From the NCBI RefSeq assembly GCF_000190735.1, contig NC_015177.1, positions 2,480,001-2,544,000 of the forward strand: DNA of 64,000 nt, written 5' to 3'. Source of the DNA: Pseudopedobacter saltans DSM 12145. GTDB taxonomy: Bacteria; Bacteroidota; Bacteroidia; Sphingobacteriales; Sphingobacteriaceae. The notes below the pieces were generated by a model. It was not told the DNA's origin, did no database searches, and worked only from the letters and a program-made list of their open reading frames with translations. The position numbers and the translations under genes were made by a program. Below are positions 1-64,000 of this stretch, piece after piece (position 1 is the first letter of the stretch; each line of letters begins with the position of its first letter).

Positions 1-2
1 AT

Positions 3-641
3 AAAAACAATTCAAATATTGAGTTTCAAATGCCGTCCGGAGCAGGGTTTCACATTGTTCCGAGCCCGCAGATACAATTAACTGTAGGGCTAGTTTACGA
101 TACCGAAATTTCTGCAAGATTCACCCCAAAAGTCGGAAATGATGACTTTGGAAAAGTTGGATCCTGGGGAATTGGTGTAAAAAAAGAGATAACAAAGTTA
201 CTCCCTTGGAAAACTGAAAAAATCATCCCTATCGATTTAGCTGTAGCTTTAGGGTATAACCAAATTAATTACGACCACAAAGTTGCAGTAAAAGATCAAA
301 TTGGCGATGATGACACTAACGATCTAAAACAAAGAATTGAAGGCAAGTTTTCTGGTGTTACCGCCGATTTAATCGTATCTAAGAAATTAGCAATATTTAC
401 TCCTTTTGCTAGTATTGGTTATAATTCCGCAAAAACGGATATCGGCATCTTAGGTACTTATAAATTTAATGGGGAAAATGATTTAGTAGATCCGGTAAGA
501 ATTAAACAAACAGATGTTTCTGCATTTAGAGGATCTCTTGGTTTTGGGCTACATCTTGCTTTTTTTAGATTATACGGAGCATACAATATCAGTGATTACC
601 AATCTGTAACAGCAGGTATCGGTTTTGGTATAGGTAAATAA
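3..641 (+). CDS. DUF6588 family protein, 5'-truncated by the window edge
   Basis: The reading frame is open from the first bases of the window, so the methionine at 30 is probably internal and the true N-terminus lies outside. The visible part (about 213 residues) is rich in alternating hydrophobic/polar strands and ends in Gly-aromatic strands with a short Gly-Lys terminus, as in an outer-membrane beta-barrel. The motif around PSGAGFHIVPSPQIQLTVG and the spacing of strands match my memory of the DUF6588 family of Bacteroidota. Family function is unknown to me. A strong terminator follows, so it ends its transcript. Confidence 0.65.
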   Translation, partial: KNNSNIEFQMPSGAGFHIVPSPQIQLTVGLVYDTEISARFTPKVGNDDFGKVGSWGIGVKKEITKLLPWKTEKIIPIDLAVALGYNQINYDHKVAVKDQIGDDDTNDLKQRIEGKFSGVTADLIVSKKLAIFTPFASIGYNSAKTDIGILGTYKFNGENDLVDPVRIKQTDVSAFRGSLGFGLHLAFFRLYGAYNISDYQSVTAGIGFGIGK

Positions 642-665
642 GCAATAATTCATATCAATGTATTT

Positions 666-695
666 AGGCTGATCTTATGATTAGCCTTTTTTATT
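666..695 (+). terminator. Rho-independent terminator after the DUF6588 gene
   Basis: A 9-bp stem (666-674 with 679-687, one G-T pair) closes a 4-nt loop and runs straight into a T tract ending about 695. It lies 24 nt after the stop codon at 641. Confidence 0.85.
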
Positions 696-700
696 TTATA

Positions 701-708
701 TAAATTTG
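701..708 (+). promoter_or_regulatory. Possible -7 box (TAnnTTTG) at the ACC-deaminase start
   Basis: TAAATTTG fits the Bacteroidota -7 consensus, but it ends only 3 nt before the ATG at 712, so a transcript from it would be leaderless or start inside the gene. No clear -33 TTTG is seen. It may be chance in an AT-rich spacer. Confidence 0.3.
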
Positions 709-711
709 CGA

Positions 712-1611
712 ATGTTTGATTTTGAAATTCATAGCCCCGAAGAAGAGATACACCTTCCTATACTTAAAGATAATAATGTAAGATTATTCATCAAACGGGA
801 TGATTTGATACATCCTTTTATTTCTGGAAACAAATGGCGTAAATTAAAATATAACCTGATAGAAGCAGAAAAGCAGGGTAAGAAGCACCTCGTAAGTTTC
901 GGTGGAGCATATTCTAATCATATTTTAGCCCTGGCTGCTGCCGGCGCCAAATTTGGCTTTAAAACTACAGGATTTATAAGAGGAGAAGAGATCTATAACC
1001 CCATGCTCTCTCTTTGTAAAATATTCGGCATGAGCCTATGCTTTGTAAATAGAGAAGCCTATAAGCACAAAATAAAGCTTTATAACGACATTTTCACAGA
1101 AGAGACCGACACTTACTTTATAGACGAAGGTGGTGCCGGAAAACTGGCGGAAAAGGGATGTAGAGAGATTATCAAAGAATTAAAGAGAGCATATAATTAT
1201 ATTTTCTGCGCAGCGGGTACAGGAACCACCGCATCAGGAATAATCAATGAAATTGCACTAAAAAACTTAGAAACTGAGATTAATATAGTCTGCGTTCTGA
1301 AAGGATATGAATCAATTTCCGAAGATATCAATTTACTTCTGGACAAACCGTATCGATATAATATACTTCACGATTACCATTTCGGCGGTTACGCGAAAAC
1401 CAAGCCGAAACTCATAGAGTTTATTCAATACGTTAGTAAGCATACTGGCATGCTTACCGATCCTATTTATACAGGAAAAACGCTATTTGCTATCATAGAT
1501 CAGGTAAAACAGGGTAAAATAAAACCAAACAGCAAGATAATAATGATTCATACAGGAGGAGTATTTGGGATACTCGGAATGTTAGACAAATTTAATAAAA
1601 AAGGCTCTTGA
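712..1611 (+). CDS. 1-aminocyclopropane-1-carboxylate deaminase / D-cysteine desulfhydrase family PLP enzyme
   Basis: This 299-residue protein belongs to fold-type II PLP enzymes. The motif SGNKWRKLKYNL near residue 45 carries the lysine expected to bind PLP, FGGAYSNH follows, and AAGTGTTASG is the phosphate-binding loop. Relatives cleave ACC to 2-oxobutyrate and ammonia or D-cysteine to pyruvate, H2S and ammonia; sequence reading alone does not separate the two. An in-frame TTG at 706 is possible, but the ATG at 712 gives the usual N-terminus. The stop codon is embedded in the following terminator stem. It has no obvious operon partner, being bounded by terminators on both sides. Confidence 0.85.
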   Translation: MFDFEIHSPEEEIHLPILKDNNVRLFIKRDDLIHPFISGNKWRKLKYNLIEAEKQGKKHLVSFGGAYSNHILALAAAGAKFGFKTTGFIRGEEIYNPMLSLCKIFGMSLCFVNREAYKHKIKLYNDIFTEETDTYFIDEGGAGKLAEKGCREIIKELKRAYNYIFCAAGTGTTASGIINEIALKNLETEINIVCVLKGYESISEDINLLLDKPYRYNILHDYHFGGYAKTKPKLIEFIQYVSKHTGMLTDPIYTGKTLFAIIDQVKQGKIKPNSKIIMIHTGGVFGILGMLDKFNKKGS

Positions 1612-1628
1612 AAATTCAAGAGCCTTTT
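1601..1628. terminator. Bidirectional terminator between the ACC-deaminase gene and rplQ
   Basis: A perfect 12-bp inverted repeat (1601-1612 with 1615-1626) is flanked by A runs on the left and T on the right, so it can end transcription from both convergent genes. It overlaps the stop codon of the upstream gene. Confidence 0.85.
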
Positions 1629-1649
1629 AAATCAAAAACAGCTTTTTTA

Positions 1650-2180
1650 TTATTTAGCCTCTTCTGTACCTTCTTCATTAGATTCAGCTACTTCTGGAGT
1701 AACTTCTTCTACTTTCTCCTCCGCAACTACTTCTTCAGCAGCTGGAGCAGCCTTCTTAGCTTTAGAAGAACCTCTTCTACGAGTAGTTTTCTTCTCAGCT
1801 TTAGCTTCAACACCGTAAACTGTATTGAAATCTACTAACTCGATAAGCGCCATAGAAGCGTTATCTCCTAAACGATTTCCTAACTTAATGATACGAGTAT
1901 AACCACCTGGTCTGTTAGCGATTTTTTCAGCTACTTCACGGAATAAGACAGTGATAACTTCTTTGTTCTGTAATTTAGAAAAAACCACACGACGAGAATG
2001 TGTAGTATCATTTTTTGATTTAGTCAAAAGAGGCTCTACATAAGTACGTAAAGCTTTTGCTTTCGCTAAAGTCGTAGTAATACGCTTGTGAAGAATTAAA
2101 GACGAAGCCATGTTAGCCAACATTGCTTTTCTGTGGCTATCTGTACGTCCTAAATGATTAACCTTGTTTCCGTGTCTCAT
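1650..2180 (-). CDS. rplQ: 50S ribosomal protein L17 with a long charged tail
   Basis: The N-terminal 120 residues are canonical bL17 (start [12 protein letters not shown], then HRKAML and the GGYTRI segment), a protein of the large subunit near the exit tunnel. At 176 residues it is longer than the roughly 120-130 of most bacteria: the extra C-terminal part starts basic ([12 protein letters not shown]) and turns into an acidic Ala/Glu/Val stretch, as in other Bacteroidota L17 proteins. It is the last gene of the ribosomal cluster, 72 nt after rpoA, and a terminator follows its stop. Confidence 0.96.
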
Positions 2181-2252
2181 TACTTTATTTATTTACGCAT
2201 ACCGTCAGCTCTAGCCCCTATGGCGAACCGGGAATTATGCGTTATTTACATT

Positions 2253-3245
2253 TTATTCTTCGTCTAATTTATATTTAGACAGGTTCATTCCAAATGATAA
2301 ACCTTTTGATTTAACCAGTTCCTGGATTTCTGTTAAAGACTTCTTACCGAAGTTTCTGAATTTTAACATATCAGCAACATCATAAGAAACTAAATCGGCC
2401 AAAGAACGGATATCAGCTGCTTTCAAACAGTTTAACGCTCTTACAGAAAGATCTAAATCAACTAATTCAGTTTTAAGAATTTTACGCATGTGTAACACTT
2501 CTTCATCAACTTCCTTAGTCTCTTCTTTAGCTTGAGATTCCAAAATCAAATTCTCATCTGAGAATAACATGAAGTGTTGTATAAGAATCTTAGCTGCTTC
2601 CTTCAAAGCATCTTCTGGATGGATAGAGCCATCTGTAGAAATATCAAGTAACAACTTCTCGTAATCGGTTTTTTGTTCAACACGATAGTTCTCAATAGTG
2701 TACTTAACGTTCTTGATTGGCGTATAAATAGAGTCGATAGCAATAACGCCTACTGCTGCATCAGCATTTTTGTTTTCTTCTGCTGCTACATAACCTCTAC
2801 CTTTGTTAATAGTAAGTTCTATTTCCAAAGTAACAGAACTTTCCATGTTACAAACAACAAAGTCAGGGTTTAAAACCTCAAAATTGTTAGAAAACTTAGT
2901 GATATCACCAGCTTTAAAACTCTCCTGTCCATTGATGATAACAAATATTTTTTCTGAATCACCAGACTCTCCTGTCTTTTTGAAACGAACTTGCTTAAGA
3001 TTCAAGATGATATCAACAACGTCTTCAGCTACACCTTTAATTGTAGAGAACTCGTGAGAAACACCTGAGAATCTTACTGAGGTAATTGCGTAACCTTCTA
3101 AAGACGATAACAAAATTCTTCTTAAAGCGTTACCTATAGTAACACCAAATCCAGGCTCCAACGGACGAAATTCAAACGTACCGTCGAAGTCTGTAGACTT
3201 CTGCATAATAACTTTATCAGGTTTCTGAAATGCTAAAATTGCCAT
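2253..3245 (-). CDS. rpoA: DNA-directed RNA polymerase subunit alpha
   Basis: At 330 residues it has the usual two-domain layout: an N-terminal dimerisation domain (residues about 15-230, with [14 protein letters not shown]) that nucleates core assembly, a flexible acidic linker, and a C-terminal domain (about 255-320, [15 protein letters not shown]...KSLTEIQ) that contacts upstream DNA and activators. It sits between rpsD and rplQ as in the classical alpha operon, with 78- and 72-nt spacers. Confidence 0.97.
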
Positions 3246-3290
3246 TTATTGCCTTGTATTTTATCGTTAATTTTTAGATAAACAACCAAT

Positions 3291-3309
3291 GCCAACTTTA
3301 AAAGTTGGC
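3291..3309. other. Perfect hairpin in the rpsD-rpoA spacer
   Basis: GCCAACTTT pairs with AAAGTTGGC around a single central base (19 nt). No T run follows on the minus strand, so it is more likely an mRNA processing or attenuation structure than a full terminator. It lies inside the 78-nt rpsD-rpoA spacer. Confidence 0.5.
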
Positions 3310-3323
3310 AAAGGGGAGTATCA

Positions 3324-3932
3324 TTATTTAGAGTATAACTCGACGATTAAGTTCTCTTTAATGTTTTCAGGGATGCTCTCTCTGTCAGGAAATTGAATAA
3401 ATTTACCTGTCAAATTTTTCGAGTCCCACTCCAACCAAGAGTACTTATTAATAGTACGTCCAGCTACAGAATTTGTGATCGCTTCTAAAGATTTAGATTT
3501 CTCACGAACTTCTATAACATCACCAGGTCTAACAGAGAAAGATGGAATATTTACCAATTCACCGTTTACCAAAATGTGCCTGTGAGAAACCAATTGACGA
3601 GCTGCAGATCTTGTTGTAGCAATACCTAAACGGTAAACAACATTATCTAAACGAGCTTCTAATAATTGCAATAAGTTAGTACCAGCAATACCACCTTTTG
3701 CAGATGCTTTTTTAAACAAGTTAGAGAACTGTTTCTCCAATACACCGTAAGTGTATTTTACTTTTTGCTTTTCTGTTAACTGAATAGAATATTCAGATTG
3801 TTTACCTCTTCTTTTAGAAGGACCGTGTTGTCCTGGAGGGTAATTTTTTCTTTCTAATGCTTTATCTGGTCCGAAAATTGGTTCTCTGAATTTACGAGCA
3901 ATTTTCGATTTTGGGCCTGTATATCTTGCCAT
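3324..3932 (-). CDS. rpsD: 30S ribosomal protein S4
   Basis: A 202-residue uS4: start [15 protein letters not shown], then the 16S-binding N-terminal domain without the zinc-finger cysteines, and an S4 RNA-binding domain (about 92-155, [12 protein letters not shown] and HRHILVNG). S4 is a primary 16S binder that starts assembly of the 5' domain and is a classical autoregulator of the alpha operon. It lies 60 nt after rpsK and precedes rpoA. Confidence 0.97.
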
Positions 3933-3992
3933 TTCTTTTTCTACTTAAAGTATCTTCTCGACTATATCGAGAGAATCTTATCTTTAAAATTA

Positions 3993-4382
3993 TTAAACTC
4001 TTCTTCTTTTTGGAGGACGACAACCGTTGTGAGGTAGTGGAGTGATATCTTTAATAGTTGTCACTTCTATACCTGCATTTTGTAATGTACGGATAGCAGA
4101 CTCACGACCTGAACCTGGACCTTTTACAAAAACTTCAACTTTACGTAATCCTAAATCATATGCAACTTTACCGCAATCACTTGCAGCTTGAGAAGCAGCA
4201 TATGGAGTATTTTTCTTAGAACCTTTAAAACCTTGTTTACCTGCAGAAGACCAAGAAATTGTTTGACCTTGGTTGTTGGTTAAGGTAATGATAATGTTGT
4301 TAAAGGTAGCGTTGATATGTGCTTGACCTACCGGTTCAATCACTACTATACGCTTTTTGGTAACTTTTTTTGACTTAGCCAT
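3993..4382 (-). CDS. rpsK: 30S ribosomal protein S11
   Basis: A 129-residue uS11 with a lysine-rich start, the conserved [15 protein letters not shown] segment, [11 protein letters not shown], and the C-terminal [18 protein letters not shown] signature. It forms part of the platform at the E site. The gene follows rpsM by 16 nt and precedes rpsD. Confidence 0.97.
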
Positions 4383-4398
4383 TTCTTACTATCAAATA

Positions 4399-4776
4399 TT
4401 ATTTAGTAGCCTTTTTCTTATTCGCAACAGTTTTCCTCTTTCCTTTACGAGTACGAGAATTGTTTTTAGTTCTCTGACCACGTAATGGTAATCCTTTTCT
4501 GTGACGTAATCCTCTGTAACATCCAATATCCATTAAACGCTTAATGTTTAATTGAACTTCCGATCTTAGTTGACCTTCAACTTTGATTGACTCAGAAATA
4601 ATGTTACGGATGGCTGTTAATTCTTCATCGGTCCATTCTTGAACTTTCTTATCGAAACTGATACCAGCTTGAGTCAAAATATTTTGAGCTGTCTTTCTTC
4701 CAATTCCGTAAATATAAGTAAGGCCGATCTCTCCTCTTTTGTTTTTTGGTAAATCTATACCTGCTATCCTTGCCAT
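4399..4776 (-). CDS. rpsM: 30S ribosomal protein S13
   Basis: A 125-residue uS13: [14 protein letters not shown] start, the helix-two-turn-helix core, and the C-terminal [18 protein letters not shown] segment followed by a basic tail that reaches toward P-site tRNA. S13 sits in the head and contacts the large subunit. It follows rpmJ by 30 nt. Confidence 0.97.
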
Positions 4777-4806
4777 TTATTATTTGTTGATAGTTTAAAA
4801 TTACGA

Positions 4807-4923
4807 TTAACCTTGACGCTGTTTGTATTTCGGATTCTTTTTGTTAATCACGTATAATTTTCCTTTTCTACGGATTATTTTACAATCAGCGCTGCGCTTT
4901 TTGATTGATGCTCTAACTTTCAT
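4807..4923 (-). CDS. rpmJ: 50S ribosomal protein L36, zinc-less (C-minus) form
   Basis: A 38-codon gene translated by hand: it begins [17 protein letters not shown] and ends NPKYKQRQG, the full-length bL36 frame. Compared with zinc-binding L36 (Cys11, Cys14, Cys27, His33), only Cys14 remains; the other positions are Ser, Asn and Tyr, so it cannot form the zinc ribbon. It starts 4 nt after infA in the same transcript. Confidence 0.95.
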
Positions 4924-4927
4924 TTTC

Positions 4928-5146
4928 TTATTTATATCTATAAGTTATTCTGCCCTTTGTAAGATCATATGGTGACATCTCCAATTTCACTCGGTCTCCT
5001 GGTAATATTTTGATGTAGTGCATCCTCATTTTACCAGAAATATGTGCTATGATCTCGTGGCCATTCTCTAATTCAACACGAAACATTGCATTAGATAATG
5101 CTTCTTTTATTACTCCGTCTTGCTCTATAGAGGACTGTTTAGCCAT
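4928..5146 (-). CDS. infA: Translation initiation factor IF-1
   Basis: A 72-residue OB-fold protein, the normal IF-1 length, with [36 protein letters not shown] and the [14 protein letters not shown] end. It binds the 30S A site during initiation. The 71-nt spacer to map carries a candidate promoter, so infA and the genes after it may have some independent transcription. Confidence 0.97.
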
Positions 5147-5190
5147 ATTTTTCCTTTTATTACTTAATTTCCACCGCGTAAAGCGGGACG

Positions 5191-5198
5191 CAAAATTA
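5191..5198 (-). promoter_or_regulatory. Candidate -7 box upstream of infA
   Basis: On the minus strand this reads TAATTTTG, matching TAnnTTTG, followed by CGTC, a context also seen at the rpsL and rpsH candidates. No good -33 element is placed 19-21 nt upstream, so it is only a candidate internal promoter. Confidence 0.4.
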
Positions 5199-5217
5199 AA
5201 TAATTTTTTTTATAAAA

Positions 5218-6000
5218 TTAAACTTTATTCAAAACTTCTTCTATGTAATCAAAAGTTGACAAGATATCAGCCTTTCCTTTCTTAATTGCTACGGTATGTT
5301 CGAAGTGAGCCGAAAGCTTTCCATCTGTAGTAGAAACTGTCCATCCGTCATTCCAAAACTTTACTCCCGCTTTCCCCCCATTAATCATTGGCTCTATTGC
5401 TATCACCATTCCTTCCTGAAGTTTCATTCCCGAACCTCGGCGTCCGTAGTTAGGAACCTCCGGCTTTTCGTGTAAGTTATGTCCAACACCATGCCCTACC
5501 AATTCTCTTACTACACCAAAACCATTTCTCTCTGCATAATCCTGAACAGCAAAGCCTATGTCTCCTATCCTGCTTCCGGACAAAGCCTTCTCTATCCCCC
5601 TATTCAAACACTCCTTTGTAACATCTAATAATTCCCTGGCTTCAGAAGAAATGTCACCAACAGCAAATGTATATGCAGAATCTCCAAAAAAATTATTTTT
5701 AATAACCCCACAGTCTACAGACACAATATCACCTTCTTTCAGTTCGTAATTACTAGGAAAACCATGAACTACCTGATCATTCAGTGATATACATAATGAA
5801 TAAGGAAAACCGTTGTAATTTAAAAAAGCAGGTATTGCTCCGTTATCTCTAATAAACTCTTCTGCTAAATTATTCAGCTTAAGAGTAGTGATACCAGGAG
5901 CAATAACTTTTGCTACTTCTGCCAAAGTCTTAGAAACTAACTGGGAACTTTCCCTTATCAATTCTATTTCTTCGTCAGTTTTAAAAATTACTTTTGACAT
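5218..6000 (-). CDS. map: Type I methionine aminopeptidase
   Basis: Removes the initiator methionine from nascent proteins. The 260 residues show the pita-bread fold landmarks: DCG and FGDSAYTF (two metal-binding aspartates), GHGVGHNLHEKP (metal-binding histidine), IAIEPMI and FEHTVAI (metal-binding glutamates). The ATG at 6000 (MSKVIFKTDEEI) is chosen over an upstream in-frame start at 6033, which would run into secY; it lies 4 nt after the secY stop. The secY-map-infA order is common in the spc operon. Confidence 0.95.
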   Translation of the reverse strand: MSKVIFKTDEEIELIRESSQLVSKTLAEVAKVIAPGITTLKLNNLAEEFIRDNGAIPAFLNYNGFPYSLCISLNDQVVHGFPSNYELKEGDIVSVDCGVIKNNFFGDSAYTFAVGDISSEARELLDVTKECLNRGIEKALSGSRIGDIGFAVQDYAERNGFGVVRELVGHGVGHNLHEKPEVPNYGRRGSGMKLQEGMVIAIEPMINGGKAGVKFWNDGWTVSTTDGKLSAHFEHTVAIKKGKADILSTFDYIEEVLNKV

Positions 6001-6004
6001 GATA

Positions 6005-7336
6005 TTAAATAGCTGAGCCTGCTGAAGCAACACTCACATCGCTACGTCCTTTAATTCTGCCAGTTTTCATTAAGCCATCATAGTGACGCATCAGCAAATA
6101 ACTTTCTATCTGTTGTAATGTATCTAAAACAACAGCAACTAAAATTAACAGAGAAGTACCACCAAAGAAATGTGCAAATTGAGAGTTAACTCCCAAAATA
6201 ATCGCTAATGAAGGTAAAATCGCTATTAATGCCAGGAAAATAGAACCGGGCAAAGTTATCTTCGAAATAACACTGTCTATATAATCTGATGTGCTTTTAC
6301 CTGGTTTAACACCTGGAATAAAACCACCGTTCTTTTTCATATCATCCGACATTTGAGTTGGATTGATTGTGATAGCGGTATAAAAGAACGTAAACAATAT
6401 AATCAATATAGCAAATGTTAAATTATATGCAACTGATGTATAATCACTAAAAGAAGCCAGAACAGAAGATTGCGCACTTGGAAAAAACTGTCCAATTGTT
6501 GACGGTATGAACATAATTGCTTGGGCAAAAATGATAGGCATAACCCCTGCTGCATTAAGCTTTAAAGGAATATACTGTCTAACACCACCATATTGTTTAT
6601 TTCCAACAATCTTCTTAGCATATTGTACAGGAATTTTACGTGTACCCTGAATAATAAGTACAGTAAACATTATCACTGCAAAAAGGGCAACAAACTCAAT
6701 AAAGAATGCTATTAAACCTCCTTGTCCTGTATTTCTGCTAATAAATTCTGCTGAAATTCCGTATGGTAATTGAGCAATAATTCCTACCATAATTAGTAAG
6801 GAAATACCGTTACCGATACCTTTATCAGTAATCTTCTCACCCATCCACATTACAAACATAGTTCCGGCAGTTAATATCGCCATAGCAGAAATGCTGAACA
6901 ATGGATCTGATATTAATCTAGCTTCCGGACCAATTTGAGATTTAACATAACCAATAGCTTGTAAAGCTGTAATTGCGATTGTTAAATAACGTGTAATCTG
7001 AGTGATTTTTTTTCTTCCGCTTTCACCTTCCTTCTGCAACTTCTGGAAATAAGGAACTGCTATTCCTAGTAATTGGATAACAATAGACGCAGAAATGTAG
7101 GGCATAACACCTAATGCGAAGATTGACGCTCTAGAGAACGACCCTCCAGCAAACATGTTTAATAGACCTAACAATCCTTCTTTTGCTTGTCCTTCAAGAG
7201 ATCTTGGATCTACACCGGGTAATACTATAAAAGACCCGATTCTATAAACTAAAAGAATTAAGAGCGTGTATAAAATACGCACTCTTAATTCCTCAATTTT
7301 CCAAATATTGGATAAAGTTGTGAACAGCTTCTTCAT
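6005..7336 (-). CDS. secY: Protein translocase subunit SecY
   Basis: The 443-residue channel subunit of the inner-membrane Sec translocon. About ten hydrophobic segments are visible, with a plug-type loop early on (LPGVDPRSL...GLLGLLNMFAGG), the conserved GIGNGISLLI segment and the cytoplasmic GTRKIPVQYAKK loop that contacts SecA or the ribosome. It follows rplO by 3 nt. Confidence 0.97.
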   Translation of the reverse strand: MKKLFTTLSNIWKIEELRVRILYTLLILLVYRIGSFIVLPGVDPRSLEGQAKEGLLGLLNMFAGGSFSRASIFALGVMPYISASIVIQLLGIAVPYFQKLQKEGESGRKKITQITRYLTIAITALQAIGYVKSQIGPEARLISDPLFSISAMAILTAGTMFVMWMGEKITDKGIGNGISLLIMVGIIAQLPYGISAEFISRNTGQGGLIAFFIEFVALFAVIMFTVLIIQGTRKIPVQYAKKIVGNKQYGGVRQYIPLKLNAAGVMPIIFAQAIMFIPSTIGQFFPSAQSSVLASFSDYTSVAYNLTFAILIILFTFFYTAITINPTQMSDDMKKNGGFIPGVKPGKSTSDYIDSVISKITLPGSIFLALIAILPSLAIILGVNSQFAHFFGGTSLLILVAVVLDTLQQIESYLLMRHYDGLMKTGRIKGRSDVSVASAGSAI

Positions 7337-7339
7337 TAA

Positions 7340-7786
7340 TTATAGTTTAACAACAGAACCACCTGCAGCTTCAATAGCTTTTTGTGCAGTTGCTGTAAAT
7401 GCATGTGCTTTAACTTCTAATTTAGCTTTTAATTCGCCTCTTCCCAAAATTTTCACGATATCATTTTTAGATACCAAACCGTGAGCTTTTAGCGTTTCAA
7501 AATCTACTGCTGATAAATTAAATTTCTCAACAAGTGCTTGAAGAATATCTAGATTCACACCTACGTATTCTACTCGGTTAGCGTTTTTAAAGCCAACTTT
7601 AGGAACACGACGTTGTAAAGGCATCTGACCTCCTTCAAAACCTACCTTTGAAGAATAACCTGATCTAGAACCAGCTCCTTTATGACCACGTGTAGAAGTA
7701 CCACCGCGACCAGATCCCGTTCCACGACCTATTCTCTTTCTATTTTTTATTGAACCTTCTGCAGGTTTTAAGTTACTTAAATTCAT
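7340..7786 (-). CDS. rplO: 50S ribosomal protein L15
   Basis: A 148-residue uL15: [12 protein letters not shown], then the Gly/Arg-rich extended N-terminal region ([20 protein letters not shown]) that threads into 23S rRNA and a globular C-terminal domain. It follows rpmD by 5 nt and precedes secY by 3 nt. Confidence 0.97.
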
Positions 7787-7791
7787 GGTAA

Positions 7792-7971
7792 TTAAATTTT
7801 TTCAATTGCTACCAAATGATTCACTGCTTTAACCATTCCGATGATTGCCGGAGTAGCTTCAACTTCCACGCTCTGATTAACTTTTTTTAACCCTAAAGCC
7901 TGGATAGTTCTTTTTTGGCGCTCACTTCTATCGATCACGCTCTTAATTTGAGTTATTTTGATCTTAGCCAT
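7792..7971 (-). CDS. rpmD: 50S ribosomal protein L30
   Basis: A 59-residue uL30 found by hand translation between rpsE and rplO. It begins [20 protein letters not shown] and continues through [16 protein letters not shown] to end VAIEKI, the normal small bacterial L30. Spacers are 4 nt to rpsE and 5 nt to rplO, so it is translated within the tight spc block. Confidence 0.95.
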
Positions 7972-7975
7972 CGTA

Positions 7976-8494
7976 TTATCCGTTAAAAACTTTATCTAAT
8001 GAAACACCTCTGTGATGCGCTACTGTACGAGCATCTCTCATTTGAGCCAGAGCAGCTACCGTAGCTTTAACCACGTTGTGCGGATTAGAAGAACCCTTAG
8101 ACTTAGCTAATACGTTATGAATACCAGCTGACTCCAAAACTGCCCTCATTGCACCACCTGCAATAACTCCAGTACCATTCGCTGCAGGTTTAACTAATAC
8201 ATAACCTCCAGAAAATTTACCTTCTTGTGCATGAGGTACTGTACCGTTGATTACCGGAACTCTAACCAAGTTCTTTTTAGCATCATCTATACCTTTTGCA
8301 ATAGCTTCAGTAACCTCTTTTGCTTTTCCTAAACCGTAACCTACCACACCGTTCTCATCACCTACAACTACGATAGCTGAAAAACTGAAAGTACGTCCAC
8401 CTTTAGTAACTTTAGCAACACGTTGGATGCTTACCAAACGATCTTTTAACTCAATCTCGTTTGCTTTTACTCTTTTTATATTGATAGTTGACAT
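7976..8494 (-). CDS. rpsE: 30S ribosomal protein S5
   Basis: A 172-residue uS5 with the dsRBD-like N-terminal domain ([30 protein letters not shown]) and the C-terminal domain ([19 protein letters not shown]...[15 protein letters not shown]). It sits at the mRNA entry site and affects decoding fidelity. It follows rplR by 12 nt. Confidence 0.97.
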
Positions 8495-8506
8495 CTGCTT
8501 CTGAAA

Positions 8507-8863
8507 TTAAAAGATTAAACCTGCTTCACGGGCACCATCTGCCAATGATTTGATACGGCCATGATATAAGTAACCGTTTCTATCAAACACTACTTTCGTA
8601 ATTCCAGCAGCAATTGCCTTCTCAGCAACTTTTTTACCAACCTCTTTAGATTGATCTACTTTATTGCCCGTTGCACTGAAATCTTTTTCCGATGATGAAG
8701 CAGCAACTAAAGTTTTTCCAGCATTATCATCAATTACCTGAGCATAAATTCCCTTGTTACTTCTGAAAACAGTTAAACGAGGGCGCTCTGAAGAACCAGA
8801 AACTCTTCTTCTGATACCTTTTTTTATTCTATCTCTACGAGATAATCTAACTTTTCCTGCCAT
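8507..8863 (-). CDS. rplR: 50S ribosomal protein L18
   Basis: A 118-residue uL18 with the basic N-terminus that binds 5S r[23 protein letters not shown] and the [23 protein letters not shown] end. It brings 5S rRNA into the central protuberance with L5. The spacer to rplF is 5 nt. Confidence 0.97.
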
Positions 8864-8868
8864 TACAA

Positions 8869-9426
8869 TTATTTTTTAGCTGCTGATTTACCTGCTTTTC
8901 TTCTTAATGTTTCACCAACAAACTTGATACCTTTACCTTTATACGGCTCAGGAGCTCTCAATGAACGAATCTTAGCCGCAACCTGACCTAGCAATTGCTT
9001 ATCTATCGATTCTAATGTGATTGTTGGGTTTTTACCTTTCTCCGAAGTAGTCGTAACTTTAACCTCATCTGGCAAAGCAAATACTACGTGGTGAGAGAAA
9101 CCTAAAACTAGATCTAGGATATTACCTGTATTAGAAGCTCTATAACCAACACCCACTAACTCCTGAGTGATTTTAAAACCTTCTGTAACACCTAAAACCA
9201 TGTTATTAAGTAAAGCTCTGTATAAACCATGTAAAGCTTTATGTCTTTTTTGGTCTGAAGGACGTTTAACTAAAAGAGTTCCCTCTTCTTGTTCAACGAT
9301 AATATCAGAATCAATTTTTTGCGACAATTCACCTTTAGGGCCTTTTACTGTTACAACGTTATCTTTAGATACCGCTACAGTAACACCAGAAGGGATTGAA
9401 ATTGGGGCTTTTCCTATTCTTGACAT
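8869..9426 (-). CDS. rplF: 50S ribosomal protein L6
   Basis: A 185-residue uL6: [15 protein letters not shown], two related alpha/beta domains and the conserved [11 protein letters not shown] signature near the C-terminus. It sits near the GTPase-associated region. Its start is preceded by a full AGGAGG on the minus strand, unusual for Bacteroidota. Confidence 0.97.
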
Positions 9427-9432
9427 ATCTAT

Positions 9433-9440
9433 CTCCTCCT
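9433..9440 (-). promoter_or_regulatory. Strong Shine-Dalgarno sequence before rplF
   Basis: The minus strand reads AGGAGGAG; the AGGAGG core ends 8 nt before the rplF ATG. This is an ideal placement by the classical rule, in a phylum where most genes lack such motifs. Confidence 0.6.
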
Positions 9441-9441
9441 A

Positions 9442-9840
9442 TTAATAAACATAACATAAAACTTCACCGCCTACATTTAACTGTTTGGCTTCCTTATCAG
9501 TCATTACTCCCTTAGAAGTGGACAAAATTGCAATACCTAAACCGTTTAATACTCGTGGCATAGTACCTACTCCTGCATACTTTCTCAAACCTGGTTTACT
9601 CGCTCTTGTGATTGTGCGAATAGCAGGAACTTTAGTTATCGGATGATATTTCAAAGCTACTTTAATTGTACCTTGAGAATTCGTTTCCTCAAACTTATAG
9701 TTCGTGATGTAACCTTTTTCAAAAAGTACTTTTGTAATTTCCTTTTTGATGTTTGATGCAGGAATTTCAACAACCCTATGGTTGGCCTTAATGGCATTCC
9801 TTACTCTTGTAAGATAATCTGCTATTGGATCTGTATACAT
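9442..9840 (-). CDS. rpsH: 30S ribosomal protein S8
   Basis: A 132-residue uS8: DPIADYLTRVRNA start and the C-terminal NVGGEVLCYVY motif. It is a primary 16S binder and in many bacteria the autoregulator of the spc operon. It follows rpsN by 72 nt; that spacer holds a hairpin and a candidate promoter, so the cluster may be partly re-started here. Confidence 0.97.
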   Translation of the reverse strand: MYTDPIADYLTRVRNAIKANHRVVEIPASNIKKEITKVLFEKGYITNYKFEETNSQGTIKVALKYHPITKVPAIRTITRASKPGLRKYAGVGTMPRVLNGLGIAILSTSKGVMTDKEAKQLNVGGEVLCYVY

Positions 9841-9857
9841 TTTATTATATTAAATAA

Positions 9858-9896
9858 AAAGATTTTTTTGGACTGCAAAAGTACAAAAAAATCTTT
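9858..9896. other. AT-rich hairpin with an embedded -7 box, rpsN-rpsH spacer
   Basis: A perfect 13-bp inverted repeat (9858-9870 with 9884-9896) encloses a 13-nt loop. On the minus strand the second arm is followed by T-rich sequence, so it resembles a weak terminator, while the loop carries the TACTTTTG box. It could be an attenuator coupled to re-initiation. Confidence 0.45.
9876..9883 (-). promoter_or_regulatory. Candidate -7 box upstream of rpsH
   Basis: The minus strand reads TACTTTTG (TAnnTTTG) followed by CAGTCC, the same bases that follow the -7 box of rpsL. No convincing -33 box is present. Confidence 0.45.
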
Positions 9897-9912
9897 TAGT
9901 TTTTTTATTTTA

Positions 9913-10182
9913 TTACCAGCTAGCTTTTTTAACTCCTGGTATCTTACCTGCTAAGGCCATTTCACGAAAAGTAACACGCGAAATACCGAATTGACGCATA
10001 TAACCTCTTGGACGCCCTGTTAATTTACAACGGTTGTGCAAACGAACTGGAGATGCATTTTTAGGCAATTTGTCAAGCGCTTCGTAATCACCAGCTGCTT
10101 TTAGAGCCTCGCGTTTAGCAGCAAATTTAGCTACTAATTTTTGACGCTTAATTTCGCGGGCTTTTAATCCTTCTTTAGCCAT
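9913..10182 (-). CDS. rpsN: 30S ribosomal protein S14, zinc-less long form
   Basis: An 89-residue uS14 ending [21 protein letters not shown]. It lacks the CxxC pairs of the short zinc form (only one Cys, in [13 protein letters not shown]), so it is the long C-minus type. It lies in the 30S head, follows rplE by 2 nt and ends the promoter-proximal half of the spc block. Confidence 0.97.
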
Positions 10183-10184
10183 TG

Positions 10185-10742
10185 TTATTTATTTTGATTT
10201 TTAAATGGTAAACCGAACTGTTTTAGTAACTCTAACGCTTCAACATCAGTTTTTGCACTAGTTACAAAAGTGATATCCATACCTTGAATCTTATTGATTT
10301 TGTCAATGTTGATCTCAGGAAAAATGATTTGCTCAGATACACCTAATGTATAGTTACCTTTTCCATCGAAACCTTTATCGTTAATACCTTTAAAGTCACG
10401 GATACGAGGTAAAGCAACAGCTACTAAACGATCTAAGAATTCGTACATTTGGTTATCACGTAAAGTTACACGAACACCTACAGGCATCCCTTTACGTAAT
10501 TTAAAGTTCGAAATATCTTTCTTAGACTTAGCAGCAACCGCTTGCTGACCGGTAATTGTAGTTAATTCAGAAATAGCAAACTCGACAACTTTTTTATCAG
10601 TTACTCCAGCTCCAACACCTTGGTTGATAGCTATTTTCTCTAACTTAGGAACCTGCATAACGCTTTTGTATTGGAATTTATCCTTAAGCGCTGATACGAT
10701 TTCCTCTTTATATTTACTTTTTAATCTTGGTGTATAAGCCAT
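10185..10742 (-). CDS. rplE: 50S ribosomal protein L5
   Basis: A 185-residue uL5 with [28 protein letters not shown] and the [11 protein letters not shown] segment. It binds 5S rRNA and contacts P-site tRNA. Its start overlaps the rplX stop by one base, and a GGGAGGAG motif lies upstream. Confidence 0.97.
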
Positions 10743-11080
10743 TACTTAATCTCCTCCCCAGATTTTTTTGCTACTCTAACTAACTTGCCTTCAGAGTTTT
10801 TCACTCTGCCAACTCTTGTCGGTTTACCTGATTTAGGATCTACCAACATTAAGTTAGAAATATGAATTGGGGCTTCTTTTTTTATAATACCACCGTTAGG
10901 GTTAGAAGCACTTGGTTTAGTATGTTTAGAAACCATGTTGATACCTTCAACAATAGCTCTGTTCTCTTTAACCAAAACCTCAACTATTTTCCCTTGCTGT
11001 CCTTTAGAGTCTCCAGCGATAACCTTTACTAAATCGCCTTTGCGGATCTTTAATTTAGGTGTTGTTTTCTTCTTTTCCAT
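10742..11080 (-). CDS. rplX: 50S ribosomal protein L24
   Basis: A 112-residue uL24 with a KOW motif ([25 protein letters not shown]) and [12 protein letters not shown]; an early-assembly protein near the tunnel exit. It starts 1 nt after rplN and its stop overlaps the start of rplE. Confidence 0.97.
10751..10758 (-). promoter_or_regulatory. Shine-Dalgarno-like motif before rplE
   Basis: The minus strand reads GGGAGGAG inside the end of rplX; the GGAGG core lies 10 nt before the rplE ATG. Confidence 0.5.
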
Positions 11081-11081
11081 T

Positions 11082-11450
11082 TTACAATACCTCCGGTGCT
11101 AATGATACAATTTTCATGAATTGTTTTTCACGCAACTCTCTTGCAACTGGACCAAAGATACGAGTACCTCTCGGCTCGTTTTGGTTGTTTAACAATACTG
11201 CCGCGTTGTCGTCAAAACGAATATAAGAACCGTCTTTTCTTCTGATTTCTTTCTTCGTTCTAACTACCACAGCTTTAGATACAGTACCTTTTTTGATGTT
11301 TCCTGAAGGAAGTGCAGATTTTACACTTACTACGATCTTATCACCAATTGAAGCGTATCTCTTGCGGGTACCACCTAACACACGGATAACTAAAACTTCT
11401 TTAGCTCCAGAGTTGTCAGCTACGTTTAATCGTGATTCCTGTTGTACCAT
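11082..11450 (-). CDS. rplN: 50S ribosomal protein L14
   Basis: A 122-residue uL14: [19 protein letters not shown] start, [24 protein letters not shown] and the [16 protein letters not shown] end. It lies at the subunit interface. It starts 1 nt after the rpsQ stop. Confidence 0.97.
11090..11095 (-). promoter_or_regulatory. Shine-Dalgarno-like motif before rplX
   Basis: The minus strand shows GGAGG at the end of the rplN coding region, 9 nt before the rplX ATG. Confidence 0.45.
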
Positions 11451-11451
11451 C

Positions 11452-11706
11452 TTACTTAGCCCTTTCTAAAATTTCAACTAATCTCCAGTTTTTGTTCTTA
11501 CTCAGAGGACGTGTCTCCATGATCAAAACAGTATCACCAATACCGCAATCATTTTTCTCGTCATGAGCCATAAATTTGGTTGTCGTTTTTACGAACTTAC
11601 CATAAATCGGGTGCTTCACCTTTCTTTCAACTGCAACTACGATAGATTTCTCCATTTTGTTGCTAACCACTAACCCAATTCTTGTTTTTCTTAAATTTCT
11701 TTCCAT
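11452..11706 (-). CDS. rpsQ: 30S ribosomal protein S17
   Basis: An 84-residue uS17, OB fold, with [31 protein letters not shown] and the [24 protein letters not shown] signature. It is a primary 16S 5'-domain binder. It follows rpmC by 13 nt. Confidence 0.97.
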
Positions 11707-11719
11707 GTCGACTCTAAAA

Positions 11720-11932
11720 TTATGAGTTACTTTCAGAAGCTGCCTCAGCCTTACGCTTAGATAATTCTGTGTTCAAGCGGGCTATTTCTTTTCTAGCCTT
11801 GTTGATTCTAGAAGGGTTCTCTACAGAAGAAACTGCATGAGCAAATTTCAACTTCGTTAGAGTAGCTTTGCCTTCCTGAATCTTGGCAACGATTTCCTCG
11901 TTAGTCAGCGCTGATATTTCTGCGTATTTCAT
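11720..11932 (-). CDS. rpmC: 50S ribosomal protein L29
   Basis: A 70-residue uL29, mostly two helices, with [29 protein letters not shown] and a [25 protein letters not shown] helix. It is near the tunnel exit where chaperones and SRP dock. A 70-nt spacer with a hairpin separates it from rplP. Confidence 0.95.
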
Positions 11933-11960
11933 TTTATTAATAGTTGTTAGTTAAAGTTAA

Positions 11961-11987
11961 TCATAGCTAGGTAACGGCTAGCTATGA
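11961..11987. other. Perfect 10-bp hairpin in the rplP-rpmC spacer
   Basis: 11961-11970 pairs perfectly with 11978-11987 around a 7-nt loop. No T tract follows on the minus strand, so it is more likely a processing or stability element than a terminator. It occupies one of the few long spacers of the S10 block. Confidence 0.5.
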
Positions 11988-12002
11988 AACTAAAAACCGA
12001 TT

Positions 12003-12425
12003 TTATGCTTCTACGTAATCTCTACGTACAACAAACTTAGTTTGTACAGGTAATTTTTGAGCAGCTAAACGCATAGCTTCTTTAGCTATTTCGTAAGGCA
12101 CACCTTCTGCTTCGAAAAGGATTCTGCCTGGTCTAACTACTGCTACCCAGTACTCAGGAGCACCCTTACCTTTACCCATACGTACCTCAGCTGGCTTTTT
12201 AGTAACCGGCTTGTCTGGGAAGATACGGATCCAAACCTGACCCTCACGTTTCATAAAACGTGTTACCGCAATACGGGCAGCTTCAATCTGGCGGCTGGTA
12301 ATCCAACACTCTTCCATTGATTTTATTCCGAATGAACCGAATGCAAGCTCAGCGCCACGAGTGGCAAGGCCTTTCATTCTGCCCTTCTGCATTTTTCTGA
12401 ACTTCGTTCTTTTTGGCTGTAACAT
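12003..12425 (-). CDS. rplP: 50S ribosomal protein L16
   Basis: A 140-residue uL16: [16 protein letters not shown] start, [24 protein letters not shown] and [15 protein letters not shown]. It contacts the A-site tRNA elbow. It starts 40 nt after rpsC. Confidence 0.97.
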
Positions 12426-12465
12426 TACTTTTTTCTTTAATCGTTAAACGATAGTGTTTACTGAA

Positions 12466-13239
12466 TTATCTTTTTCCTTTACCTCCACGGTGGTTACCGC
12501 CACGGTTACCGCCTTTTCTGTCTCCTCTTTCGCCTCTTCCGCCGAAGTTTGAAGAACCTTCAGATTTTCCACCTTTTCCAGTATTAGCTCCGATATTTGG
12601 AGATAAATCTCTCTTACCGTAAACTTCTCCTTTACAAATCCATACTTTGATACCAATTTTACCGTAAGTAGTTAATGCTTCACCTAAAGCATAATCGATA
12701 TCTGCTCTGAATGTATGTAATGGAATTCTACCTTCTTTGTATTGTTCAGAACGAGCCATCTCTGCACCGCCTAAACGGCCAGAGCACATAATCTTGATAC
12801 CTTCAGCACCCATTCTCATGGTTGAAGCAATTGAAGTTTTCATAGCTCTTCTGAAAGAGATACGAGCCTCTAATTGTTTCGCTACGCCGTCAGCAACCAA
12901 TTTCGCATCCAGTTCAGGACGTTTAATCTCGAAAATATTGATTTGAACATCTTTCTTAGTCAATTTCTTTAACTCTTCTTTGATCTTATCAACTTCCGAT
13001 CCGCCTTTACCGATAACGATTCCTGGACGAGCAGTATGAATTGTTACTGTAATACGTTTTAATGTTCTTTCGATAACAACTTTAGAAACTCCACCTTTTG
13101 CAACACGTACAGAAAGATATTTACGGATTTTCTCGTCCTCAACTAATTTGTCAGAGTAGTTATTACCTCCATACCAGTTAGAATCCCATCCTCTGATGAT
13201 ACCTAACCTATTTCCTATTGGATTAGCTTTTTGTCCCAT
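12466..13239 (-). CDS. rpsC: 30S ribosomal protein S3 with a Gly/Arg-rich tail
   Basis: The first 210 residues are standard uS3: [13 protein letters not shown], a KH domain with PGIVIGKGG, and the C-terminal domain with [20 protein letters not shown]. It lines the mRNA entry tunnel. At 257 residues it exceeds the 206-240 of most bacteria because of a tail of about 40 residues with repeated RGG/GGNRGG/GGK motifs, resembling RNA-binding RGG tails. It lies 6 nt after rplV. Confidence 0.96.
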
Positions 13240-13245
13240 TTCTGA

Positions 13246-13608
13246 TTAGTTAGTTTGAGGTTCAACAATTTTGCTATCTACTACTAAAGTTACGTGGTTA
13301 GAACGCTTACGAATTCTGTACCCGCGACCTTGAGGAGCTGGTCTTAAACGTTTCAATTGACGTCCACCATCTACAGAGATGTATTTCACATACAACTGAG
13401 CGTCTTCAGTGCTTTGACCCTCGTTTTTTACTTCCCAATTTTTTATTGCTGACAATAAAAGTTTCTCAACTTTACCAGCAGCTTCCTTATTGGTGTATTT
13501 TAAAATATATAAAGCCTTCTCAACGCGTTCACCTCTGATTAGATCAACAACTAGTCTCATTTTACGAGGCGAAGTAGGGCAATTATTTAATTTTGCTATT
13601 GCTTCCAT
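13246..13608 (-). CDS. rplV: 50S ribosomal protein L22
   Basis: A 120-residue uL22 with [18 protein letters not shown] and the long beta-hairpin [19 protein letters not shown] that reaches into the exit tunnel; changes in this loop are known to affect macrolide sensitivity in other bacteria. It follows rpsS by 7 nt. Confidence 0.97.
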
Positions 13609-13615
13609 TTCTTAA

Positions 13616-13882
13616 TTATCTTTTCTTATCAGAGTGACCTCTAAATGTTCTGGTTGGAGCGAATTCGCCTAATTTGTGACCAACCATATTCTCGGTTACA
13701 TAAACCGGAATAAATTTATTTCCGTTGTGTACTGCAAATGTATGACCTACGAAATCCGGAGAAATCATTGATCTTCTTGACCATGTTTTGATTACAGTTC
13801 TTTTGCCAGAATCGTTCATGGCAGTAACTTTTCTATCTAAGTTATGATCAATATAAGGTCCTTTTTTAATCGAACGAGACAT
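13616..13882 (-). CDS. rpsS: 30S ribosomal protein S19
   Basis: An 88-residue uS19: [37 protein letters not shown] and [15 protein letters not shown]. It is in the 30S head with S13. Its first base overlaps the rplB stop, and an AAGGAGG motif within rplB precedes it. Confidence 0.97.
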
Positions 13883-14706
13883 TATTTCTTCCTCCTTTCA
13901 ACGATGAAACGATCTGAGTATTTCTTTTTATCACGGGTTTTGAAACCTTTAGCTAAAACGCCATTTCTAGAGCGTGGGTGACCACCAGATGATCTACCTT
14001 CACCACCTCCCATAGGGTGATCAACAGGGTTCATCGCTACACCTCTCACTCTTGGACGGCGGCCTAACCAACGTTTTCTACCTGCTTTACCTAATACTTC
14101 GTTAGCGTGTTCAGAGTTAGATACTGTTCCGATTGTTGCTATACAAGTAACCAAGATTAAACGGGTCTCTCCTGAAGGTAATTTTATGGTTGCATATTTA
14201 CCATCTCTCGCTGCTAATTGTGCATAAGATCCGGCACTTCTTGCAATCTGACCACCTCTACCTGGTTTTAATTCAATGTTATGAATAATAGAACCTAGAG
14301 GGATTTTTGCAAGTGTTAAAGCATTTCCTATCTCAGGTGTTGCTGTATCACCAGAAACTACTTTTTGTCCTACTTTAATACCTTCTGGAGCGATGATATA
14401 TCTTTTCTCACCATCTGCATAATGTAATAAAGCGATACGGGCAGTACGATTTGGATCGTATTCTACTGTAGCTACTGTTGCGGGGATATCTTTCTTGTCG
14501 CGTTTGAAGTCAATTAATCGGTACAATTGCTTGTGTCCCCCACCGATATAACGCATAGTCATTTTACCAGCACTGTTACGGCCACCTGATCTCTTTCCTT
14601 TTACTACAAGAGATTTTTCAGGAGTTTTGGTCGTGATTTCAGTGAAATCATTTCCAATTCTGAAACGGGTACCCGGAGTTACTGGTTTAAATTTTCTTAA
14701 GCCCAT
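13882..14706 (-). CDS. rplB: 50S ribosomal protein L2
   Basis: A 274-residue uL2: [10 protein letters not shown] start, [18 protein letters not shown] and the C-terminal [16 protein letters not shown] motif with the histidine near the peptidyl transferase centre. It is needed for subunit association. It starts 7 nt after rplW. Confidence 0.97.
13891..13897 (-). promoter_or_regulatory. Strong Shine-Dalgarno sequence before rpsS
   Basis: AAGGAGG on the minus strand, inside the last codons of rplB, with an 8-nt gap to the rpsS ATG. Confidence 0.55.
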
Positions 14707-14713
14707 AATTCAA

Positions 14714-15004
14714 TTAAATATTGCTATAAAAGTCAATAGTTTCGCCTGCTTTTAAGGTAATGATAGCTTTTTTATATTTTGCTGATCTACCTTGTACAAT
14801 TCCAGTTTTTGTTGATCTCGTTTTATTTTTTCCAACGATAACCTGTGTATTTACGTCCTCAACAGTAACACCATACATCGCTTCAACAGCAGCTTTGATC
14901 TGGATTTTGTTAGCTCTATAATCACACTGGAAAGTGTAACGGTTTAATTTGTCAGTTAACAGAGCGGCTTTTTCTGTAAGCACTGGTTTTTTTAAAATTT
15001 CCAT
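14714..15004 (-). CDS. rplW: 50S ribosomal protein L23
   Basis: A 96-residue uL23: LKKPVLTEKAALLTD start, YTFQCDYRANKIQIKAAVEAMYGV, then a basic loop (KNKTRSTKTG). It forms the chaperone and SRP docking site at the tunnel exit. It starts 1 nt after rplD. Confidence 0.97.
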   Translation of the reverse strand: MEILKKPVLTEKAALLTDKLNRYTFQCDYRANKIQIKAAVEAMYGVTVEDVNTQVIVGKNKTRSTKTGIVQGRSAKYKKAIITLKAGETIDFYSNI

Positions 15005-15005
15005 A

Positions 15006-15635
15006 TTACTTTGCTAATGCCTCCTCTAATGTTTTAACAGAACCTGTTGTTAATACTAATTTCGCTGCATCCAATACATCGTATGTATTTAAATCAGAAG
15101 CAACTACAACTTTTGCTTTAGGTAAATTTCTGCTTGCTAAGTATACATTTTCATTTCCTTCGGCTAAAACAACTAATGTTTTCTCGTTAGAAGAATTTAA
15201 AGCGCTTAACAAGTTTAAGAAGTTTTTAGTCTTTGGAGTTTCGAAATTGAAATCCTCTAATACTAAAATACTGTTACCTTGTGCTTTGTAAGATAAAGCC
15301 GATTTACGAGCAAGTTCTTTTAATTTTTTGTTCAGCTTAAAGCTGTAATCACGTGGTTGAGGACCAAAGATTCTACCACCACCATTAAACAATGGAGATT
15401 TAATAGATCCAGCTCTTGCACCACCTGTACCTTTTTGTTTGTACAATTTTCTGGTTGAACCAGCAATTTCGTTACGCTGTTTAGATTTGTGAGTACCTTG
15501 ACGTTGGTTAGCCAAATACTGTTTTACATCTAAATAAATAGCGTGATCGTTAGGCTCAATACCAAAGATTCCCTCAGGAAGTTGCACCTTGGCACCTGTT
15601 TCTTTACCTGAGATGTTTAATACTTTAACTTCCAT
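15006..15635 (-). CDS. rplD: 50S ribosomal protein L4
   Basis: A 209-residue uL4 with the tunnel loop region ([32 protein letters not shown]) and a globular alpha/beta domain. In Gamma-proteobacteria L4 represses the S10 operon; whether it does so here is unknown. The ATG at 15635 ([10 protein letters not shown]) is chosen because the longer frame from 15647 would overlap rplC. Confidence 0.96.
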
Positions 15636-15636
15636 C

Positions 15637-16254
15637 TTACTTCTCAATTAATACGTACGAACCTTTCGCTCCCGGAATAGAACCGCTAACAACCAATAAG
15701 TTTTGCTCTGCAAAAACTTTAACGATTTGAAGATTTTGGATTTTCACTCTGGAACCACCAGTTCTTCCAGCCATTCTCATTCCTTTAAATACTCTTGAAG
15801 GGAATGAAGAAGCACCTAATGAACCCGGAGCTCTCATACGGTTGTGCTGACCGTGAGTTTGCATACCCACACCACCAAAACCATGGCGTTTCACAACACC
15901 TTGAAAACCTTTACCTTTAGAAGTACCAACTACATCTACATAGTCACCTTCTTCAAAAAGAGTCACATCAACTACTTCACCTAAAGTCTTCTCAACTTCG
16001 AAGTACTTGAACTCAACCATTTTACGTTTAGGTGCAGTACCCGCTTTCGCGAAGTGACCTTTTAACGCAGCAGTCGTGTTTTTCTCTTTTTTCTCGTCGT
16101 ACGCTAATTGAACAGCAGCATAGCCATCTGTCTCGACGGTTTTAACTTGTGTAACTACACAAGGCCCAGCCTCGATCACAGTACAAGGAATATTCTTTCC
16201 TTCTGCATCGAAAATACTGGTCATTCCTACTTTTTTTCCAATAATTCCTGACAT
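15637..16254 (-). CDS. rplC: 50S ribosomal protein L3
   Basis: A 205-residue uL3: [35 protein letters not shown] and [15 protein letters not shown], the loop reaching the peptidyl transferase centre. It is the first gene of this transcript because rpsJ, its usual upstream partner, is 2.9 kb away; a good promoter lies 75-105 nt upstream. Confidence 0.97.
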
Positions 16255-16276
16255 TTTTTAAAATTTAATCACCCAT

Positions 16277-16294
16277 CGAAGCAGTAGGGCTTCG
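16277..16294. other. Leader hairpin of the rplC transcript
   Basis: CGAAGC and GCTTCG (on the minus strand) form a 6-bp stem with a 6-nt loop, between the predicted start of transcription (near 16322) and rplC. It could be a regulatory leader element; no family is recognised. Confidence 0.4.
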
Positions 16295-16328
16295 CTCAAG
16301 GTGGACACACTTATCCCAAAAGGGACGG

Positions 16329-16359
16329 CAAAGATAAGAAACGATTATTAATAATCAAA
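16329..16359 (-). promoter_or_regulatory. Promoter of the rplC operon
   Basis: On the minus strand TTTG (16359-16356) is followed after 19 nt by TATCTTTG (16336-16329), matching the Bacteroidota -33/-7 consensus TTTG...TAnnTTTG. The predicted leader is about 65-70 nt. Confidence 0.7.
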
Positions 16360-16530
16360 TACTTAGCTATTTATTTTTATTTATTTATCCACATATTTTG
16401 TTCCGGCCAAACAAAGAAAAACCGGACATTAAATCGCAGCTTATGAGAAGATATTTGATTTTTTTCTTACCGTTTACAATATAAATCTCGAAACGATGTT
16501 TTTAATAGTAATCAAAACATTCTGCTCATT

Positions 16531-17133
16531 ATGAATATATCTAAAAAGATTACTAGTGTTTTTATCTATTTTGCTTTCCTTTTTTCAATTAATAGTAAAG
16601 CTGCAACTCCGGTTTCCCCTTCTTTAGATGAACAATTTAAATCCTTATTTGAAAGCTCCAATAACTACCAGGAGTATAAAGTCATTAAAAGGGCAGCGTT
16701 CGAAAAATTATGGAGAAGTACAAGTGACTCAATAAAAGCAAAAGAAAAACTGACTAAAAATAGCTCCAGCCTGATTAGAGAAAGAGATAACGCGATCAAC
16801 AAACTCAAACAAGATTTATCCAGGAAAAATGAAGAATTACAGCAAGCGATTAATTCTAATAATGAAATTTCACTCCTGGGTTTTATTCCTCTTCAAAAAG
16901 CAAATTATAATATTTTAATCTGTATAGTAATCGCATTATTGATCGTAGCTTGTACATTTCTTTACTTAAAAACAAATTATGCAAACAAAGTAGCCTCTGA
17001 AAAAAGAAATCTTTACGAAGAATTATCTGAAGAATACAGGCTATTTAAAACCCGATCACATGAAAACGAAAAAAAACTAGCCCGAGCCTTACAGGACGAA
17101 CGAAATAAACTGGCAGAACATAATATATTATAA
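16531..17133 (+). CDS. Membrane-anchored coiled-coil protein of unknown function
   Basis: A 200-residue protein: signal peptide (residues 1-24, ending NSKAA), a periplasmic segment with NNYQEYKVIKR and a heptad-rich helix (about 60-110), a single membrane helix (about 126-147, IVIALLIVACTFLYL), then a charged cytoplasmic helix. The same layout, including the NYQEYKV motif and a LLGF...KANYN stretch before the membrane helix, occurs in other Bacteroidota, where from memory some entries carry the label tRNA (guanine-N1)-methyltransferase. No SPOUT fold is visible, so that name should not be transferred. Convergent with the prephenate dehydrogenase gene. Confidence 0.75.
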   Translation: MNISKKITSVFIYFAFLFSINSKAATPVSPSLDEQFKSLFESSNNYQEYKVIKRAAFEKLWRSTSDSIKAKEKLTKNSSSLIRERDNAINKLKQDLSRKNEELQQAINSNNEISLLGFIPLQKANYNILICIVIALLIVACTFLYLKTNYANKVASEKRNLYEELSEEYRLFKTRSHENEKKLARALQDERNKLAEHNIL

Positions 17134-17140
17134 AAACAAT

Positions 17141-17179
17141 GCCCGTTTTAAACACATTTTATATATGCTTAAAGCGGGC
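17141..17179. terminator. Hairpin between convergent genes
   Basis: An 11-bp stem with one G-T pair (17141-17151 with 17169-17179) and a 17-nt loop lies between the stops at 17133 and 17186. T runs are weak on both sides, so it is a moderate bidirectional terminator candidate. Confidence 0.6.
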
Positions 17180-17185
17180 AATAAA

Positions 17186-18439
17186 TTAGCTAAGTTTCTT
17201 TATCAACTCGGCACTTTGTATTCTTCCATGATCCAGCAATTCTGAAAAAAACTCCTTTGTTTCATTAAAATGGGTTTTATACCCTTCCATATCTTTATAT
17301 TTTATAATTGCAGCCCATTCTCTCACCGCTGTATGAAACTCCAGATCATCTCCCCTAATACTTTTATCATACAAAGCTGCCAGTATCGTATCCTCTAATA
17401 ATTCATCATTCTTAAATAAATACTCAACAATTCCCAATCTTAACCTAAAGGGAGGAGTTTGTCCGACCAAGTTATCATAGGGATTAATTTTTAACGAGTG
17501 CCAGGCATCTACCATAGCGAGCAGGCTTAAATGAGAATTTGGCTTTCTATGATCATTTGCATCTCCTATTCCAAACTCTTTCATAATTTCATAATCAAAC
17601 AAGATCAAGTTCTTTTGTCCGTGAAAAACAAAATCCCGGGCTTCATAAATCCTCTTTCTAAAATTAACCTCATCTTCTTGAATCATCATTTTGAATAACT
17701 CAGACTCAGATTTTGCATAAGCGCTAATTTGTTCCTGCGCATATGGATTCAATATAGCCAAGCCCGCATAGACATGGGCTTTATATCCATATATCCTCAA
17801 CATGGTCAATATCTTTACATTATCAATACCACTGGTATACACGCCGTTTGTCCATGGGTAATACCCGGCATTTTTCCACGCTGTCCCCATACTTTCAAAA
17901 CCCATATGGGTTAACGCCTGAGTATCTGCCATCATTCTGTCATGCTGATGGTAATCCTCCAATTCAATAATAATAGATCCCAGTACTTTCAATACCGCCA
18001 AAGCCTCTTGATATCTTTCTTTACTAATTCTATGAGGAGCAACAATAAGTCTTTGACCTTCGGTTCCAAATCCGGGACCATGGAGAGAATGCGTAAGGAT
18101 TAGCGAAGTTTCCTTAGGTAAATAACGTTCAAAAGCCTCTACCTCTGGTGTCTTCACAGATGTCATTCCCGTTACTATCGCATGATGGTTAGTATATAAA
18201 GCACAAGAAGCAACCACCTCTCCTACTTTTTCCGCTTCCACCGCATAAAAGATAAAATCCGACTGTTTAGAAACTTCTCTACCGTCCGAAAGCACTTTAA
18301 CCCCGTAAGGGGAAAGTTCTCTATTTAACTCCTCTTCTCGCTCGGGAAGATCGCAACCTAAAACATCAAACCCCTCTTGGGCAAACTTTTTAGCATAAAG
18401 CTTACCCATATCTCCTAAACCTATTATACCAATATTCAT
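17186..18439 (-). CDS. Prephenate dehydrogenase, fungal Tyr1-like type
   Basis: Converts prephenate to 4-hydroxyphenylpyruvate in tyrosine synthesis. The 417 residues open with a Rossmann motif (GIIGLGDMGKLYAKKF) and keep HSLHGPG, DTQALTHMGFESMG, LRIYGYKAHVYAGLAILNP and PNSHLSLLAMVDAW. These segments match, as I recall it, yeast Tyr1 (about 450 residues) along the whole length, far beyond the roughly 280-residue bacterial TyrA. No chorismate mutase or ACT domain is seen. The ATG at 18439 is chosen because it places the Rossmann strand at the N-terminus; an in-frame start at 18463 adds eight residues. It lies between rpsJ and rplC, on the ribosomal strand. Confidence 0.88.
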   Translation of the reverse strand: MNIGIIGLGDMGKLYAKKFAQEGFDVLGCDLPEREEELNRELSPYGVKVLSDGREVSKQSDFIFYAVEAEKVGEVVASCALYTNHHAIVTGMTSVKTPEVEAFERYLPKETSLILTHSLHGPGFGTEGQRLIVAPHRISKERYQEALAVLKVLGSIIIELEDYHQHDRMMADTQALTHMGFESMGTAWKNAGYYPWTNGVYTSGIDNVKILTMLRIYGYKAHVYAGLAILNPYAQEQISAYAKSESELFKMMIQEDEVNFRKRIYEARDFVFHGQKNLILFDYEIMKEFGIGDANDHRKPNSHLSLLAMVDAWHSLKINPYDNLVGQTPPFRLRLGIVEYLFKNDELLEDTILAALYDKSIRGDDLEFHTAVREWAAIIKYKDMEGYKTHFNETKEFFSELLDHGRIQSAELIKKLS

Positions 18440-18603
18440 TAACGGTAAAAATAAGAAAAACAAAATCAGATAGATAATTTCTCATTAGAAAAATAAATAA
18501 CTGATTATCAAAACATAAAAACTAAAAAACAAAAAATATCAAAAGCATTATATAAATGGCATAGTTTATGTTTAGATGGGGTTGGTATAAAATTTAATAA
18601 CAC

Positions 18604-19071
18604 ATGAAAAGATTTTTTCTATTATTTGCTGCATTATTTGCTTTGTCTTTGTCACAAGCTTCAGCACAGGATTACAAAAATGCGATTGGTGGTCGCTTTG
18701 GATCTGCTAACGGTGTGAGTTTTAAAACAGGTTTAAATAAAGGTGCTATGCTAGAACTAGTTGGTAACTTTAGAAGTCACGATCATGCAAACTGGTTTAG
18801 AATTACTGGGCTATATGAAAAATACAATCCAATCAATGGAGCTCCGGGCTTAAACTGGTACTATGGAGGTGGTGCATCTATAGGATCTTACAAAGTAAAA
18901 GGCTATGATGGAGACTTCTATTTAGCAGCTAACGGCGTGTTAGGTTTAGACTACAAATTTAATGGCGCACCTATCAACATTTCTCTTGACTGGGTACCTG
19001 CATTGGAATTAACTCCCAATACTGGCTTTTGGGGTGGTGATGTTGGTTTAGGTTTAAGATTTACTTTTTAA
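18604..19071 (+). CDS. Small outer-membrane beta-barrel-like protein
   Basis: A 155-residue protein with a clear signal peptide (residues 1-21, ending SQASAQ) followed by alternating beta strands rich in Gly/Tyr/Trp and ending in GLGLRFTF, a terminal aromatic that fits BAM-dependent barrels. No specific family is recognised; it resembles small porin-like or OmpW-size proteins of Bacteroidota. It stands alone, divergent from the prephenate dehydrogenase gene and convergent with rpsJ, with a strong terminator after it. Confidence 0.75.
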   Translation: MKRFFLLFAALFALSLSQASAQDYKNAIGGRFGSANGVSFKTGLNKGAMLELVGNFRSHDHANWFRITGLYEKYNPINGAPGLNWYYGGGASIGSYKVKGYDGDFYLAANGVLGLDYKFNGAPINISLDWVPALELTPNTGFWGGDVGLGLRFTF

Positions 19072-19081
19072 CAAATTAACT

Positions 19082-19127
19082 CACAAAGAAAAAGGGCTTC
19101 GAAAATTCGAAGCCCTTTTTCTTTGTG
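19082..19127. terminator. Very strong bidirectional terminator
   Basis: A perfect 22-bp inverted repeat (19082-19103 with 19106-19127) with a 2-nt spacer, containing A and T tracts on the two sides. It separates the barrel gene from convergent rpsJ. Confidence 0.9.
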
Positions 19128-19142
19128 TATATTAAAGCAAAA

Positions 19143-19448
19143 TCACACTTTGATCTCCACTTCAACACCTGAAGGTAATTCCAATTTCATTAAGGCATCA
19201 ACAGTTTTCGCAGAAGCACTGTAGATATCTAATAATCTTTTGTAAGAACATAATTGGAACTGCTCTCTTGCTTTTTTGTTAACGTGAGGTGAACGTAATA
19301 CAGTATAGATTTTTTTCTCTGTTGGAAGAGGAATAGGTCCGCTAACTACTGCACCTGTAGGTTTAACTGTTTTTACGATTTTCTCAGCAGATTTATCCAC
19401 TAAATTGTAATCGTAAGATTTTAATTTAATTCTGATTCTTTGGCTCAT
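19143..19448 (-). CDS. rpsJ: 30S ribosomal protein S10
   Basis: A 101-residue uS10: [50 protein letters not shown]. It acts in the 30S head and, in other bacteria, in NusB-dependent antitermination. It is the last gene of the str block (rpsL-rpsG-fusA-rpsJ) and is followed by a terminator, so it is cut off from rplC. The 130-nt spacer to fusA holds a heptad repeat. Confidence 0.97.
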
Positions 19449-19511
19449 TTTATTATTTAATTAATGATTTACGTTAGAGCTATTTGTAACGCAAACCGGA
19501 TTTACTTATTA

Positions 19512-19574
19512 AGTTTAAAGTAGAAAGTTAAAAGTGCAAAGCTACTTTAAACTCTCTACTCAAAACTTTAGACT
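19512..19574. repeat. Heptad-period repeat with two inverted arms, fusA-rpsJ spacer
   Basis: In the first arm AG(T) recurs at 19512, 19519, 19526, 19533 and 19540; in the second arm ACT recurs at 19544, 19551, 19558, 19565 and 19572. Every step is 7 nt. The arms are inverted relative to each other, and 12 bases (19512-19523 with 19542-19553) pair perfectly. Confidence 0.7.
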
Positions 19575-19578
19575 TTTA

Positions 19579-21696
19579 TTATGCGTTTGCTTTAGCGCCT
19601 TTTACTTTAGCTACAACCTCTTCCTGGATGTTTTTCGGTGCAGCTTCGTAGTGATCAAACTCCATAGTAGAAGTTGCTCTACCTGAAGTAATCGTACGCA
19701 ACTGAGTTACATAACCGAACATCTCAGAAAGTGGGACTAATGCTTTAATTACCTGAGACCCATTTCTAGAGTCAAGACCTTGCATTTGACCACGACGACG
19801 GTTTAAGTCGCCCATAACATCACCCATGTTCTCTTCTGGAGTTAATACTTCAACCTTCATGATTGGCTCCATTAAAACTGGAGAACATTTAGGTAAAGCC
19901 TCACGGTAAGCCATTCTAGCTGCCAATTCGAAAGATAGAGAATCTGAATCGACTGCGTGGAATGATCCATCGATCAAACGAACTTTCATACCTGACAATG
20001 GGTAACCAGCTAATACACCATTAGACATTGAAGTCTCAAAACCTTTTTGAACAGAAGGAATATATTCTCTTGGAATAGCACCACCCACGATTTCGTTAAC
20101 AAATTGAAGAGGTGATTTAACAACATCCCAATCCTCATCTGCAGGAGAAATAACAACTTTAATATCCGCAAATTTACCACGACCACCTGATTGTTTTTTA
20201 TACACTTCGCGGTGTTCTGTAGTTCCGTGAATCGACTCTTTATAAGCAACTTGAGGAGCTCCCTGGTTAACTTCAACTTTGAACTCACGTCTTAAACGAT
20301 CAATTAAGATATCTAAGTGAAGCTCACCCATACCTGATATAACAGTTTGACCAGTATCTGCATCCGTTTTAACAACGAAAGTAGGATCCTCTTCTGCTAA
20401 TTTAGAAAGACCAATACCTAATTTATCAACGTCAGCTTGTGTTTTAGGCTCGATAGCTAAACCAATAACTGGCTCAGGGAATACCATAGATTCTAACACA
20501 ATAGGGTGTTTTTCATCACATAATGTATCTCCTGTTTTGATATCTTTAAAACCTACTACTGCACCAATATCACCTGCTCCAATTCTCTCGATTGGGTTTT
20601 GCTTGTTAGCATGCATTTGGAAGATACGAGAGATACGCTCTTTATTACCTGAACGAGTGTTCAATACATATGAACCAGCCTCTAATACACCTGAGTATGC
20701 ACGTACGAAACATAAACGACCTACGAATGGGTCAGTTGCAATTTTGAAACCTAAAGCAGCGAATGGTTCAGACTCAGACGGTTTACGTATAATTTCTTCA
20801 CCTGTATTAGGATTAGTACCTTTTACCGCTTCAATATCAAGAGGCGAAGGCAATAATTCCATTACTAAGTCAAGCATAGTTTGTACACCTTTGTTTTTGA
20901 AAGATGAACCACAAACCATAGGAACGATTGCATTATCTAAAACAGCTTTACGTAAAGCATCCAAAATTTCACGCTCTGTTAAAGAGTTAGGATCTTCGAA
21001 GAATTTCTCCATTAACGACTCATCATAAGAAGCAACAGCTTCTAATAATTTTTCGCGGTATTCAGCAACTTCATCCAACATATCAGCAGGGATAGGAACT
21101 TCTGTAAAAGTCATACCTTTATCAGCCTCGTTCCAAACCATACCACGATTGTTGATTAAGTCAACTACTCCCTCAAAGCCGTCCTCAGCTCCAATTGGCA
21201 ATTGTAATGCTACTGCATTTGAACCAAGCATGTCTTTAACCTGCTTAACTACTTTTAAGAAGTCAGCACCTGAACGGTCCATTTTGTTCACGAAACCAAT
21301 ACGAGGAACTTTGTAACCATCTGCTAAACGCCAGTTAGTCTCAGATTGAGGCTCAACACCGTCAACAGCTGAAAACAAGAAAACTAATCCGTCTAGTACA
21401 CGTAAAGAACGGTTTACCTCTACGGTAAAGTCAACGTGTCCAGGAGTATCGATTACGTTAACCTGATATTTTTTATTACGGTAGTTCCAGAATACTGTTA
21501 CAGCTGCAGAAGTGATCGTGATACCACGCTCTTGCTCTTGCGCCATCCAGTCAGTAGTAGCAGAACCTTCGTGAGTTTCTCCTAATTTATGGTTAACACC
21601 AGAGTAAAATAAAATACGCTCTGTTGTTGTAGTTTTACCGGCATCAATGTGGGCAGCGATACCGATATTTCTAACTAATTTTAAATCTTTTGCCAT
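19579..21696 (-). CDS. fusA: Elongation factor G
   Basis: The 705-residue translocase of protein synthesis. GTPase motifs are intact: [15 protein letters not shown] near residue 15 (P loop), DTPGHVDFT (G3) and NKMDRSGAD (G4). Domains II-V follow, with GMGELHLDI and a C-terminal [18 protein letters not shown]. It follows rpsG by 108 nt, a spacer with a strong hairpin, and precedes rpsJ. Confidence 0.97.
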
Positions 21697-21730
21697 TATT
21701 TGATTTTTATATCTCTGATTTTTGATGTCT

Positions 21731-21782
21731 AAAGTAAAACACCGATTATCTGTTTAGAACAAAGATATCGGTGTTTTACTTT
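21731..21782. terminator. Hairpin/attenuator between rpsG and fusA
   Basis: A perfect 16-bp inverted repeat (21731-21746 with 21767-21782) with a 20-nt loop. On the minus strand the distal arm ends in TTTTACTTT, so it may act as a partial terminator that lowers fusA relative to rpsL-rpsG, or as an RNase site. Confidence 0.55.
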
Positions 21783-21804
21783 TCTATCAATTCATTCAGT
21801 TAAA

Positions 21805-22272
21805 TTAGAATCTGAAGTGAGAGAATGCTTTATTAGCTTCAGCCATTTTGTGAGTATCTTCTCTTTTCTTAACCGCAGCACCCTCACCTTTAGCTGCAGA
21901 AATGATTTCACCAGCTAATTTTTCCATCATAGTTTTCTCACCACGTTTTCTTGAATAGGTGATTAACCATTTAATACCTAAAGCAATTTTACGCTCAGGT
22001 CTTACCTCTGTAGGTACCTGGAAGTTAGCACCACCAACACGGCGAGACTTAACTTCAACTCCAGGCATAACGTTATTTAAAGCTTTTTTCCATTGCTCTA
22101 AACCATTTTCGCTTGTTTTAGTTTCTACAATCTCGATTGCTTTGTAGAAAATATCGTATGCGATAGATTTTTTACCGTCATACATCATATTATTCACAAA
22201 CCTAGTAACCAAGGTGTCATTAAACTTTGGATCAGGCAGGATAATTCTCTTTTTTGGTTTCGACTTTCTCAT
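21805..22272 (-). CDS. rpsG: 30S ribosomal protein S7
   Basis: A 155-residue uS7: [36 protein letters not shown] and [25 protein letters not shown] primary binder of the 16S 3' domain and, in other bacteria, a str-operon regulator. It lies 19 nt after rpsL; a GGAGG motif sits 8 nt before its ATG. Confidence 0.97.
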
Positions 22273-22280
22273 GTTCTTTT

Positions 22281-22285
22281 CCTCC
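22281..22285 (-). promoter_or_regulatory. Strong Shine-Dalgarno sequence before rpsG
   Basis: GGAGG on the minus strand within the 19-nt rpsL-rpsG spacer, 8 nt from the rpsG ATG. Confidence 0.55.
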
Positions 22286-22291
22286 GTTTAA

Positions 22292-22705
22292 TTATTTCTT
22301 TTTACCTTTTGCTGGAGCAGCTGCCGCTTGTCCTGGTTTAGGTCTCTTAGTTCCGTATTTAGAACGACGTTGATTTCTACCAGCTACACCTGCTGTATCT
22401 AATGCACCACGAACGATGTGGTAACGAACACCCGGTAAATCTTTCACTCTGCCACCACGTACCAGAACAATTGAGTGCTCTTGTAAGTTGTGTCCTTCAC
22501 CTGGAATATACGCGTTAACCTCTTTTCCGTTTGTTAAACGAACACGGGCTACTTTACGCATTGCTGAGTTTGGTTTTTTAGGGGTAGTAGTATATACACG
22601 TGTACATACGCCTCTTCGCTGTGGACAGTTGTCCAACGCTGGGGATTTACTCTTATCCTCCAGAGCTACTCTACCTTTCCTAACTAATTGTTGAATAGTA
22701 GGCAT
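22292..22705 (-). CDS. rpsL: 30S ribosomal protein S12
   Basis: A 137-residue uS12: [40 protein letters not shown] and the [13 protein letters not shown] loop at the decoding centre. The lysines of the TTPKKPNSA motif are the positions linked to streptomycin resistance elsewhere and are unchanged here. The C-terminus has a short Lys/Ala/Pro extension. First gene of the str block. Confidence 0.97.
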
Positions 22706-22784
22706 TAAATAATCTTTATTTTTTTATTTATTAAATGTTTACCCTTTCAAATCAATGCTTTACACACCTAACATAAAAGGACTG

Positions 22785-22815
22785 CAAAGGTAAATTTTTA
22801 TTTTTTGATTTTCAA
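22785..22815 (-). promoter_or_regulatory. Promoter of the rpsL-rpsG-fusA-rpsJ block
   Basis: On the minus strand TTG (22815-22813), 20 nt, then TACCTTTG (22792-22785). The CAGTCC that follows the -7 box is repeated at the rpsH candidate. Predicted leader about 75 nt. Confidence 0.65.
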
Positions 22816-23127
22816 TAGATTATGAAATATTTTTTTGAACACCAACTATATGAAATATCATTGATTTGATTTTTCACTAAAGTCGCAATTAGGAATGCAG
22901 CGAAAGCCCCCTACCTAGTTCAGTTGTAATAAGAAAACGAAAGTATGGCTTATCTTTACACTACTTTCTGATATTTAATAGTTACAGTGCTAATACCGGA
23001 ACCGGGAAACTACCTGATTATATACGTATATATACGTGTTAATAGCGGAACCAAAACATAGATAACAAAAAAAGTATAGGATGGCATATGCTTTGTATCA
23101 GGGCTAATAAATAAAACTATTAAAAAC
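22816..23127. other. Intergenic stretch upstream of rpsL
   Basis: No gene is seen. The right part holds a direct repeat of TATATACGT (around 23020-23036) and the upstream region of the small Lys/Ser-rich ORF. A TATG-C-TTTG stretch near 23087-23096 is a poor fit to the -7 consensus. Confidence 0.4.
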
Positions 23128-23250
23128 ATGCCGAACACAAAAAATCACGACTCAAAAAGCAAGGCTTCTAAAGAGTCAAACGATTCAAAAGGAACAAAAG
23201 GAAAAGCTTCTTCTGAAAAAGAAATGAAAGCTAGTTCTAAGAAAAAGTAA
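23128..23250 (+). CDS. Small basic Lys/Ser-rich protein (40 aa)
   Basis: An ATG-initiated 40-codon ORF starting MPNTKNHDSKSKASKES and ending SSKKK. It is built almost only of Lys, Ser, Glu, Asn, Gly and Ala, with no hydrophobic core, as in disordered nucleic-acid-binding or histone-H1-like tails. Support for it being real: a perfect terminator hairpin begins 6 nt after its stop, and no other plus-strand gene could use that terminator. Function unknown. Confidence 0.55.
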   Translation: MPNTKNHDSKSKASKESNDSKGTKGKASSEKEMKASSKKK

Positions 23251-23255
23251 ACATA

Positions 23256-23288
23256 CAAAAGGCTTTCCTTAATCGGGAAAGCCTTTTG
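23256..23288. terminator. Bidirectional terminator
   Basis: A perfect 13-bp stem (23256-23268 with 23276-23288) and 7-nt loop, with A and T tracts on opposite sides, between the small ORF and the LysR gene. Confidence 0.85.
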
Positions 23289-23289
23289 T

Positions 23290-24180
23290 TTAACCAATTA
23301 TTCTTAAACTATCAGCATATTTATTGATAAACCATTCAATCGCGGGATGCTGATTTATTCGCTGATGAGCCAAAGCAACTTCGGTAAAAATGAAGTCCAT
23401 ATTTAAAGACGTAAAACATAAATCCAGATAACGATATTGTAATGTAGATGACAGTGGTAGTATCGAAACCCCCAAACCTTTATCCACCAGCTGTAAAATA
23501 GAATGAATATTATTGACCTGATGAGCAACATCTGGATAAAAACCAATCCTTTGACATAAATCCATTAATTTCTCATGGAAATGAGGAGCGTAGCCATGAT
23601 TAAAAAACACAAAAGATTTATCATGTAAATACTTAAACAGGTCAGCCTCATTTGCACAACTAATCTTTTCTTTGGTCACCAAAACAAATGGATCTGTAAA
23701 CAAATGTTTTAAACTTAAAACTCCGGAATTTATCGGCGTCCTGAGAATTCCTATATCCAGTTTTCCCTCCTCCAAAGCTACAATCTGCTTTACAGAAGGA
23801 ATTTCGTAAAGTTTCGTTTTAACAAATGGAAACACGACGAGCATCTCTTTTAGAACTGCTACTAAATTTTCATGAAATGTAGAACTGATATACCCAATCC
23901 TTAACTCACCACTAACCGAATCGTGAATTTGTCTGACAACAGCCTTACTTTCAGACAAATTATTAAACAATTTATCAATCTCCTTTTTGAAATAAGCCCC
24001 TGCATCAGTTAGCTCGACCTTTTTGTTGTTTCTGGTAAAAAGAACTACACCAAGTTCGTCTTCCAATTCTTTAATCTGCCTGCTTAAAGGCGGTTGCGAC
24101 ACAAATAACTTAGCTGCTGCTTTCCGAAAATGTAATTCTTCAGCCACTGTTTTAAAATAAAGCAAATGTCTCAATTCCAT
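23290..24180 (-). CDS. LysR-family transcriptional regulator
   Basis: A 296-residue LysR-type regulator. Residues 1-60 form the winged helix-turn-helix (MELRHLLYFKTVAEELHFRKAAAKLFVSQPPLSRQIKELEDELGV is the classical signature, spanning more than the helix itself), and residues about 90-290 form a periplasmic-binding-like effector domain. It is divergent from a methyltransferase gene with only 88 nt between starts, the usual arrangement for a LysR regulator and its target. The effector cannot be told from sequence. Confidence 0.92.
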   Translation of the reverse strand: MELRHLLYFKTVAEELHFRKAAAKLFVSQPPLSRQIKELEDELGVVLFTRNNKKVELTDAGAYFKKEIDKLFNNLSESKAVVRQIHDSVSGELRIGYISSTFHENLVAVLKEMLVVFPFVKTKLYEIPSVKQIVALEEGKLDIGILRTPINSGVLSLKHLFTDPFVLVTKEKISCANEADLFKYLHDKSFVFFNHGYAPHFHEKLMDLCQRIGFYPDVAHQVNNIHSILQLVDKGLGVSILPLSSTLQYRYLDLCFTSLNMDFIFTEVALAHQRINQHPAIEWFINKYADSLRIIG

Positions 24181-24268
24181 ATTGATACTCCAAAAGAATC
24201 ACAATAATACAAAATAAGTATTTCCAAAGTATCATATAACATTTTAAGTTTGAGAAAATCATCACACA

Positions 24269-24976
24269 ATGAAAAAATCAACTATAGAAGAAATCAGGAA
24301 ACGGTTTGACCATAATGTTGAACGCTTCTCTAACCTGGACACAGGGCAGCAAACTATAATAGACGCCGGACTCTGTTTAGAACTTATTACCGATGCCGCA
24401 AAAATGACTATCCCAAAGGCTAAAAAAATATTAGACATTGGTTGCGGTGCTGGTAACTACACAATAAAGGTGTTGCAACAGCTCCCAAACCTGGATTGCA
24501 CTTTGGTTGATCTTAGCCTTCCTATGCTAAACAAAGCTGTTGAAAGAATCAGTAAGTTAACAAATGGAAATATAGAAACCATTCAGGGTAATATTTTAGA
24601 ACTACCTATTCGCGAAAATGAATATTGTATCGTAATGGCCGGAGCGGTTTTGCATCATCTAAGGAGTGATGACGATTGGTATACCGTATTCAAAAAAATT
24701 TATAACGCTTTAAAGCCTAATGGAAGTTTTTGGATATGTGACCTGATTTCTCATGACGTCCCAGCGATACAACATTTGTTCGAAAGAAACTACGGAGAAT
24801 TTCTTGAAAAACTGGGCGGAACCGAATACAAAGAACATGTCCTTGATTATATAGACAAAGAAGACAGTCCGAGATCAGTAACTTTCCAAACAGATCTTTT
24901 GAAAAAAGTAGGCTTTAAACAAATAGATATCCTACATAAAAACTCGTGTTTTGCTGCTTTTGGAGCAATAAAATAG
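24269..24976 (+). CDS. Class I SAM-dependent methyltransferase
   Basis: A 235-residue Rossmann methyltransferase: motif I is LDIGCGAGNYT (about residues 54-64), an acidic residue follows in TLVDLSLPML, and MAGAVLHHL is motif IV/post-II. The C-terminal part (GTEYKEHVLDYIDKEDSP) resembles small-molecule methyltransferases of the UbiE/tellurite-type superfamily, but the substrate is unknown. Likely regulated by the divergent LysR gene. The terminator stem begins just after the stop. Confidence 0.85.
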   Translation: MKKSTIEEIRKRFDHNVERFSNLDTGQQTIIDAGLCLELITDAAKMTIPKAKKILDIGCGAGNYTIKVLQQLPNLDCTLVDLSLPMLNKAVERISKLTNGNIETIQGNILELPIRENEYCIVMAGAVLHHLRSDDDWYTVFKKIYNALKPNGSFWICDLISHDVPAIQHLFERNYGEFLEKLGGTEYKEHVLDYIDKEDSPRSVTFQTDLLKKVGFKQIDILHKNSCFAAFGAIK

Positions 24977-24977
24977 A

Positions 24978-25011
24978 AAAAGGCCTTTCTGAAAATCCAG
25001 AAAGGCCTTTT
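24978..25011. terminator. Bidirectional terminator
   Basis: A perfect 14-bp stem (24978-24991 with 24998-25011) and 6-nt loop between the methyltransferase gene and convergent gdhA. Confidence 0.88.
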
Positions 25012-25036
25012 AATTGATTAATTTATCTATGGTTGA

Positions 25037-26377
25037 TTAAACTACACCTTGAGCAATCATTGCATCAGCAACTTTTACGAAACCGCCAATGTTCGCACCT
25101 TTTTCATAATTCACATGACCATCTTCCTCTGTACCATATTTCACACAGATTGCGTGGATATCATGCATAATTTCTTTCAATTTAGCATCAACTTTTTCTC
25201 TTGACCAATTGTAACGTAGAGAGTTTTGCGCCATCTCCAATCCAGATACAGCTACACCACCTGCGTTAGCAGCTTTTCCAGGAGCGTAAAATACTTTTGC
25301 TTTATTGAAAGCTTGAACCGCTTCTGGAGTACAAGGCATGTTAGCGCCTTCGGCTACACAGAAACATCCGTTAGCGATTAGCTTTTCTGCATCTTCACCA
25401 CCTAATTCATTTTGAGTTGCATTAGGTAATGCGATATCACATTTAACACCCCAAGGCTTTTCTCCTTCGAAATATTGAGCATGTGGATACTCGTTAAGAT
25501 ATTCTTTTATTCTCCCTCTTAAATTATCTTTAAGATTTTTGATGAATTCCAACTTCGCCAAATCAATACCTTCAGCATCGTAAATATATCCTGCAGAATC
25601 AGACATTGTTAAAACTCTAGCACCTTGTTGAATACATTTCTCCGCAGCAAACTGAGCAACATTTCCAGAACCTGAAATAACTACATTTTTACCTAGTAAG
25701 CTTTTTCCCTGAGTTTTGAAAATCTCTTCAACAAAGTAAACCAAACCATAACCAGTAGCTTCAGGTCTAATTTGGCTACCTCCCCACTCTATACTTTTAC
25801 CAGTTAACACACCAGTAAATTCGTTTTGTAATCTTTTATATTGACCGAATAAATAGCCAATTTCTCTTTTACCAACTCCAATATCTCCAGCAGGAACGTC
25901 TAAATTAGCACCGATATGACGAGATAACTCAGTCATAAAGCTTTGGCAAAAACGCATTACTTCGTTATCTGATTTTCCTTTAGGATCAAAATCAGAACCA
26001 CCTTTACCACCGCCCATTGGAAGTCCTGTTAAACTATTTTTGAAAACCTGCTCGAAAGCTAAGAATTTCAATACGCTTAAAGTTACAGATGGATGAAAAC
26101 GCAAACCGCCTTTGTAAGGCCCTATCGCGCTATTCATTTGGATACGGTAACCTCTGTTTACTTGAATCTCGCCTTTATCATCAATCCAAGGCACTCTAAA
26201 CATAATTACCCTTTCTGGCTCCGCTATTCTTTCGAATATTTTGTTGTTTTTGTAAATAGGATGTTTTTCAATGTAAGGTAGCACAGACTCAGCAACTTCT
26301 GTTACTGCTTGCAAAAATTCAGGTTCAGAAGCATTTCTTGCTTTGATAATGTTTAACGAAGTGTTATTTTCAAGCAT
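25037..26377 (-). CDS. gdhA: NADP-type glutamate dehydrogenase
   Basis: A 446-residue hexameric-type glutamate dehydrogenase linking 2-oxoglutarate and ammonia to glutamate. The substrate-binding PYKGGLRFHPSV and catalytic-lysine PMGGGKGGSDFDPKGKS motifs are present, followed by the nucleotide-binding VVISGSGNVAQFAAEK. The length and GKGGSDFDPKGK wording match the small NADP-dependent class used for ammonia assimilation. Single gene, with a candidate -7 box about 32 nt upstream of the ATG. Confidence 0.95.
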   Translation of the reverse strand: MLENNTSLNIIKARNASEPEFLQAVTEVAESVLPYIEKHPIYKNNKIFERIAEPERVIMFRVPWIDDKGEIQVNRGYRIQMNSAIGPYKGGLRFHPSVTLSVLKFLAFEQVFKNSLTGLPMGGGKGGSDFDPKGKSDNEVMRFCQSFMTELSRHIGANLDVPAGDIGVGKREIGYLFGQYKRLQNEFTGVLTGKSIEWGGSQIRPEATGYGLVYFVEEIFKTQGKSLLGKNVVISGSGNVAQFAAEKCIQQGARVLTMSDSAGYIYDAEGIDLAKLEFIKNLKDNLRGRIKEYLNEYPHAQYFEGEKPWGVKCDIALPNATQNELGGEDAEKLIANGCFCVAEGANMPCTPEAVQAFNKAKVFYAPGKAANAGGVAVSGLEMAQNSLRYNWSREKVDAKLKEIMHDIHAICVKYGTEEDGHVNYEKGANIGGFVKVADAMIAQGVV

Positions 26378-26408
26378 GACTTTTATACAGTTTTATTTTT
26401 TGGGTGGC

Positions 26409-26416
26409 CAAAAATA
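26409..26416 (-). promoter_or_regulatory. Candidate -7 box of gdhA
   Basis: TATTTTTG on the minus strand fits TAnnTTTG; no -33 TTTG stands at the right distance. An imperfect inverted repeat at 26503-26538 further upstream could be an operator. Confidence 0.4.
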
Positions 26417-26625
26417 CAATTTTATCAATGAAAAATGAATTTTATTAAATTAAACTCACCAAAAACATTGATTTTTTTAAAATTATCAATTTCAACATCA
26501 TTCCTTAAGAATAAATTATCAATTTGATAATTTTAAGGATGAAATATGCACATTTCTCATAGCTTTAAAAAGAATTAATTAAAGTTTTTCTTTAGAAATT
26601 ATATATTTGAAATAAAAACGGTATT

Positions 26626-27210
26626 TTGAAGAAGAGAATTGCAATTTTCGCCTCGGGGTCTGGATCCAATGCTCAAAAAATAATGGAGTACTTTAAAAAA
26701 AGCAATGAAGCGGAGGTTTCTATTGTTTTAAGTAATAATCCAGATGCATATGTTCTACAAAGAGCAGATAATTTTGAGATCCCTACACATGTATTTGATA
26801 AAAAAGAGTTCCGGGATACAGACGAAGTGATCAATATCTTAAAAAATCTCCAAATCGATCTGATTGTCCTTGCTGGATTTTTATGGTTAGTACCTAAAAA
26901 TTTATTAGCTGCTTTCCCTAATAAAATTATCAACATTCACCCAGCGCTACTACCTGCTTATGGAGGAAAGGGAATGTATGGAGATTTTGTTCATAAGAGT
27001 GTTTTAGCTAATAAAGAAACTGAGTCTGGTATTACAATTCACTTTGTGAATGAACATTTTGATGAAGGGGAAACCATTTATCAGGCAAGGTTCAAAATAG
27101 AACCTGGAGATGATTTGGAAATGATCAAATTTAAAGGACAGCAACTGGAACATCAACATTTCCCAAGAGTAATAGAAAATTTGCTTAAAAAGATGAAAAG
27201 CAATCTATAA
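26626..27210 (+). CDS. purN: Phosphoribosylglycinamide formyltransferase
   Basis: Transfers formyl from 10-formyl-THF to GAR in purine synthesis. The 194-residue protein has KRIAIFASGSGSNAQKI at the start, and the catalytic Asn-His-Asp set in INIHPALLPAYGGKG and HFVNEHFDEGETI. The start is an unusual TTG: no ATG or GTG is in frame nearby, and TTG gives exactly the family N-terminus. The purU product later in the window uses the same cofactor. Confidence 0.93.
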   Translation: MKKRIAIFASGSGSNAQKIMEYFKKSNEAEVSIVLSNNPDAYVLQRADNFEIPTHVFDKKEFRDTDEVINILKNLQIDLIVLAGFLWLVPKNLLAAFPNKIINIHPALLPAYGGKGMYGDFVHKSVLANKETESGITIHFVNEHFDEGETIYQARFKIEPGDDLEMIKFKGQQLEHQHFPRVIENLLKKMKSNL

Positions 27211-27263
27211 AACAAATACTTAACATTCTGTGTTGATTATTTTGAGTAATAAATCGACACAGA

Positions 27264-27686
27264 ATGGAAAACAACACACCACAGGCTCCCAAAAAGAAAA
27301 GTAAATTTCTCCTTTACTTTATCATCATTTTAGTTATTGCTACAGCAGGACTATTTTACTATAGATACTATTTTGTTTTTGGCGAAGGTGTAAAAGCCGG
27401 ACAGCTCAATTATTTTGTAAAAAAAGGTTATTTATTTAAAACATACGAAGGAAGGTTAATACAATCAGGTCTCAAACCTGGTGCTTCAGGCGGAATAAGT
27501 TCTAATGAATTTAGATTTTCTGTAACAGAAAAAAAAGTCGCGGAGGTATTAAACAAGAATGCGGGTTCTTATTTAGAACTACATTACAAAGAGTATTTTC
27601 ATACTTTACCATGGCGTGGTACAAGCGAATTTGTTGTAGACAGTGTGGTTTCCGTTAAACCTGTAAATAATTTGGGAAATTATTGA
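27264..27686 (+). CDS. Small membrane-anchored protein of unknown function
   Basis: A 140-residue protein: a polar Lys-rich N-terminus, one membrane helix (about 16-35, LLYFIIILVIATAGLFYY), then a beta-rich extracytoplasmic domain with GEGVKAGQLNYFVKKGYLFKTYEGRL, conserved among Bacteroidota. From memory, some database entries of this family are named 6-phosphogluconate dehydrogenase; there is no Rossmann fold or dehydrogenase motif here, so that name is not supported. It is 53 nt after purN and may be co-transcribed. Confidence 0.75.
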   Translation: MENNTPQAPKKKSKFLLYFIIILVIATAGLFYYRYYFVFGEGVKAGQLNYFVKKGYLFKTYEGRLIQSGLKPGASGGISSNEFRFSVTEKKVAEVLNKNAGSYLELHYKEYFHTLPWRGTSEFVVDSVVSVKPVNNLGNY

Positions 27687-27747
27687 TAGCCTGAGTTCGA
27701 CCGTTATTTTATTGTTCGAATAACCTTGAATGAGATTACATATCGAT

Positions 27748-27768
27748 CTGGCAGGCAATCTCTGCCAG
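27748..27768. other. Inverted repeat CTGGCAG/CTGCCAG
   Basis: A 7-bp perfect stem with a 7-nt loop between convergent genes. No T tract follows on either strand, so it is not a clear terminator. Confidence 0.4.
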
Positions 27769-27848
27769 GAAAAACAGATATAAGCAACTTACTATCAATA
27801 TTATTAATTGAATTCAGGTTGGTAAAGCAAAGAACAATCCAGAAGAAC

Positions 27849-27899
<51 letters not shown>

Positions 27900-28481
27900 C
27901 TACTCCAAATTGGAATGTCTTTTAAACATAATTTGTGGCTTCTGACCGCTCTGTTGCCACAAAGTGTGAAATATAGCATCACAAAGCAGAGATAATGCCT
28001 GTTCAAACAATGTTCCTGCATATTGTTTTGAAACTTTTTCACCATAGTCATATTTACTGGAAGCTGGCAAAAGAATTGTCTGATCTGAAATTTTAGCTAA
28101 TTCGGAATTCTCATCAGTTGTATAGCAAACAACATTCGCCCCTTCCGCTTTTGCTTTTTGTGCAGCTTTAATTACAGAATGTGTTGTCCCAGATCCAGAT
28201 GCTACTAACAATAAATCCCCTTCAGAAATAGCAGGGGCACTAATTTCTCCAACAATACTTGCATGAAACCCTAAATGGATCAATCGCATAGCAAAACCAC
28301 TTAATGCCAAGCCAGAACGCCCAACTCCTTTAACAAAGATTCTATTTGATGTTTTAAGATATTCTGATAATAAGGTTATATCTTCATAATTCAGATTATT
28401 GGCCAATCGAAGATTTTCCTCCAATATCATCTCCAAATTATCTTTCAACGCCTTGGTATTATCTGCTTTTTGTCTGTTCAT
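27900..28481 (-). CDS. SIS-domain sugar-phosphate isomerase, 6-phospho-3-hexuloisomerase-like
   Basis: A 193-residue single SIS domain with VKGVGRSGLALSGFAMRLIHLG, the phosphosugar-binding LLLVASGSGTTHSVI loop and GANVVCYTTDENSELAKISD. Length and wording match HxlB, which turns hexulose 6-phosphate into fructose 6-phosphate in the ribulose monophosphate route. The partner HxlA is not in this window, so the physiological substrate is uncertain. Its stop codon adjoins the microsatellite. Confidence 0.85.
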   Translation of the reverse strand: MNRQKADNTKALKDNLEMILEENLRLANNLNYEDITLLSEYLKTSNRIFVKGVGRSGLALSGFAMRLIHLGFHASIVGEISAPAISEGDLLLVASGSGTTHSVIKAAQKAKAEGANVVCYTTDENSELAKISDQTILLPASSKYDYGEKVSKQYAGTLFEQALSLLCDAIFHTLWQQSGQKPQIMFKRHSNLE

Positions 28482-28505
28482 AATCGGAAGCTTTTTATAA
28501 AGTAT
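28482..28505. other. Upstream region of the SIS-domain gene
   Basis: The 322-nt stretch from here to 28803 has no gene. It consists of this short upstream piece, the MITE-like element (28506-28652) and a weak heptad repeat (28704-28770). Confidence 0.5.
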
Positions 28506-28652
28506 CTAGTGTCCTGTCAACCACATTTTGTCAGGCTTTCCGACTTTTCGGGATCGAAGCCTCTGCGAATAATCCTTCGATAAGCTCAGAGCTTGTCCCG
28601 CCCAACGGGAGTGACAAACGCATATAACATTTTATCGGTGACACGACACTAG
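28506..28652. mobile_element. MITE-like non-autonomous element (147 bp)
   Basis: Terminal inverted repeats of about 16 nt (CTAGTGTCCTGTCA at the left; its near-complement at 28637-28652) bound the element, and AGTATC stands at both edges (28501-28506 and 28651-28656) as a possible target duplication. The interior has a CCTTCGATAAGCTCAG motif, found in dispersed repeats of many bacterial genomes. No ORF, so it would depend on a transposase elsewhere. Confidence 0.6.
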
Positions 28653-28703
28653 TATCAAAGTATAAATATGTCCGAATTCGGAGAACCAAAGACGGAGTTT
28701 GGA

Positions 28704-28770
28704 TTGATAGTCCATAGTCGATGTTAAAATCTACTAATGAACTAATGACACCAATGAACCATCTAACTTC
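28704..28770. repeat. Weak heptad-period repeat
   Basis: TAGTC recurs at 28708 and 28715 and TAATGA units follow at 28735 and 28743, with slips of 6 and 8 nt. It contains a 14-mer (28710-28723) whose exact reverse complement stands in the array at 52648-52661. Confidence 0.4.
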
Positions 28771-28803
28771 GAGAGCTTACTGTCCTTTGCTGTTAAAACC
28801 CTT

Positions 28804-29631
28804 TTATTCAAAAACTATCGTCTTATTGTTAAAAACAAAAACCCTGTCTTCAAAAACAAAATGCAAGGCTTTGGCCAAAACCGAAGTTTCAATTTCTTTT
28901 CCCGCTCTTATCATATCTGAAAGCGAATAATTATGGTTTACAGGGATAGTTTGCTGAACGATAATTGGCCCTTCATCCAAGTCATTTGTTACAAAATGTG
29001 CTGTCGCACCAATTAACTTCACTCCTCTATGAAAAGCTCTTTTATAAGGATTTGCTCCTATAAAAGCCGGCAAGAAAGAATGATGAATATTAATTATCTG
29101 ATTAGGATATGAAGCTACAAACTCAGGAGAAAGTATTCTCATGAACTTAGCTAATACCAGATAATCAAACTTATATTGTGCTAATTGCGCTTTAATTTCA
29201 TTCTCAAAAGCTACTTTATCCTTTTCCTCGTGAGAAATTTCGTAAAAAGGAACTCCAAATCTTTCGCAAATATTCGACAGATAAGAATAATTGCCAATCA
29301 CAGCTTCAACACTGGCACCTAAGGTTTTAAAATGGTTGCGAATCAAAATATCACTTAAACAATGGTACTCTTTGGTAACAAGGACAACAATTTTCTTTTC
29401 AGGTTCAGGATTAACTTTCACCATAGCATCCGATGGAAGTCCTTTCTGTAAAGCATTCTGTAATACAGCGATATCGTTGTAAGGTTCGACAACCAATCTT
29501 GCAAAAAACGCCCCCTCGTTAATATCAACAAACTCTCTCATCGTAAGAATGTTAATATTAAACTTAGCCATAACTCCTGCAATATCTGCAACCAGACCAA
29601 CCTTATCTTTGCACTGTATTACTATTACCAT
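28804..29631 (-). CDS. purU: Formyltetrahydrofolate deformylase
   Basis: Hydrolyses 10-formyl-THF to THF and formate. The 275-residue protein has an N-terminal ACT domain (about 1-80, CKDKVGLVADIAGVMAKFNINI) and a formyltransferase-fold C-terminal domain with the catalytic Asn-His-Asp set in INIHHSFLPAFIGANPY and GATAHFVTNDLDEGPII. The ATG at 29631 places the ACT domain at the N-terminus as usual; an in-frame start at 29673 would add 14 unlikely residues. Confidence 0.93.
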   Translation of the reverse strand: MVIVIQCKDKVGLVADIAGVMAKFNINILTMREFVDINEGAFFARLVVEPYNDIAVLQNALQKGLPSDAMVKVNPEPEKKIVVLVTKEYHCLSDILIRNHFKTLGASVEAVIGNYSYLSNICERFGVPFYEISHEEKDKVAFENEIKAQLAQYKFDYLVLAKFMRILSPEFVASYPNQIINIHHSFLPAFIGANPYKRAFHRGVKLIGATAHFVTNDLDEGPIIVQQTIPVNHNYSLSDMIRAGKEIETSVLAKALHFVFEDRVFVFNNKTIVFE

Positions 29632-29695
29632 TTTATTTTTAAAATTAAAGCGCCTAAAATAAACAAAATCCACATATTGCGAAGTAAAGCCAGCG

Positions 29696-29720
29696 AAAAA
29701 GCACCCTATTAGGGTGCTTT
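29696..29720 (-). terminator. Terminator after the S74-domain gene
   Basis: A 10-bp stem (29698-29707 with 29711-29720) with a 3-nt loop; on the minus strand it is followed by TTTTT. Confidence 0.85.
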
Positions 29721-29730
29721 CGTTGTGTAT

Positions 29731-30162
29731 TTAACCTCTTTTGGATTTAAGCTCCTGCAGTTCTTTTTTCAGTGCATCGAGCTGTTCCTGTTGTTCTTTT
29801 AATGCTTCAACTAAAACAGGAATAAGATCATCTTTATTTACCTCTTTATATTTAGCCACTTTAGTATTTCCTTTATTGATATTGTAAACAGAAGACGATT
29901 CATAAACCATGGCGGGAAATACTTGCTCTACATTTTCAACCAGAAAACCATATTGATTGCCCTGCGGCAATTTCAAATACTTGTATTTATCTACATTGTA
30001 TTTAAAAGTCACTGCCTGTAAACTCTTAAGCTTCGATGTAGGATTCTCAATTTTATTTATTGCTAATTTTAAATCATTTTCGCTAATAGATTGTGCATTG
30101 GCAAGATTTGTTATTAGCAAAAACGCCATAACTAAATATAACTTTGAAATTATTTTTTGCAT
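29731..30162 (-). CDS. Small secreted protein with an S74-type (tail-fibre chaperone) domain
   Basis: A 143-residue protein: signal peptide (residues 1-24, ending NLANA), then a segment with the S74 signature (YGFLVENVEQVFPAMV and KEVNKDDLIPVLVEALKEQQEQLDALKKELQ ending in a coiled coil). S74 domains are intramolecular chaperones that trimerise fibres and normally cut themselves off; here the domain stands almost alone behind a signal peptide. The Ser-Lys pair for self-cleavage is not obvious. The ATG at 30162 is chosen for the signal peptide. No phage genes are nearby. Confidence 0.75.
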   Translation of the reverse strand: MQKIISKLYLVMAFLLITNLANAQSISENDLKLAINKIENPTSKLKSLQAVTFKYNVDKYKYLKLPQGNQYGFLVENVEQVFPAMVYESSSVYNINKGNTKVAKYKEVNKDDLIPVLVEALKEQQEQLDALKKELQELKSKRG

Positions 30163-30220
30163 TACTGTAAGTTTAAATATTGAAAGATAAATAATATTTA
30201 CCACTGGTAGACCGGACTAT

Positions 30221-30511
30221 TTAAACTAAACAGTTGGGCGGCGGGTAATGCAATGGAATATGAACTTCGCTTAATCTTTTACTGAAGTAGAAGTTGAATA
30301 ATACACCGGTTCCGCACTCTGTCAACTTTAGTAGGGAATTTATTATAAATTCTTCTTCAAAAAATCTCCCAGAACCGTTATCCTCTTCAGTTTCGCTATT
30401 TGCCACCGTATACTCCTTTTCAACATTCTTCTTTACAGCCAACATTATGCTATCTATAAACAGGAAGTTTAAAAGTATAAAACATAAAAAAATGCTCAGA
30501 AAACGTTTCAT
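30221..30511 (-). CDS. Small exported hypothetical protein
   Basis: A 96-residue ORF from the ATG at 30511: one hydrophobic segment (about 3-26, LSIFLCFILLNFLFIDSIML), an acidic stretch (NSETEEDNGSG) and a C-terminal part ending PLHYPPPN. It resembles short Bacteroidota secreted proteins with a Pro-rich end. It lies 58 nt upstream of the S74 gene on the same strand and may share its transcript. An overlapping plus-strand ORF has no such features. Confidence 0.5.
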   Translation of the reverse strand: MKRFLSIFLCFILLNFLFIDSIMLAVKKNVEKEYTVANSETEEDNGSGRFFEEEFIINSLLKLTECGTGVLFNFYFSKRLSEVHIPLHYPPPNCLV

Positions 30512-30948
30512 TAATACACAGCTTTTTACAAATATATTTTTTTTGAAAGTAGCTCCAAAATGGACACAAAACACTTATGTTGCTTTCTCAACATCGATTC
30601 CCAGTATACTTATCGATAAAAACAGAAAAATCAATAGAACTTACTAAAAAGAGCATAAATACCACCTTTAAAATATTTATATCTCTGAAAAAATTCTTAA
30701 ATAATCATATACATCCCATATTAATAGGATATACCTGCAAAAAAACTCTTAAAAAAAGCACTAAACCCGTTAGTTTAGAAGTTAAAACATCAACCAATAA
30801 ATCTCTCATAGCAATAAGATCCTATATCAGCTAAATATTAACACTTCTAAGACAGAAAACGGACAATTTCTAATTAATTTTATACAAAATCGTTATAATC
30901 TTAAACAGGCATTTATTTTGATTATGACATTAAAATGAACAAAAGAAG
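30512..30948. other. AT-rich intergenic region upstream of msrA
   Basis: No gene supported. A short hairpin (CTAAAC/GTTTAG) lies near 30760-30780. Plus-strand ORFs here lack any family resemblance or signal. Promoters for the divergent genes on both sides probably lie here, but none fits the consensus well. Confidence 0.45.
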
Positions 30949-31500
30949 ATGACAGAAAATCATAAAATTGCCGTTTTTGGCGGAGGTTGTTTCTGGTGTA
31001 CAGAAGTTATATTTACTACGTTAAAGGGCGTTATCGACGTAAAACCTGGTTATATGGGTGGCTCTACAGAAAACCCAACTTACAAAGATGTGTGTACCGG
31101 TGAAACTGGCCATGCAGAAGTAATTCAGATCGTCTACGACGAGAAACAAATCTCATTCTCTGAATTGCTATTGGTATTTTTTAAAACTCACGATCCCACC
31201 ACGTTAAACAGACAAGGTAATGATATTGGTACCCAGTACAGATCTGTTGTTTTTTATTATGATGAAGATCAAAAACAACAGGCGGAAGAAATGATTGCGC
31301 AGCTGACTAAGGAAGAAGTATTTGATTCACCTATTGTTACCGAAATTTCTCCTGCAACAAAGTTTTATGTTGCGGAAAATTACCACCATAACTATTATGC
31401 GAATAATAGAAGTCAGCCTTATTGTTTAGCGGTTATTCAACCTAAAGTATTGAAATTCGCTGAGAAATTTAAGGACAAGATAAAACCAGAGCTATTGTAG
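30949..31500 (+). CDS. msrA: Peptide methionine (S)-S-oxide reductase
   Basis: Repairs methionine-S-sulfoxide in proteins. The 183-residue protein has the GGGCFWCTE active site (Cys14 the nucleophile), GYMGGSTENPTYKDVCTGETGHAE and YHHNYY...NRSQPYC with a C-terminal cysteine that could resolve the disulfide. It stands alone between a long AT-rich region and a hairpin. Confidence 0.95.
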   Translation: MTENHKIAVFGGGCFWCTEVIFTTLKGVIDVKPGYMGGSTENPTYKDVCTGETGHAEVIQIVYDEKQISFSELLLVFFKTHDPTTLNRQGNDIGTQYRSVVFYYDEDQKQQAEEMIAQLTKEEVFDSPIVTEISPATKFYVAENYHHNYYANNRSQPYCLAVIQPKVLKFAEKFKDKIKPELL

Positions 31501-31535
31501 TCGAGAGACACCGACAGCGCAGGCTTTTAACAAAA

Positions 31536-31580
31536 GTAGCTAATCTGTTTACTGAAATCACAGTAAACAATATTAGCTAC
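31536..31580. terminator. Long hairpin between msrA and the esterase gene
   Basis: Outer arms of 9 bp (31536-31544 with 31572-31580) and inner arms of 8 bp (31547-31554 with 31561-31568) are separated by short bulges. It lies between convergent genes; flanking T runs are weak. Confidence 0.55.
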
Positions 31581-31605
31581 ATGCTAAGCAAAATAAAATA
31601 ATATC

Positions 31606-32400
31606 TCACTCTCCCTTATTTTTTATTTGCCCAAAAAGCCAGGGTAACAGGTCCTTTTCTGCAAAAGCGGGATTCCAGCTGTTATGATTTGCATTTGGAT
31701 AAAAAGTATATCTTGGAGAAGCTCCGCGTTTTTGTAAAGCTGCTATAACATCTCTGGAAAACTGAGGAGAAACGATATCATCTTTTTCTCCGTGAAATAT
31801 CCAAAGCTTTACTTTTCCGGCGTACTTTCTAACGTTAGCAACATTATCGCCGCCGCAGATTGCAACCGCAGCTGCTATATCATTAGGTTTTCTACGCAAA
31901 ATCTCCAACGTACCCATACCTCCCATCGAAAGTCCCATAATGTAGATTCTATCAGGATCTATATATTGGCCCCGTTTTACACTATCAAAGTACTTCAATA
32001 AAAGTGACATTGACTTTGTTGGCTTTCCACCTTTTCTGAAAAAGAAATGTCTCTTACCTTTTTCATCAGTTTCTATTTTCACATTAGCCCAATAACTATC
32101 GGTTGCACATTGTGGAAAAACCACTACTGCAGGAAATGCTTCTCTATTTTTATTATCCAGAAACAAATTGGCACCGTTTAACAATTGCTTCTCATTATCA
32201 TTCCCCGACTCCCCTCGTCCATGTAAGAAAATCAGCAAAGGGTAGTTTTTACTTTTATTAAATCCTTCGGGGTAAAGCACCCGAAGTGGCAAAGTATCTT
32301 TATTTATCACAAAGTACTCTTTTTTAAAAAGCGTCTTATCTTGTGCAAATGCTACAAGCGGAAATAGAAAAAGGATAAATAATAATGCTTTTAGCCTCAT
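31606..32400 (-). CDS. Secreted alpha/beta-hydrolase (esterase/phospholipase family)
   Basis: A 264-residue hydrolase with a signal peptide (1-19, ending VAFA). FLHGRGESGND is the oxyanion region; the triad is visible as Ser158 in GLSMGG, Asp207 or 208 in GEKDDIV and His239 in NHNSW. Relatives are carboxylesterases in carbohydrate loci, sometimes removing acyl decorations. It is the last gene of the utilization locus, 3 nt after the GH3 gene. The substrate is inferred only from context; a role on succinyl or acetyl groups of beta-glucans is possible. Confidence 0.8.
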   Translation of the reverse strand: MRLKALLFILFLFPLVAFAQDKTLFKKEYFVINKDTLPLRVLYPEGFNKSKNYPLLIFLHGRGESGNDNEKQLLNGANLFLDNKNREAFPAVVVFPQCATDSYWANVKIETDEKGKRHFFFRKGGKPTKSMSLLLKYFDSVKRGQYIDPDRIYIMGLSMGGMGTLEILRRKPNDIAAAVAICGGDNVANVRKYAGKVKLWIFHGEKDDIVSPQFSRDVIAALQKRGASPRYTFYPNANHNSWNPAFAEKDLLPWLFGQIKNKGE

Positions 32401-32403
32401 TGC

Positions 32404-34710
32404 TTATTCAAATTTAAAGTTAGCTTCCTTTACATTAGAAGAACTATTTCCTACAAAAACCTTGAAATCACCAGGCTCTGCTACGAACTTAAGATCCGAA
32501 TCATAGAATTTTATAGTTTCTTCTGTGATATCAAAGCTTACATTTTTAGCCTCTCCTGCTTTGAGAAATATTTTCTTAAATCCTTTTAATTCTTTAACAG
32601 GTCTTGTTACGCTTCCTACCATATCTCTGATATAAAATTGCACAACTTCTTCACCATCGTATATACCGGCATTTTTAACATTGGCCTCAACAGTTATCTT
32701 TCCTCCGGACCTAAGTACCGAATTATTCAACACGGGTTGAGATATCTCAAATTTAGAATAGCTTAAACCATATCCAAAAGGATACAAGGGATCATTACTT
32801 ACATCTAAATAATTCGATCTGAATTTCTGGAACCATGCACCTTCCAATGGCCTGCCGGTATTCTTATGATTATAATATAAGGGCACCTGTCCCACATTTT
32901 GTGGAAAAGTCATACTCAATTTCCCAGACGGATTAACATCTCCAAAAAGAACATCGGCTATTGCATTTCCGGTTTCAGAACCGCCAAACCAGACGTTCAA
33001 TATTGCCGGAACGTTTTTGTCTTCCCACGACAAATCCAAAGGCCTTCCTGTAAATAAAACCAATACAACAGGTTTACCTAATTTTAAAAGTTCGGATAAA
33101 AGTTCTTGCTGATTTTGTGGAATTCGGATATCTGATCTGCTGGAGCTTTCTCCACTCATTTCCGAACTTTCGCCCATCGCCGCCACAATTACGTCTGATT
33201 TCCTGGCTACAGACAAAGCCTCTTTCAGCATGATTTCTTTACTTCTGTTATCTCTTGGGATATCTCTGCCAAACATGGTCGCTCTTTTCTGATATTCCGG
33301 GTCGTCCAAAAGATTGGTACCCATAGCATAGTTTACTTTAACTTTGCTTCCCAACGTATTTTCCAATCCTTCTTTAACAGAAATGGCTTTACTTAAATCT
33401 GTAGAAACACTCCAGGTACCTGGCATATTTTCTTTGGTATTGGCTAGCGGACCTATTAAGGCTATGGTACCTTGTTTTTTTAATGGAAGTACATTTTCAT
33501 TTTTCAATAACACAAAACTTTTTGTAGCAACTTCCCTTGCAAACTGCAGATTTTCCCTGGTATAAATCTCTGTTCTTGCCCGCTCTTCATTACAATATTT
33601 AAACGGATCTTCAAAAAGCCCCAGTTTATACTTCGCTTCCAGTACCAATCTGCATGCTCTATTAATTTCCCCCATACTCACTTTTCCCTGTTCATAAGAT
33701 GATTTTAAAGTGGTTAAAAAGCCTTCTCCCACCATATCCATATCTACACCTGCATTTAATGCTTTTGCAGATACCTGTTGCAGATTACCAAAACCATGGT
33801 CTACCATTTCATTGATTCCGGTGTAATCAGTCACAACAAACCCTTTAAAGCCCCATTGTTCTCTCAATACATCCGTAACCAACCACTTATTTGCCGTCGC
33901 CGGTATACCATCTATTTCGTTAAATGATGTCATCACACTACCTACACCAGCATCTACTGCTGCTTTATAAGGCAGCATATATTCGTTGAACATTCTGTTT
34001 CTGCTCATGTCTACCGTGTTATAATCCCTACCTGCCTCTCCTGCGCCATATAAGGCAAAATGCTTTACACAAGCCATAATGGTATTTGCCTTGGAAAGAT
34101 CATCTCCCTGATAGCCTTTCACCATTGCTTTCGCAATTTCTGCTCCCAGGAATGGATCTTCTCCGTTCCCTTCAGATACACGGCCCCATCGGGGATCTCT
34201 GGAAACGTCTACCATCGGCGAAAAAGTCCAGTTCAATCCATCCGCAGTTGCTTCCTGAGCCGCCATTCTGGCTGTTTTGTAAATCAGGTCCATATCCCAG
34301 GAACAGGATAAACCCAGAGGAATCGGAAATGTGGTTTTATAACCATGGATAACGTCCAAACCAAATATCAAAGGAATTTTTAGTCTTGTTTCGTTTACTG
34401 CAATTTCTTGAGTCTTTCTGATCTTAGCTGGTGTTGTTAAACTAAAAAATCCTCCTACCTGTCCATTCTTTATTTTCTGTTCGATATTTGAATTGACCGT
34501 TGTTCCTGTCACCGCATCTCCTCCTGTCAATAAATTCAACTGCCCTATCTTCTCCTCCAATGTCATTTTCGACATTAACTCACTAATGAACTTGTCCATT
34601 TCAGATTCATTTTTAACGGCTTCAACCTTATCTTGCTTTGCTATTTTAGGTGTACATGCCATTAAAACCGAAATACCTACTGCTATTATACTCATTTTTA
34701 GAAATTCCAT
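32404..34710 (-). CDS. GH3 beta-glucosidase (BglX-type), lipoprotein
   Basis: A 768-residue glycoside hydrolase family 3 enzyme with a lipoprotein signal (VLMAC near residue 19), TIM-barrel domain (LIFGLDVIHGYKTTFPIPLG, KHFALYGAGEAGRDY), nucleophile Asp295 in FVVTDYTGINE, acid/base region EMSGESSSRSDI and a C-terminal fibronectin-III-like domain. GH3 enzymes release glucose from the non-reducing end of beta-glucosides. Next to two GH144 genes, it would convert sophorose and longer beta-1,2-gluco-oligosaccharides to glucose. The symbol bglX fits the subfamily but I leave it open. Confidence 0.9.
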   Translation of the reverse strand: MEFLKMSIIAVGISVLMACTPKIAKQDKVEAVKNESEMDKFISELMSKMTLEEKIGQLNLLTGGDAVTGTTVNSNIEQKIKNGQVGGFFSLTTPAKIRKTQEIAVNETRLKIPLIFGLDVIHGYKTTFPIPLGLSCSWDMDLIYKTARMAAQEATADGLNWTFSPMVDVSRDPRWGRVSEGNGEDPFLGAEIAKAMVKGYQGDDLSKANTIMACVKHFALYGAGEAGRDYNTVDMSRNRMFNEYMLPYKAAVDAGVGSVMTSFNEIDGIPATANKWLVTDVLREQWGFKGFVVTDYTGINEMVDHGFGNLQQVSAKALNAGVDMDMVGEGFLTTLKSSYEQGKVSMGEINRACRLVLEAKYKLGLFEDPFKYCNEERARTEIYTRENLQFAREVATKSFVLLKNENVLPLKKQGTIALIGPLANTKENMPGTWSVSTDLSKAISVKEGLENTLGSKVKVNYAMGTNLLDDPEYQKRATMFGRDIPRDNRSKEIMLKEALSVARKSDVIVAAMGESSEMSGESSSRSDIRIPQNQQELLSELLKLGKPVVLVLFTGRPLDLSWEDKNVPAILNVWFGGSETGNAIADVLFGDVNPSGKLSMTFPQNVGQVPLYYNHKNTGRPLEGAWFQKFRSNYLDVSNDPLYPFGYGLSYSKFEISQPVLNNSVLRSGGKITVEANVKNAGIYDGEEVVQFYIRDMVGSVTRPVKELKGFKKIFLKAGEAKNVSFDITEETIKFYDSDLKFVAEPGDFKVFVGNSSSNVKEANFKFE

Positions 34711-34736
34711 AACCTAACTATTACTCGTCCTATCCT

Positions 34737-36071
34737 TTATTTTTCATATTGAAAGCCTAATTTGTTGAGGCCGTTCTGTACATCGCTATCGCTCATAAAA
34801 AGCTTCCATAATAATTTTGAACGATAATTTTCCAGCATAACCACTACAGGCCCCTGATCTATCCCCAAATACTTCTGCGGATACCAGTTGTCAGTTTCGC
34901 TAAATGCGTCATAAAAACCATATTCTCCCCATAACCTATCTTTCTTATTTTCATACCAATTTCTCATAGCCGAAAGCGATTGTTCTGGTGTATAGACAAT
35001 AGAAGATATTGCGGCAGTTGGTGCAATAACGCCTAAATCCCTTTCCATCGCAGGTGCATGACCGGCATAGCCTTTTACAGAATAACTGGATGTTAAACCC
35101 CAACTATCTTTGCCATATCCTTTGTATTTTAAAGGATTGTTTACACACCATTGATAATTTATTAAAACCTGATTTCTATTTTCTTCCCAATAAGAAGCAT
35201 ACGCGTCCTTCAATCCGTGAGGATTTAAACCTAGATAAGAATAATGCGCCCAAAAAAGAGGGCCTCCATTATCTACTCCCTGATGGCGTAGCTGTAACTT
35301 GATCCCTTCATATTCATGTTCTTTCTTGATTTTTCCGTTTTCCGCCCAGCCTTCATGATATACTGCCGCCTCTACACCATGGGTTGGGGATGCTGCTGCC
35401 AAAACATACATAACCAGACACTCATTATAGCCATGTATGGGAAAGTTCATATCCCATCCATAATTTGGGCTCCAATGCCAATAAAGAACATTTTGACCTC
35501 GTGTGTACCATTTAAAATCAATTCCCTTCCATAAATCATCAGCTAAAGTCGATAATTTCTTTTCTTCTTCTGTTCCGTCCTTAAAATACTGTTTCACACA
35601 GATTAAGCCTTGGGCTACGAAAGAAGTCTCTACCAAATCACCTCCGTCGTCTTTTTTGGAAAACGGCTTGGTTTCTCCGGTTTCTCCCTGCAACCAATGC
35701 GGCCAGGCTCCGTGAAATCTATCGGCATTTTTAAGAAAGTCCAATATTTTACTTAATCGCTCTACCCCCTCTTCTCTTGTAATGTATTTCCGCTCTATAG
35801 CACTTATAATACCCATTATACCAAACCCGGTCGCGCCGGTAGTCACCACATTTTTATCATTCTGAGGATATACTCCGTCTATGTGTATTCTCTCTCTAGC
35901 TGCACCCGAATTTGGTTCAGCTCCTTCCCAGAAATAACGAAAAGTTTGTCTCTGGACAACATCTATCAACTCCTGGTCTGATAAGTGCTTACTATCACCT
36001 TTGTTTTTTGACGGGTTACAAGCGCTGAATACTACCAAAACAGCAAATGCATATACAAATATTCTATTCAT
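34737..36071 (-). CDS. GH144-type beta-1,2-glucanase (Glycoamylase domain), lipoprotein
   Basis: A 444-residue (alpha/alpha)6-barrel protein of the Glycoamylase Pfam type, often auto-named glucoamylase. Lipobox FSAC near residue 18. LIDVVQRQTFRYFWEGAEP, GFGIMGIISAIER, the acidic motif DDGGDLVE (Asp141, Asp145, Glu148), HWSPNYGWDMNFPIHGYNE and IDQGPVVVMLENYRSKLLW are all present. The D-x3-D-x2-E spacing agrees with what I recall of the catalytic region of the Chitinophaga pinensis endo-beta-1,2-glucanase that founded GH144. It follows a paralogue by 5 nt and precedes the GH3 gene by 26 nt. Confidence 0.82.
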   Translation of the reverse strand: MNRIFVYAFAVLVVFSACNPSKNKGDSKHLSDQELIDVVQRQTFRYFWEGAEPNSGAARERIHIDGVYPQNDKNVVTTGATGFGIMGIISAIERKYITREEGVERLSKILDFLKNADRFHGAWPHWLQGETGETKPFSKKDDGGDLVETSFVAQGLICVKQYFKDGTEEEKKLSTLADDLWKGIDFKWYTRGQNVLYWHWSPNYGWDMNFPIHGYNECLVMYVLAAASPTHGVEAAVYHEGWAENGKIKKEHEYEGIKLQLRHQGVDNGGPLFWAHYSYLGLNPHGLKDAYASYWEENRNQVLINYQWCVNNPLKYKGYGKDSWGLTSSYSVKGYAGHAPAMERDLGVIAPTAAISSIVYTPEQSLSAMRNWYENKKDRLWGEYGFYDAFSETDNWYPQKYLGIDQGPVVVMLENYRSKLLWKLFMSDSDVQNGLNKLGFQYEK

Positions 36072-36076
36072 TATTT

Positions 36077-37714
36077 CTAGATTTTTGAACTTTGAAAACC
36101 TAATTTTATCAATCCATTTTTTGCTTCTTCACTACTCATAAACAGATCCCAAATTAATCCTGTCCTGTAATTTTCAATCATAACAATAATAGGCCCCTGA
36201 TCTATCGCCAGGAAAGATGAAGCAAACCATTTTTCCTGTATTGAGAAAGAATCGGTAAAACCATACTCTTTAAATATTTTATCTCCAAGTTTATAATAGA
36301 AAAAACGCAAAGCTTTCATAGCTTCCCCGGGCACATAAGGTAAAGAAGCAATTGCAGCTGTTGGAGCTATAAAACCTCTATCGTTCGTCGGCGAACTCGC
36401 AGTATATCCGTTTTTTATATCACTGGCAGTTAATCCCCAGCACTCTTCACTGTAACCATCAAACTTATTGGGATTTTCCTTGCAATGGTTATAGTTGGTT
36501 AAGGCATGCGCCCGCGTTTGCTGCTCATAATTCGCATAAGCGTCAGACAAACCTTTGGGATTAATACCAAGAAACGAATATTGATCTAAAAACATAGGCC
36601 CGCCTTTTTCCGGTCCTAATGGCAACTGAATGCCATAATATGTTTTCCCATTTTTAAAATTTGTTCCCGAAGCCCAGCCGTTATCATATACTGTTTTAGG
36701 AATTCCATGGGTTTTAGAACCCGCTGCCAGAACATAGGTAATCAAACATTCGTTATATCCTCTGATAGGCAAATTCATCTCCCAGTTATAGTTCGGACTC
36801 CAGTGCCAATACAAAACATCAGAACCGTTCTTCCTGAAAAAATCCCAATCAACATTATTATACAATTCAGAAATATCATTTCTCAACTGTGTTTCTTCAG
36901 GGCTGATATCTTTAAAATATTGTTTAGCTACAATTAGCCCCTGCATCAACAAAGATGTTTCTACAAGATCAGCTCCGTCATCTTTATCACTAAACTTAAG
37001 TACTGTTCCTGTAGTTCCATCCAGCCAATGCGAAAACGCTCCATGAAATTTCTGGGCATCGTTCTTCAAAAAAGAAACAATCTTTTTGATTCTTGAAAAT
37101 CCATCTGTCTTCGTCACAAAACCTCTTTCTATTCCAACGATAATAGACATGATACCAAAGCCGCTTCCTCCGTTGGTAACCAAATTTCCTGAAGTATTGC
37201 GTTCTCTAGCCATTCCACTAACTGGATGCCCGAAATCCCAGAAATACTTAAACGTCTGTTTTTGTACCAATGTCAATAACTCTTCGTCAGAAATACGTGG
37301 AAATTTATCCGTATTGTCAATACCTGTGTTAAGTGTTATGGTTAAAGGATTAACTATTCTACCTCCGTTTTTTGTTTTCAATGATCCTGAGACACTTAGG
37401 ATATAAATAGTAAAAGATTTTAAATCAGTCTGCAAATTTAATTGGACAGTTTTTCCCTCGTTAGAGGTATCAAAGCCCATCTGGATCAAATCTCCGTTAT
37501 CACTCTTCAATATGATATTCTTTTCCAGACTTTCGCTTGTTATGGCTTCCGTAAAATTGAGTACTATTATCGGCTTCATCCCAATGGCATAGGATAAAGT
37601 CCCGTTATATTGCCCATCTATTGTAAAAGAAACGGAACTATCTTTTACCTGAGGAGTCTCTTTTTTTGAACAGGAAGTTATAAACAATATTAACAGACAA
37701 AGAAAGTATCTCAT
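36077..37714 (-). CDS. Second GH144-type beta-1,2-glucanase with an N-terminal Ig-like domain
   Basis: A 545-residue lipoprotein (lipobox FITSC) with an extra beta-sandwich domain (about 25-130, Ig-like/Big type) before a Glycoamylase/GH144 catalytic domain (about 140-540). The acidic motif DDGADLVE (Asp245, Asp249, Glu252) and IDQGPIIVMIENYRTGLIW match the paralogue downstream. The extra domain and lipid anchor suggest a surface endo-acting enzyme, with the shorter paralogue perhaps periplasmic; that division is inference. The ATG at 37714 is used because it gives a normal lipoprotein signal. Confidence 0.82.
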   Translation of the reverse strand: MRYFLCLLILFITSCSKKETPQVKDSSVSFTIDGQYNGTLSYAIGMKPIIVLNFTEAITSESLEKNIILKSDNGDLIQMGFDTSNEGKTVQLNLQTDLKSFTIYILSVSGSLKTKNGGRIVNPLTITLNTGIDNTDKFPRISDEELLTLVQKQTFKYFWDFGHPVSGMARERNTSGNLVTNGGSGFGIMSIIVGIERGFVTKTDGFSRIKKIVSFLKNDAQKFHGAFSHWLDGTTGTVLKFSDKDDGADLVETSLLMQGLIVAKQYFKDISPEETQLRNDISELYNNVDWDFFRKNGSDVLYWHWSPNYNWEMNLPIRGYNECLITYVLAAGSKTHGIPKTVYDNGWASGTNFKNGKTYYGIQLPLGPEKGGPMFLDQYSFLGINPKGLSDAYANYEQQTRAHALTNYNHCKENPNKFDGYSEECWGLTASDIKNGYTASSPTNDRGFIAPTAAIASLPYVPGEAMKALRFFYYKLGDKIFKEYGFTDSFSIQEKWFASSFLAIDQGPIIVMIENYRTGLIWDLFMSSEEAKNGLIKLGFQSSKI

Positions 37715-37779
37715 AGTCACCTTTAAAAACAAAGGATTTCGGATGTAGCCATCCGAAATATCCCTTGCATAGCCTAACC

Positions 37780-38652
37780 TTATTTACCCGCTTTACCTAA
37801 ATTGTAAAGTGCTTTTATATGTGCATCGGGCAACACTCTGTCATATATTCTCAACTCATCTATACTACCACTCATAGTTGAAAAAGAGGCATCTGTACTA
37901 ACCGTTTTTCCCGGTATATTATTATAATTTGTTCCTATTATAAACTCATTAGGTTCAAAACTATTAAACAGGTTGTTACCAACACCTCTATTATTATAAG
38001 AGCCGATATCTTCCCCATTAGCCCACATCTTAAACGTTCCTGAATTAGTATCATATGTTAGTAATAGATGAGTCCATACATTTGCCCCGAACGTAGGGTT
38101 TTTGTCTGCATTCAAATTATCCTGGGAACCTCCACCAACAGCGGTAAATCTCGGACCAACTTTCAATAACTGATCTGTTCTATCGGTGTTCAGCCTGAAA
38201 TCAAGGTTTCCAAGAAACATTCCTGGACGGGCAATAGTCATTAACATTGTCTTTTTCGATCCATTGTTTGCTATTTGTACCCATACACTTATCGTGAAAC
38301 TTTTAAGTGCTGCTGTTTTAAAGGCATCAAATTGTTTGGCATAATACAAATAGCCACCGCTAAGCTTTAGAGCCTTTCCTTTTACTCCCTGGATATAAGT
38401 GTCATTAAGCTTTTGTGTAGGTGCTGTATTTGATTTCAATTCATTTTCAGTATCATCAAATGACCAATAAGCTTTTAAATTATTAGGAAAAATTTGGTCT
38501 GCACTATCATAACCATCTACTTTTCCTTCGTAATCTGCCGGATTAACACCAGGGAGATTATTCGGATTGTCACTTTTCTTGCAAGCGCTAACCAAAACAG
38601 TTGCCGCCAAAAAGAAAATCCACTTTATCTGATTTATGTTCAATTTTTTCAT
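37780..38652 (-). CDS. LamG/concanavalin-like lipoprotein, likely surface glycan-binding protein
   Basis: A 290-residue lipoprotein (LVSAC near residue 24). After a linker it has a LamG-like jelly-roll domain: LKAYWSFDDTENELKSN, KALKLSGGYLYY, FTISVWVQ, WTHLLLTYD and GSIDELRIYDRVLPDAHIKALY. No catalytic residues are recognised. Its position directly after susD is the usual place of a SusE/F-like glycan-binding protein. The start at 38652 avoids the MYA extension. Confidence 0.82.
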   Translation of the reverse strand: MKKLNINQIKWIFFLAATVLVSACKKSDNPNNLPGVNPADYEGKVDGYDSADQIFPNNLKAYWSFDDTENELKSNTAPTQKLNDTYIQGVKGKALKLSGGYLYYAKQFDAFKTAALKSFTISVWVQIANNGSKKTMLMTIARPGMFLGNLDFRLNTDRTDQLLKVGPRFTAVGGGSQDNLNADKNPTFGANVWTHLLLTYDTNSGTFKMWANGEDIGSYNNRGVGNNLFNSFEPNEFIIGTNYNNIPGKTVSTDASFSTMSGSIDELRIYDRVLPDAHIKALYNLGKAGK

Positions 38653-38670
38653 CGCATACAAACTTTAAGA

Positions 38671-40224
38671 TTAATTATACAGAGGATTTTGTGTGAGTTT
38701 ATAAGGCTCTTTACTTAAATCTATCTGTGCTTGCGGGATAGGCAATAAGTTATCTCGGGCTGCAACAAAATTAGGTCTGCCTGCCGCTGGTAATACCGAA
38801 CCTGAAATTCCCCATCTTACCAAATCAAAGAAACGATCGTATTCCATTGCCAGTTCAATTCTGCGCTCGTGTCTGATAGCTTCTCTTAACACCCCTTGAT
38901 CCGTTGTTGTAATATCTGGTAAAGTTCCCGCCGGGGCTCCTATTCTTGCTCTTGCTCTTACACTATTAAGTGCTTTTAATGCTTCTGTTGTATTACCAGT
39001 TCCCCCTACCTCATTTGCAGCCTCTGCATACATCAAGACTACATCTGCATAACGCAACAGCCGTATATTCATCCATCTGCCTGCTCTATTATTATACAAT
39101 GCCCTATATGTGGGATTTGTGTACACTTTATGATTATATATTGGATTTTCCCATGTAGTACCTGTATTTTCGCCATACACTGTTTTATAAGTATTATTAG
39201 CATCGCTTCGATAAAGGAACGTCCTTGCCTTTCTCGGATCGTTAGGCTCATAAGCATTTGAAAGATTGTTATTAGGCACATTAAAACCGTATCCCAGGTT
39301 CCAATCACCAGGCCCCCTTACACCCTGCCATTGCGTAATTTCGGCTCCATTCGCAGTAGGAACAGCCGCGGAAGCCGTGGCCTGAACTTCAAAAACAGAC
39401 TCTTTACCATTTTCTCCACTTTCGCCAAATATGCTGGAATATGACATAGATAAATCATATTGACCCGAAGTCATTACCATATTTGCGGCAGACATAGCTG
39501 CTCCCCATTTTTGTTGCGTTAAATAAACTTTTGCAAGTAATCCATTCGCTACACCTTTCGTTAAACGACCGACAAACTTTCTATCCCAATTCACAGGAAG
39601 ATTGGCAGCCGCGAACTGTAAATCATTCTCTATAAAAGGATACAACTGATCTGGCCCCACCTGAGCTGTATTAGGCTGATCTGCGGAAAGAACCTTATCT
39701 ATTAAAGGTACTCTCCCAAAAAATCTCACCAAATTAAAATAAGCATATCCTCGCAAGCATCTGGCTTCTGCTTGTGCCAATAATTTTTGGTCCTCACTTG
39801 CAGTAATTCCAGTATTATTCGCTATCTGATCTAACGCAATATTACATTTAATAATTATGGCAAAATGTCCCTTCCATAATTCATTTATAGCCCCGTTATT
39901 TGGTGCTACCGGAAAATTATCCATGGTAAGTGCATCAGCGCCACCATCAGTAGGGCTACTTCCTTTGTCTGCATCGTCACTTCTAACACTCGTTGCTAAG
40001 AAAAACCCTCTGCAATGCATATCATAAGAGCGTAAATCATTATATGCCCCAAATAAGTATTCGTCATAGGGTCCAGATCCTCCCGGATAAGGGTAATTAT
40101 CTGATGTATATTCCCCCTGCTTAGTTGTATCCAAAAAGTCTTTACAGCCCAAAATCATGGAAAATACAACCCCGACCATCAACAGGTAAGCTGGATTTTT
40201 CAATATTTTATTATAAGTTTTCAT
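38671..40224 (-). CDS. SusD/RagB family nutrient-binding lipoprotein
   Basis: A 517-residue SusD-type protein with lipobox LGCKDFLD near residue 27 and a TPR-rich core: AEARCLRGYAYFNLVRFFG, and the C-terminal LRYADVVLMYAEAANE and IRHERRIELAMEYDRFFDLVRWG. It caps the SusC barrel and binds oligosaccharide at the cell surface. It starts 11 nt after susC. Confidence 0.95.
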   Translation of the reverse strand: MKTYNKILKNPAYLLMVGVVFSMILGCKDFLDTTKQGEYTSDNYPYPGGSGPYDEYLFGAYNDLRSYDMHCRGFFLATSVRSDDADKGSSPTDGGADALTMDNFPVAPNNGAINELWKGHFAIIIKCNIALDQIANNTGITASEDQKLLAQAEARCLRGYAYFNLVRFFGRVPLIDKVLSADQPNTAQVGPDQLYPFIENDLQFAAANLPVNWDRKFVGRLTKGVANGLLAKVYLTQQKWGAAMSAANMVMTSGQYDLSMSYSSIFGESGENGKESVFEVQATASAAVPTANGAEITQWQGVRGPGDWNLGYGFNVPNNNLSNAYEPNDPRKARTFLYRSDANNTYKTVYGENTGTTWENPIYNHKVYTNPTYRALYNNRAGRWMNIRLLRYADVVLMYAEAANEVGGTGNTTEALKALNSVRARARIGAPAGTLPDITTTDQGVLREAIRHERRIELAMEYDRFFDLVRWGISGSVLPAAGRPNFVAARDNLLPIPQAQIDLSKEPYKLTQNPLYN

Positions 40225-40235
40225 GTGTTTACCAA

Positions 40236-43200
40236 TTAAAATGTCAGATTTAAACCAAATGAATAAATTGAAGGTACTGGATATACACCATTATCTGCAC
40301 CGCCTGCAGTTATACTACTTAACTGTGCTTCAGGACTATAACCACTTACCTTACTCCAGGTCTTAATATTCTGCCCGCTTAAATAAATTCTTAATTTTTG
40401 AATTCCGGCCTTTGTTAACATTTGCGGATTAAAAGTATATCCTAGTTGAACATTGCGTATTCTGAAATAACTTCCGTCTTCGAGAAAGTAGGAACTAAAA
40501 AGCAAATTGTTACTTCTGGAATTAATGATTGGTTCTATATTAGTTGATCCTGGGCCTGTCCATGCATTCAATCGGTTTGCCGGGTAGTTTAATTGTGTAA
40601 AACTAGCTGTTTTCCATTGTGCATAAATCTTATTGCCGGCCACTCCCTGTCCATCTATGCTTGCGTCAAAACCTTTATAGGCAACGGAAACGCTAAAACC
40701 ATAACTATAAGGAGGGAAAGGTGTACCCAGATATGTTCTATCTGCAGGTGTAATCACACCGTCGCCATTTGTATCTTCGAAAGCGATATCTCCCGGTAAT
40801 GAAGTCGGCATAGCCGGCATTCTATCCAAATCAGCTGTAGTCTGGTAAATACCTACCTGTCTGTAACCATAAAAATAACCGATTGATTTCCCAGTTTCTG
40901 TCAGGTTAGCCCCTCCATTTCCGATTAATTGAAAATTAGAAGTATTCCCTATTGAAACCACTTTATTTTTAACGTATGAAAAATTTCCTCCTACGCTGTA
41001 ACTGAAATCTTCGCCCAAATTATCGTTCCACCCCAAAGAAATCTCCACTCCCTTATTAGTTACTTTTCCCAAATTAGTATAATAAGGTATATCATCATTA
41101 CTATTTGGAAGAATAACAGTGGTAAAAAGATCTGTTGTTTGCTTATTGTAATAATTCAATTCGGCACTTAATCTGTTCTCTAAAGCCCGTACATCCATAC
41201 CAATATCTAAGCCCTGAATCACCTCCCAATGCAAATTCGGATCTGGATCGAATCTTCGTTTTATAGCAGGATAGATATAATCACCAAATACTGCACCGGA
41301 GCCAGTGTTTAATAATTGCTGATAAGCGTTATCGGTGAAAGAATTAGAGTTTCCTAATTTTCCCCAGGCCGCTCTTAACTTCAAAAAGTCGATTCCTTTA
41401 ATGTTGTCTTTGAAAAAATCCTCTTCACTAGCTACCCAACCTAAACCAACACTGCCAAAAGTTCCCCATCTGTTTTCTGGTGCAAATTTGGAACTTCCAT
41501 CTCTCCGAATAGTAGCGTTTAATAAATATTTATTCCTATAAGCATAGCTTAAACGTCCAAAAACACCGACGTTAGACTCTAGCCTTCCCGTTCCGCCTAC
41601 CGAGGTAATATTGTCTTTACTGATAATATCAAGATACCATAAATTAGGATCGTTTGGTACCACCAACGTAGAATCCGTCCTGGATCCGTTTAAATTTGTA
41701 TTCGAAATATTAACCGTCGTAAAGCCCACCATCGCATTAATCCGATGATCCTCTTTCAAAACCTTATCAAAATTCAACGTGTGATCTTGTTGAAACATTC
41801 TTCTTTCGAATGCTTCCTGAAAAACTGTGGTTCTGCTAGATTTGTCAAAAAAAGTAGTTGTAGGACTTGTTCCTTCACCAAGATATACTACTGTATAGGG
41901 AAGAGGAGTATATGACCGTAAATTATTAAACCTTAAATCGGTATATACTGTAGATTTCCATGTAAAATCTTTAAGGAATTTAATTTCACCAAATAAACTT
42001 CCGGTAGCACGGTATCCCCTATCTACCGAAGTATTTCTTAACCTTTCGGCTGCATAAACTGGATTAGCTACCTGTATTCGCTGAAAAGAAGGCATGGCGT
42101 TAAATAATCCATCTTCACTTCTAATTGGGACAATTGGCACAGCCCAAACAGCGGAGTTAAGATTTACTCTCATAGGCTCATTCCTGAAATGATATCCTGT
42201 TATATCACCACCAACTCTTATGGCATCATTAACTTTAGTTTCCTGACTTAAACGAGCTATAAACTTTTTAAAGTTACTGTATTTAACTACACCGTCCTGA
42301 TCACTATAACCAACGTTTACCAAAGTGGTACTTTTCTCTCCTGTATTTGAAATGCTTAGGGAGTTTGTATTGATATAAGCATTCCTAAGAATTTCCTTTT
42401 GCCAATCAGTATTGGCGGTATAATTTTTAAAATCGAAAGGGGTTGATCCCAAATTAGCTAATGTTGCAGAATATAGTTTCTTAAATCCTTCTGCATCAGT
42501 AACGTCAATTTGCTTTTGGACATGTTGTACACCCACGGTACTGCTAAGGTTCACTACACTTTTTCCCCTCGCTGCCCTTTTCGTTGTTATTGCTATCACA
42601 CCATTTGCACCTCGTAAACCATAAATTGCTGTGGAAGAAGCATCTTTCAACAAATCAATGGTTTCTATGTCTGCCGGATTTAAATAATCTATATTGTCCT
42701 GTAATACCCCATCAACAACATATAAAGGATCCGAGTTATTCGTACTTGCAATCCCCCTTATTCTAACAGTTCCCGTAGCGCCAGGTGTGCCTGAATTAGA
42801 AATGGTCAATCCCGGTACCTTACCTTGCAATGCATTTATCGGGTTTGTTACCGTCATCTTTTCAATTTCTTCACCCTTTACACTTGCTACTGTACCTGTT
42901 ACATCTCGCTTTCTTTGCGTTCCGTAACCAACAACAACTACTTGTTCCAACTCCTGAAGGCCGGAAGAAAGCGTCACATTAATATTGGCTTGGTTGTTAA
43001 CCGCTACTTCTTTGGTTGCATAACCGATGTAGCTAAAAACTAGCGTTCCATTTGCCGGAACGTCTATCGTGAAATTACCATCCACATTGGTCTGAGTAGC
43101 TGTAGTGCTACCTTTCACGCTCACTGCAACTCCTATTAGTGGTCCCTGGTCAGAAGCGTCTGTCACTGTGCCGCTTACTTTTATGTTTTGACCAAAAACA

Positions 43201-43247
43201 TAACTAACGGAAATCAGATAGAAAAACAGTAATAATTTCCCTTTCAT
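40236..43247 (-). CDS. SusC/RagA family TonB-linked outer-membrane transporter
   Basis: A 1003-residue TonB-dependent transporter. Signal peptide (to about 19), carboxypeptidase-regulatory-like domain (about 22-105, KVSGTVTDASDQGPLIGVAV), a TonB-box region (EQVVVVGYGTQRKRDVTGTV), plug (about 120-230, NPINALQGKVPGL and DPLYVVDGVL) and a C-terminal 22-strand barrel ending in SFGLNLTF. It imports the oligosaccharides cut by the surface enzymes. First structural gene of the locus, 273 nt after the regulator's stop; that gap includes the regulator's terminator, so susC probably has its own promoter. Confidence 0.95.
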   Translation of the reverse strand: MKGKLLLFFYLISVSYVFGQNIKVSGTVTDASDQGPLIGVAVSVKGSTTATQTNVDGNFTIDVPANGTLVFSYIGYATKEVAVNNQANINVTLSSGLQELEQVVVVGYGTQRKRDVTGTVASVKGEEIEKMTVTNPINALQGKVPGLTISNSGTPGATGTVRIRGIASTNNSDPLYVVDGVLQDNIDYLNPADIETIDLLKDASSTAIYGLRGANGVIAITTKRAARGKSVVNLSSTVGVQHVQKQIDVTDAEGFKKLYSATLANLGSTPFDFKNYTANTDWQKEILRNAYINTNSLSISNTGEKSTTLVNVGYSDQDGVVKYSNFKKFIARLSQETKVNDAIRVGGDITGYHFRNEPMRVNLNSAVWAVPIVPIRSEDGLFNAMPSFQRIQVANPVYAAERLRNTSVDRGYRATGSLFGEIKFLKDFTWKSTVYTDLRFNNLRSYTPLPYTVVYLGEGTSPTTTFFDKSSRTTVFQEAFERRMFQQDHTLNFDKVLKEDHRINAMVGFTTVNISNTNLNGSRTDSTLVVPNDPNLWYLDIISKDNITSVGGTGRLESNVGVFGRLSYAYRNKYLLNATIRRDGSSKFAPENRWGTFGSVGLGWVASEEDFFKDNIKGIDFLKLRAAWGKLGNSNSFTDNAYQQLLNTGSGAVFGDYIYPAIKRRFDPDPNLHWEVIQGLDIGMDVRALENRLSAELNYYNKQTTDLFTTVILPNSNDDIPYYTNLGKVTNKGVEISLGWNDNLGEDFSYSVGGNFSYVKNKVVSIGNTSNFQLIGNGGANLTETGKSIGYFYGYRQVGIYQTTADLDRMPAMPTSLPGDIAFEDTNGDGVITPADRTYLGTPFPPYSYGFSVSVAYKGFDASIDGQGVAGNKIYAQWKTASFTQLNYPANRLNAWTGPGSTNIEPIINSRSNNLLFSSYFLEDGSYFRIRNVQLGYTFNPQMLTKAGIQKLRIYLSGQNIKTWSKVSGYSPEAQLSSITAGGADNGVYPVPSIYSFGLNLTF

Positions 43248-43448
43248 AATAAATCAATTAATTAGTTAGTGTTATGATAACTGGTGTTTTGTCTTATAAA
43301 GTTGAGTAGAATTATTGCTCTTGTAAAAAAAATAAACTCTACAAGACTACATCATAAATCATGCAGCTTTTTAAAGAAAAGAAGAAAACACGTATTTAAA
43401 CACCTGATAAGCAATAATTTCAAGCATTTCAAACTATATCAGGGACAT

Positions 43449-43494
43449 AAAAAAAACCTCTCATCGAGATGCTCATAAATAAGCCGATGAGAGG
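43449..43494 (-). terminator. Terminator after the sensor-regulator gene
   Basis: A 10-bp stem (43457-43466 with 43485-43494) with an 18-nt loop is followed on the minus strand by a run of eight T. It separates the regulator from susC. Confidence 0.8.
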
Positions 43495-43520
43495 TAATGA
43501 TGTAGTAAATGTGTAGTGAA

Positions 43521-46436
43521 TTATAGCTCCATTAAAAACTCAACGAGATTCTTATCATGAGGAACCTGCAATTTTTTACGTAATCTATATCTTCGAATTT
43601 CAACACCTCTTAGGGTAATGTTAAGTAAAGAGGCCATTTCTTTACTACTCATATTCATTCTTAGATAGGCACAAAGTTTTAAATCATTAGGAACTAAATC
43701 AGGGTGATTCACTTTCAGCTTATGGAAAAAATTTTCATGAGTACCGTTAAAGCTTTTTTCAAATAAATCCCAATCCCTTTCATCTGTCATTCCTTCGTCT
43801 ATAACTTTCTGAATTCTCCTTAACTGGTCTTCAGATAATTTCTTACCATTCTCATCTTTCAATTCCTGAATTTCTTCCCGAATTTTTTGTAATAATTCAT
43901 TTTTATAAACAATATTCATCGCCGAATTTGTTGCCTCCCGAGCCTTGCTCATTAATTCAGCTTCCAATTTCTCAGCTTTTAATTTTATCAGCTTTTGCTC
44001 ATTAATGATACTTTCTTCCTTTAATTGTTCTTCCTTTTCCCTCTGCATCCTTTCCTCTATTTTTTGCTGATGTCTGATCAGATTCTTCTTATACCATCGT
44101 GATAAATAAAAAGCAATGAATATCAGAAGTATAATATAAATCAGAAATGCTAATTTTGTTGCGTAAAACGGTGGTTGAATAGTAAATTTAAGTTCTGAAA
44201 CTCCTGAAATTAGCTGTTCATTAAATTTTGCCCGAACCTTAAATACATAATCTCCCGAAGGTAAATTGGTAAAGTCCTTTTGTGCCTGGTTACTCCATTC
44301 TGACCATTGAGAGGAATAACCATCTAAAGCATATTGGTATTTGATATCTCCAAGCTTATAATAAGGAAGAGAATAGTTGATTCTGATATTTTTATCCCGA
44401 TTGTTTATGGTTATGTCTCTACCAAGAAGTCCCAAATTGGATATAATAGAGAAAGCATTACCGGTTGTCTCCATTTGACCAATAATAACCTTTGGTAACT
44501 TTTCTCCTTTTCCTATTTGATCAGCTTTATTAAATACTACAAAACCATCATCAATACTGATCAGATAAAAATCATTATTGATTTTATTGACATTTTCATA
44601 GTCTCTAAACATTCTGTCTTTAAGAACCCTAAACATATTAGAATCTATGTCCAGCTGTCCCGGCTTTCCAAAATCAACAAAAGAGATATTTCCTTTTCTG
44701 ATGAACCAATATTGGTTGCCGTCTGCCTTTATAATCTTATTTGATTTTGAAAAGGATCCCAGTTTACTATTCAGCTGGCTATAATTGTGGAAGTTATCGT
44801 CTATTTCGTCATAAATATAAAATCCCTTATCGGTGGAGAATACGATTCTCCCGTTAAGATTAAATATGTTGATCTTATAATCACTTGGTAAGCCATTATT
44901 TATACCATATTCCCTGAATTCTGTAACTTTTGAATAATCTGCAGACAGCTTCAGTTTAAATACTCCTTTATAAACATGACTAACCCAGAGGTACCCTTTA
45001 TCATCTTGTTGAACATATCTTAATGGTCCCGAAAAACCAGTCAGTCTATGTAACATTTCAAATTTCCCCTGAGGGTTTCTTTTATAAGTAACCAGTCCCG
45101 TATATGTGCCCTGAATAAGAATCTCAGGATTAAGATTGGATCGCGTAATAAACCATCCTCCATTTACAGGTGATATTTTTTCCAATTCGGTACCATTTAC
45201 CAAATAAGTTCCTGTATTGTGACCGCAAATCAGGTTATTATCAAACACGGATAAATCCCACACCTGTCCCTGGCTATTTTTCACCAAATTGAATTCAAAA
45301 CTTTGCTTTTTCTGGTCCTTACCAATCCAGCTACTATAAAACAGACCTTGATTAGTACCCAAATAGATATAGCCATTATGTATAATGCTGGAGTAAATCG
45401 TACCAAACTTCCCGGACTTATCTAAATAAAAATATAATGGTGAATTGATTTCTATCCTGTCTATTCCATTATCCAGCGCACACCAAAGATTCTGCTCCTT
45501 ATCTACTAATAACCCCAAGATTGTGTTATTCTGGAGTCCGTTGGATTTTTCGATTTGCTGAACCACATTTCCTTCCTTATCCAAAATAACCACTCCTTTT
45601 AAAATAGTTCCAAATGCATAATAGTCTTCAAAAACCTTTACTCCATTGTTCAGTTGATAAGTTTTTAAATAATCATCTGCTTTATTTTCCCATTTTTCAA
45701 ACTTACTGCCATCGTATAAAAACAATCCATTTTTTGCTGTACCAATCAGTATCTTTTGATTTTCGAAAGGTAGCATACTTAAGATTCCGGTTTGTCCCAA
45801 AAACTCGCTTCCATTAATAGGAAGTATCTTATTACCCTTTAACTCGTAAAGCCCCCTATTAATTACCTCTACAAAGAATTTACGTCCAACCTTGTGTAGA
45901 AACAAATAAGGCTGACTCTGGGCTTCTTTGTCATCCACAGTTTTGATTTTTCCATTTTCATAGATAAAAATTTTTGAGAATGACTGAAACAATACACGAT
46001 GGCCGTCTATATATATTTTCCAGATTTCATCGGTTAAACTTACGCCTTTTGGTAACAAAGGAGTCAGACTTTTATACCGTAAAATACCCTTAGAGTCGTA
46101 GTGCCAATAGCCAAAATCTTCAAAACCGCCGGTAAATACTTTCCCCTTCCCATCTGCGGCTACCGCTCGAAGAATAATTTTATTATTGGCTTCGAAATGC
46201 TTCCAGATACTTCCATCAAATGTTAATAGGCCTTCATTATTTGCCACATAAATAATGTTGTGCTCATCCTGCGTTATCGCCCAATTCTGATTTGCTGCTT
46301 TGTACTGGGATTTGGTATAATTCTCTATAAAAGGTACTCCTACTTTTTGGATATCAATACCTGCGTAAAGTTTCGGATAAAAAAATAAAAGGACTGCTAA
46401 TAAACTGTAAACTGAAAGGTTCGTGTTAAATCTCAT
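43521..46436 (-). CDS. Membrane sensor-regulator: beta-propeller, Y_Y_Y domain and LuxR-type HTH
   Basis: A 971-residue one-protein sensor. Signal peptide (to about 25), two-component-regulator beta-propeller repeats (about 40-650, for example NNEGLLTFDGSIWKHF), a Y_Y_Y domain (about 690-750, YQYALDGYSSQWSEWS), one membrane helix (about 762-780), a long coiled coil and a C-terminal helix-turn-helix (about 900-965, LKLCAYLRMNMSSKEMASLLNITLRGVEIRRYRLRKKL). No histidine kinase or receiver is present, so it resembles SusR-like regulators that pass a periplasmic signal directly to DNA. It lies upstream of susC on the same strand and is the likely activator of the locus. Confidence 0.88.
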   Translation of the reverse strand: MRFNTNLSVYSLLAVLLFFYPKLYAGIDIQKVGVPFIENYTKSQYKAANQNWAITQDEHNIIYVANNEGLLTFDGSIWKHFEANNKIILRAVAADGKGKVFTGGFEDFGYWHYDSKGILRYKSLTPLLPKGVSLTDEIWKIYIDGHRVLFQSFSKIFIYENGKIKTVDDKEAQSQPYLFLHKVGRKFFVEVINRGLYELKGNKILPINGSEFLGQTGILSMLPFENQKILIGTAKNGLFLYDGSKFEKWENKADDYLKTYQLNNGVKVFEDYYAFGTILKGVVILDKEGNVVQQIEKSNGLQNNTILGLLVDKEQNLWCALDNGIDRIEINSPLYFYLDKSGKFGTIYSSIIHNGYIYLGTNQGLFYSSWIGKDQKKQSFEFNLVKNSQGQVWDLSVFDNNLICGHNTGTYLVNGTELEKISPVNGGWFITRSNLNPEILIQGTYTGLVTYKRNPQGKFEMLHRLTGFSGPLRYVQQDDKGYLWVSHVYKGVFKLKLSADYSKVTEFREYGINNGLPSDYKINIFNLNGRIVFSTDKGFYIYDEIDDNFHNYSQLNSKLGSFSKSNKIIKADGNQYWFIRKGNISFVDFGKPGQLDIDSNMFRVLKDRMFRDYENVNKINNDFYLISIDDGFVVFNKADQIGKGEKLPKVIIGQMETTGNAFSIISNLGLLGRDITINNRDKNIRINYSLPYYKLGDIKYQYALDGYSSQWSEWSNQAQKDFTNLPSGDYVFKVRAKFNEQLISGVSELKFTIQPPFYATKLAFLIYIILLIFIAFYLSRWYKKNLIRHQQKIEERMQREKEEQLKEESIINEQKLIKLKAEKLEAELMSKAREATNSAMNIVYKNELLQKIREEIQELKDENGKKLSEDQLRRIQKVIDEGMTDERDWDLFEKSFNGTHENFFHKLKVNHPDLVPNDLKLCAYLRMNMSSKEMASLLNITLRGVEIRRYRLRKKLQVPHDKNLVEFLMEL

Positions 46437-46538
46437 GGGCCATTGACGCTTATATATGTTAACAGGTTAAGGATATTGGTTCCACTAAATTTCCGCAATA
46501 AACATAAGTTTATCAAATAATAAATTTGCTACAAAAAA

Positions 46539-46575
46539 TAAAAGGTTCTGACCATCATCCAGCCAGAACCTTTTA
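46539..46575 (-). terminator. Terminator after parC
   Basis: A perfect 12-bp stem (46539-46550 with 46564-46575) with a 13-nt loop, followed on the minus strand by TTTTTT. Confidence 0.85.
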
Positions 46576-46593
46576 TTCGCGATTTAAATATTC

Positions 46594-49290
46594 TTAAAAT
46601 AAATCCAGCTGCCCGTTATCCTCCAGGTCTTCTGGATTAGTTATTTCAAAGTCTACTTTTTTTGTTTGTTTAAAGTCGGACACAAACTTAGGCTTAGGGG
46701 TTTCCAAAGGAGTTTCAGTCTCTTCTTCAGCCGATTCGTCCTCGCTTTCATCAAACCCTCCCTCTACGTCAATGTTTTCCTCGTCTAGCTCTTCTTTTTC
46801 TTCCGTTTCTTCCTCTGTTAACAAGGTTACTTTTTGCACATCGTTAGGACTCAACCTGTTTCCCTGAGCCTTTATTCCTTTAACATCTATCATTTCTGAA
46901 AGATCAACTTCCACTTCGTCATGAAGCTGGGTTTTACCTTTTAGAGACTCTATTTTAACGATCGGATTTTTAGCCTTTGTCAGGATCAATAATTTAGAGC
47001 CCGGGTCCTCGTTGATAAAGCCAAAACGTTTACCTATTGCAATATCCTCGAATTTAAAACGCTTGATGTAGTAATTTTTAGACTTGCCATCGAGATGGAT
47101 TGCAGCGTAAATTCGCTCTGGATCATACTTTTCGATTCTTATCATCTTATCATCAAAATGATTCGTTAAATCGAAACTGCTCAATTCATAACTACCATCT
47201 TCAAAAACGCAAAGTATTTTATCTTCCGCCTGAAATTCTCCTAAGAATTTACCGTGACCATTTTCATTCAAACGTTTTACGATATCGTCATACCAAATCT
47301 TTCTTCCGGCAAGTGTCGACACTCCTTTTGATTTCAGGGTGATTTTCTTAATAGCGAATTTGGTTGCAATATTTCCCTGCGAGCCTCTTCCTTTGATTGC
47401 TATTTCTGCAAAATCAATATCAAAGCTTAGCTTCCTAAGTTTAGACATCGGTTTTAATGCGATATTAACAACCTCAGCCTCCCCATTAGGATTTGCCGTA
47501 AAATACAATACTTTCGATCCCTTGGTGCCTTTAGTTAAGTCGTATTCCTTATCCCTGGTAACCCCACCTACAGCAAAACGTTTGATATAAGCCGTCCCGG
47601 ATTTACCATCGCGATAAATCATGTTATAAGTTGTTCTGTCATCATTCTTCTTAAAGATTCCGACATGTAAAATCCCTTTCCCAACGAAAGTTTTATCCTG
47701 TACCTTGGTTACTATAAAACTTCCGTCTTCACGGAAAACAATGATATCGTCGATATCAGAACAGTCGAATAGATATTCGTCTTTTTTTAAGCCGGTTCCA
47801 ACAAATCCATCCTCACGGTTTACATAGAATTTAACGTTCGCCAGGGCAACATGCGCTGCTTCTACTCTATCAAAAGCCCTGATTTCTGTTTTACGTTCCC
47901 TTCCCTTACCAAATTTATCTTTCAGTCTCAGAAAGTAATCTATAGCGAAGTCTGTAAGGTGTCTTAAGTTTTTCTTAACCAGAGTAATATCTTTTTCTAA
48001 AGCAGCCATCTGTTCATCTGCCTTCTTCACGTCAAACCGTGTAATACTACTCATTGGTTTATCAATCAACTTCTTAAAATCTTCTGCCTCTATCTCGCGA
48101 TATAGAGAAGATTTAAAAGGATCGAACAAACGGTGTAATACTTTAACTACTTCTTCAAAGTTTGATGAATTTTCATATTCAGGATTTTTATACATTCCTT
48201 CCTGAATAAATATCTTTAATAAAGAACTGAAAAAAATCTTCTCCTGCAGGTCATGAAGTTTAATTTCAAGCTCTCTCTTCAGTAATGCTTTTGTATAATT
48301 TGTGCTTTCTATGAGTATATCATTAACACTCATAAAATGCGGCTTGTCTTTCTTTATTACACAGGTGTTTGGTGATATGGAAGTTTCACAAGCGGTAAAT
48401 GCGTAAAGTGCATCTATTGTCAGGTCCGGAGAGATACCAGGAGCCAGATGGATAACTATTTCTACGTTTTTAGCAGTATTATCCTCTATTTTCTTGATTT
48501 TTATCTTTCCCTTATCATTGGCTGCAATGATACTGTCAATTAAGCCAGTAGTGGTAGTGGAGTAAGGAATCTCACTAATAACCAAAGTCTTTTTATCCAG
48601 TTCTGATATTTTAGCCCTAACTCTGATTTTACCGCCTCTTTGACCTTCATTATATTGAGAAAAATCAGCCAGACCTCCGGTGGGAAAATCAGGAAGTATA
48701 TTTGGTCTGTTTCCTCTAAGCACTTCTATTGATGCATCGATGAGTTCAATAAAGTTATGAGGCATTACCTTTGTCGCTAAACCTACCGCAATACCTTCCG
48801 CTCCCTGAGCCAGTAACAAGGGAAATTTTACTGGCAATGTAACGGGTTCCCTGTTTCTACCATCATAAGACAACTGCCAGTCTGTAGTGTCCGGATTAAA
48901 AACTACTTCTAAGGCGAACTTGGATAAACGTCCCTCGATATACCTCGCAGCAGCAGCGGAGTCTCCGGTAATAGGATCTCCCCAGTTTCCCTGCGTATCT
49001 ATCAGAAGATCTTTCTGGCCAATCTGTACCATCGCATCTCCGATAGACGCATCTCCATGCGGATGGTATTTCATGGTATTACCAATAACGTTCGCCACCT
49101 TATTAAAACGACCGTCATCCATTTCCTTCAGCGAGTGAAGGATACGACGCTGTACTGGTTTTAGTCCGTCATTGATATGAGGTACTGCCCTATCTAAAAT
49201 TACGTATGAAGCATAATCTAAAAACCAATTTTCGTACAATCCGGAAATAGGTATTACATTATGTAATATTTCGTCTTCGTTTTCTTCCAT
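46594..49290 (-). CDS. parC: DNA topoisomerase IV / gyrase subunit A
   Basis: An 898-residue type IIA cleavage subunit. GLKPVQRRILHSLKEM, MKYHPHGDASIGDAMVQIGQ and the tyrosine of SAAAARYIEGRLSKFA mark the active site; the C-terminal half has beta-pinwheel blades (VSTLAGRKIWYDD, ISEIPYSTTTTG earlier) and ends in a long Asp/Glu-rich tail. It pairs with parE upstream, so topoisomerase IV is more likely than gyrase. The ATG at 49290 is used; the frame also opens with a TTG one codon earlier. Confidence 0.92.
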   Translation of the reverse strand: MEENEDEILHNVIPISGLYENWFLDYASYVILDRAVPHINDGLKPVQRRILHSLKEMDDGRFNKVANVIGNTMKYHPHGDASIGDAMVQIGQKDLLIDTQGNWGDPITGDSAAAARYIEGRLSKFALEVVFNPDTTDWQLSYDGRNREPVTLPVKFPLLLAQGAEGIAVGLATKVMPHNFIELIDASIEVLRGNRPNILPDFPTGGLADFSQYNEGQRGGKIRVRAKISELDKKTLVISEIPYSTTTTGLIDSIIAANDKGKIKIKKIEDNTAKNVEIVIHLAPGISPDLTIDALYAFTACETSISPNTCVIKKDKPHFMSVNDILIESTNYTKALLKRELEIKLHDLQEKIFFSSLLKIFIQEGMYKNPEYENSSNFEEVVKVLHRLFDPFKSSLYREIEAEDFKKLIDKPMSSITRFDVKKADEQMAALEKDITLVKKNLRHLTDFAIDYFLRLKDKFGKGRERKTEIRAFDRVEAAHVALANVKFYVNREDGFVGTGLKKDEYLFDCSDIDDIIVFREDGSFIVTKVQDKTFVGKGILHVGIFKKNDDRTTYNMIYRDGKSGTAYIKRFAVGGVTRDKEYDLTKGTKGSKVLYFTANPNGEAEVVNIALKPMSKLRKLSFDIDFAEIAIKGRGSQGNIATKFAIKKITLKSKGVSTLAGRKIWYDDIVKRLNENGHGKFLGEFQAEDKILCVFEDGSYELSSFDLTNHFDDKMIRIEKYDPERIYAAIHLDGKSKNYYIKRFKFEDIAIGKRFGFINEDPGSKLLILTKAKNPIVKIESLKGKTQLHDEVEVDLSEMIDVKGIKAQGNRLSPNDVQKVTLLTEEETEEKEELDEENIDVEGGFDESEDESAEEETETPLETPKPKFVSDFKQTKKVDFEITNPEDLEDNGQLDLF

Positions 49291-49293
49291 CAA

Positions 49294-49330
49294 CTTTTAA
49301 TGTTTAATGTTTGATGTTGAATTTTTAATG
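49294..49330. repeat. Heptad-period repeat, downstream arm at the four-helix-bundle gene
   Basis: ATG recurs at 49300, 49307, 49314 and 49328 (the 49321 unit reads ATT): a strict 7-nt period. A 20-base part is complementary at 18 of 20 positions to the arm on the other side of the gene (49693-49723). Confidence 0.75.
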
Positions 49331-49332
49331 TC

Positions 49333-49695
49333 TTAATTATTTTGATTTAAACTTGCTTGAGCAGTTTTTACTATAGATGTCAAAATTCTAATTAGCTCTG
49401 TTGCTTTTTGAAGCTCTATAGAACAGTCTATATCTACGATTTTACTTTTCTCTATTAATAAAAGCCAATATTCACTTTCTCTTGCTTCTTTTGAGGCTAT
49501 TGACATTTTTGCTATAAAATCTTTTTTTGTTTGTGCTGCAGAAGCCTCTCTAACATTTGCACCAATACTTGTTGAACTTCTTAACAATTGCTTGGAGAGT
49601 ACAAATTCTTTATGAACAATCATTGTCTTATAAAACGCTATTATTAACAATGAAAATTCAAAGGATTTATCTAAAATTAGATTATCAGGCTTCAT
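49333..49695 (-). CDS. Four-helix-bundle protein, S23/IVP family
   Basis: A 120-residue all-helical protein of the 23S-rRNA-intervening-sequence (S23/IVP) family: KSFEFSLLIIAFYKTM, KEFVLSKQLLRSSTSIGANVREASAAQTKKDFIAKMSIASKEARESEYWLLLI is the family signature (quoted in part). Related bundles include the Avd accessory proteins of retroelements, but no reverse transcriptase is near. Function of stand-alone copies is unknown. It sits between parE and parC on the same strand, and its start codon lies inside the inverted heptad repeat that flanks it, which suggests it came in as a module. Confidence 0.9.
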   Translation of the reverse strand: MKPDNLILDKSFEFSLLIIAFYKTMIVHKEFVLSKQLLRSSTSIGANVREASAAQTKKDFIAKMSIASKEARESEYWLLLIEKSKIVDIDCSIELQKATELIRILTSIVKTAQASLNQNN

Positions 49696-49723
49696 TAAGC
49701 ATTAAACATTTAACATTAAGCAA
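49693..49723. repeat. Heptad-period repeat, upstream arm at the four-helix-bundle gene
   Basis: CAT recurs at 49693, 49700, 49707 and 49714, then CAA at 49721: a strict 7-nt period in inverted orientation to 49294-49330. The array contains the start codon of the four-helix-bundle gene and the stop codon of parE (49716-49718). Confidence 0.78.
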
Positions 49724-51623
49724 CCACTAACGTCTCTGCTTCAGCGTCAGCCTCTGCTTTCGCTATAATGTCTGCTTCGTCCTTTTCTATTCTCAAGTTC
49801 TGAACAATATGCTTTTGTCTTTCCGGGGTGTTTTTTCCCATATAATATTCCAGTAAGTTCTTAATCTTTACATCAGAAGAAAGAATTACCGGATCCAAGC
49901 GCATATCTTCACCTATAAAGCCTTCAAATTCATTCGGAGAAATCTCTCCTAACCCTTTAAATCGGGTTATTTCTGGTTTATTACCTAATTTATTGATAGC
50001 CAGAACGCGCTCTTCATCACTGTAACAATAAATCGTTTCTTTCTTATTTCTTACCCTGAATAAAGGCGTTTGTAAGATATAAACATGCCCTGTTTTTACT
50101 AAATCGGGGAAGAACTGCAAAAAGAAAGTCAGCAGTAGCAGACGAATATGCATACCGTCAACGTCGGCATCTGTTGCAATCACAATATTATTATAGCGCA
50201 AACCGTCTAAGCCGTCTTCGATGTTCAAAGCATGTTGAAGCAGGTTAAACTCCTCATTCTCATAAACCACTTTTTTTGTCAAACCGAAAGAGTTCAGCGG
50301 TTTACCTTTCAAACTAAAAACGCCTTGTGTATTTACATCTCTTGCTTTGGTAATAGATCCAGATGCAGAATCACCCTCTGTAATAAAAAGCGTAGTCTTT
50401 TTTCTATTTTCCTCGGGTTGCTTTTCATCGTCTAAATGCCATTTACAATCTCTCAGCTTCCGATTATGTAAGCTGGCCTTCTTAGCTCTTTCATTGGCAA
50501 GCTTCTTAATTCCGGCAATATCCTTACGTTCTCTCTCCGACTGTAAAATACGTTTTAAAAGGCCATCTGCCACATCAGGATGTTTATGCAGATAATCATC
50601 CAGCTCTTTTTTTACGAAATCGTTAATAAAAGTCCTTACTGTTGGACCGTCCGGACCAACATTCAAAGATCCAAGTTTAGTTTTGGTTTGAGATTCAAAC
50701 ACCGGTTCCTGAACCCGGATAGAAATAGCGGCTACAATGGACGCCCTGATATCCGATGCGTCAAATTCTTTTTTATAGAATTCTCTGATAGTTTTTACAA
50801 CAGCTTCTCTAAATGCTTGTTGATGCGTACCACCCTGTGTTGTATGCTGGCCGTTGACAAAGGAATAATACTCTTCTCCGTATTGTTGTCCATGAGTCAT
50901 TGCTATTTCAATATCCTCACCTTTTAAATGAATGATAGGATATCGGTTTGTTTCCGCGTCTGTATTTCTTATCAAAAGATCATGCAGACCTTTTTCAGAA
51001 AAGTATTTCTGGTTATTGAAATTAATAGTAAGCCCGGCATTAAGGAAAACATAATTCCAAATCATGTTCTCTACAAACTCCGGTATAAATCTAAAGTTTC
51101 TAAAAATGGTATCGTCGGGAACAAAATGGATTGAAGTTCCATTTCTTTGTGTTGTCTCTATTTCAGGATTATCGCCAATTAACTCCCCTTTGGTAAATTC
51201 GGCCTTTTTTGATTTTCCATCACGATAAGACTGTACGGTAAATGTTGACGATAGTGCATTCACAGCTTTAGTACCAACACCATTCAATCCTACCGACTTT
51301 TGGAAAGCTTTGGAATCATATTTACCTCCGGTATTAATCTTGCTAACACAATCAATCACTTTACCTAAAGGGATTCCACGACCATAATCTCTGACATAAA
51401 TTTTGTGGTCATAAACAGAAATGTCGATTGTTTTTCCAGCTCCCATAACGAACTCGTCGATAGAGTTGTCGACAATCTCTTTTAAAAGAACGTATATACC
51501 ATCGTCATAAGCCGAGCCATCTCCTAGTTTTCCAATATACATACCGGGTCTTAACCGTATATGTTCTTTCCAATCCAGGGAACGGATACTATCTTCACTG
51601 TAATTTACACTAAGTTCTGCCAT
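49716..51623 (-). CDS. parE: DNA topoisomerase IV subunit B
   Basis: A 635-residue ATPase subunit. GHKL motifs: [19 protein letters not shown] and [13 protein letters not shown]; transducer lysine region QTKTKLG; Toprim motifs TEGDSASGS and [14 protein letters not shown] for Mg2+. Length fits ParE rather than the longer GyrB. Its stop codon falls inside the heptad repeat that precedes the four-helix-bundle gene. Confidence 0.93.
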
Positions 51624-51634
51624 GCGTTTAAATA

Positions 51635-51673
51635 AAGTAAAAAGGTGAGCATGAAAAGTAAAAAGCTAATCGC
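51635..51673. repeat. Heptad-period repeat upstream of parE
   Basis: AAG recurs at 51635, 51642, 51656 and 51663 with the unit at 51649 diverged: steps of 7 or 14 nt. Located directly upstream of the parE start. Confidence 0.6.
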
Positions 51674-51829
51674 AAATTCTATTTAAGAATTTTGTTTATG
51701 CAATACAATATTCAAAACTTTTTAGCAAATCACAAAAAACACCAGATACAAAGCTAAAATTTTAAGCAAAGTACGCAAAGGAGTTTTTTGAACATTTAGA
51801 CATTTTTTACATCAAAAAGGTATTTATAT

Positions 51830-52495
51830 TTAAAAATGACTTATACTTTTAAAAGTTTTATAAATATGTTCTTGCAATTCAGTTGTATTCTTGCCCAATA
51901 AAAAAGCTGCTTCTTTGTATACCGATTGAATGGAGAGATCAGCCACATCTGTTTCTAAAAAAACTTTGTTTAACGGAATTTGCAAAAATGTACGCTTTAC
52001 TTTATCATGATTGATTAAATCTATGCCAAAAGAAAAAAACACATTATCTAATTGCAATAATTGTCTGGTTTGCTCCTCATTCCCTCTATATTGATGTAAA
52101 ATAAAGGTTACAGATGATTTTTTCAGATAGCGTATTAAATCAGAATACGTTCTTACCGCATGAATAATAACTGGTAAGTTATGAGTTTCTGCCAATTCAA
52201 TCTGTATTTCAAAAGCTTTTCGCTGAAGGTCAAAATCAACAGTACAAGCCCGATCTAAACCAATTTCACCCATAGCCAGCACATTAGGCAAGGTTAAAAG
52301 AGTAGTAACATGTTCGATCTTCTGCTCAAACGTTGAATCAACATACCAGGGATGCAATCCGACAGAAACGAAATAATTCAGTCCTTTAACCCGATCTGTA
52401 GATAGTTTGTGAAAAGCATTTCTCAATACCCACTCATCAGCAGATTGGGGCTTTCTATGTGAATGGATATTGATAAATTTCTTTTCTAACGGCAT
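51830..52495 (-). CDS. TatD-family metal-dependent hydrolase
   Basis: A 221-residue TIM-barrel hydrolase: FINIHSHRK (HxH metal ligands), SVGLHPWY, MGEIGLDRA, IIHAVRTYSDLIRYLKK, FILHQYRGN and ETDVADLSIQ. Relatives act as 3'-5' DNA exonucleases or D-Tyr-tRNA-linked quality-control enzymes. It is shorter than the usual 250-265 residues, with a compressed N-terminus and C-terminus, as in many Bacteroidota copies. The ATG at 52495 is chosen over a GTG at 52501. Confidence 0.85.
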   Translation of the reverse strand: MPLEKKFINIHSHRKPQSADEWVLRNAFHKLSTDRVKGLNYFVSVGLHPWYVDSTFEQKIEHVTTLLTLPNVLAMGEIGLDRACTVDFDLQRKAFEIQIELAETHNLPVIIHAVRTYSDLIRYLKKSSVTFILHQYRGNEEQTRQLLQLDNVFFSFGIDLINHDKVKRTFLQIPLNKVFLETDVADLSIQSVYKEAAFLLGKNTTELQEHIYKTFKSISHF

Positions 52496-52638
52496 CTTCA
52501 CGATTCAATTTTATTGAGTTATTAGTAAGTAGATACAAATCTCAGACAGCTATTTCTACTGTTAATTCATTATAGGCATTTATTCCCTAATCCCCGGTCA
52601 TTAACGCTCTCTCAGGAAAGAATACTTTTGACACTGCA

Positions 52639-52669
52639 ACTTATTACCATCGACTATGGACGATAAGAC
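52639..52669. repeat. Heptad-period repeat downstream of DUF4403 gene
   Basis: AC recurs at 52639, 52646, 52653 and 52660 (7-nt steps), then at 52668 after 8. Bases 52648-52661 are the exact reverse complement of 28710-28723. Confidence 0.6.
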
Positions 52670-52683
52670 TAACAGCAAAAAGA

Positions 52684-54078
52684 TCAATCCATTCCCTCAA
52701 TCTTAATATTTACTTTCCCGTTTGCAGTTACCATAGCAACAATTGCATTCGGTGTGAGTATAATCTTATCTGGACTTAATGTCCCTAAAGTACCGTTGAC
52801 TATAATTCCTTTTGCTGGCTGATAATTGTTGAGATACCCTTTCATTGCCTTCTCCCCATCAGAAAGCTGGTTAGCAATAGAAAATCTGCAATTTTCAGCT
52901 ATTTTCTTTACAATCATACCATGCGCTAACCAGTCTGCTGTTCTTAAAAGCTTGCTTTTTGAGTCAAGTATAAAATCAACCTGATCTAAAATCACTTCCT
53001 TTTTAACCGCATCATAAACGGGTACACCAACAAGATAAAATGTTCCGTTTACAGAACCAATCATGTCGGCTGCAACAATCATTTTACCTTCCTTTCCCCA
53101 TAAATCTATTTTGGTTATGCTTACATATTTTTTACCTGATTCAAATTTTTGCCCAGACAAATTCTTTTGAATTTCCCCTGCAGCATAACGATAAGTGACA
53201 TAAGCAGCTACGTTAGCTTTAAACTGATCCTGAATTTTGTCTACCGATTTCAACGGAATGTTTTTAACTGATACCTTTTCCGGCTTCTGCCCTACTACCG
53301 TTTCAAAATAGGTTTTGGCCCCTAGCCCAACCTTAACTTTCTTATTCGCAACTACGGCCCTTGTACTATATAATTCCTGCGCTTGCACAGAAAACCAGGT
53401 ATTGTATTCCTGATTGACCTGAAATGGCTCGGCCAACTTATCTAATGCTTCTAAAACATAAGGTTTAATATCTAAAGTCTCAGCAATAGCATCATCTACT
53501 TTCTTTGCCACGATAGATTTAAATACCGTTATCGCGGGATTAATTAAATAAGTAACAGGCATGTTTTTTCCTGCGATCTGTACAGATGGGCTTTCCTTCC
53601 ATTTTATATCTGAAATTACAGTCCTCGTATTCAATTTCCAGTCCTTAAAACCCACAGCAGATATCAGACTAATTGTCCCGTTCATATAGAAATCACGAGT
53701 ATCATACATAGACAATCCTAACTTTTCAAACCCATACCTTACTTTTCCATTTACCCGTAAAGGAAGATCAATATACAAATTCCCTCCCTGTTCTCTTATC
53801 GTTATCGGAGCCTCTTTAGTTACTTTAACTGCAATATTATCATCGTTAATATTCTTATCCTCATAAAGAATACCATTTAAGTATTTATTGGTTTGACTTT
53901 GAATTTCCGCAACTCCAATCTCAAGCGGAATATTGATATAAGAAAGTTGTTTATCGTAAATAACTTTATCTGAAGAATAATCAGCAAGTGGTTTTATTGC
54001 CTCTATTTTTTTACTTGTACTACAGGCATTTAGAAGAATCCCTGAAATAACAAGCAGGGATGAGATACGCTTATGCAT
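52684..54078 (-). CDS. DUF4403 family lipoprotein
   Basis: A 464-residue lipoprotein (LLNAC near residue 19). The body is a long run of beta strands and helices with INIPLEIGVAEIQSQTNKYLNGILYED at the start and duplicated segments, typical of DUF4403, which I associate with lipid-binding tubular (TULIP-like) folds only tentatively. Function is unknown; an envelope role is likely. Confidence 0.82.
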   Translation of the reverse strand: MHKRISSLLVISGILLNACSTSKKIEAIKPLADYSSDKVIYDKQLSYINIPLEIGVAEIQSQTNKYLNGILYEDKNINDDNIAVKVTKEAPITIREQGGNLYIDLPLRVNGKVRYGFEKLGLSMYDTRDFYMNGTISLISAVGFKDWKLNTRTVISDIKWKESPSVQIAGKNMPVTYLINPAITVFKSIVAKKVDDAIAETLDIKPYVLEALDKLAEPFQVNQEYNTWFSVQAQELYSTRAVVANKKVKVGLGAKTYFETVVGQKPEKVSVKNIPLKSVDKIQDQFKANVAAYVTYRYAAGEIQKNLSGQKFESGKKYVSITKIDLWGKEGKMIVAADMIGSVNGTFYLVGVPVYDAVKKEVILDQVDFILDSKSKLLRTADWLAHGMIVKKIAENCRFSIANQLSDGEKAMKGYLNNYQPAKGIIVNGTLGTLSPDKIILTPNAIVAMVTANGKVNIKIEGMD

Positions 54079-54143
54079 AAGGTCTTTTATTTCCTGCGAA
54101 TATAAATCATGTTTCAGGAAATTTAAAACCTTATGGAAATTGG

Positions 54144-54476
54144 TTAATGGTAGTGATCTATTTCCAGCGCTCTTATCATATCAGAAGAAGCTCTTTCTGC
54201 ATAAGCGCCATATGCATTTACCAGTACTCCTTTAAATGTTCCGTCGAGCGATTCAATCGCATATATAATGGAATTATCTTCAGGATCGGACATTCCTTCG
54301 AATCTATAGGTTTCAACCACTTTGAAATGCTCGGGATAAAGCATCAACTGCTTTTCCTCTTCTTCTAAATAATGTTCTCTAAGTTTCAGATTTCCAGAAT
54401 ACCCTCTGGCCGCTAAGTCATTTAACGCTTCGACCATCGTGTCGAATCCCTTTCTATGATGTTTTAGATTATCCAT
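54144..54476 (-). CDS. Conserved small cytoplasmic protein
   Basis: A 110-residue acidic protein without signal or membrane segment; conserved core YPEHFKVVETYRFEGMSDPEDNSIIYAIESLDGTFKGVLVNAYGAY. It belongs to a Bacteroidota family that, from memory, is sometimes named phosphoribosylpyrophosphate synthetase; it is far too short and lacks PRPP-loop motifs, so the name is not supported. Function unknown. Confidence 0.78.
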   Translation of the reverse strand: MDNLKHHRKGFDTMVEALNDLAARGYSGNLKLREHYLEEEEKQLMLYPEHFKVVETYRFEGMSDPEDNSIIYAIESLDGTFKGVLVNAYGAYAERASSDMIRALEIDHYH

Positions 54477-54512
54477 AGCAGTGTTCTTTTACTTAAAACT
54501 TCGTCTCACATT

Positions 54513-54680
54513 TCAATGACGGTTTTCTATCGGTTCATCTATAATTAAGAAGTTTATCGCTAAAGTAAACACTCCTAAAACCAACAATATATGCACCAAT
54601 ACTTTGTCATTAAAAATAAACATCCCCAACACCCAGCCACATATAAAAATTATGGCTATCACATTCAACAAAATTCTCAT
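54513..54680 (-). CDS. Small two-helix membrane protein, Lmo0937-like
   Basis: A 55-residue ORF found by hand: starts MRILLNVIAIIFICGW, continues GMFIFNDKVLVHILLVLG and ends IDEPIENRH. Two hydrophobic helices with a central HILLV match small Lmo0937-type membrane proteins common in Bacteroidota. It is 36 nt upstream of the 110-aa gene on the same strand. Confidence 0.65.
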   Translation of the reverse strand: MRILLNVIAIIFICGWVLGMFIFNDKVLVHILLVLGVFTLAINFLIIDEPIENRH

Positions 54681-54824
54681 TTTTATAACATTATATTAAC
54701 AACGAAACACAAAGCTGATGCCAAAAAGGTTTATCCGGAATAAGGCCTATTCTCCTACAAGTGGCTTATTTTCAAAAGAACCGATTAGACCGAAAAGAAT
54801 AAGAAACCAAATATCATTAAAAGA

Positions 54825-54855
54825 AAAAAGCAAGAGTCAAAAACCCTTGCTTTTT
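54825..54855 (-). terminator. Terminator after the kduD-like gene
   Basis: A 10-bp stem (54825-54834 with 54846-54855) with an 11-nt loop; the minus strand continues in T-rich sequence. Confidence 0.8.
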
Positions 54856-54885
54856 AAAAAATATCATTTTTAGAAATGATTTTTT

Positions 54886-55656
54886 TTATCTTCCCATCCA
54901 GCCGCCATCTACTGTAAGTACAGTTCCGTGAACATAATCTCCGGCTTTTGACGCTAAGAAAACTACAGGACCTTTAAAGTCTTCCGGCTCTCCCCATCTT
55001 CCCGCAGGAATTCTTGAAAGGATAGAAGCACTCCTATCTGCGTCTTCTCTCAATGCCTCTGTATTGTCTGTACTTATATATCCGGGAGCAATTGCATTTA
55101 CATTTACACCTTTAGAAGCCCATTCATTAGCAAAAGCCTTTGTCAACGAGCCTACAGCACCTTTGCTTGCCGCATATCCCGGAACATTGATACCGCCCTG
55201 GAATGTCAATAGAGAGGCTGTAAAAATAACTTTACCATAACCTCGCTCAACCATATCTTTACCAAATTCTCTGGTAATTATAAATTGAGCATTAAGGTTT
55301 ACATCTATCACTTCGTCCCAATATTCATCCGGATGCTCAGCTGCAGGTTTTCTTAGTATAGTTCCTGCGTTGTTAATTAAAATATCTACCTGATGACCAT
55401 CTGCCTTTACCTGATTTATAAAAGCATAAACATCATCACGCTTAGAAAAATCACATTTATAAGCTTTAAAAGAACGACCTAATGCTGCCACTTCTTTTTC
55501 TACCTGACTTCCTGATAACTCTAAAGATGCAGAAACACCAATGATATCGGCGCCCGCTTCTGCCAAAGCTACAGCCATTGCTTTACCAATACCTCTTTTG
55601 CATCCGGTTACCAATGCTTTTTTTCCTGTTAAATCAAATAAATTCAATACACTCAT
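54886..55656 (-). CDS. kduD: SDR oxidoreductase, 2-dehydro-3-deoxy-D-gluconate 5-dehydrogenase (KduD-like)
   Basis: A 256-residue classical SDR: TGCKRGIGKAMAVALAEAGAD (NAD-binding), NNAG at about 94, catalytic Tyr-Lys in YAASKGA and NAIAPGYISTDNTEALR. MSVLNLFDLTGKKALVTG at the start and PAGRWGEPEDFKGPVVFLAS fit KduD, which acts on the unsaturated-uronate product 2,5-diketo-3-deoxygluconate. With the transporter and oxidoreductase genes next to it, it points to uronate-containing polysaccharide use. Confidence 0.85.
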   Translation of the reverse strand: MSVLNLFDLTGKKALVTGCKRGIGKAMAVALAEAGADIIGVSASLELSGSQVEKEVAALGRSFKAYKCDFSKRDDVYAFINQVKADGHQVDILINNAGTILRKPAAEHPDEYWDEVIDVNLNAQFIITREFGKDMVERGYGKVIFTASLLTFQGGINVPGYAASKGAVGSLTKAFANEWASKGVNVNAIAPGYISTDNTEALREDADRSASILSRIPAGRWGEPEDFKGPVVFLASKAGDYVHGTVLTVDGGWMGR

Positions 55657-55800
55657 TTTTTCTAAAATTTATTGACCAAACTTATTGTTTATTATTGATA
55701 ATTGCCAATATATTTTTCTAACTATCATTGCCAGAGACATAGGTAACACGTTTGCACACATACAATAAATTTATTGAGCCACATACGTTTTCCCCCATGC

Positions 55801-57390
55801 CTAGCTAAAATACAAATACAATCCAATCATCACTATCCAAAGCGCTCCCCAGGCAATCTTCACTTTATTGCTTGTAGGTTCGGTGTGGCTTTTTTCTTCT
55901 GCTGTCATCTGGTAAGAAACAGGATTTCTGTCTAATAGAGAAACGACTATGGCTACAATTATTAAAAAGGCAAAAATCAGGAACGACAGCAATAAATAGT
56001 GCGGCCATAACCCGGGATATTCTTTTGATGGAAAAACCCATAAATAACATATTCCAACACCTAAGCTAAAAATCGAACCTGCGGAAAGGATCAGGTTTAC
56101 TGCTAATCGGGTTGTTCTTTTCCAGAAAACACTTAACAGGAAAACTACCGAAAGCGACGGTGCAATAAAACCTAATACGGATTGAAATACGTCAAACAGA
56201 TTTAACCCTTTAATACTATCTATAGCTAAAGCCACTAGAACCGCAAAAGCCGCCCCTGCTACAACCGTATAACGCCCTACCTGAATAATCTTCTGGGTAC
56301 TTGCATTTGGGTTTATACGTTTAACATATAAATCCATTGTAAAAACGGTACTTAATGAATTTAAAGACGATCCGATTGTTCCTACTAATACCGCTATCAA
56401 TACCACAATCACTAAACCGTTCAATCCGGCAGGAAAAAGGTTAGTTACCATAGTCATGTATGCTTCGTTCGGATCTTTCAAACCAGGAAATAACACATAA
56501 CAAATTACTCCTGTAAGAATGAACAATGGCAAGGATAATATTTTCAGCCAACCAATGAAGTTTACCCCCAATTGTCCCTGTTCTAAATTCTTAGCACCTA
56601 ATACCGACTGTACCATGGCCTGGTCTGTACAGAAAAAAGCGATTGCAGCTACCGGATATCCCAATAAAATGGCATACCACGGATAATCCGGATTATCTGC
56701 CGGTTGAATTAAATTCCAATAGTTTGCCGGAACAGATTCGTAGAGCTTCGTTATTCCGCCTACTTTGTTAAGACCAAGGATCATTAGTAAAAACGATACC
56801 GCTATCAATAAAATCATCTGAAAAACGTTCACTTTAGCAATAGCTTTCAATCCTCCGGCAAACGTAAAGAATCCGGCTAAGGTCACCAAAACAATTACCG
56901 ATTGCCACATAGGAATCCCCAGAATTTGTCTTACCAAAAAACCTCCGGCGAAAAGTCCTAATGATAACCAGGAAATTAACATTTTAATTAAAGAATACCA
57001 GGCCAGAATATTCTGAGTGGAATCTCCGTAGCGCTTTCCCATAAATTCTGGCAAAGTACTTACTTTTGCCGCCAGATATTTAGGTGCGAATACTACTGCC
57101 AGGAGAAAAAGAAAAACGAAGGCATACCAGTCGAAATTTACCGCAACAATACCGGTAGTATAACCTATACTGGCAAAGGCCAATAACATAGACGGGCCAA
57201 CATTTGTCCCCCACATATTGAAACCTATACTGGGCCAGGTTAATGATTTGTTTGCCAGAAACAAAGTTTCTTCCCTATTCTTTTTAGCCGTTAATGCCGA
57301 CTTAAAACCTATAAAAACTAATACCAAGACATAAAGCACTACAATCAGGTAGTCCAGCATGGTTAGTTTTTCTAAAATATTAGATGCCAT
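55801..57390 (-). CDS. Sodium:solute symporter (SSS/SLC5 family)
   Basis: A 529-residue inner-membrane transporter with about 14 hydrophobic segments; LANKSLTWPSIGFNMWGTNVGPSMLLAFASIGYTTG and LPEFMGKRYGD are SSS-family landmarks, and VLVGTIGSSLNSLSTVFTMDLY is the conserved late helix. Members in Bacteroidota sugar loci import monosaccharides or uronates with Na+. It is 144 nt upstream of kduD, on the same strand. The specific sugar is unknown. Confidence 0.88.
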   Translation of the reverse strand: MASNILEKLTMLDYLIVVLYVLVLVFIGFKSALTAKKNREETLFLANKSLTWPSIGFNMWGTNVGPSMLLAFASIGYTTGIVAVNFDWYAFVFLFLLAVVFAPKYLAAKVSTLPEFMGKRYGDSTQNILAWYSLIKMLISWLSLGLFAGGFLVRQILGIPMWQSVIVLVTLAGFFTFAGGLKAIAKVNVFQMILLIAVSFLLMILGLNKVGGITKLYESVPANYWNLIQPADNPDYPWYAILLGYPVAAIAFFCTDQAMVQSVLGAKNLEQGQLGVNFIGWLKILSLPLFILTGVICYVLFPGLKDPNEAYMTMVTNLFPAGLNGLVIVVLIAVLVGTIGSSLNSLSTVFTMDLYVKRINPNASTQKIIQVGRYTVVAGAAFAVLVALAIDSIKGLNLFDVFQSVLGFIAPSLSVVFLLSVFWKRTTRLAVNLILSAGSIFSLGVGICYLWVFPSKEYPGLWPHYLLLSFLIFAFLIIVAIVVSLLDRNPVSYQMTAEEKSHTEPTSNKVKIAWGALWIVMIGLYLYFS

Positions 57391-57403
57391 TTTATGGGTT
57401 GTG

Positions 57404-57437
57404 AGTTAAAGTTGAAAGTTCAGAGTTGAAAGTTTTC
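57404..57437. repeat. Heptad-period repeat upstream of the SSS gene
   Basis: GTT recurs at 57411, 57418, 57425 and 57432 (7-nt steps), with one more at 57405 after a 6-nt slip. Lies 14 nt upstream of the transporter start codon. Confidence 0.65.
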
Positions 57438-57487
57438 TTATAAGTCGGATTAATTATTCGCACTGTATTTTTGTTTATTTCTTTATG

Positions 57488-57549
57488 AGATTGCTTCGTT
57501 CCTCGCAATGACAAAAACAGGAGCGTCATTGCGAGGAACGAAGCAATCT
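57488..57549. repeat. Perfect 25-bp palindromic repeat
   Basis: 57488-57512 is exactly complementary to 57525-57549 around a 12-nt spacer. The arm contains CGTTCCTCGCAATGAC, a motif I recall as widespread dispersed repeat in Bacteroidota and other genomes. It lies in the 288-nt spacer between the SSS and Gfo/Idh/MocA genes. Confidence 0.9.
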
Positions 57550-57625
57550 ATTACCTTAACACCATTTATATTGATTCTACACAACATATTATTCATCAAG
57601 AGGATACAGTGCTTTTCTCTCAAAC

Positions 57626-57651
57626 GCAATGTCCCTTTCAGGAGACATTGC
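57626..57651. terminator. Possible terminator after the oxidoreductase gene
   Basis: An 8-bp stem (57626-57633 with 57644-57651) with a 10-nt loop, 27 nt past the stop codon at 57679; no clean T run. Confidence 0.35.
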
Positions 57652-57678
57652 TTGGAAGTAAAAATGCTTTTAACTCAT

Positions 57679-58749
57679 TTATAATTCTACCTGATTTTCC
57701 TCTAACAAACTCTTCACTTTTACAGGTATCCCTGTTTTCAGCGATCGGTCCATAGCCTGCAATAACGCAAAAGTGCCAATACCTTCTTTCATATCAGGAT
57801 AAGCAGTAAAACCTTGTTCTATACTATCCGCAAAATATTCGATATAGTTCTGATATTCTCCTGCGTGATGGCTTTGGCCTTCGAAACGGTAATAATATTT
57901 CAAAGTAGCATCTCCCCAGGTAATAATTTTGTCTTCACCAGTTCTATCTGTAACGGCATAACGCAATTCATGGTAATCTGCCTGACTTGCGCCTTCTGTA
58001 CACCTTAAAATAGTGCTCATTCCGCTATCACGATAAGTTGGCTGTGTCGGGCTGGTATAAACGCCGCTTACACGAGCAATTCTTCCATCTGTAGCTTTGA
58101 AAATAAAGTGCATAGTGTCTTCGTTCTTTAAGCCGCCAGCTTTTCCGTTTGAGCTTAACATTCCGTACCCCATCACTTCTTCGATATTTGGTAAATACCA
58201 ACGGATAAAATCTACCGGATGGCTAAGTCCTCCATATAACCATTTAAAAGACGCATCTAAAGCCCATGGCTTTTCTAAAAACCAACGGTGATCCGCATGG
58301 TAATGGGCCTCTATAGTAATTAAATCTCCAAGTATGCCTTCTTCAAAATCCTTACGCTGTCTTTTTGCCGGCTCGAAGAATCGTGAACTTTGTCCAACAA
58401 AAACCTTCTTTCCGGTCTTTCTAGCTAACTCTAATAACTCATTCGCATCTTTTAGGTTATCTATAAAAGGTTTGGTGCAGATAACATGCTTATCATGAAG
58501 CAAAGCTTGCTTAATATGCTGAGCATGTAAATGATCTGGTGTATAAATCGCTATGATATCAATTTCCTTATCATTTAACATTTCTTCATAACTTGTAGTA
58601 TAAGAATGAAAATCAAATTCTTTAGCTCGCTGTTTACAAGTTTCTTCACTTAAATCGCACATGGTTTTCAATTGAACCTTTTTGCTATTTAAGACAGCAG
58701 AAATGGTACTTCTGCCCTCTCCTAATCCTAATATTCCTATTTTAAGCAT
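57679..58749 (-). CDS. Gfo/Idh/MocA family oxidoreductase
   Basis: A 356-residue NAD(P)-dependent oxidoreductase: Rossmann GILGLGEGRSTISAVL, then IIAIYTPDHLHAQHIKQALLHDKHVICTKPF with the EKP-type motif as CTKPF, and a C-terminal alpha/beta domain with WLYGGLSHPVDFIRWY. The family acts on sugars and inositols. Its place among sugar-catabolic genes suggests an oxidised or rearranged monosaccharide; the substrate cannot be read from sequence. Confidence 0.88.
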   Translation of the reverse strand: MLKIGILGLGEGRSTISAVLNSKKVQLKTMCDLSEETCKQRAKEFDFHSYTTSYEEMLNDKEIDIIAIYTPDHLHAQHIKQALLHDKHVICTKPFIDNLKDANELLELARKTGKKVFVGQSSRFFEPAKRQRKDFEEGILGDLITIEAHYHADHRWFLEKPWALDASFKWLYGGLSHPVDFIRWYLPNIEEVMGYGMLSSNGKAGGLKNEDTMHFIFKATDGRIARVSGVYTSPTQPTYRDSGMSTILRCTEGASQADYHELRYAVTDRTGEDKIITWGDATLKYYYRFEGQSHHAGEYQNYIEYFADSIEQGFTAYPDMKEGIGTFALLQAMDRSLKTGIPVKVKSLLEENQVEL

Positions 58750-58788
58750 TTTTAATATTTATTTTTAACCACAAGAGCACTATAATTT

Positions 58789-58820
58789 AGTACTTAGTAT
58801 CAAGTATATAGTATCAAGGC
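58789..58820. repeat. Heptad-period repeat (AGTA type)
   Basis: AGTA recurs at 58789, 58796, 58803 and 58810, then AGG at 58817: a strict 7-nt period. Upstream of the oxidoreductase gene. Confidence 0.75.
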
Positions 58821-58920
58821 TGGTAGGCTAAAGCCTTTATATTAAAACCAAACTTTCAGCATTAACTCATTCGATAAACAACGAAAGAACAACATCAACC
58901 CTACCTTTCAGACTTAGTGA

Positions 58921-58983
58921 ACCATCAACCATGGACCATAGACTATGAACAAACTTCAGTCCTCGGACTTCGGACATCTCAAT
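58921..58983. repeat. Nine-unit heptad-period repeat
   Basis: AC recurs at 58921, 58928, 58935, 58942 and 58949, then TC at 58956, 58963, 58970 and 58977: nine consecutive 7-nt steps. It reaches the end of the mutarotase-like gene (stop at 58987). Confidence 0.75.
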
Positions 58984-58986
58984 ACG

Positions 58987-59679
58987 TTATTTAAAAAACA
59001 CCCAGGTTTCATCTTTCTGTGTTCCTGGTATTCCTTCCTGATATTTTGCCATAATGGCGTTCCATTCTTTCACTTTTGGATTGTCCTTTTCTGTTAATGG
59101 GTTCAACTCATCCAACGTTTTTCCTTTCGGAATAGCGATAATCAGCATCAATTGCTTTCCGTTCCTGAACATGATTAAATGCTGAAAAGAAGCATTACAA
59201 AAGCCTTGCGCAATCTCTGGCCATTCCTGATACTGCGTTTTATGATATTTCATGTATTCTTTTTGCAAAGTTGTATCTGCTACCAAATTTGCTGTAAGAA
59301 TGTAATACTCAAATTCTTTTACTGTTGAAGTATCTGCGCAATGACTTCTTTCAAAATGATAATAGGGCTGATTGTAAAACTTAATTGCATTGCTTTTAAA
59401 AGAAGCCGTTAAGGATGTTTTAACCACCAAGCTATCGTTACTTTGTGCAAAAACGATATAATGGTCTTTCCATCTTTTAATTACCGCATCTTTTAAATCA
59501 GCTTGTGCTGACGCCCAATTTTGCAAGCTATCGGTAAAGCGTTGCGTGGTATCCCTTGAAAGGATTTCCCACAATACCGGTTCGAATTGCTTGTGCGTTT
59601 TTTCCTTTTGTTTGGGTTGACAGGCTGTAAAAACCAGAAAAAGCGCAAACAAACAAATTTTTGAAAACACCAATAACAT
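58987..59679 (-). CDS. L-rhamnose-mutarotase-like lipoprotein, apparently duplicated domain
   Basis: From the ATG at 59679 this is a 230-residue lipoprotein (LVFTACQPK). The C-terminal half (FEYYILTANL...YHKTQYQEWPEIAQGF...LIMFRNGKQLMLI...EWNAIMAKYQ) matches the DUF718/L-rhamnose mutarotase dimeric ferredoxin fold; the N-terminal half (LWEILSRDTTQRFTDSLQNWASAQADL...HYIVFAQSNDSLVVKT) looks like a diverged second copy. An in-frame extension up to 59916 is rejected because its 79 extra codons translate a dispersed repeat and overlap the next gene; 59718 is an alternative start. Confidence 0.72.
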   Translation of the reverse strand: MLLVFSKICLFALFLVFTACQPKQKEKTHKQFEPVLWEILSRDTTQRFTDSLQNWASAQADLKDAVIKRWKDHYIVFAQSNDSLVVKTSLTASFKSNAIKFYNQPYYHFERSHCADTSTVKEFEYYILTANLVADTTLQKEYMKYHKTQYQEWPEIAQGFCNASFQHLIMFRNGKQLMLIIAIPKGKTLDELNPLTEKDNPKVKEWNAIMAKYQEGIPGTQKDETWVFFK

Positions 59680-59733
59680 ATTATTCTGTTCCGGTTTTTC
59701 CTTAAAGTATCGGTACATCTTTTTTCTATGCTT

Positions 59734-59776
59734 CCCCTTATCCGCCCTTTGGGCACCCTCTCCCTCAGGGAGAAGG
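59734..59776. repeat. C-rich dispersed repeat, left copy
   Basis: A C-rich stretch with CACCCTCTCCCTCAGGGAG, containing small self-complementary segments. A related stretch in inverted orientation lies at 59834-59872; together they frame about 60 nt between the mutarotase-like and beta-helix genes. Confidence 0.55.
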
Positions 59777-59833
59777 AGAAAAACACAATATTTTGCTATA
59801 AAATACAGCTTCCTCAATTCGCTCTTCCATTTT

Positions 59834-59872
59834 CCCTCTCCTGTGGAAGCGGGACTAAGGGTGAGGGCTCGG
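59834..59872. repeat. C-rich dispersed repeat, inverted right copy
   Basis: Contains CCCTCTCCTGTGGAAGCGGG and GGGTGAGGG; its reverse complement follows the same C-rich plan as 59734-59776 and 61838-61900. Confidence 0.5.
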
Positions 59873-59893
59873 TTTTGATTTTCTCTCATCAGC

Positions 59894-61816
59894 TTATTGA
59901 CTACCTGTTTTGACAATCGCCTTATTTATCTCCCAATTTTTATCAGCAGCTGCTTTATATTTTCTTAAATGCTGATAGTCTTTTTCCAGACCCGCCTTTT
60001 CTTTAATTTCTGCTTTTACCATTGGACCGTTGTTTTCCCATACATTTCCCGGACCGTTGGCATTCTGTAGAAACTTTTCTGCAGGGCACCAGTTATCCTT
60101 TACATTGAAATAGGCAGAACCTTCGTCTGTGTACAAGTAAAACCAATGATCTGGAATATGAGCAAAAGGTGCTTTATAAATACTATCAATATAATTTTCT
60201 TTGATAGAAGATCCAGGTTGCGCCGATAAGGTATAAACCGCCGCCACATCGTACATATGTTTTCCATAATGCGTGATCTTATTGGCTAAAACATGATTGT
60301 TGCTCATGGCATTGATGGTTTTAGTCCATCCCCAGCCTAAAGAAATCCCGGTATAAGAGATCTCGTTAATTTCGTTATTTCTGATAGTGGTATTCTTGAC
60401 ATAACCTGCTCCTATTCCCACACAACCCCAATCGTCATTGGTTACATCTGTAATCAAATTATTCGCTATAAGCGTATTTCCGCTAACTTCTCTGTTATCT
60501 TTAGGATTATAAGGTAAGTGAGTTTCAAAAGCTTCATCGGAAAAAACGCCCAATAGAATGGCCGAACCACCGATATCTTTAAATAAATTTCCTTCTATTT
60601 TATCAAAATGATTTCCTCTATGATAATCTAATCCGGTTGAAGCCAAATGCATGAATTTACAATTCCTGAAGGATGTGTTCTCGCTATACTTCACCTCTAC
60701 CGCAGCTCTCGGACGACCTATCCAACCTTGGTTTTCTAATCCGGCTTTATCCGGTGTTCCCGGTTGTTTCAGCTTATAAGCTTCTAACAAATACATTCCA
60801 GCCTGTAGGGGCACATGCCCTTGCTGAGAGGGGCGTAACCAGGAGGTATGCGAAAAAGTAATTCCTTCGAAATGCAAATGCTTTACCGGTTGGTCTATAG
60901 TTCCCTCTATTCTAACCAAATTCTCCAGATAAGGAATGATTACATTGGCCTTTGCCAGATCTTCACCTTTTCTTGGCCAGTAATAAATTTTACGATTTAA
61001 TTTATCCAGATACCATTCCCCTTCCTGATTAAGGAATTGGATTGAATTGTTCAGGTAAAAACCAGAATTACCAGATTCCTTACTTATCCAGGGTGCAGGC
61101 CAGGGATGTTCTGATTGCACTTTGCTTTCCGGCTCGTAAAAAGAAAGTTTAATACTATCGCCCTGAAATTGCATGTGCTTAATCCTCAAGTTTGCGATTG
61201 CCCACCATTGATGGATAAACATTTCCATTCCCGCCTGAAACTTAAAACCTTTGATCTTAGGCTTAGGAATCCAGCAGGTTTGCTCTTCTTTATTCCATGA
61301 CAATATCCTATCCATATTGCCATAAGCAGTACTCATGCTTCTAATCCCTTTAACATTATTTACCCAAAACTGCCTGAAGTCCAGAACCTGATCGCCAATT
61401 ACAGGTGCATCTGCCACCCAAACTTTCCCTTTAGCTTCGGCAGGTAATCCACTCACATTTCCGGCTTTCTTCCAGCCTTTTACTTTTATTCCACCACTTA
61501 GTACAACCTCTTCATTCGAGGCATTTTTTATAATGGTTTTACTTTGCTCTGTCCCTGCATCTTCCGGTTTAATAAAGACAGATTCTTCCAGAAAGTAGTT
61601 TCCACCTTTCAGAAAAATCGTAGCACCATTTTTTACCGATTCATCATTTAATCTCCTTTGCTCGCGAACCTTTCTAATAGCCATGGACAATGTCGCCAGA
61701 GGTTGTTCTTTAGTTCCTGCATTTTTATCACTTCCGTTGATAGCCACCCAAATTTCAGAAGCCGAGCATAGTCCGGTACTGAATAAGGCAATACAAAAAG
61801 TAATGTACTTTATCAT
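59894..61816 (-). CDS. Secreted right-handed parallel beta-helix protein, probable carbohydrate-active enzyme
   Basis: A 640-residue protein with a signal peptide (1-19, ending CSASE). IWVAINGSDKNAGTKEQPLATLSMAI is the start of a parallel beta-helix fold; regular helix turns follow (NTSFRNCKFMHLASTGLDYH, NNLITDVTNDDWGCVGIGAG, TTIRNNEINEISYTGISLGWGW). The order of features recalls GH120/GH141-type or polysaccharide-lyase helices; I cannot choose a family. It neighbours a GH2 gene, so it probably cleaves the same glycan. Confidence 0.75.
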   Translation of the reverse strand: MIKYITFCIALFSTGLCSASEIWVAINGSDKNAGTKEQPLATLSMAIRKVREQRRLNDESVKNGATIFLKGGNYFLEESVFIKPEDAGTEQSKTIIKNASNEEVVLSGGIKVKGWKKAGNVSGLPAEAKGKVWVADAPVIGDQVLDFRQFWVNNVKGIRSMSTAYGNMDRILSWNKEEQTCWIPKPKIKGFKFQAGMEMFIHQWWAIANLRIKHMQFQGDSIKLSFYEPESKVQSEHPWPAPWISKESGNSGFYLNNSIQFLNQEGEWYLDKLNRKIYYWPRKGEDLAKANVIIPYLENLVRIEGTIDQPVKHLHFEGITFSHTSWLRPSQQGHVPLQAGMYLLEAYKLKQPGTPDKAGLENQGWIGRPRAAVEVKYSENTSFRNCKFMHLASTGLDYHRGNHFDKIEGNLFKDIGGSAILLGVFSDEAFETHLPYNPKDNREVSGNTLIANNLITDVTNDDWGCVGIGAGYVKNTTIRNNEINEISYTGISLGWGWTKTINAMSNNHVLANKITHYGKHMYDVAAVYTLSAQPGSSIKENYIDSIYKAPFAHIPDHWFYLYTDEGSAYFNVKDNWCPAEKFLQNANGPGNVWENNGPMVKAEIKEKAGLEKDYQHLRKYKAAADKNWEINKAIVKTGSQ

Positions 61817-61837
61817 TTCTTTGTTAGTTTTCAGTAA

Positions 61838-61900
61838 GCCTCACCCCCAACCCCTCTCCTCCAAAGGAGTCCCTTCGGGACGAAAGAGAGGGGAGCAGGG
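61838..61900. repeat. C-rich dispersed repeat, third copy
   Basis: GCCTCACCCCCAACCCCTC starts it; inside are two mini-hairpins (CTCC..GGAG and TCCC..GGGA). Lies between the beta-helix and GH2 genes; same family as 59734-59872. Confidence 0.6.
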
Positions 61901-61937
61901 CAGTGCTTGTATTTATTTTCAATTTATCGCTTTGGAT

Positions 61938-62056
61938 ATTTGCCTTTAGCCTTTCTCTTTCAGCTCTCTCAACTTCGGTCCTCGGATACCCAACTCCGGA
62001 ATTTATAGCCTCTTAGCAAATCGCTTTAAGCCTTATGCTTTTAGCTTTTAGCTTAT
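61938..62056. repeat. Long heptad-period repeat (17 units)
   Basis: About 17 units of 7 nt run from 61938 into the stop codon of the GH2 gene (62053-62055). GCC recurs at 61942 and 61949, CGG at 61976, 61983 and 61997, and GC-type anchors (AGC/CGC/TGC) at 62015, 62022, 62029, 62036, 62043 and 62050. The consensus changes along the tract while the period stays nearly constant. Confidence 0.75.
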
Positions 62057-64000
62057 TTCACTGCTTTAACAACCACAGACGCTCCCTCTAATCCTTCCGC
62101 AGCAGCTTTCAAAACAATATTTCCTTTTTCATTTTGTTGCGATTTCACAATGGCCAGAGCTTTTCCTTTGAAAGCCTTTCTTTCTGGTTTTGATAATGAA
62201 GTCAAATCGGCCTGATAACCGTTATCAGTTCCGACAATTGCCCCCTTCCCTGTTATTGTAAACTTAATCAGGTGGTCTGCATCCGGAACGATATTACCGT
62301 CTTTGTCTACAATTTGAGCAGTGATGAAAGAAAGATCTTTTCCGTCCGCTTTTATATTATTCCTATCTGCGATTAATTGAATTTTGTAAGCCGAACCTGC
62401 TGTTTTCACTTCCTTTTCCAGAACGGTCTTACCTCCTTTTCTCGATACAACTTTTACGGAACCCGCTTCGAAAGGCACTTTCCACGAAACATGCAAGTCA
62501 TCGCCATCCTCTTTCCGCTTAATTCCTTTTGATTTTCCATTCACAAAAAGTTCAACCTCATCTGCCTGACTGTAATATGCCCAAACACTAACCTCTTCTC
62601 CGGCTTTCCAGTTCCAATGCGGCAATACATGTAATACAGGTTTATCTGTCCATTCAGATTGATACATATAATACACATCCTTAGGGAATCCTGCCAAATC
62701 CACAATTCCGTAATAAGAACTTCTTGCCGGAAAAGGATAAGGAACCGGTTCACCCAGATAGTCAAAACCTGTCCAAACAAAAGTTCCCGACATAAACGGT
62801 CGTTTCTTGACCTCTTTCCAGGCTATTTCATGAGTAGTTCCCCAATACGCCGCTACATTATCATAAGCAGTAACCGTGAAATCAGGATTGCCACCAACTA
62901 CATATTTATCTTTGGAACTTGCCGGCCATAATCTTAAGGTATCTGCCAAATCGTAAACTCCTCTTGTTGCCAAGGCAGAAACAGTTTCAGACGCCAGTAA
63001 AGGATAGCCTTGGAATCTCTTTGGCAAGCTATCGTAATCAAAATATTTATAGTTGAATCCTAAAACATCTAATGCTTTACTTTGGAAAATAAAATTCTTC
63101 TCTGGCTCTGTTTCTGTCAGCGCTGCAATAACCGGTCTTGTCGGATCTATTGACTTCACAATAGCTGATAATTCTTTTGCGATAACTGTTCCTGTAGCAT
63201 CAAACTGCTCTCTGATTTCGTTTCCAATGCTCCACATAAACACAGATGGATGATTTCTATCTCTTTTCACCAAATCCTCTAAATCCTGTTTATGATTTGC
63301 TTCGAAATCAACATGATAGTCGAACTTGTTCTTTCTTTTCTTCCACATATCGAAAGCTTCATCCATTACTAAGAAACCCATTTTATCGCATAGCTGCAGA
63401 ACTTCTGGCGCTGGCGGATTGTGTGCCGTTCTGATAGCATTAGCTCCCATATCCTTCATAATCTGCAACTGTCTTTCCAGAGCCCTGGTATTCATCGCAG
63501 ATCCTAAAGCTCCTAAATCATGATGCAAACAAACTCCAAATAATGTATAAGATTGTTCGTTCAGGAAAAAACCTTTATCCGCATCAAAACGGAAACTTCT
63601 TAACCCTAAAGGATTTTTAACTTCATCTATTTGCTTGTTTCCGTCATAAATTCGGGTAATCACTTCATATAGATTTGGTTTTTCTGGTGACCATAAAACT
63701 GGATTATTTATCGTTAAACTTTGATTCAACTTAGTTACCGAAGAGCTTCTAGCCTCTACAGAAGTTATATTTTTCTCTACTAGTTTTCCCGCTTTGTAAA
63801 CTCCAACTTCAACCTTTACGGACTTAGTTTCTCCCGCATTTTTAATTTCAGTAGCCACATTTACTTTCGCTTGCTGTCCATTAACCGATGGAGTGGTAAT
63901 AAAAGTACCGTAATTTTCTACCGCAATTTTATTTGTAGAAATCAGATAAACATTTCTGTAAATACCTGAGCCCGTATACCACCTGGAATCTGGCTGTTGC
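62053..64000 (-). CDS. GH2 beta-galactosidase-like enzyme, N-terminus outside window
   Basis: The frame is open to the window edge; the methionine at 63858 is only an internal GTG. Visible order: jelly-roll (RWYTGSGIYRNVYL), Ig-like domain, TIM barrel with ANAIRTAHNPPAPEVLQLCDKMG, acid/base Glu in HPSVFMWSIGNEIRE and a nucleophile region LLASETVS, then DUF4982 and bacterial Ig-like C-terminal domains (VELFVNGKSKGI, FITAQIVDKDGNIVPDA). This layout is common to Bacteroidota exo-beta-galactosidases and related glycosidases. Its stop lies in a heptad repeat. The specific sugar linkage is not determinable. Confidence 0.9.
   Translation of the reverse strand, partial: QQPDSRWYTGSGIYRNVYLISTNKIAVENYGTFITTPSVNGQQAKVNVATEIKNAGETKSVKVEVGVYKAGKLVEKNITSVEARSSSVTKLNQSLTINNPVLWSPEKPNLYEVITRIYDGNKQIDEVKNPLGLRSFRFDADKGFFLNEQSYTLFGVCLHHDLGALGSAMNTRALERQLQIMKDMGANAIRTAHNPPAPEVLQLCDKMGFLVMDEAFDMWKKRKNKFDYHVDFEANHKQDLEDLVKRDRNHPSVFMWSIGNEIREQFDATGTVIAKELSAIVKSIDPTRPVIAALTETEPEKNFIFQSKALDVLGFNYKYFDYDSLPKRFQGYPLLASETVSALATRGVYDLADTLRLWPASSKDKYVVGGNPDFTVTAYDNVAAYWGTTHEIAWKEVKKRPFMSGTFVWTGFDYLGEPVPYPFPARSSYYGIVDLAGFPKDVYYMYQSEWTDKPVLHVLPHWNWKAGEEVSVWAYYSQADEVELFVNGKSKGIKRKEDGDDLHVSWKVPFEAGSVKVVSRKGGKTVLEKEVKTAGSAYKIQLIADRNNIKADGKDLSFITAQIVDKDGNIVPDADHLIKFTITGKGAIVGTDNGYQADLTSLSKPERKAFKGKALAIVKSQQNEKGNIVLKAAAEGLEGASVVVKAVK

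What the first reader, a model, noticed from the sequence alone, without database searches (positions are those of the whole stretch)
19512..62056. A family of intergenic repeats with a strict 7-nt period and drifting sequence
About ten intergenic tracts share one property: a 2-4 base anchor recurs every 7 nt while the other positions vary, and the anchor itself differs between tracts (AGT/ACT at 19512-19574; ATG and CAT at 49294-49330 and 49693-49723; AAG at 51635-51673; AC at 52639-52669; GTT at 57404-57437; AGTA at 58789-58820; AC/TC at 58921-58983; GCC/CGG/AGC at 61938-62056; weak at 28704-28770). They avoid coding regions except for touching start or stop codons. Heptameric tandem repeats (STRR) are known in heterocystous cyanobacteria, but I know of no description of degenerate ones in Bacteroidota. 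The pattern implies a process acting on period, for example a template-jumping polymerase, slippage with rapid mutation, or a protein that contacts DNA every 7 nt.
Basis: seen in the sequence. Interest (0 to 1): 0.85.

Follow-up and report, generated by a model that had tools for sequence, protein, structure and literature searches.

The report
Seven-base repeat arms around ring-protein genes
The odd seven-base repeats are, as far as can be told, the inverted end-arms, and stray gene-less copies of such arms, of a small genetic cassette whose single gene encodes a four-helix protein related to known five-chain structures, which may tie scattered heptamer repeats of bacteria to one uncharacterised protein family.

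Summary
The repeats are real. In 864 kb of this genome, strong period-7 tracts number 26 intergenic and 2 coding, against 0 in a Markov model and 1-13 intergenic at other lags from 5 to 13. Two listed tracts (49294-49330, 49693-49723) are inverted arms around a TIGR02436/S23 four-helix-bundle (4HB) gene between topoisomerase genes. In 21 genomes, 69 of 96 4HB loci have period-7/8 arrays, against 65 of 673 control genes; arms match each other inverted (p 4e-39), though some loci are direct. In the window's 4HB subfamily, 72 of 77 loci from several phyla have period 7, on the predicted strand in 97-99%, with a sharp mode near five heptads per arm. Solved relatives 2RLD and 2GSC have five chains. 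A heptad profile from non-Bacteroidota loci ranks the window arms 2nd and 7th in 1.64 Mb. The eight other tracts are gene-less; seven resemble 4HB flanks more than control DNA does. Most likely mechanism (inferred): a pentameric ring reads one heptad per subunit at both ends of a sense-oriented, IVS-like cassette. Binding, function and mobility are untested.

The parts
49333..49695 (-). four-helix-bundle (TIGR02436, S23 / 23S-rRNA-intervening-sequence-protein family) gene, the only gene of the cassette, 120 aa
   Evidence: TIGR02436 94.2 bits, cut-off 24; AF2 pLDDT 95.2, four helices; Foldseek 2rld TM 0.80-0.85 (E 1.5e-7 to 7.7e-6), 2gsc 0.67-0.76 (E 0.005-0.04), Avd chains 0.55-0.73 (E 0.2-0.84, not significant by E-value)
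49693..49723 (-). 5' arm of the cassette (gene strand TTTAATG-type heptads); covers the stop codon of the upstream topoisomerase gene
   Evidence: TRF period 7; non-Bacteroidota profile hit at 49690, minus strand, 21.6 bits, 7th in 1.64 Mb
49294..49330 (+). 3' arm of the cassette, inverted copy of the 5' arm (TTTAATG heptads on the + strand); abuts the start of the next topoisomerase gene
   Evidence: TRF period 7, 5.9 copies; profile hit at 49299, plus strand, 27.3 bits, 2nd in 1.64 Mb
49716..51623 (-). upstream neighbour, gyrB/parE-type topoisomerase subunit
   Evidence: matches below curated cut-offs; junction compared in relatives
46594..49293 (-). downstream neighbour, DNA gyrase/topoisomerase IV subunit A
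   Evidence: NF009397, 1409 bits, cut-off 780
19512..19574 (.). gene-less inverted array (AAAGT family) between elongation factor G and S10
   Evidence: all 9 same-genus genomes searched (of 13 known to the session) have an inverted repeat here by eye, of differing repeat families; resembles flank of L049, control fraction 0.008
57404..57437 (.). gene-less array, AGTTGAA heptads
   Evidence: resembles flank of L049, 0 of 120 controls as high
58789..58820 (.). gene-less array, AGTATCA heptads
   Evidence: resembles flank of L076, 0 of 120 controls as high
58921..58983 (.). gene-less mosaic of two heptad families (ATAGTCC and AGTCCGA)
   Evidence: sequence; resembles flank of L144, control fraction 0.008
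61938..62056 (.). gene-less array, strongest at 62016-62062 (TAGCTTT heptads)
   Evidence: resembles flank of L102, control fraction 0.008
51635..51673 (.). weak gene-less array, AAAGTAA
   Evidence: not in the HSP list; control fraction 0.017
28704..28770 (.). weak gene-less tract, GTCCATAGTCGATG then an about 8-nt repeat
   Evidence: control fraction 0.042
52639..52669 (.). weak tract, GACTATGGACGATA; not distinguishable from control intergenic DNA
   Evidence: control fraction 0.45

Best explanation
The tracts are arms, or stray gene-less copies of arms, of IVS-like cassettes. An intact cassette is [about 5 heptads] - one 4HB (S23 family) gene - [about 5 heptads, inverted], usually lying in the sense orientation between genes of an operon, in the clearest cases starting right after a stop codon. 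Shown: the association with 4HB genes, the mostly inverted arms, the strand rule, the heptad kept within the window's subfamily, the unit number near five there, whole-heptad length changes, purifying selection on the protein, and alternative occupation of the same junction. Inferred: the 4HB protein forms a homopentameric ring like its solved relatives and each subunit contacts one heptad, so an arm is one ring's binding site; ring binding at both ends defines and serves the cassette (maintenance and/or movement), and gene-less arrays are arms that moved or lost the gene. How movement happens is not known; no reverse transcriptase was detected in this genome.
For: 4HB loci in 21 genomes: either flank with lag-7 HSP>=12 in 56 of 96, control genes 49 of 673 (p 3e-30); lag 7 or 8: 69 of 96 against 65 of 673; one locus per orthologous site: 36 of 50. 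Up arm against reverse complement of down arm: median 20, against 11 for swapped partners and 12 for control genes. Heptad-profile similarity 0.66 within a locus, 0.34 between loci, 0.29 in direct orientation. Window subfamily: 72 of 77 loci period 7, at most 4 of 77 at any other lag; 33 of the 77 outside Bacteroidota by record title; cross-phylum heptad similarity 0.64 against 0.31 to the relatives' 4HB; both window arms predicted by a profile from other phyla; right strand scores higher in 99% and 97%; 53 of 76 and 52 of 76 arms have 4-6 heptads, medians 4.9 and 5.0. 2gsc and 2rld: five chains each; X. campestris S23p a homopentameric toroid (PMC4990558 passage). Sense orientation to both neighbours 72 of 77 and 74 of 91, antisense to both 2 and 4. 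Same argC-argD junction: two different 4HB cassettes, other inverted repeats, or a 4-nt gap. dN/dS 0.04-0.16 in the 9 of 20 pairs measurable. Lag 7 best on both flanks of 11 of 12 plasmid 4HB loci examined, of 25 hits.
Against: No binding, oligomer or mobility experiment. 27 of 96 relatives' loci lack a lag-7/8 array at the threshold. Of the genome's own eight 4HB genes, seven show short-period repeats by eye but only six pass HSP>=12 at lags 6-8 (one at lag 6), and only three reach an inverted score of 17; the window's own locus scores 14. Direct-orientation scores of 17 or more also occur (30% of 4HB loci, 9% of controls), and in 3 of 12 plasmid loci direct exceeds inverted. Among relatives only, protein identity predicts the heptad weakly (rho 0.11; 5 pairs at >=60% identity average 0.295). 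Most arrays are not beside a 4HB gene (2 near, 77 not, in five genome samples; 4HB genes of the G013 sample were not masked). A gene-less family does not need its cognate 4HB: G000 carries ATAGTCC arrays while its 4HB flanks show other heptads, and fusA-rpsJ repeats matched own-genome 4HB first or second in only 4 of 9. Unit counts use a profile trained on the same arms. In one search hits in called ORFs of another genome reach 24.2 bits. Net charge of the 4HB is only mildly positive.
Confidence: 0.6

Rival explanations
1. RNA stem (mRNA version of the rRNA IVS): the arms pair in the transcript, and RNase III cuts the 4HB segment out of, or separates it from, the operon mRNA; the heptads are only stem material.
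For: Arms mostly inverted; cassettes mostly sense; Coxiella IVS with an S23p ORF has a 28-bp terminal stem, is cut by RNase III, and has heptameric repeats of variable number in its upstream region (PMC4990558 passages). Arm-to-arm match slightly but significantly above column-permuted arms over 91 pairs (p 0.0017).
Against: Once the shared heptad consensus is kept, the excess is small (15.3 against 14.1; 17.2 against 15.8; individually p<0.05 in 14% and 9% of 36 and 55 pairs). A stem needs no fixed heptad, strand or unit number across phyla.
Confidence: 0.22
2. Replication slippage with rapid mutation and no protein: the arrays are microsatellites that tolerate drift, and 7 reflects polymerase contact length.
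For: Whole-heptad indels between near-identical loci (7 and 77 nt in L079/L080; 21 and 21 in L078/L080; but also one of 36 in L078/L079) and a spike at 7; a 7-nt polymerase footprint was proposed by Mrazek et al. 2007, as summarised in PMC4679880 (introduction read).
Against: Does not explain proximity to one gene family, inverted arms of the same motif, the strand rule, or motifs kept over phyla. GxxExxY loci in the same genomes show 9, not 7.
Confidence: 0.08
3. RT-assisted (Avd-like) retroelement: the 4HB protein serves a reverse transcriptase in trans, and arms mark the ends of a copied RNA.
For: Four-helix fold like Avd of diversity-generating retroelements (TM 0.55-0.73), though E-values are 0.2 or more and unrelated four-helix folds rank alike; sense orientation.
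Against: No RVT_1 match in the window's genome nor in 11 others, 12 of 21 in all; all 21 carry 4HB genes.
Confidence: 0.05
4. Terminators or attenuators: gene-less inverted tracts are ordinary 3'-end structures that happen to be repetitive, and the 4HB link is secondary.
For: 19 of 57 co-directional gene-less arrays begin within 13 nt after a stop codon; an inverted repeat follows the EF-G stop in 9 of 9 same-genus genomes searched.
Against: Sequence family changes at the same site between close relatives while the repeat style stays; no Rfam family reaches its gathering score in the window; does not explain 4HB flanks.
Confidence: 0.05

Closest known systems
23S rRNA intervening sequences (IVS) encoding S23 protein (Leptospira, Coxiella, Xanthomonas, as named in PMC4990558)
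   Same: Same protein family, ORF in sense orientation, inverted ends, element of about 430 nt; heptameric repeats reported in the upstream region in Coxiella (PMC4990558, passages read).
   Different: Not in rRNA but between protein genes; several copies per genome at different sites; heptad arrays as a common feature of both arms; RNase III excision not tested.
Heptamer repeats of cyanobacteria (STRR, name recalled) and TAACTGA repeats of Beggiatoaceae, cyanobacteria and five Bacteroidetes (PMC4679880: abstract, introduction and passages read)
   Same: Intergenic heptamer arrays near start and stop codons; 9 of 10 cyanobacterial plasmid 4HB loci examined have lag 7 best on both flanks.
   Different: TAACTGA repeats are copies of one heptamer, and the parts of that paper that I saw name no four-helix-bundle gene (term search); here arrays are degenerate and tied to 4HB genes.
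Avd of diversity-generating retroelements (4DWL, 8UB7)
   Same: Four-helix bundle fold (weak E-values).
   Different: No reverse transcriptase detected in the genome.
TRAP (recalled, not tested): ring protein reading a short motif at fixed spacing
   Same: Would work alike: one short motif per subunit at a fixed pitch.
   Different: Unrelated protein; TRAP reads single-stranded RNA in one orientation, whereas here most arms are inverted.
REPIN/RAYT and MITE systems (recalled)
   Same: One gene copy with matching gene-less copies elsewhere.
   Different: No transposase gene in the cassette; ends have a pitch but no fixed sequence across families.

Membership tests
S23 / 23S rRNA IVS element | Encodes an S23 (TIGR02436) protein | tested here: met
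   94.2 bits, cut-off 24; 2rld 47-50% identity
S23 / 23S rRNA IVS element | Inserted in a 23S rRNA helix | tested here: not met
   Lies between topoisomerase subunit genes
S23 / 23S rRNA IVS element | Inverted terminal repeats | tested here: met
   some loci direct; base-by-base stem only weakly supported
S23 / 23S rRNA IVS element | Excised from RNA by RNase III | not testable with these tools
   needs RNA data
S23 / 23S rRNA IVS element | ORF in sense orientation of the host transcript | tested here: met
   both neighbours co-directional in 72 of 77 and 74 of 91
Diversity-generating retroelement (Avd) | Avd-like four-helix bundle | tested here: inconclusive
   TM 0.55-0.73 but E 0.2-0.84, unrelated four-helix folds rank alike
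Diversity-generating retroelement (Avd) | Reverse transcriptase | tested here: not met
   no RVT_1 in G000
Diversity-generating retroelement (Avd) | Template and variable repeat pair | not tested
   -
STRR / heptamer repeats | Intergenic tandem heptamers | tested here: met
STRR / heptamer repeats | Near-identical copies of one heptamer | tested here: not met
   window tracts are degenerate and of several families
REPIN/RAYT or MITE | Fixed terminal sequence and transposase source | tested here: not met
   arms differ between families; between the arms lies only the 4HB gene in the window

The most novel reading that the evidence does not exclude
S23/four-helix-bundle homopentamers are a previously unrecognised class of nucleic-acid reader that counts: one ring, five subunits, five heptads. 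They mark both ends of one-gene cassettes that move between operons and phyla, each subfamily with its own heptad, and the scattered heptamer repeats of cyanobacteria, Beggiatoaceae, Bacteroidota and rRNA IVS elements are their footprints. A parallel GxxExxY cassette with period 9 would be a second counting system.
Probability: 0.38. Interest if true: 0.94.

Novelty: new variant of a known kind. Interest (0 to 1): 0.84.

Why it matters
S23/four-helix-bundle proteins occur in many phyla and are said to have no known function (PMC4990558 passage), and bacterial heptamer repeats have, to my knowledge, no accepted explanation. If the two belong together, both questions become directly testable: one small protein, one 35-nt array, a predicted stoichiometry of five. 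It would also give a compact model of how a protein's geometry imposes a period on DNA, and warn annotators that such tracts may be parts of cassettes rather than random microsatellites.

Tried and rejected
Base-by-base RNA stem as the sole constraint: only a small, though significant, excess over column-permuted arms. Reverse-transcriptase partner: none detected. Known RNA family: none in the window at gathering threshold. Strict rule that gene-less arrays exist only where the cognate 4HB is present: not upheld. Protein-heptad correlation among relatives alone: weak. GxxExxY on plasmids (6 of 8 records fetched): lag-9 HSP>=10 on at least one side in 3 of 6, lag 7 in 0 of 6; suggestive only. 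Small GIY-YIG genes: mainly direct repeats (median 42; inverted >=17 in 41%), no period-7 excess. Gene-less copies at known 4HB sites: of 12 fetched arrays one (L401, G001) lies beside a relative of the upstream gene of L055; too few to prove loss of the gene. Literature: the searches listed no paper that I could see linking four-helix-bundle genes to intergenic heptad arrays; most hits were seen as listings only; PMC10910872 was seen in passages (an abbreviation in a figure legend); subscription journals are not held.

Limits of the statistics: controls come from one genome while the loci come from 21. In one search the comparison set is 4HB flanks (not trimmed arms) and the control segments exclude known period-7/8 arrays, so part of the excess may reflect periodicity as such. 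In one search the simulation covers intergenic composition on one strand, the scan both strands and ORFs. Several dS values exceed 1. Most non-Bacteroidota loci are metagenome-assembled; Fangia hongkongensis, Rheinheimera sp. EpRS3 and Geomesophilobacter sediminis are named isolates.

Full report
WHAT IS THERE. Laid out in rows of seven they read as described. Seven of the ten stand out on their own in lag-7 scans or TRF; 51635, 52639 and 28704 do not. In 864 kb of the same genome (G000, one contig of 4,635,236 bases; the window is C1:2480001-2544000) intergenic lag-7 autocorrelation is 0.2969, against 0.2927, 0.2915 and 0.2896 at lags 6, 8 and 9, with a second peak at lag 21; coding DNA has no lag-7 excess. 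High-scoring period-7 segments (score >=14) number 26 intergenic and 2 coding; other lags from 5 to 13 give 1-13 intergenic, and an order-3 Markov model gives 0.0. The two 'coding' cases are themselves 4HB arms placed in ORFs by my simple caller. Two of the sampled blocks were chosen because one search had hits there; the first 400 kb, not so chosen, give 9 intergenic and 0 coding at lag 7, and 0-5 intergenic at the other lags.

THE GENE BETWEEN TWO TRACTS. Tracts 49294-49330 and 49693-49723 enclose an ORF, 49333-49695 (minus strand), a TIGR02436 four-helix-bundle protein between two topoisomerase subunit genes. The tracts are inverted: TTTAATG on the plus strand at one side, CATTAAA at the other. 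The genome has eight TIGR02436 genes; by eye seven have short-period repeats on both flanks, most of them inverted, each copy with its own repeat; L052 has direct period-6 repeats and L055 shows none. By score six of eight pass HSP>=12 at lags 6-8, and three of eight reach an inverted score of 17.

STATISTICS IN RELATIVES. All 21 genomes searched carry TIGR02436 genes, 108 matches in all; 96 loci were fetched and scored against 673 other genes of the window's genome. An HSP>=12 on either flank occurs at lag 7 in 56 of 96 against 49 of 673 (p 3e-30) and at lag 8 in 19 of 96 against 21 of 673 (p 2e-8); lags 5, 6 and 9-12 are not enriched at p<0.05 (lag 6: p 0.056); lag 7 or 8 gives 69 of 96 against 65 of 673; taking one locus per orthologous site, 36 of 50. 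The 5' flank matches the reverse complement of its own 3' flank with median score 20, against 11 for swapped partners and 12 for control genes (Mann-Whitney 4e-39 and 2e-34); direct scores have median 13, but 30% reach 17 against 9% of controls, so some loci carry direct repeats. Up arms are G-rich on the gene strand (G>C in 43, C>G in 11 of 59), down arms the reverse (7 and 52 of 60); 56 of 119 arrays have four to six units. A limit: controls come from one genome, the loci from 21.

THE WINDOW'S OWN SUBFAMILY. A scan of the genome collection with the window protein gave 80 named loci of 174 confirmed, in Bacteroidota, Campylobacterota, Gammaproteobacteria, Verrucomicrobia, Planctomycetes and others by record title, most of them metagenome-assembled. 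Of 77 with full flanks, 72 have a lag-7 array on at least one side; no other lag exceeds 4 of 77. Lag-7 frequencies are alike in 44 Bacteroidota (77% up, 86% down) and 33 others (76%, 82%). Heptad profiles of Bacteroidota and other loci without shared neighbours agree (0.64, 1267 pairs) far better than with the relatives' 4HB arms (0.31); the consensus is A-[AG]-T-[GT]-T-T-N. A profile built from 32 non-Bacteroidota loci and run over 1.64 Mb puts the window's arms 2nd (49299, plus) and 7th (49690, minus), with 27.3 and 21.6 bits; the maximum in simulated intergenic sequence of four times the length was 17.6, while hits in called ORFs of G013 reached 24.2. With the subfamily profile, 76 of 77 loci have an up arm and 76 of 77 a down arm, the right strand scoring above the wrong one in 99% and 97%; the number of heptads is between four and six in 53 of 76 and 52 of 76 arms, medians 4.9 and 5.0. 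The profile was trained on these loci, but it does not fix arm length.

ARM EVOLUTION. Between orthologous flanks (22 pairs, not all independent), indels of length 7 (15) exceed lengths 6 (7) and 8 (2); the two loci with identical proteins (L079, L080) differ by 7 and by 77 nt, L078 and L080 by 21 and 21, but L078 and L079 by 36 as well. When heptad columns are kept and letters shuffled within columns, arm-to-arm match falls only from 15.3 to 14.1 and from 17.2 to 15.8: mostly the motif and its pitch are shared, not a base-paired stem, although the small excess is significant over all 91 pairs. Protein identity and heptad similarity rise together over all loci (rho 0.56, 0 of 300 permutations), but much of this is the window subfamily; among relatives alone the correlation is weak (rho 0.11).

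SITES. Cassettes are oriented with both neighbours in 72 of 77 and 74 of 91 loci, and against both in 2 and 4; for ordinary genes of this genome both neighbours agree in 59%. Of 15 argC junctions read, G004 shows a 4-nt gap to argD and G014 11 nt; a 4HB cassette with AAGTT arms is in G000, G002 and G008; a different 4HB with AAAGC arms at exactly the same point in G006, G011 and G012; a gene-less CCTCACCC inverted repeat in G001, G007 and G010; a gene-less period-7 array in G013; G017 has another insert, and in G003 and G005 no argD was found next. The fusA-rpsJ junction, which holds the window's 19512 tract, has an inverted repeat (by eye) directly after the EF-G stop in all nine same-genus genomes searched, but of different families, two of them (G001, G003) not period 7; four of five genomes of other genera have 12-30 nt there, and G013 has 84 nt with a different inverted repeat. 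Of 14 parE-type junctions read, only G000 has the 4HB cassette; in G002, G004, G006, G007 and G008 a GxxExxY gene lies about 0.3-1.0 kb downstream of the parE-type gene. 4HB pairs at 78% identity or more share at least one neighbour; at 55-78%, 21 pairs share none within about 1.1 kb. So cassettes stay long at a site and at times are found at new ones. The protein is under purifying selection: dN/dS 0.04-0.16 in the 9 of 20 pairs that could be measured, several with dS above 1; 10 of the 108 matches carry an internal stop.

GENE-LESS ARRAYS. Most arrays in this genome are not next to a 4HB gene. Leaving out the window's own cassette from the comparison set, the other eight window tracts match 4HB flanks of the relatives better than control intergenic DNA in seven cases (fractions 0 to 0.042) and not in one (52639, 0.45); the controls exclude periodic tracts, so part of this may be periodicity as such. 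Such tracts can be mosaics of several families side by side (L409), and in G006 one lies in frame inside valyl-tRNA synthetase, where the alignment to the best solved ValRS shows 17 extra residues.

PROTEIN. AF2 gives a confident four-helix bundle (pLDDT 95.2). The best structural matches are 2rld (S23 family, Bacteroides) and 2gsc (Xanthomonas), each with five chains in the entry; Avd of a diversity-generating retroelement follows with TM 0.55-0.73 but E-values of 0.2 or more, beside unrelated four-helix folds. The Coxiella IVS paper describes the Xanthomonas protein as a homopentameric toroid, the S23 ORF as sense-oriented, and a variable number of heptameric repeats in the upstream region (PMC4990558, passages). 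That the window protein is itself a pentamer is inferred from these relatives.

WIDER. Of 25 plasmid records with a 4HB hit, 12 were fetched (10 cyanobacteria, Bernardetia, Treponema saccharophilum); 11 have lag 7 as the best lag on both flanks, often as near-perfect heptamers; the exception is L389, and in L385, L390 and L391 direct similarity exceeds inverted. This suggests, without proving it, that cyanobacterial heptamer repeats share this origin. As a contrast, GxxExxY genes in the same 21 genomes have inverted flanks with period 9 (11 of 25 against 53 of 673, p 2.7e-6) and no period-7 excess (2 of 25 against 83 of 673), and small GIY-YIG genes have mainly direct repeats. The period thus appears to go with the protein family.

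MECHANISM. Inverted arms argue against a single-stranded RNA reader of one motif in the transcript, as the 3' arm carries the complement; the shared motif is present at the 5' arm of each DNA strand, or in both arms as double-stranded DNA. Five units per arm and a five-chain relative suggest one heptad per subunit. I judge this the most likely reading (0.6 for the whole statement; the association alone I hold at about 0.95). A stem-based, RNase III-cut mRNA element is the main rival, and both could be true together.

NOVELTY. The cassette is not an rRNA IVS by position, so I do not file it as one; it is built, and may work, like one. I call it a new variant of a known kind. The named searches listed no paper that links the gene family with intergenic heptad arrays.

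Noticed in passing
L224-L253: GxxExxY (PD-(D/E)XK-like, label recalled) genes sit in similar inverted cassettes with a 9-nt period (CACAGAGAA type) in these genomes.
   Followed up: partly
L254-L283: Small GIY-YIG genes are flanked mainly by direct repeats, several of which look by eye like copied tRNA 3' ends with their terminator.
   Followed up: no
L399, G006:C73 near 8024: A two-family heptad array lies in frame inside valyl-tRNA synthetase, 17 residues extra in the alignment to the best solved ValRS.
   Followed up: partly
L409, G000:C1:2083800-2085800: A mosaic of about five heptad families in one intergenic stretch (by eye), as if arrays insert next to or into arrays.
   Followed up: no
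window 27849-27899: Perfect AACT x 12.8 tetranucleotide tract beside the ORF 27900-28481; similar AACT/TAGT tracts recur in the genome.
   Followed up: no
L290, L291, L294 (argC-argD junction): A gene-less inverted CCTCACCC...GGTGAGG element of 137-221 nt takes the place that 4HB cassettes occupy in other genomes.
   Followed up: no
L382, L385, L391: On cyanobacterial plasmids 4HB genes with heptad arms lie between cas2 and cas1 (L382, L385) or between csx2 and cas1 (L391).
   Followed up: no
L061, L059, L069, L052: Some 4HB loci have period 8 and one period 6 instead of 7; whether the protein differs in size or ring number is open.
   Followed up: no
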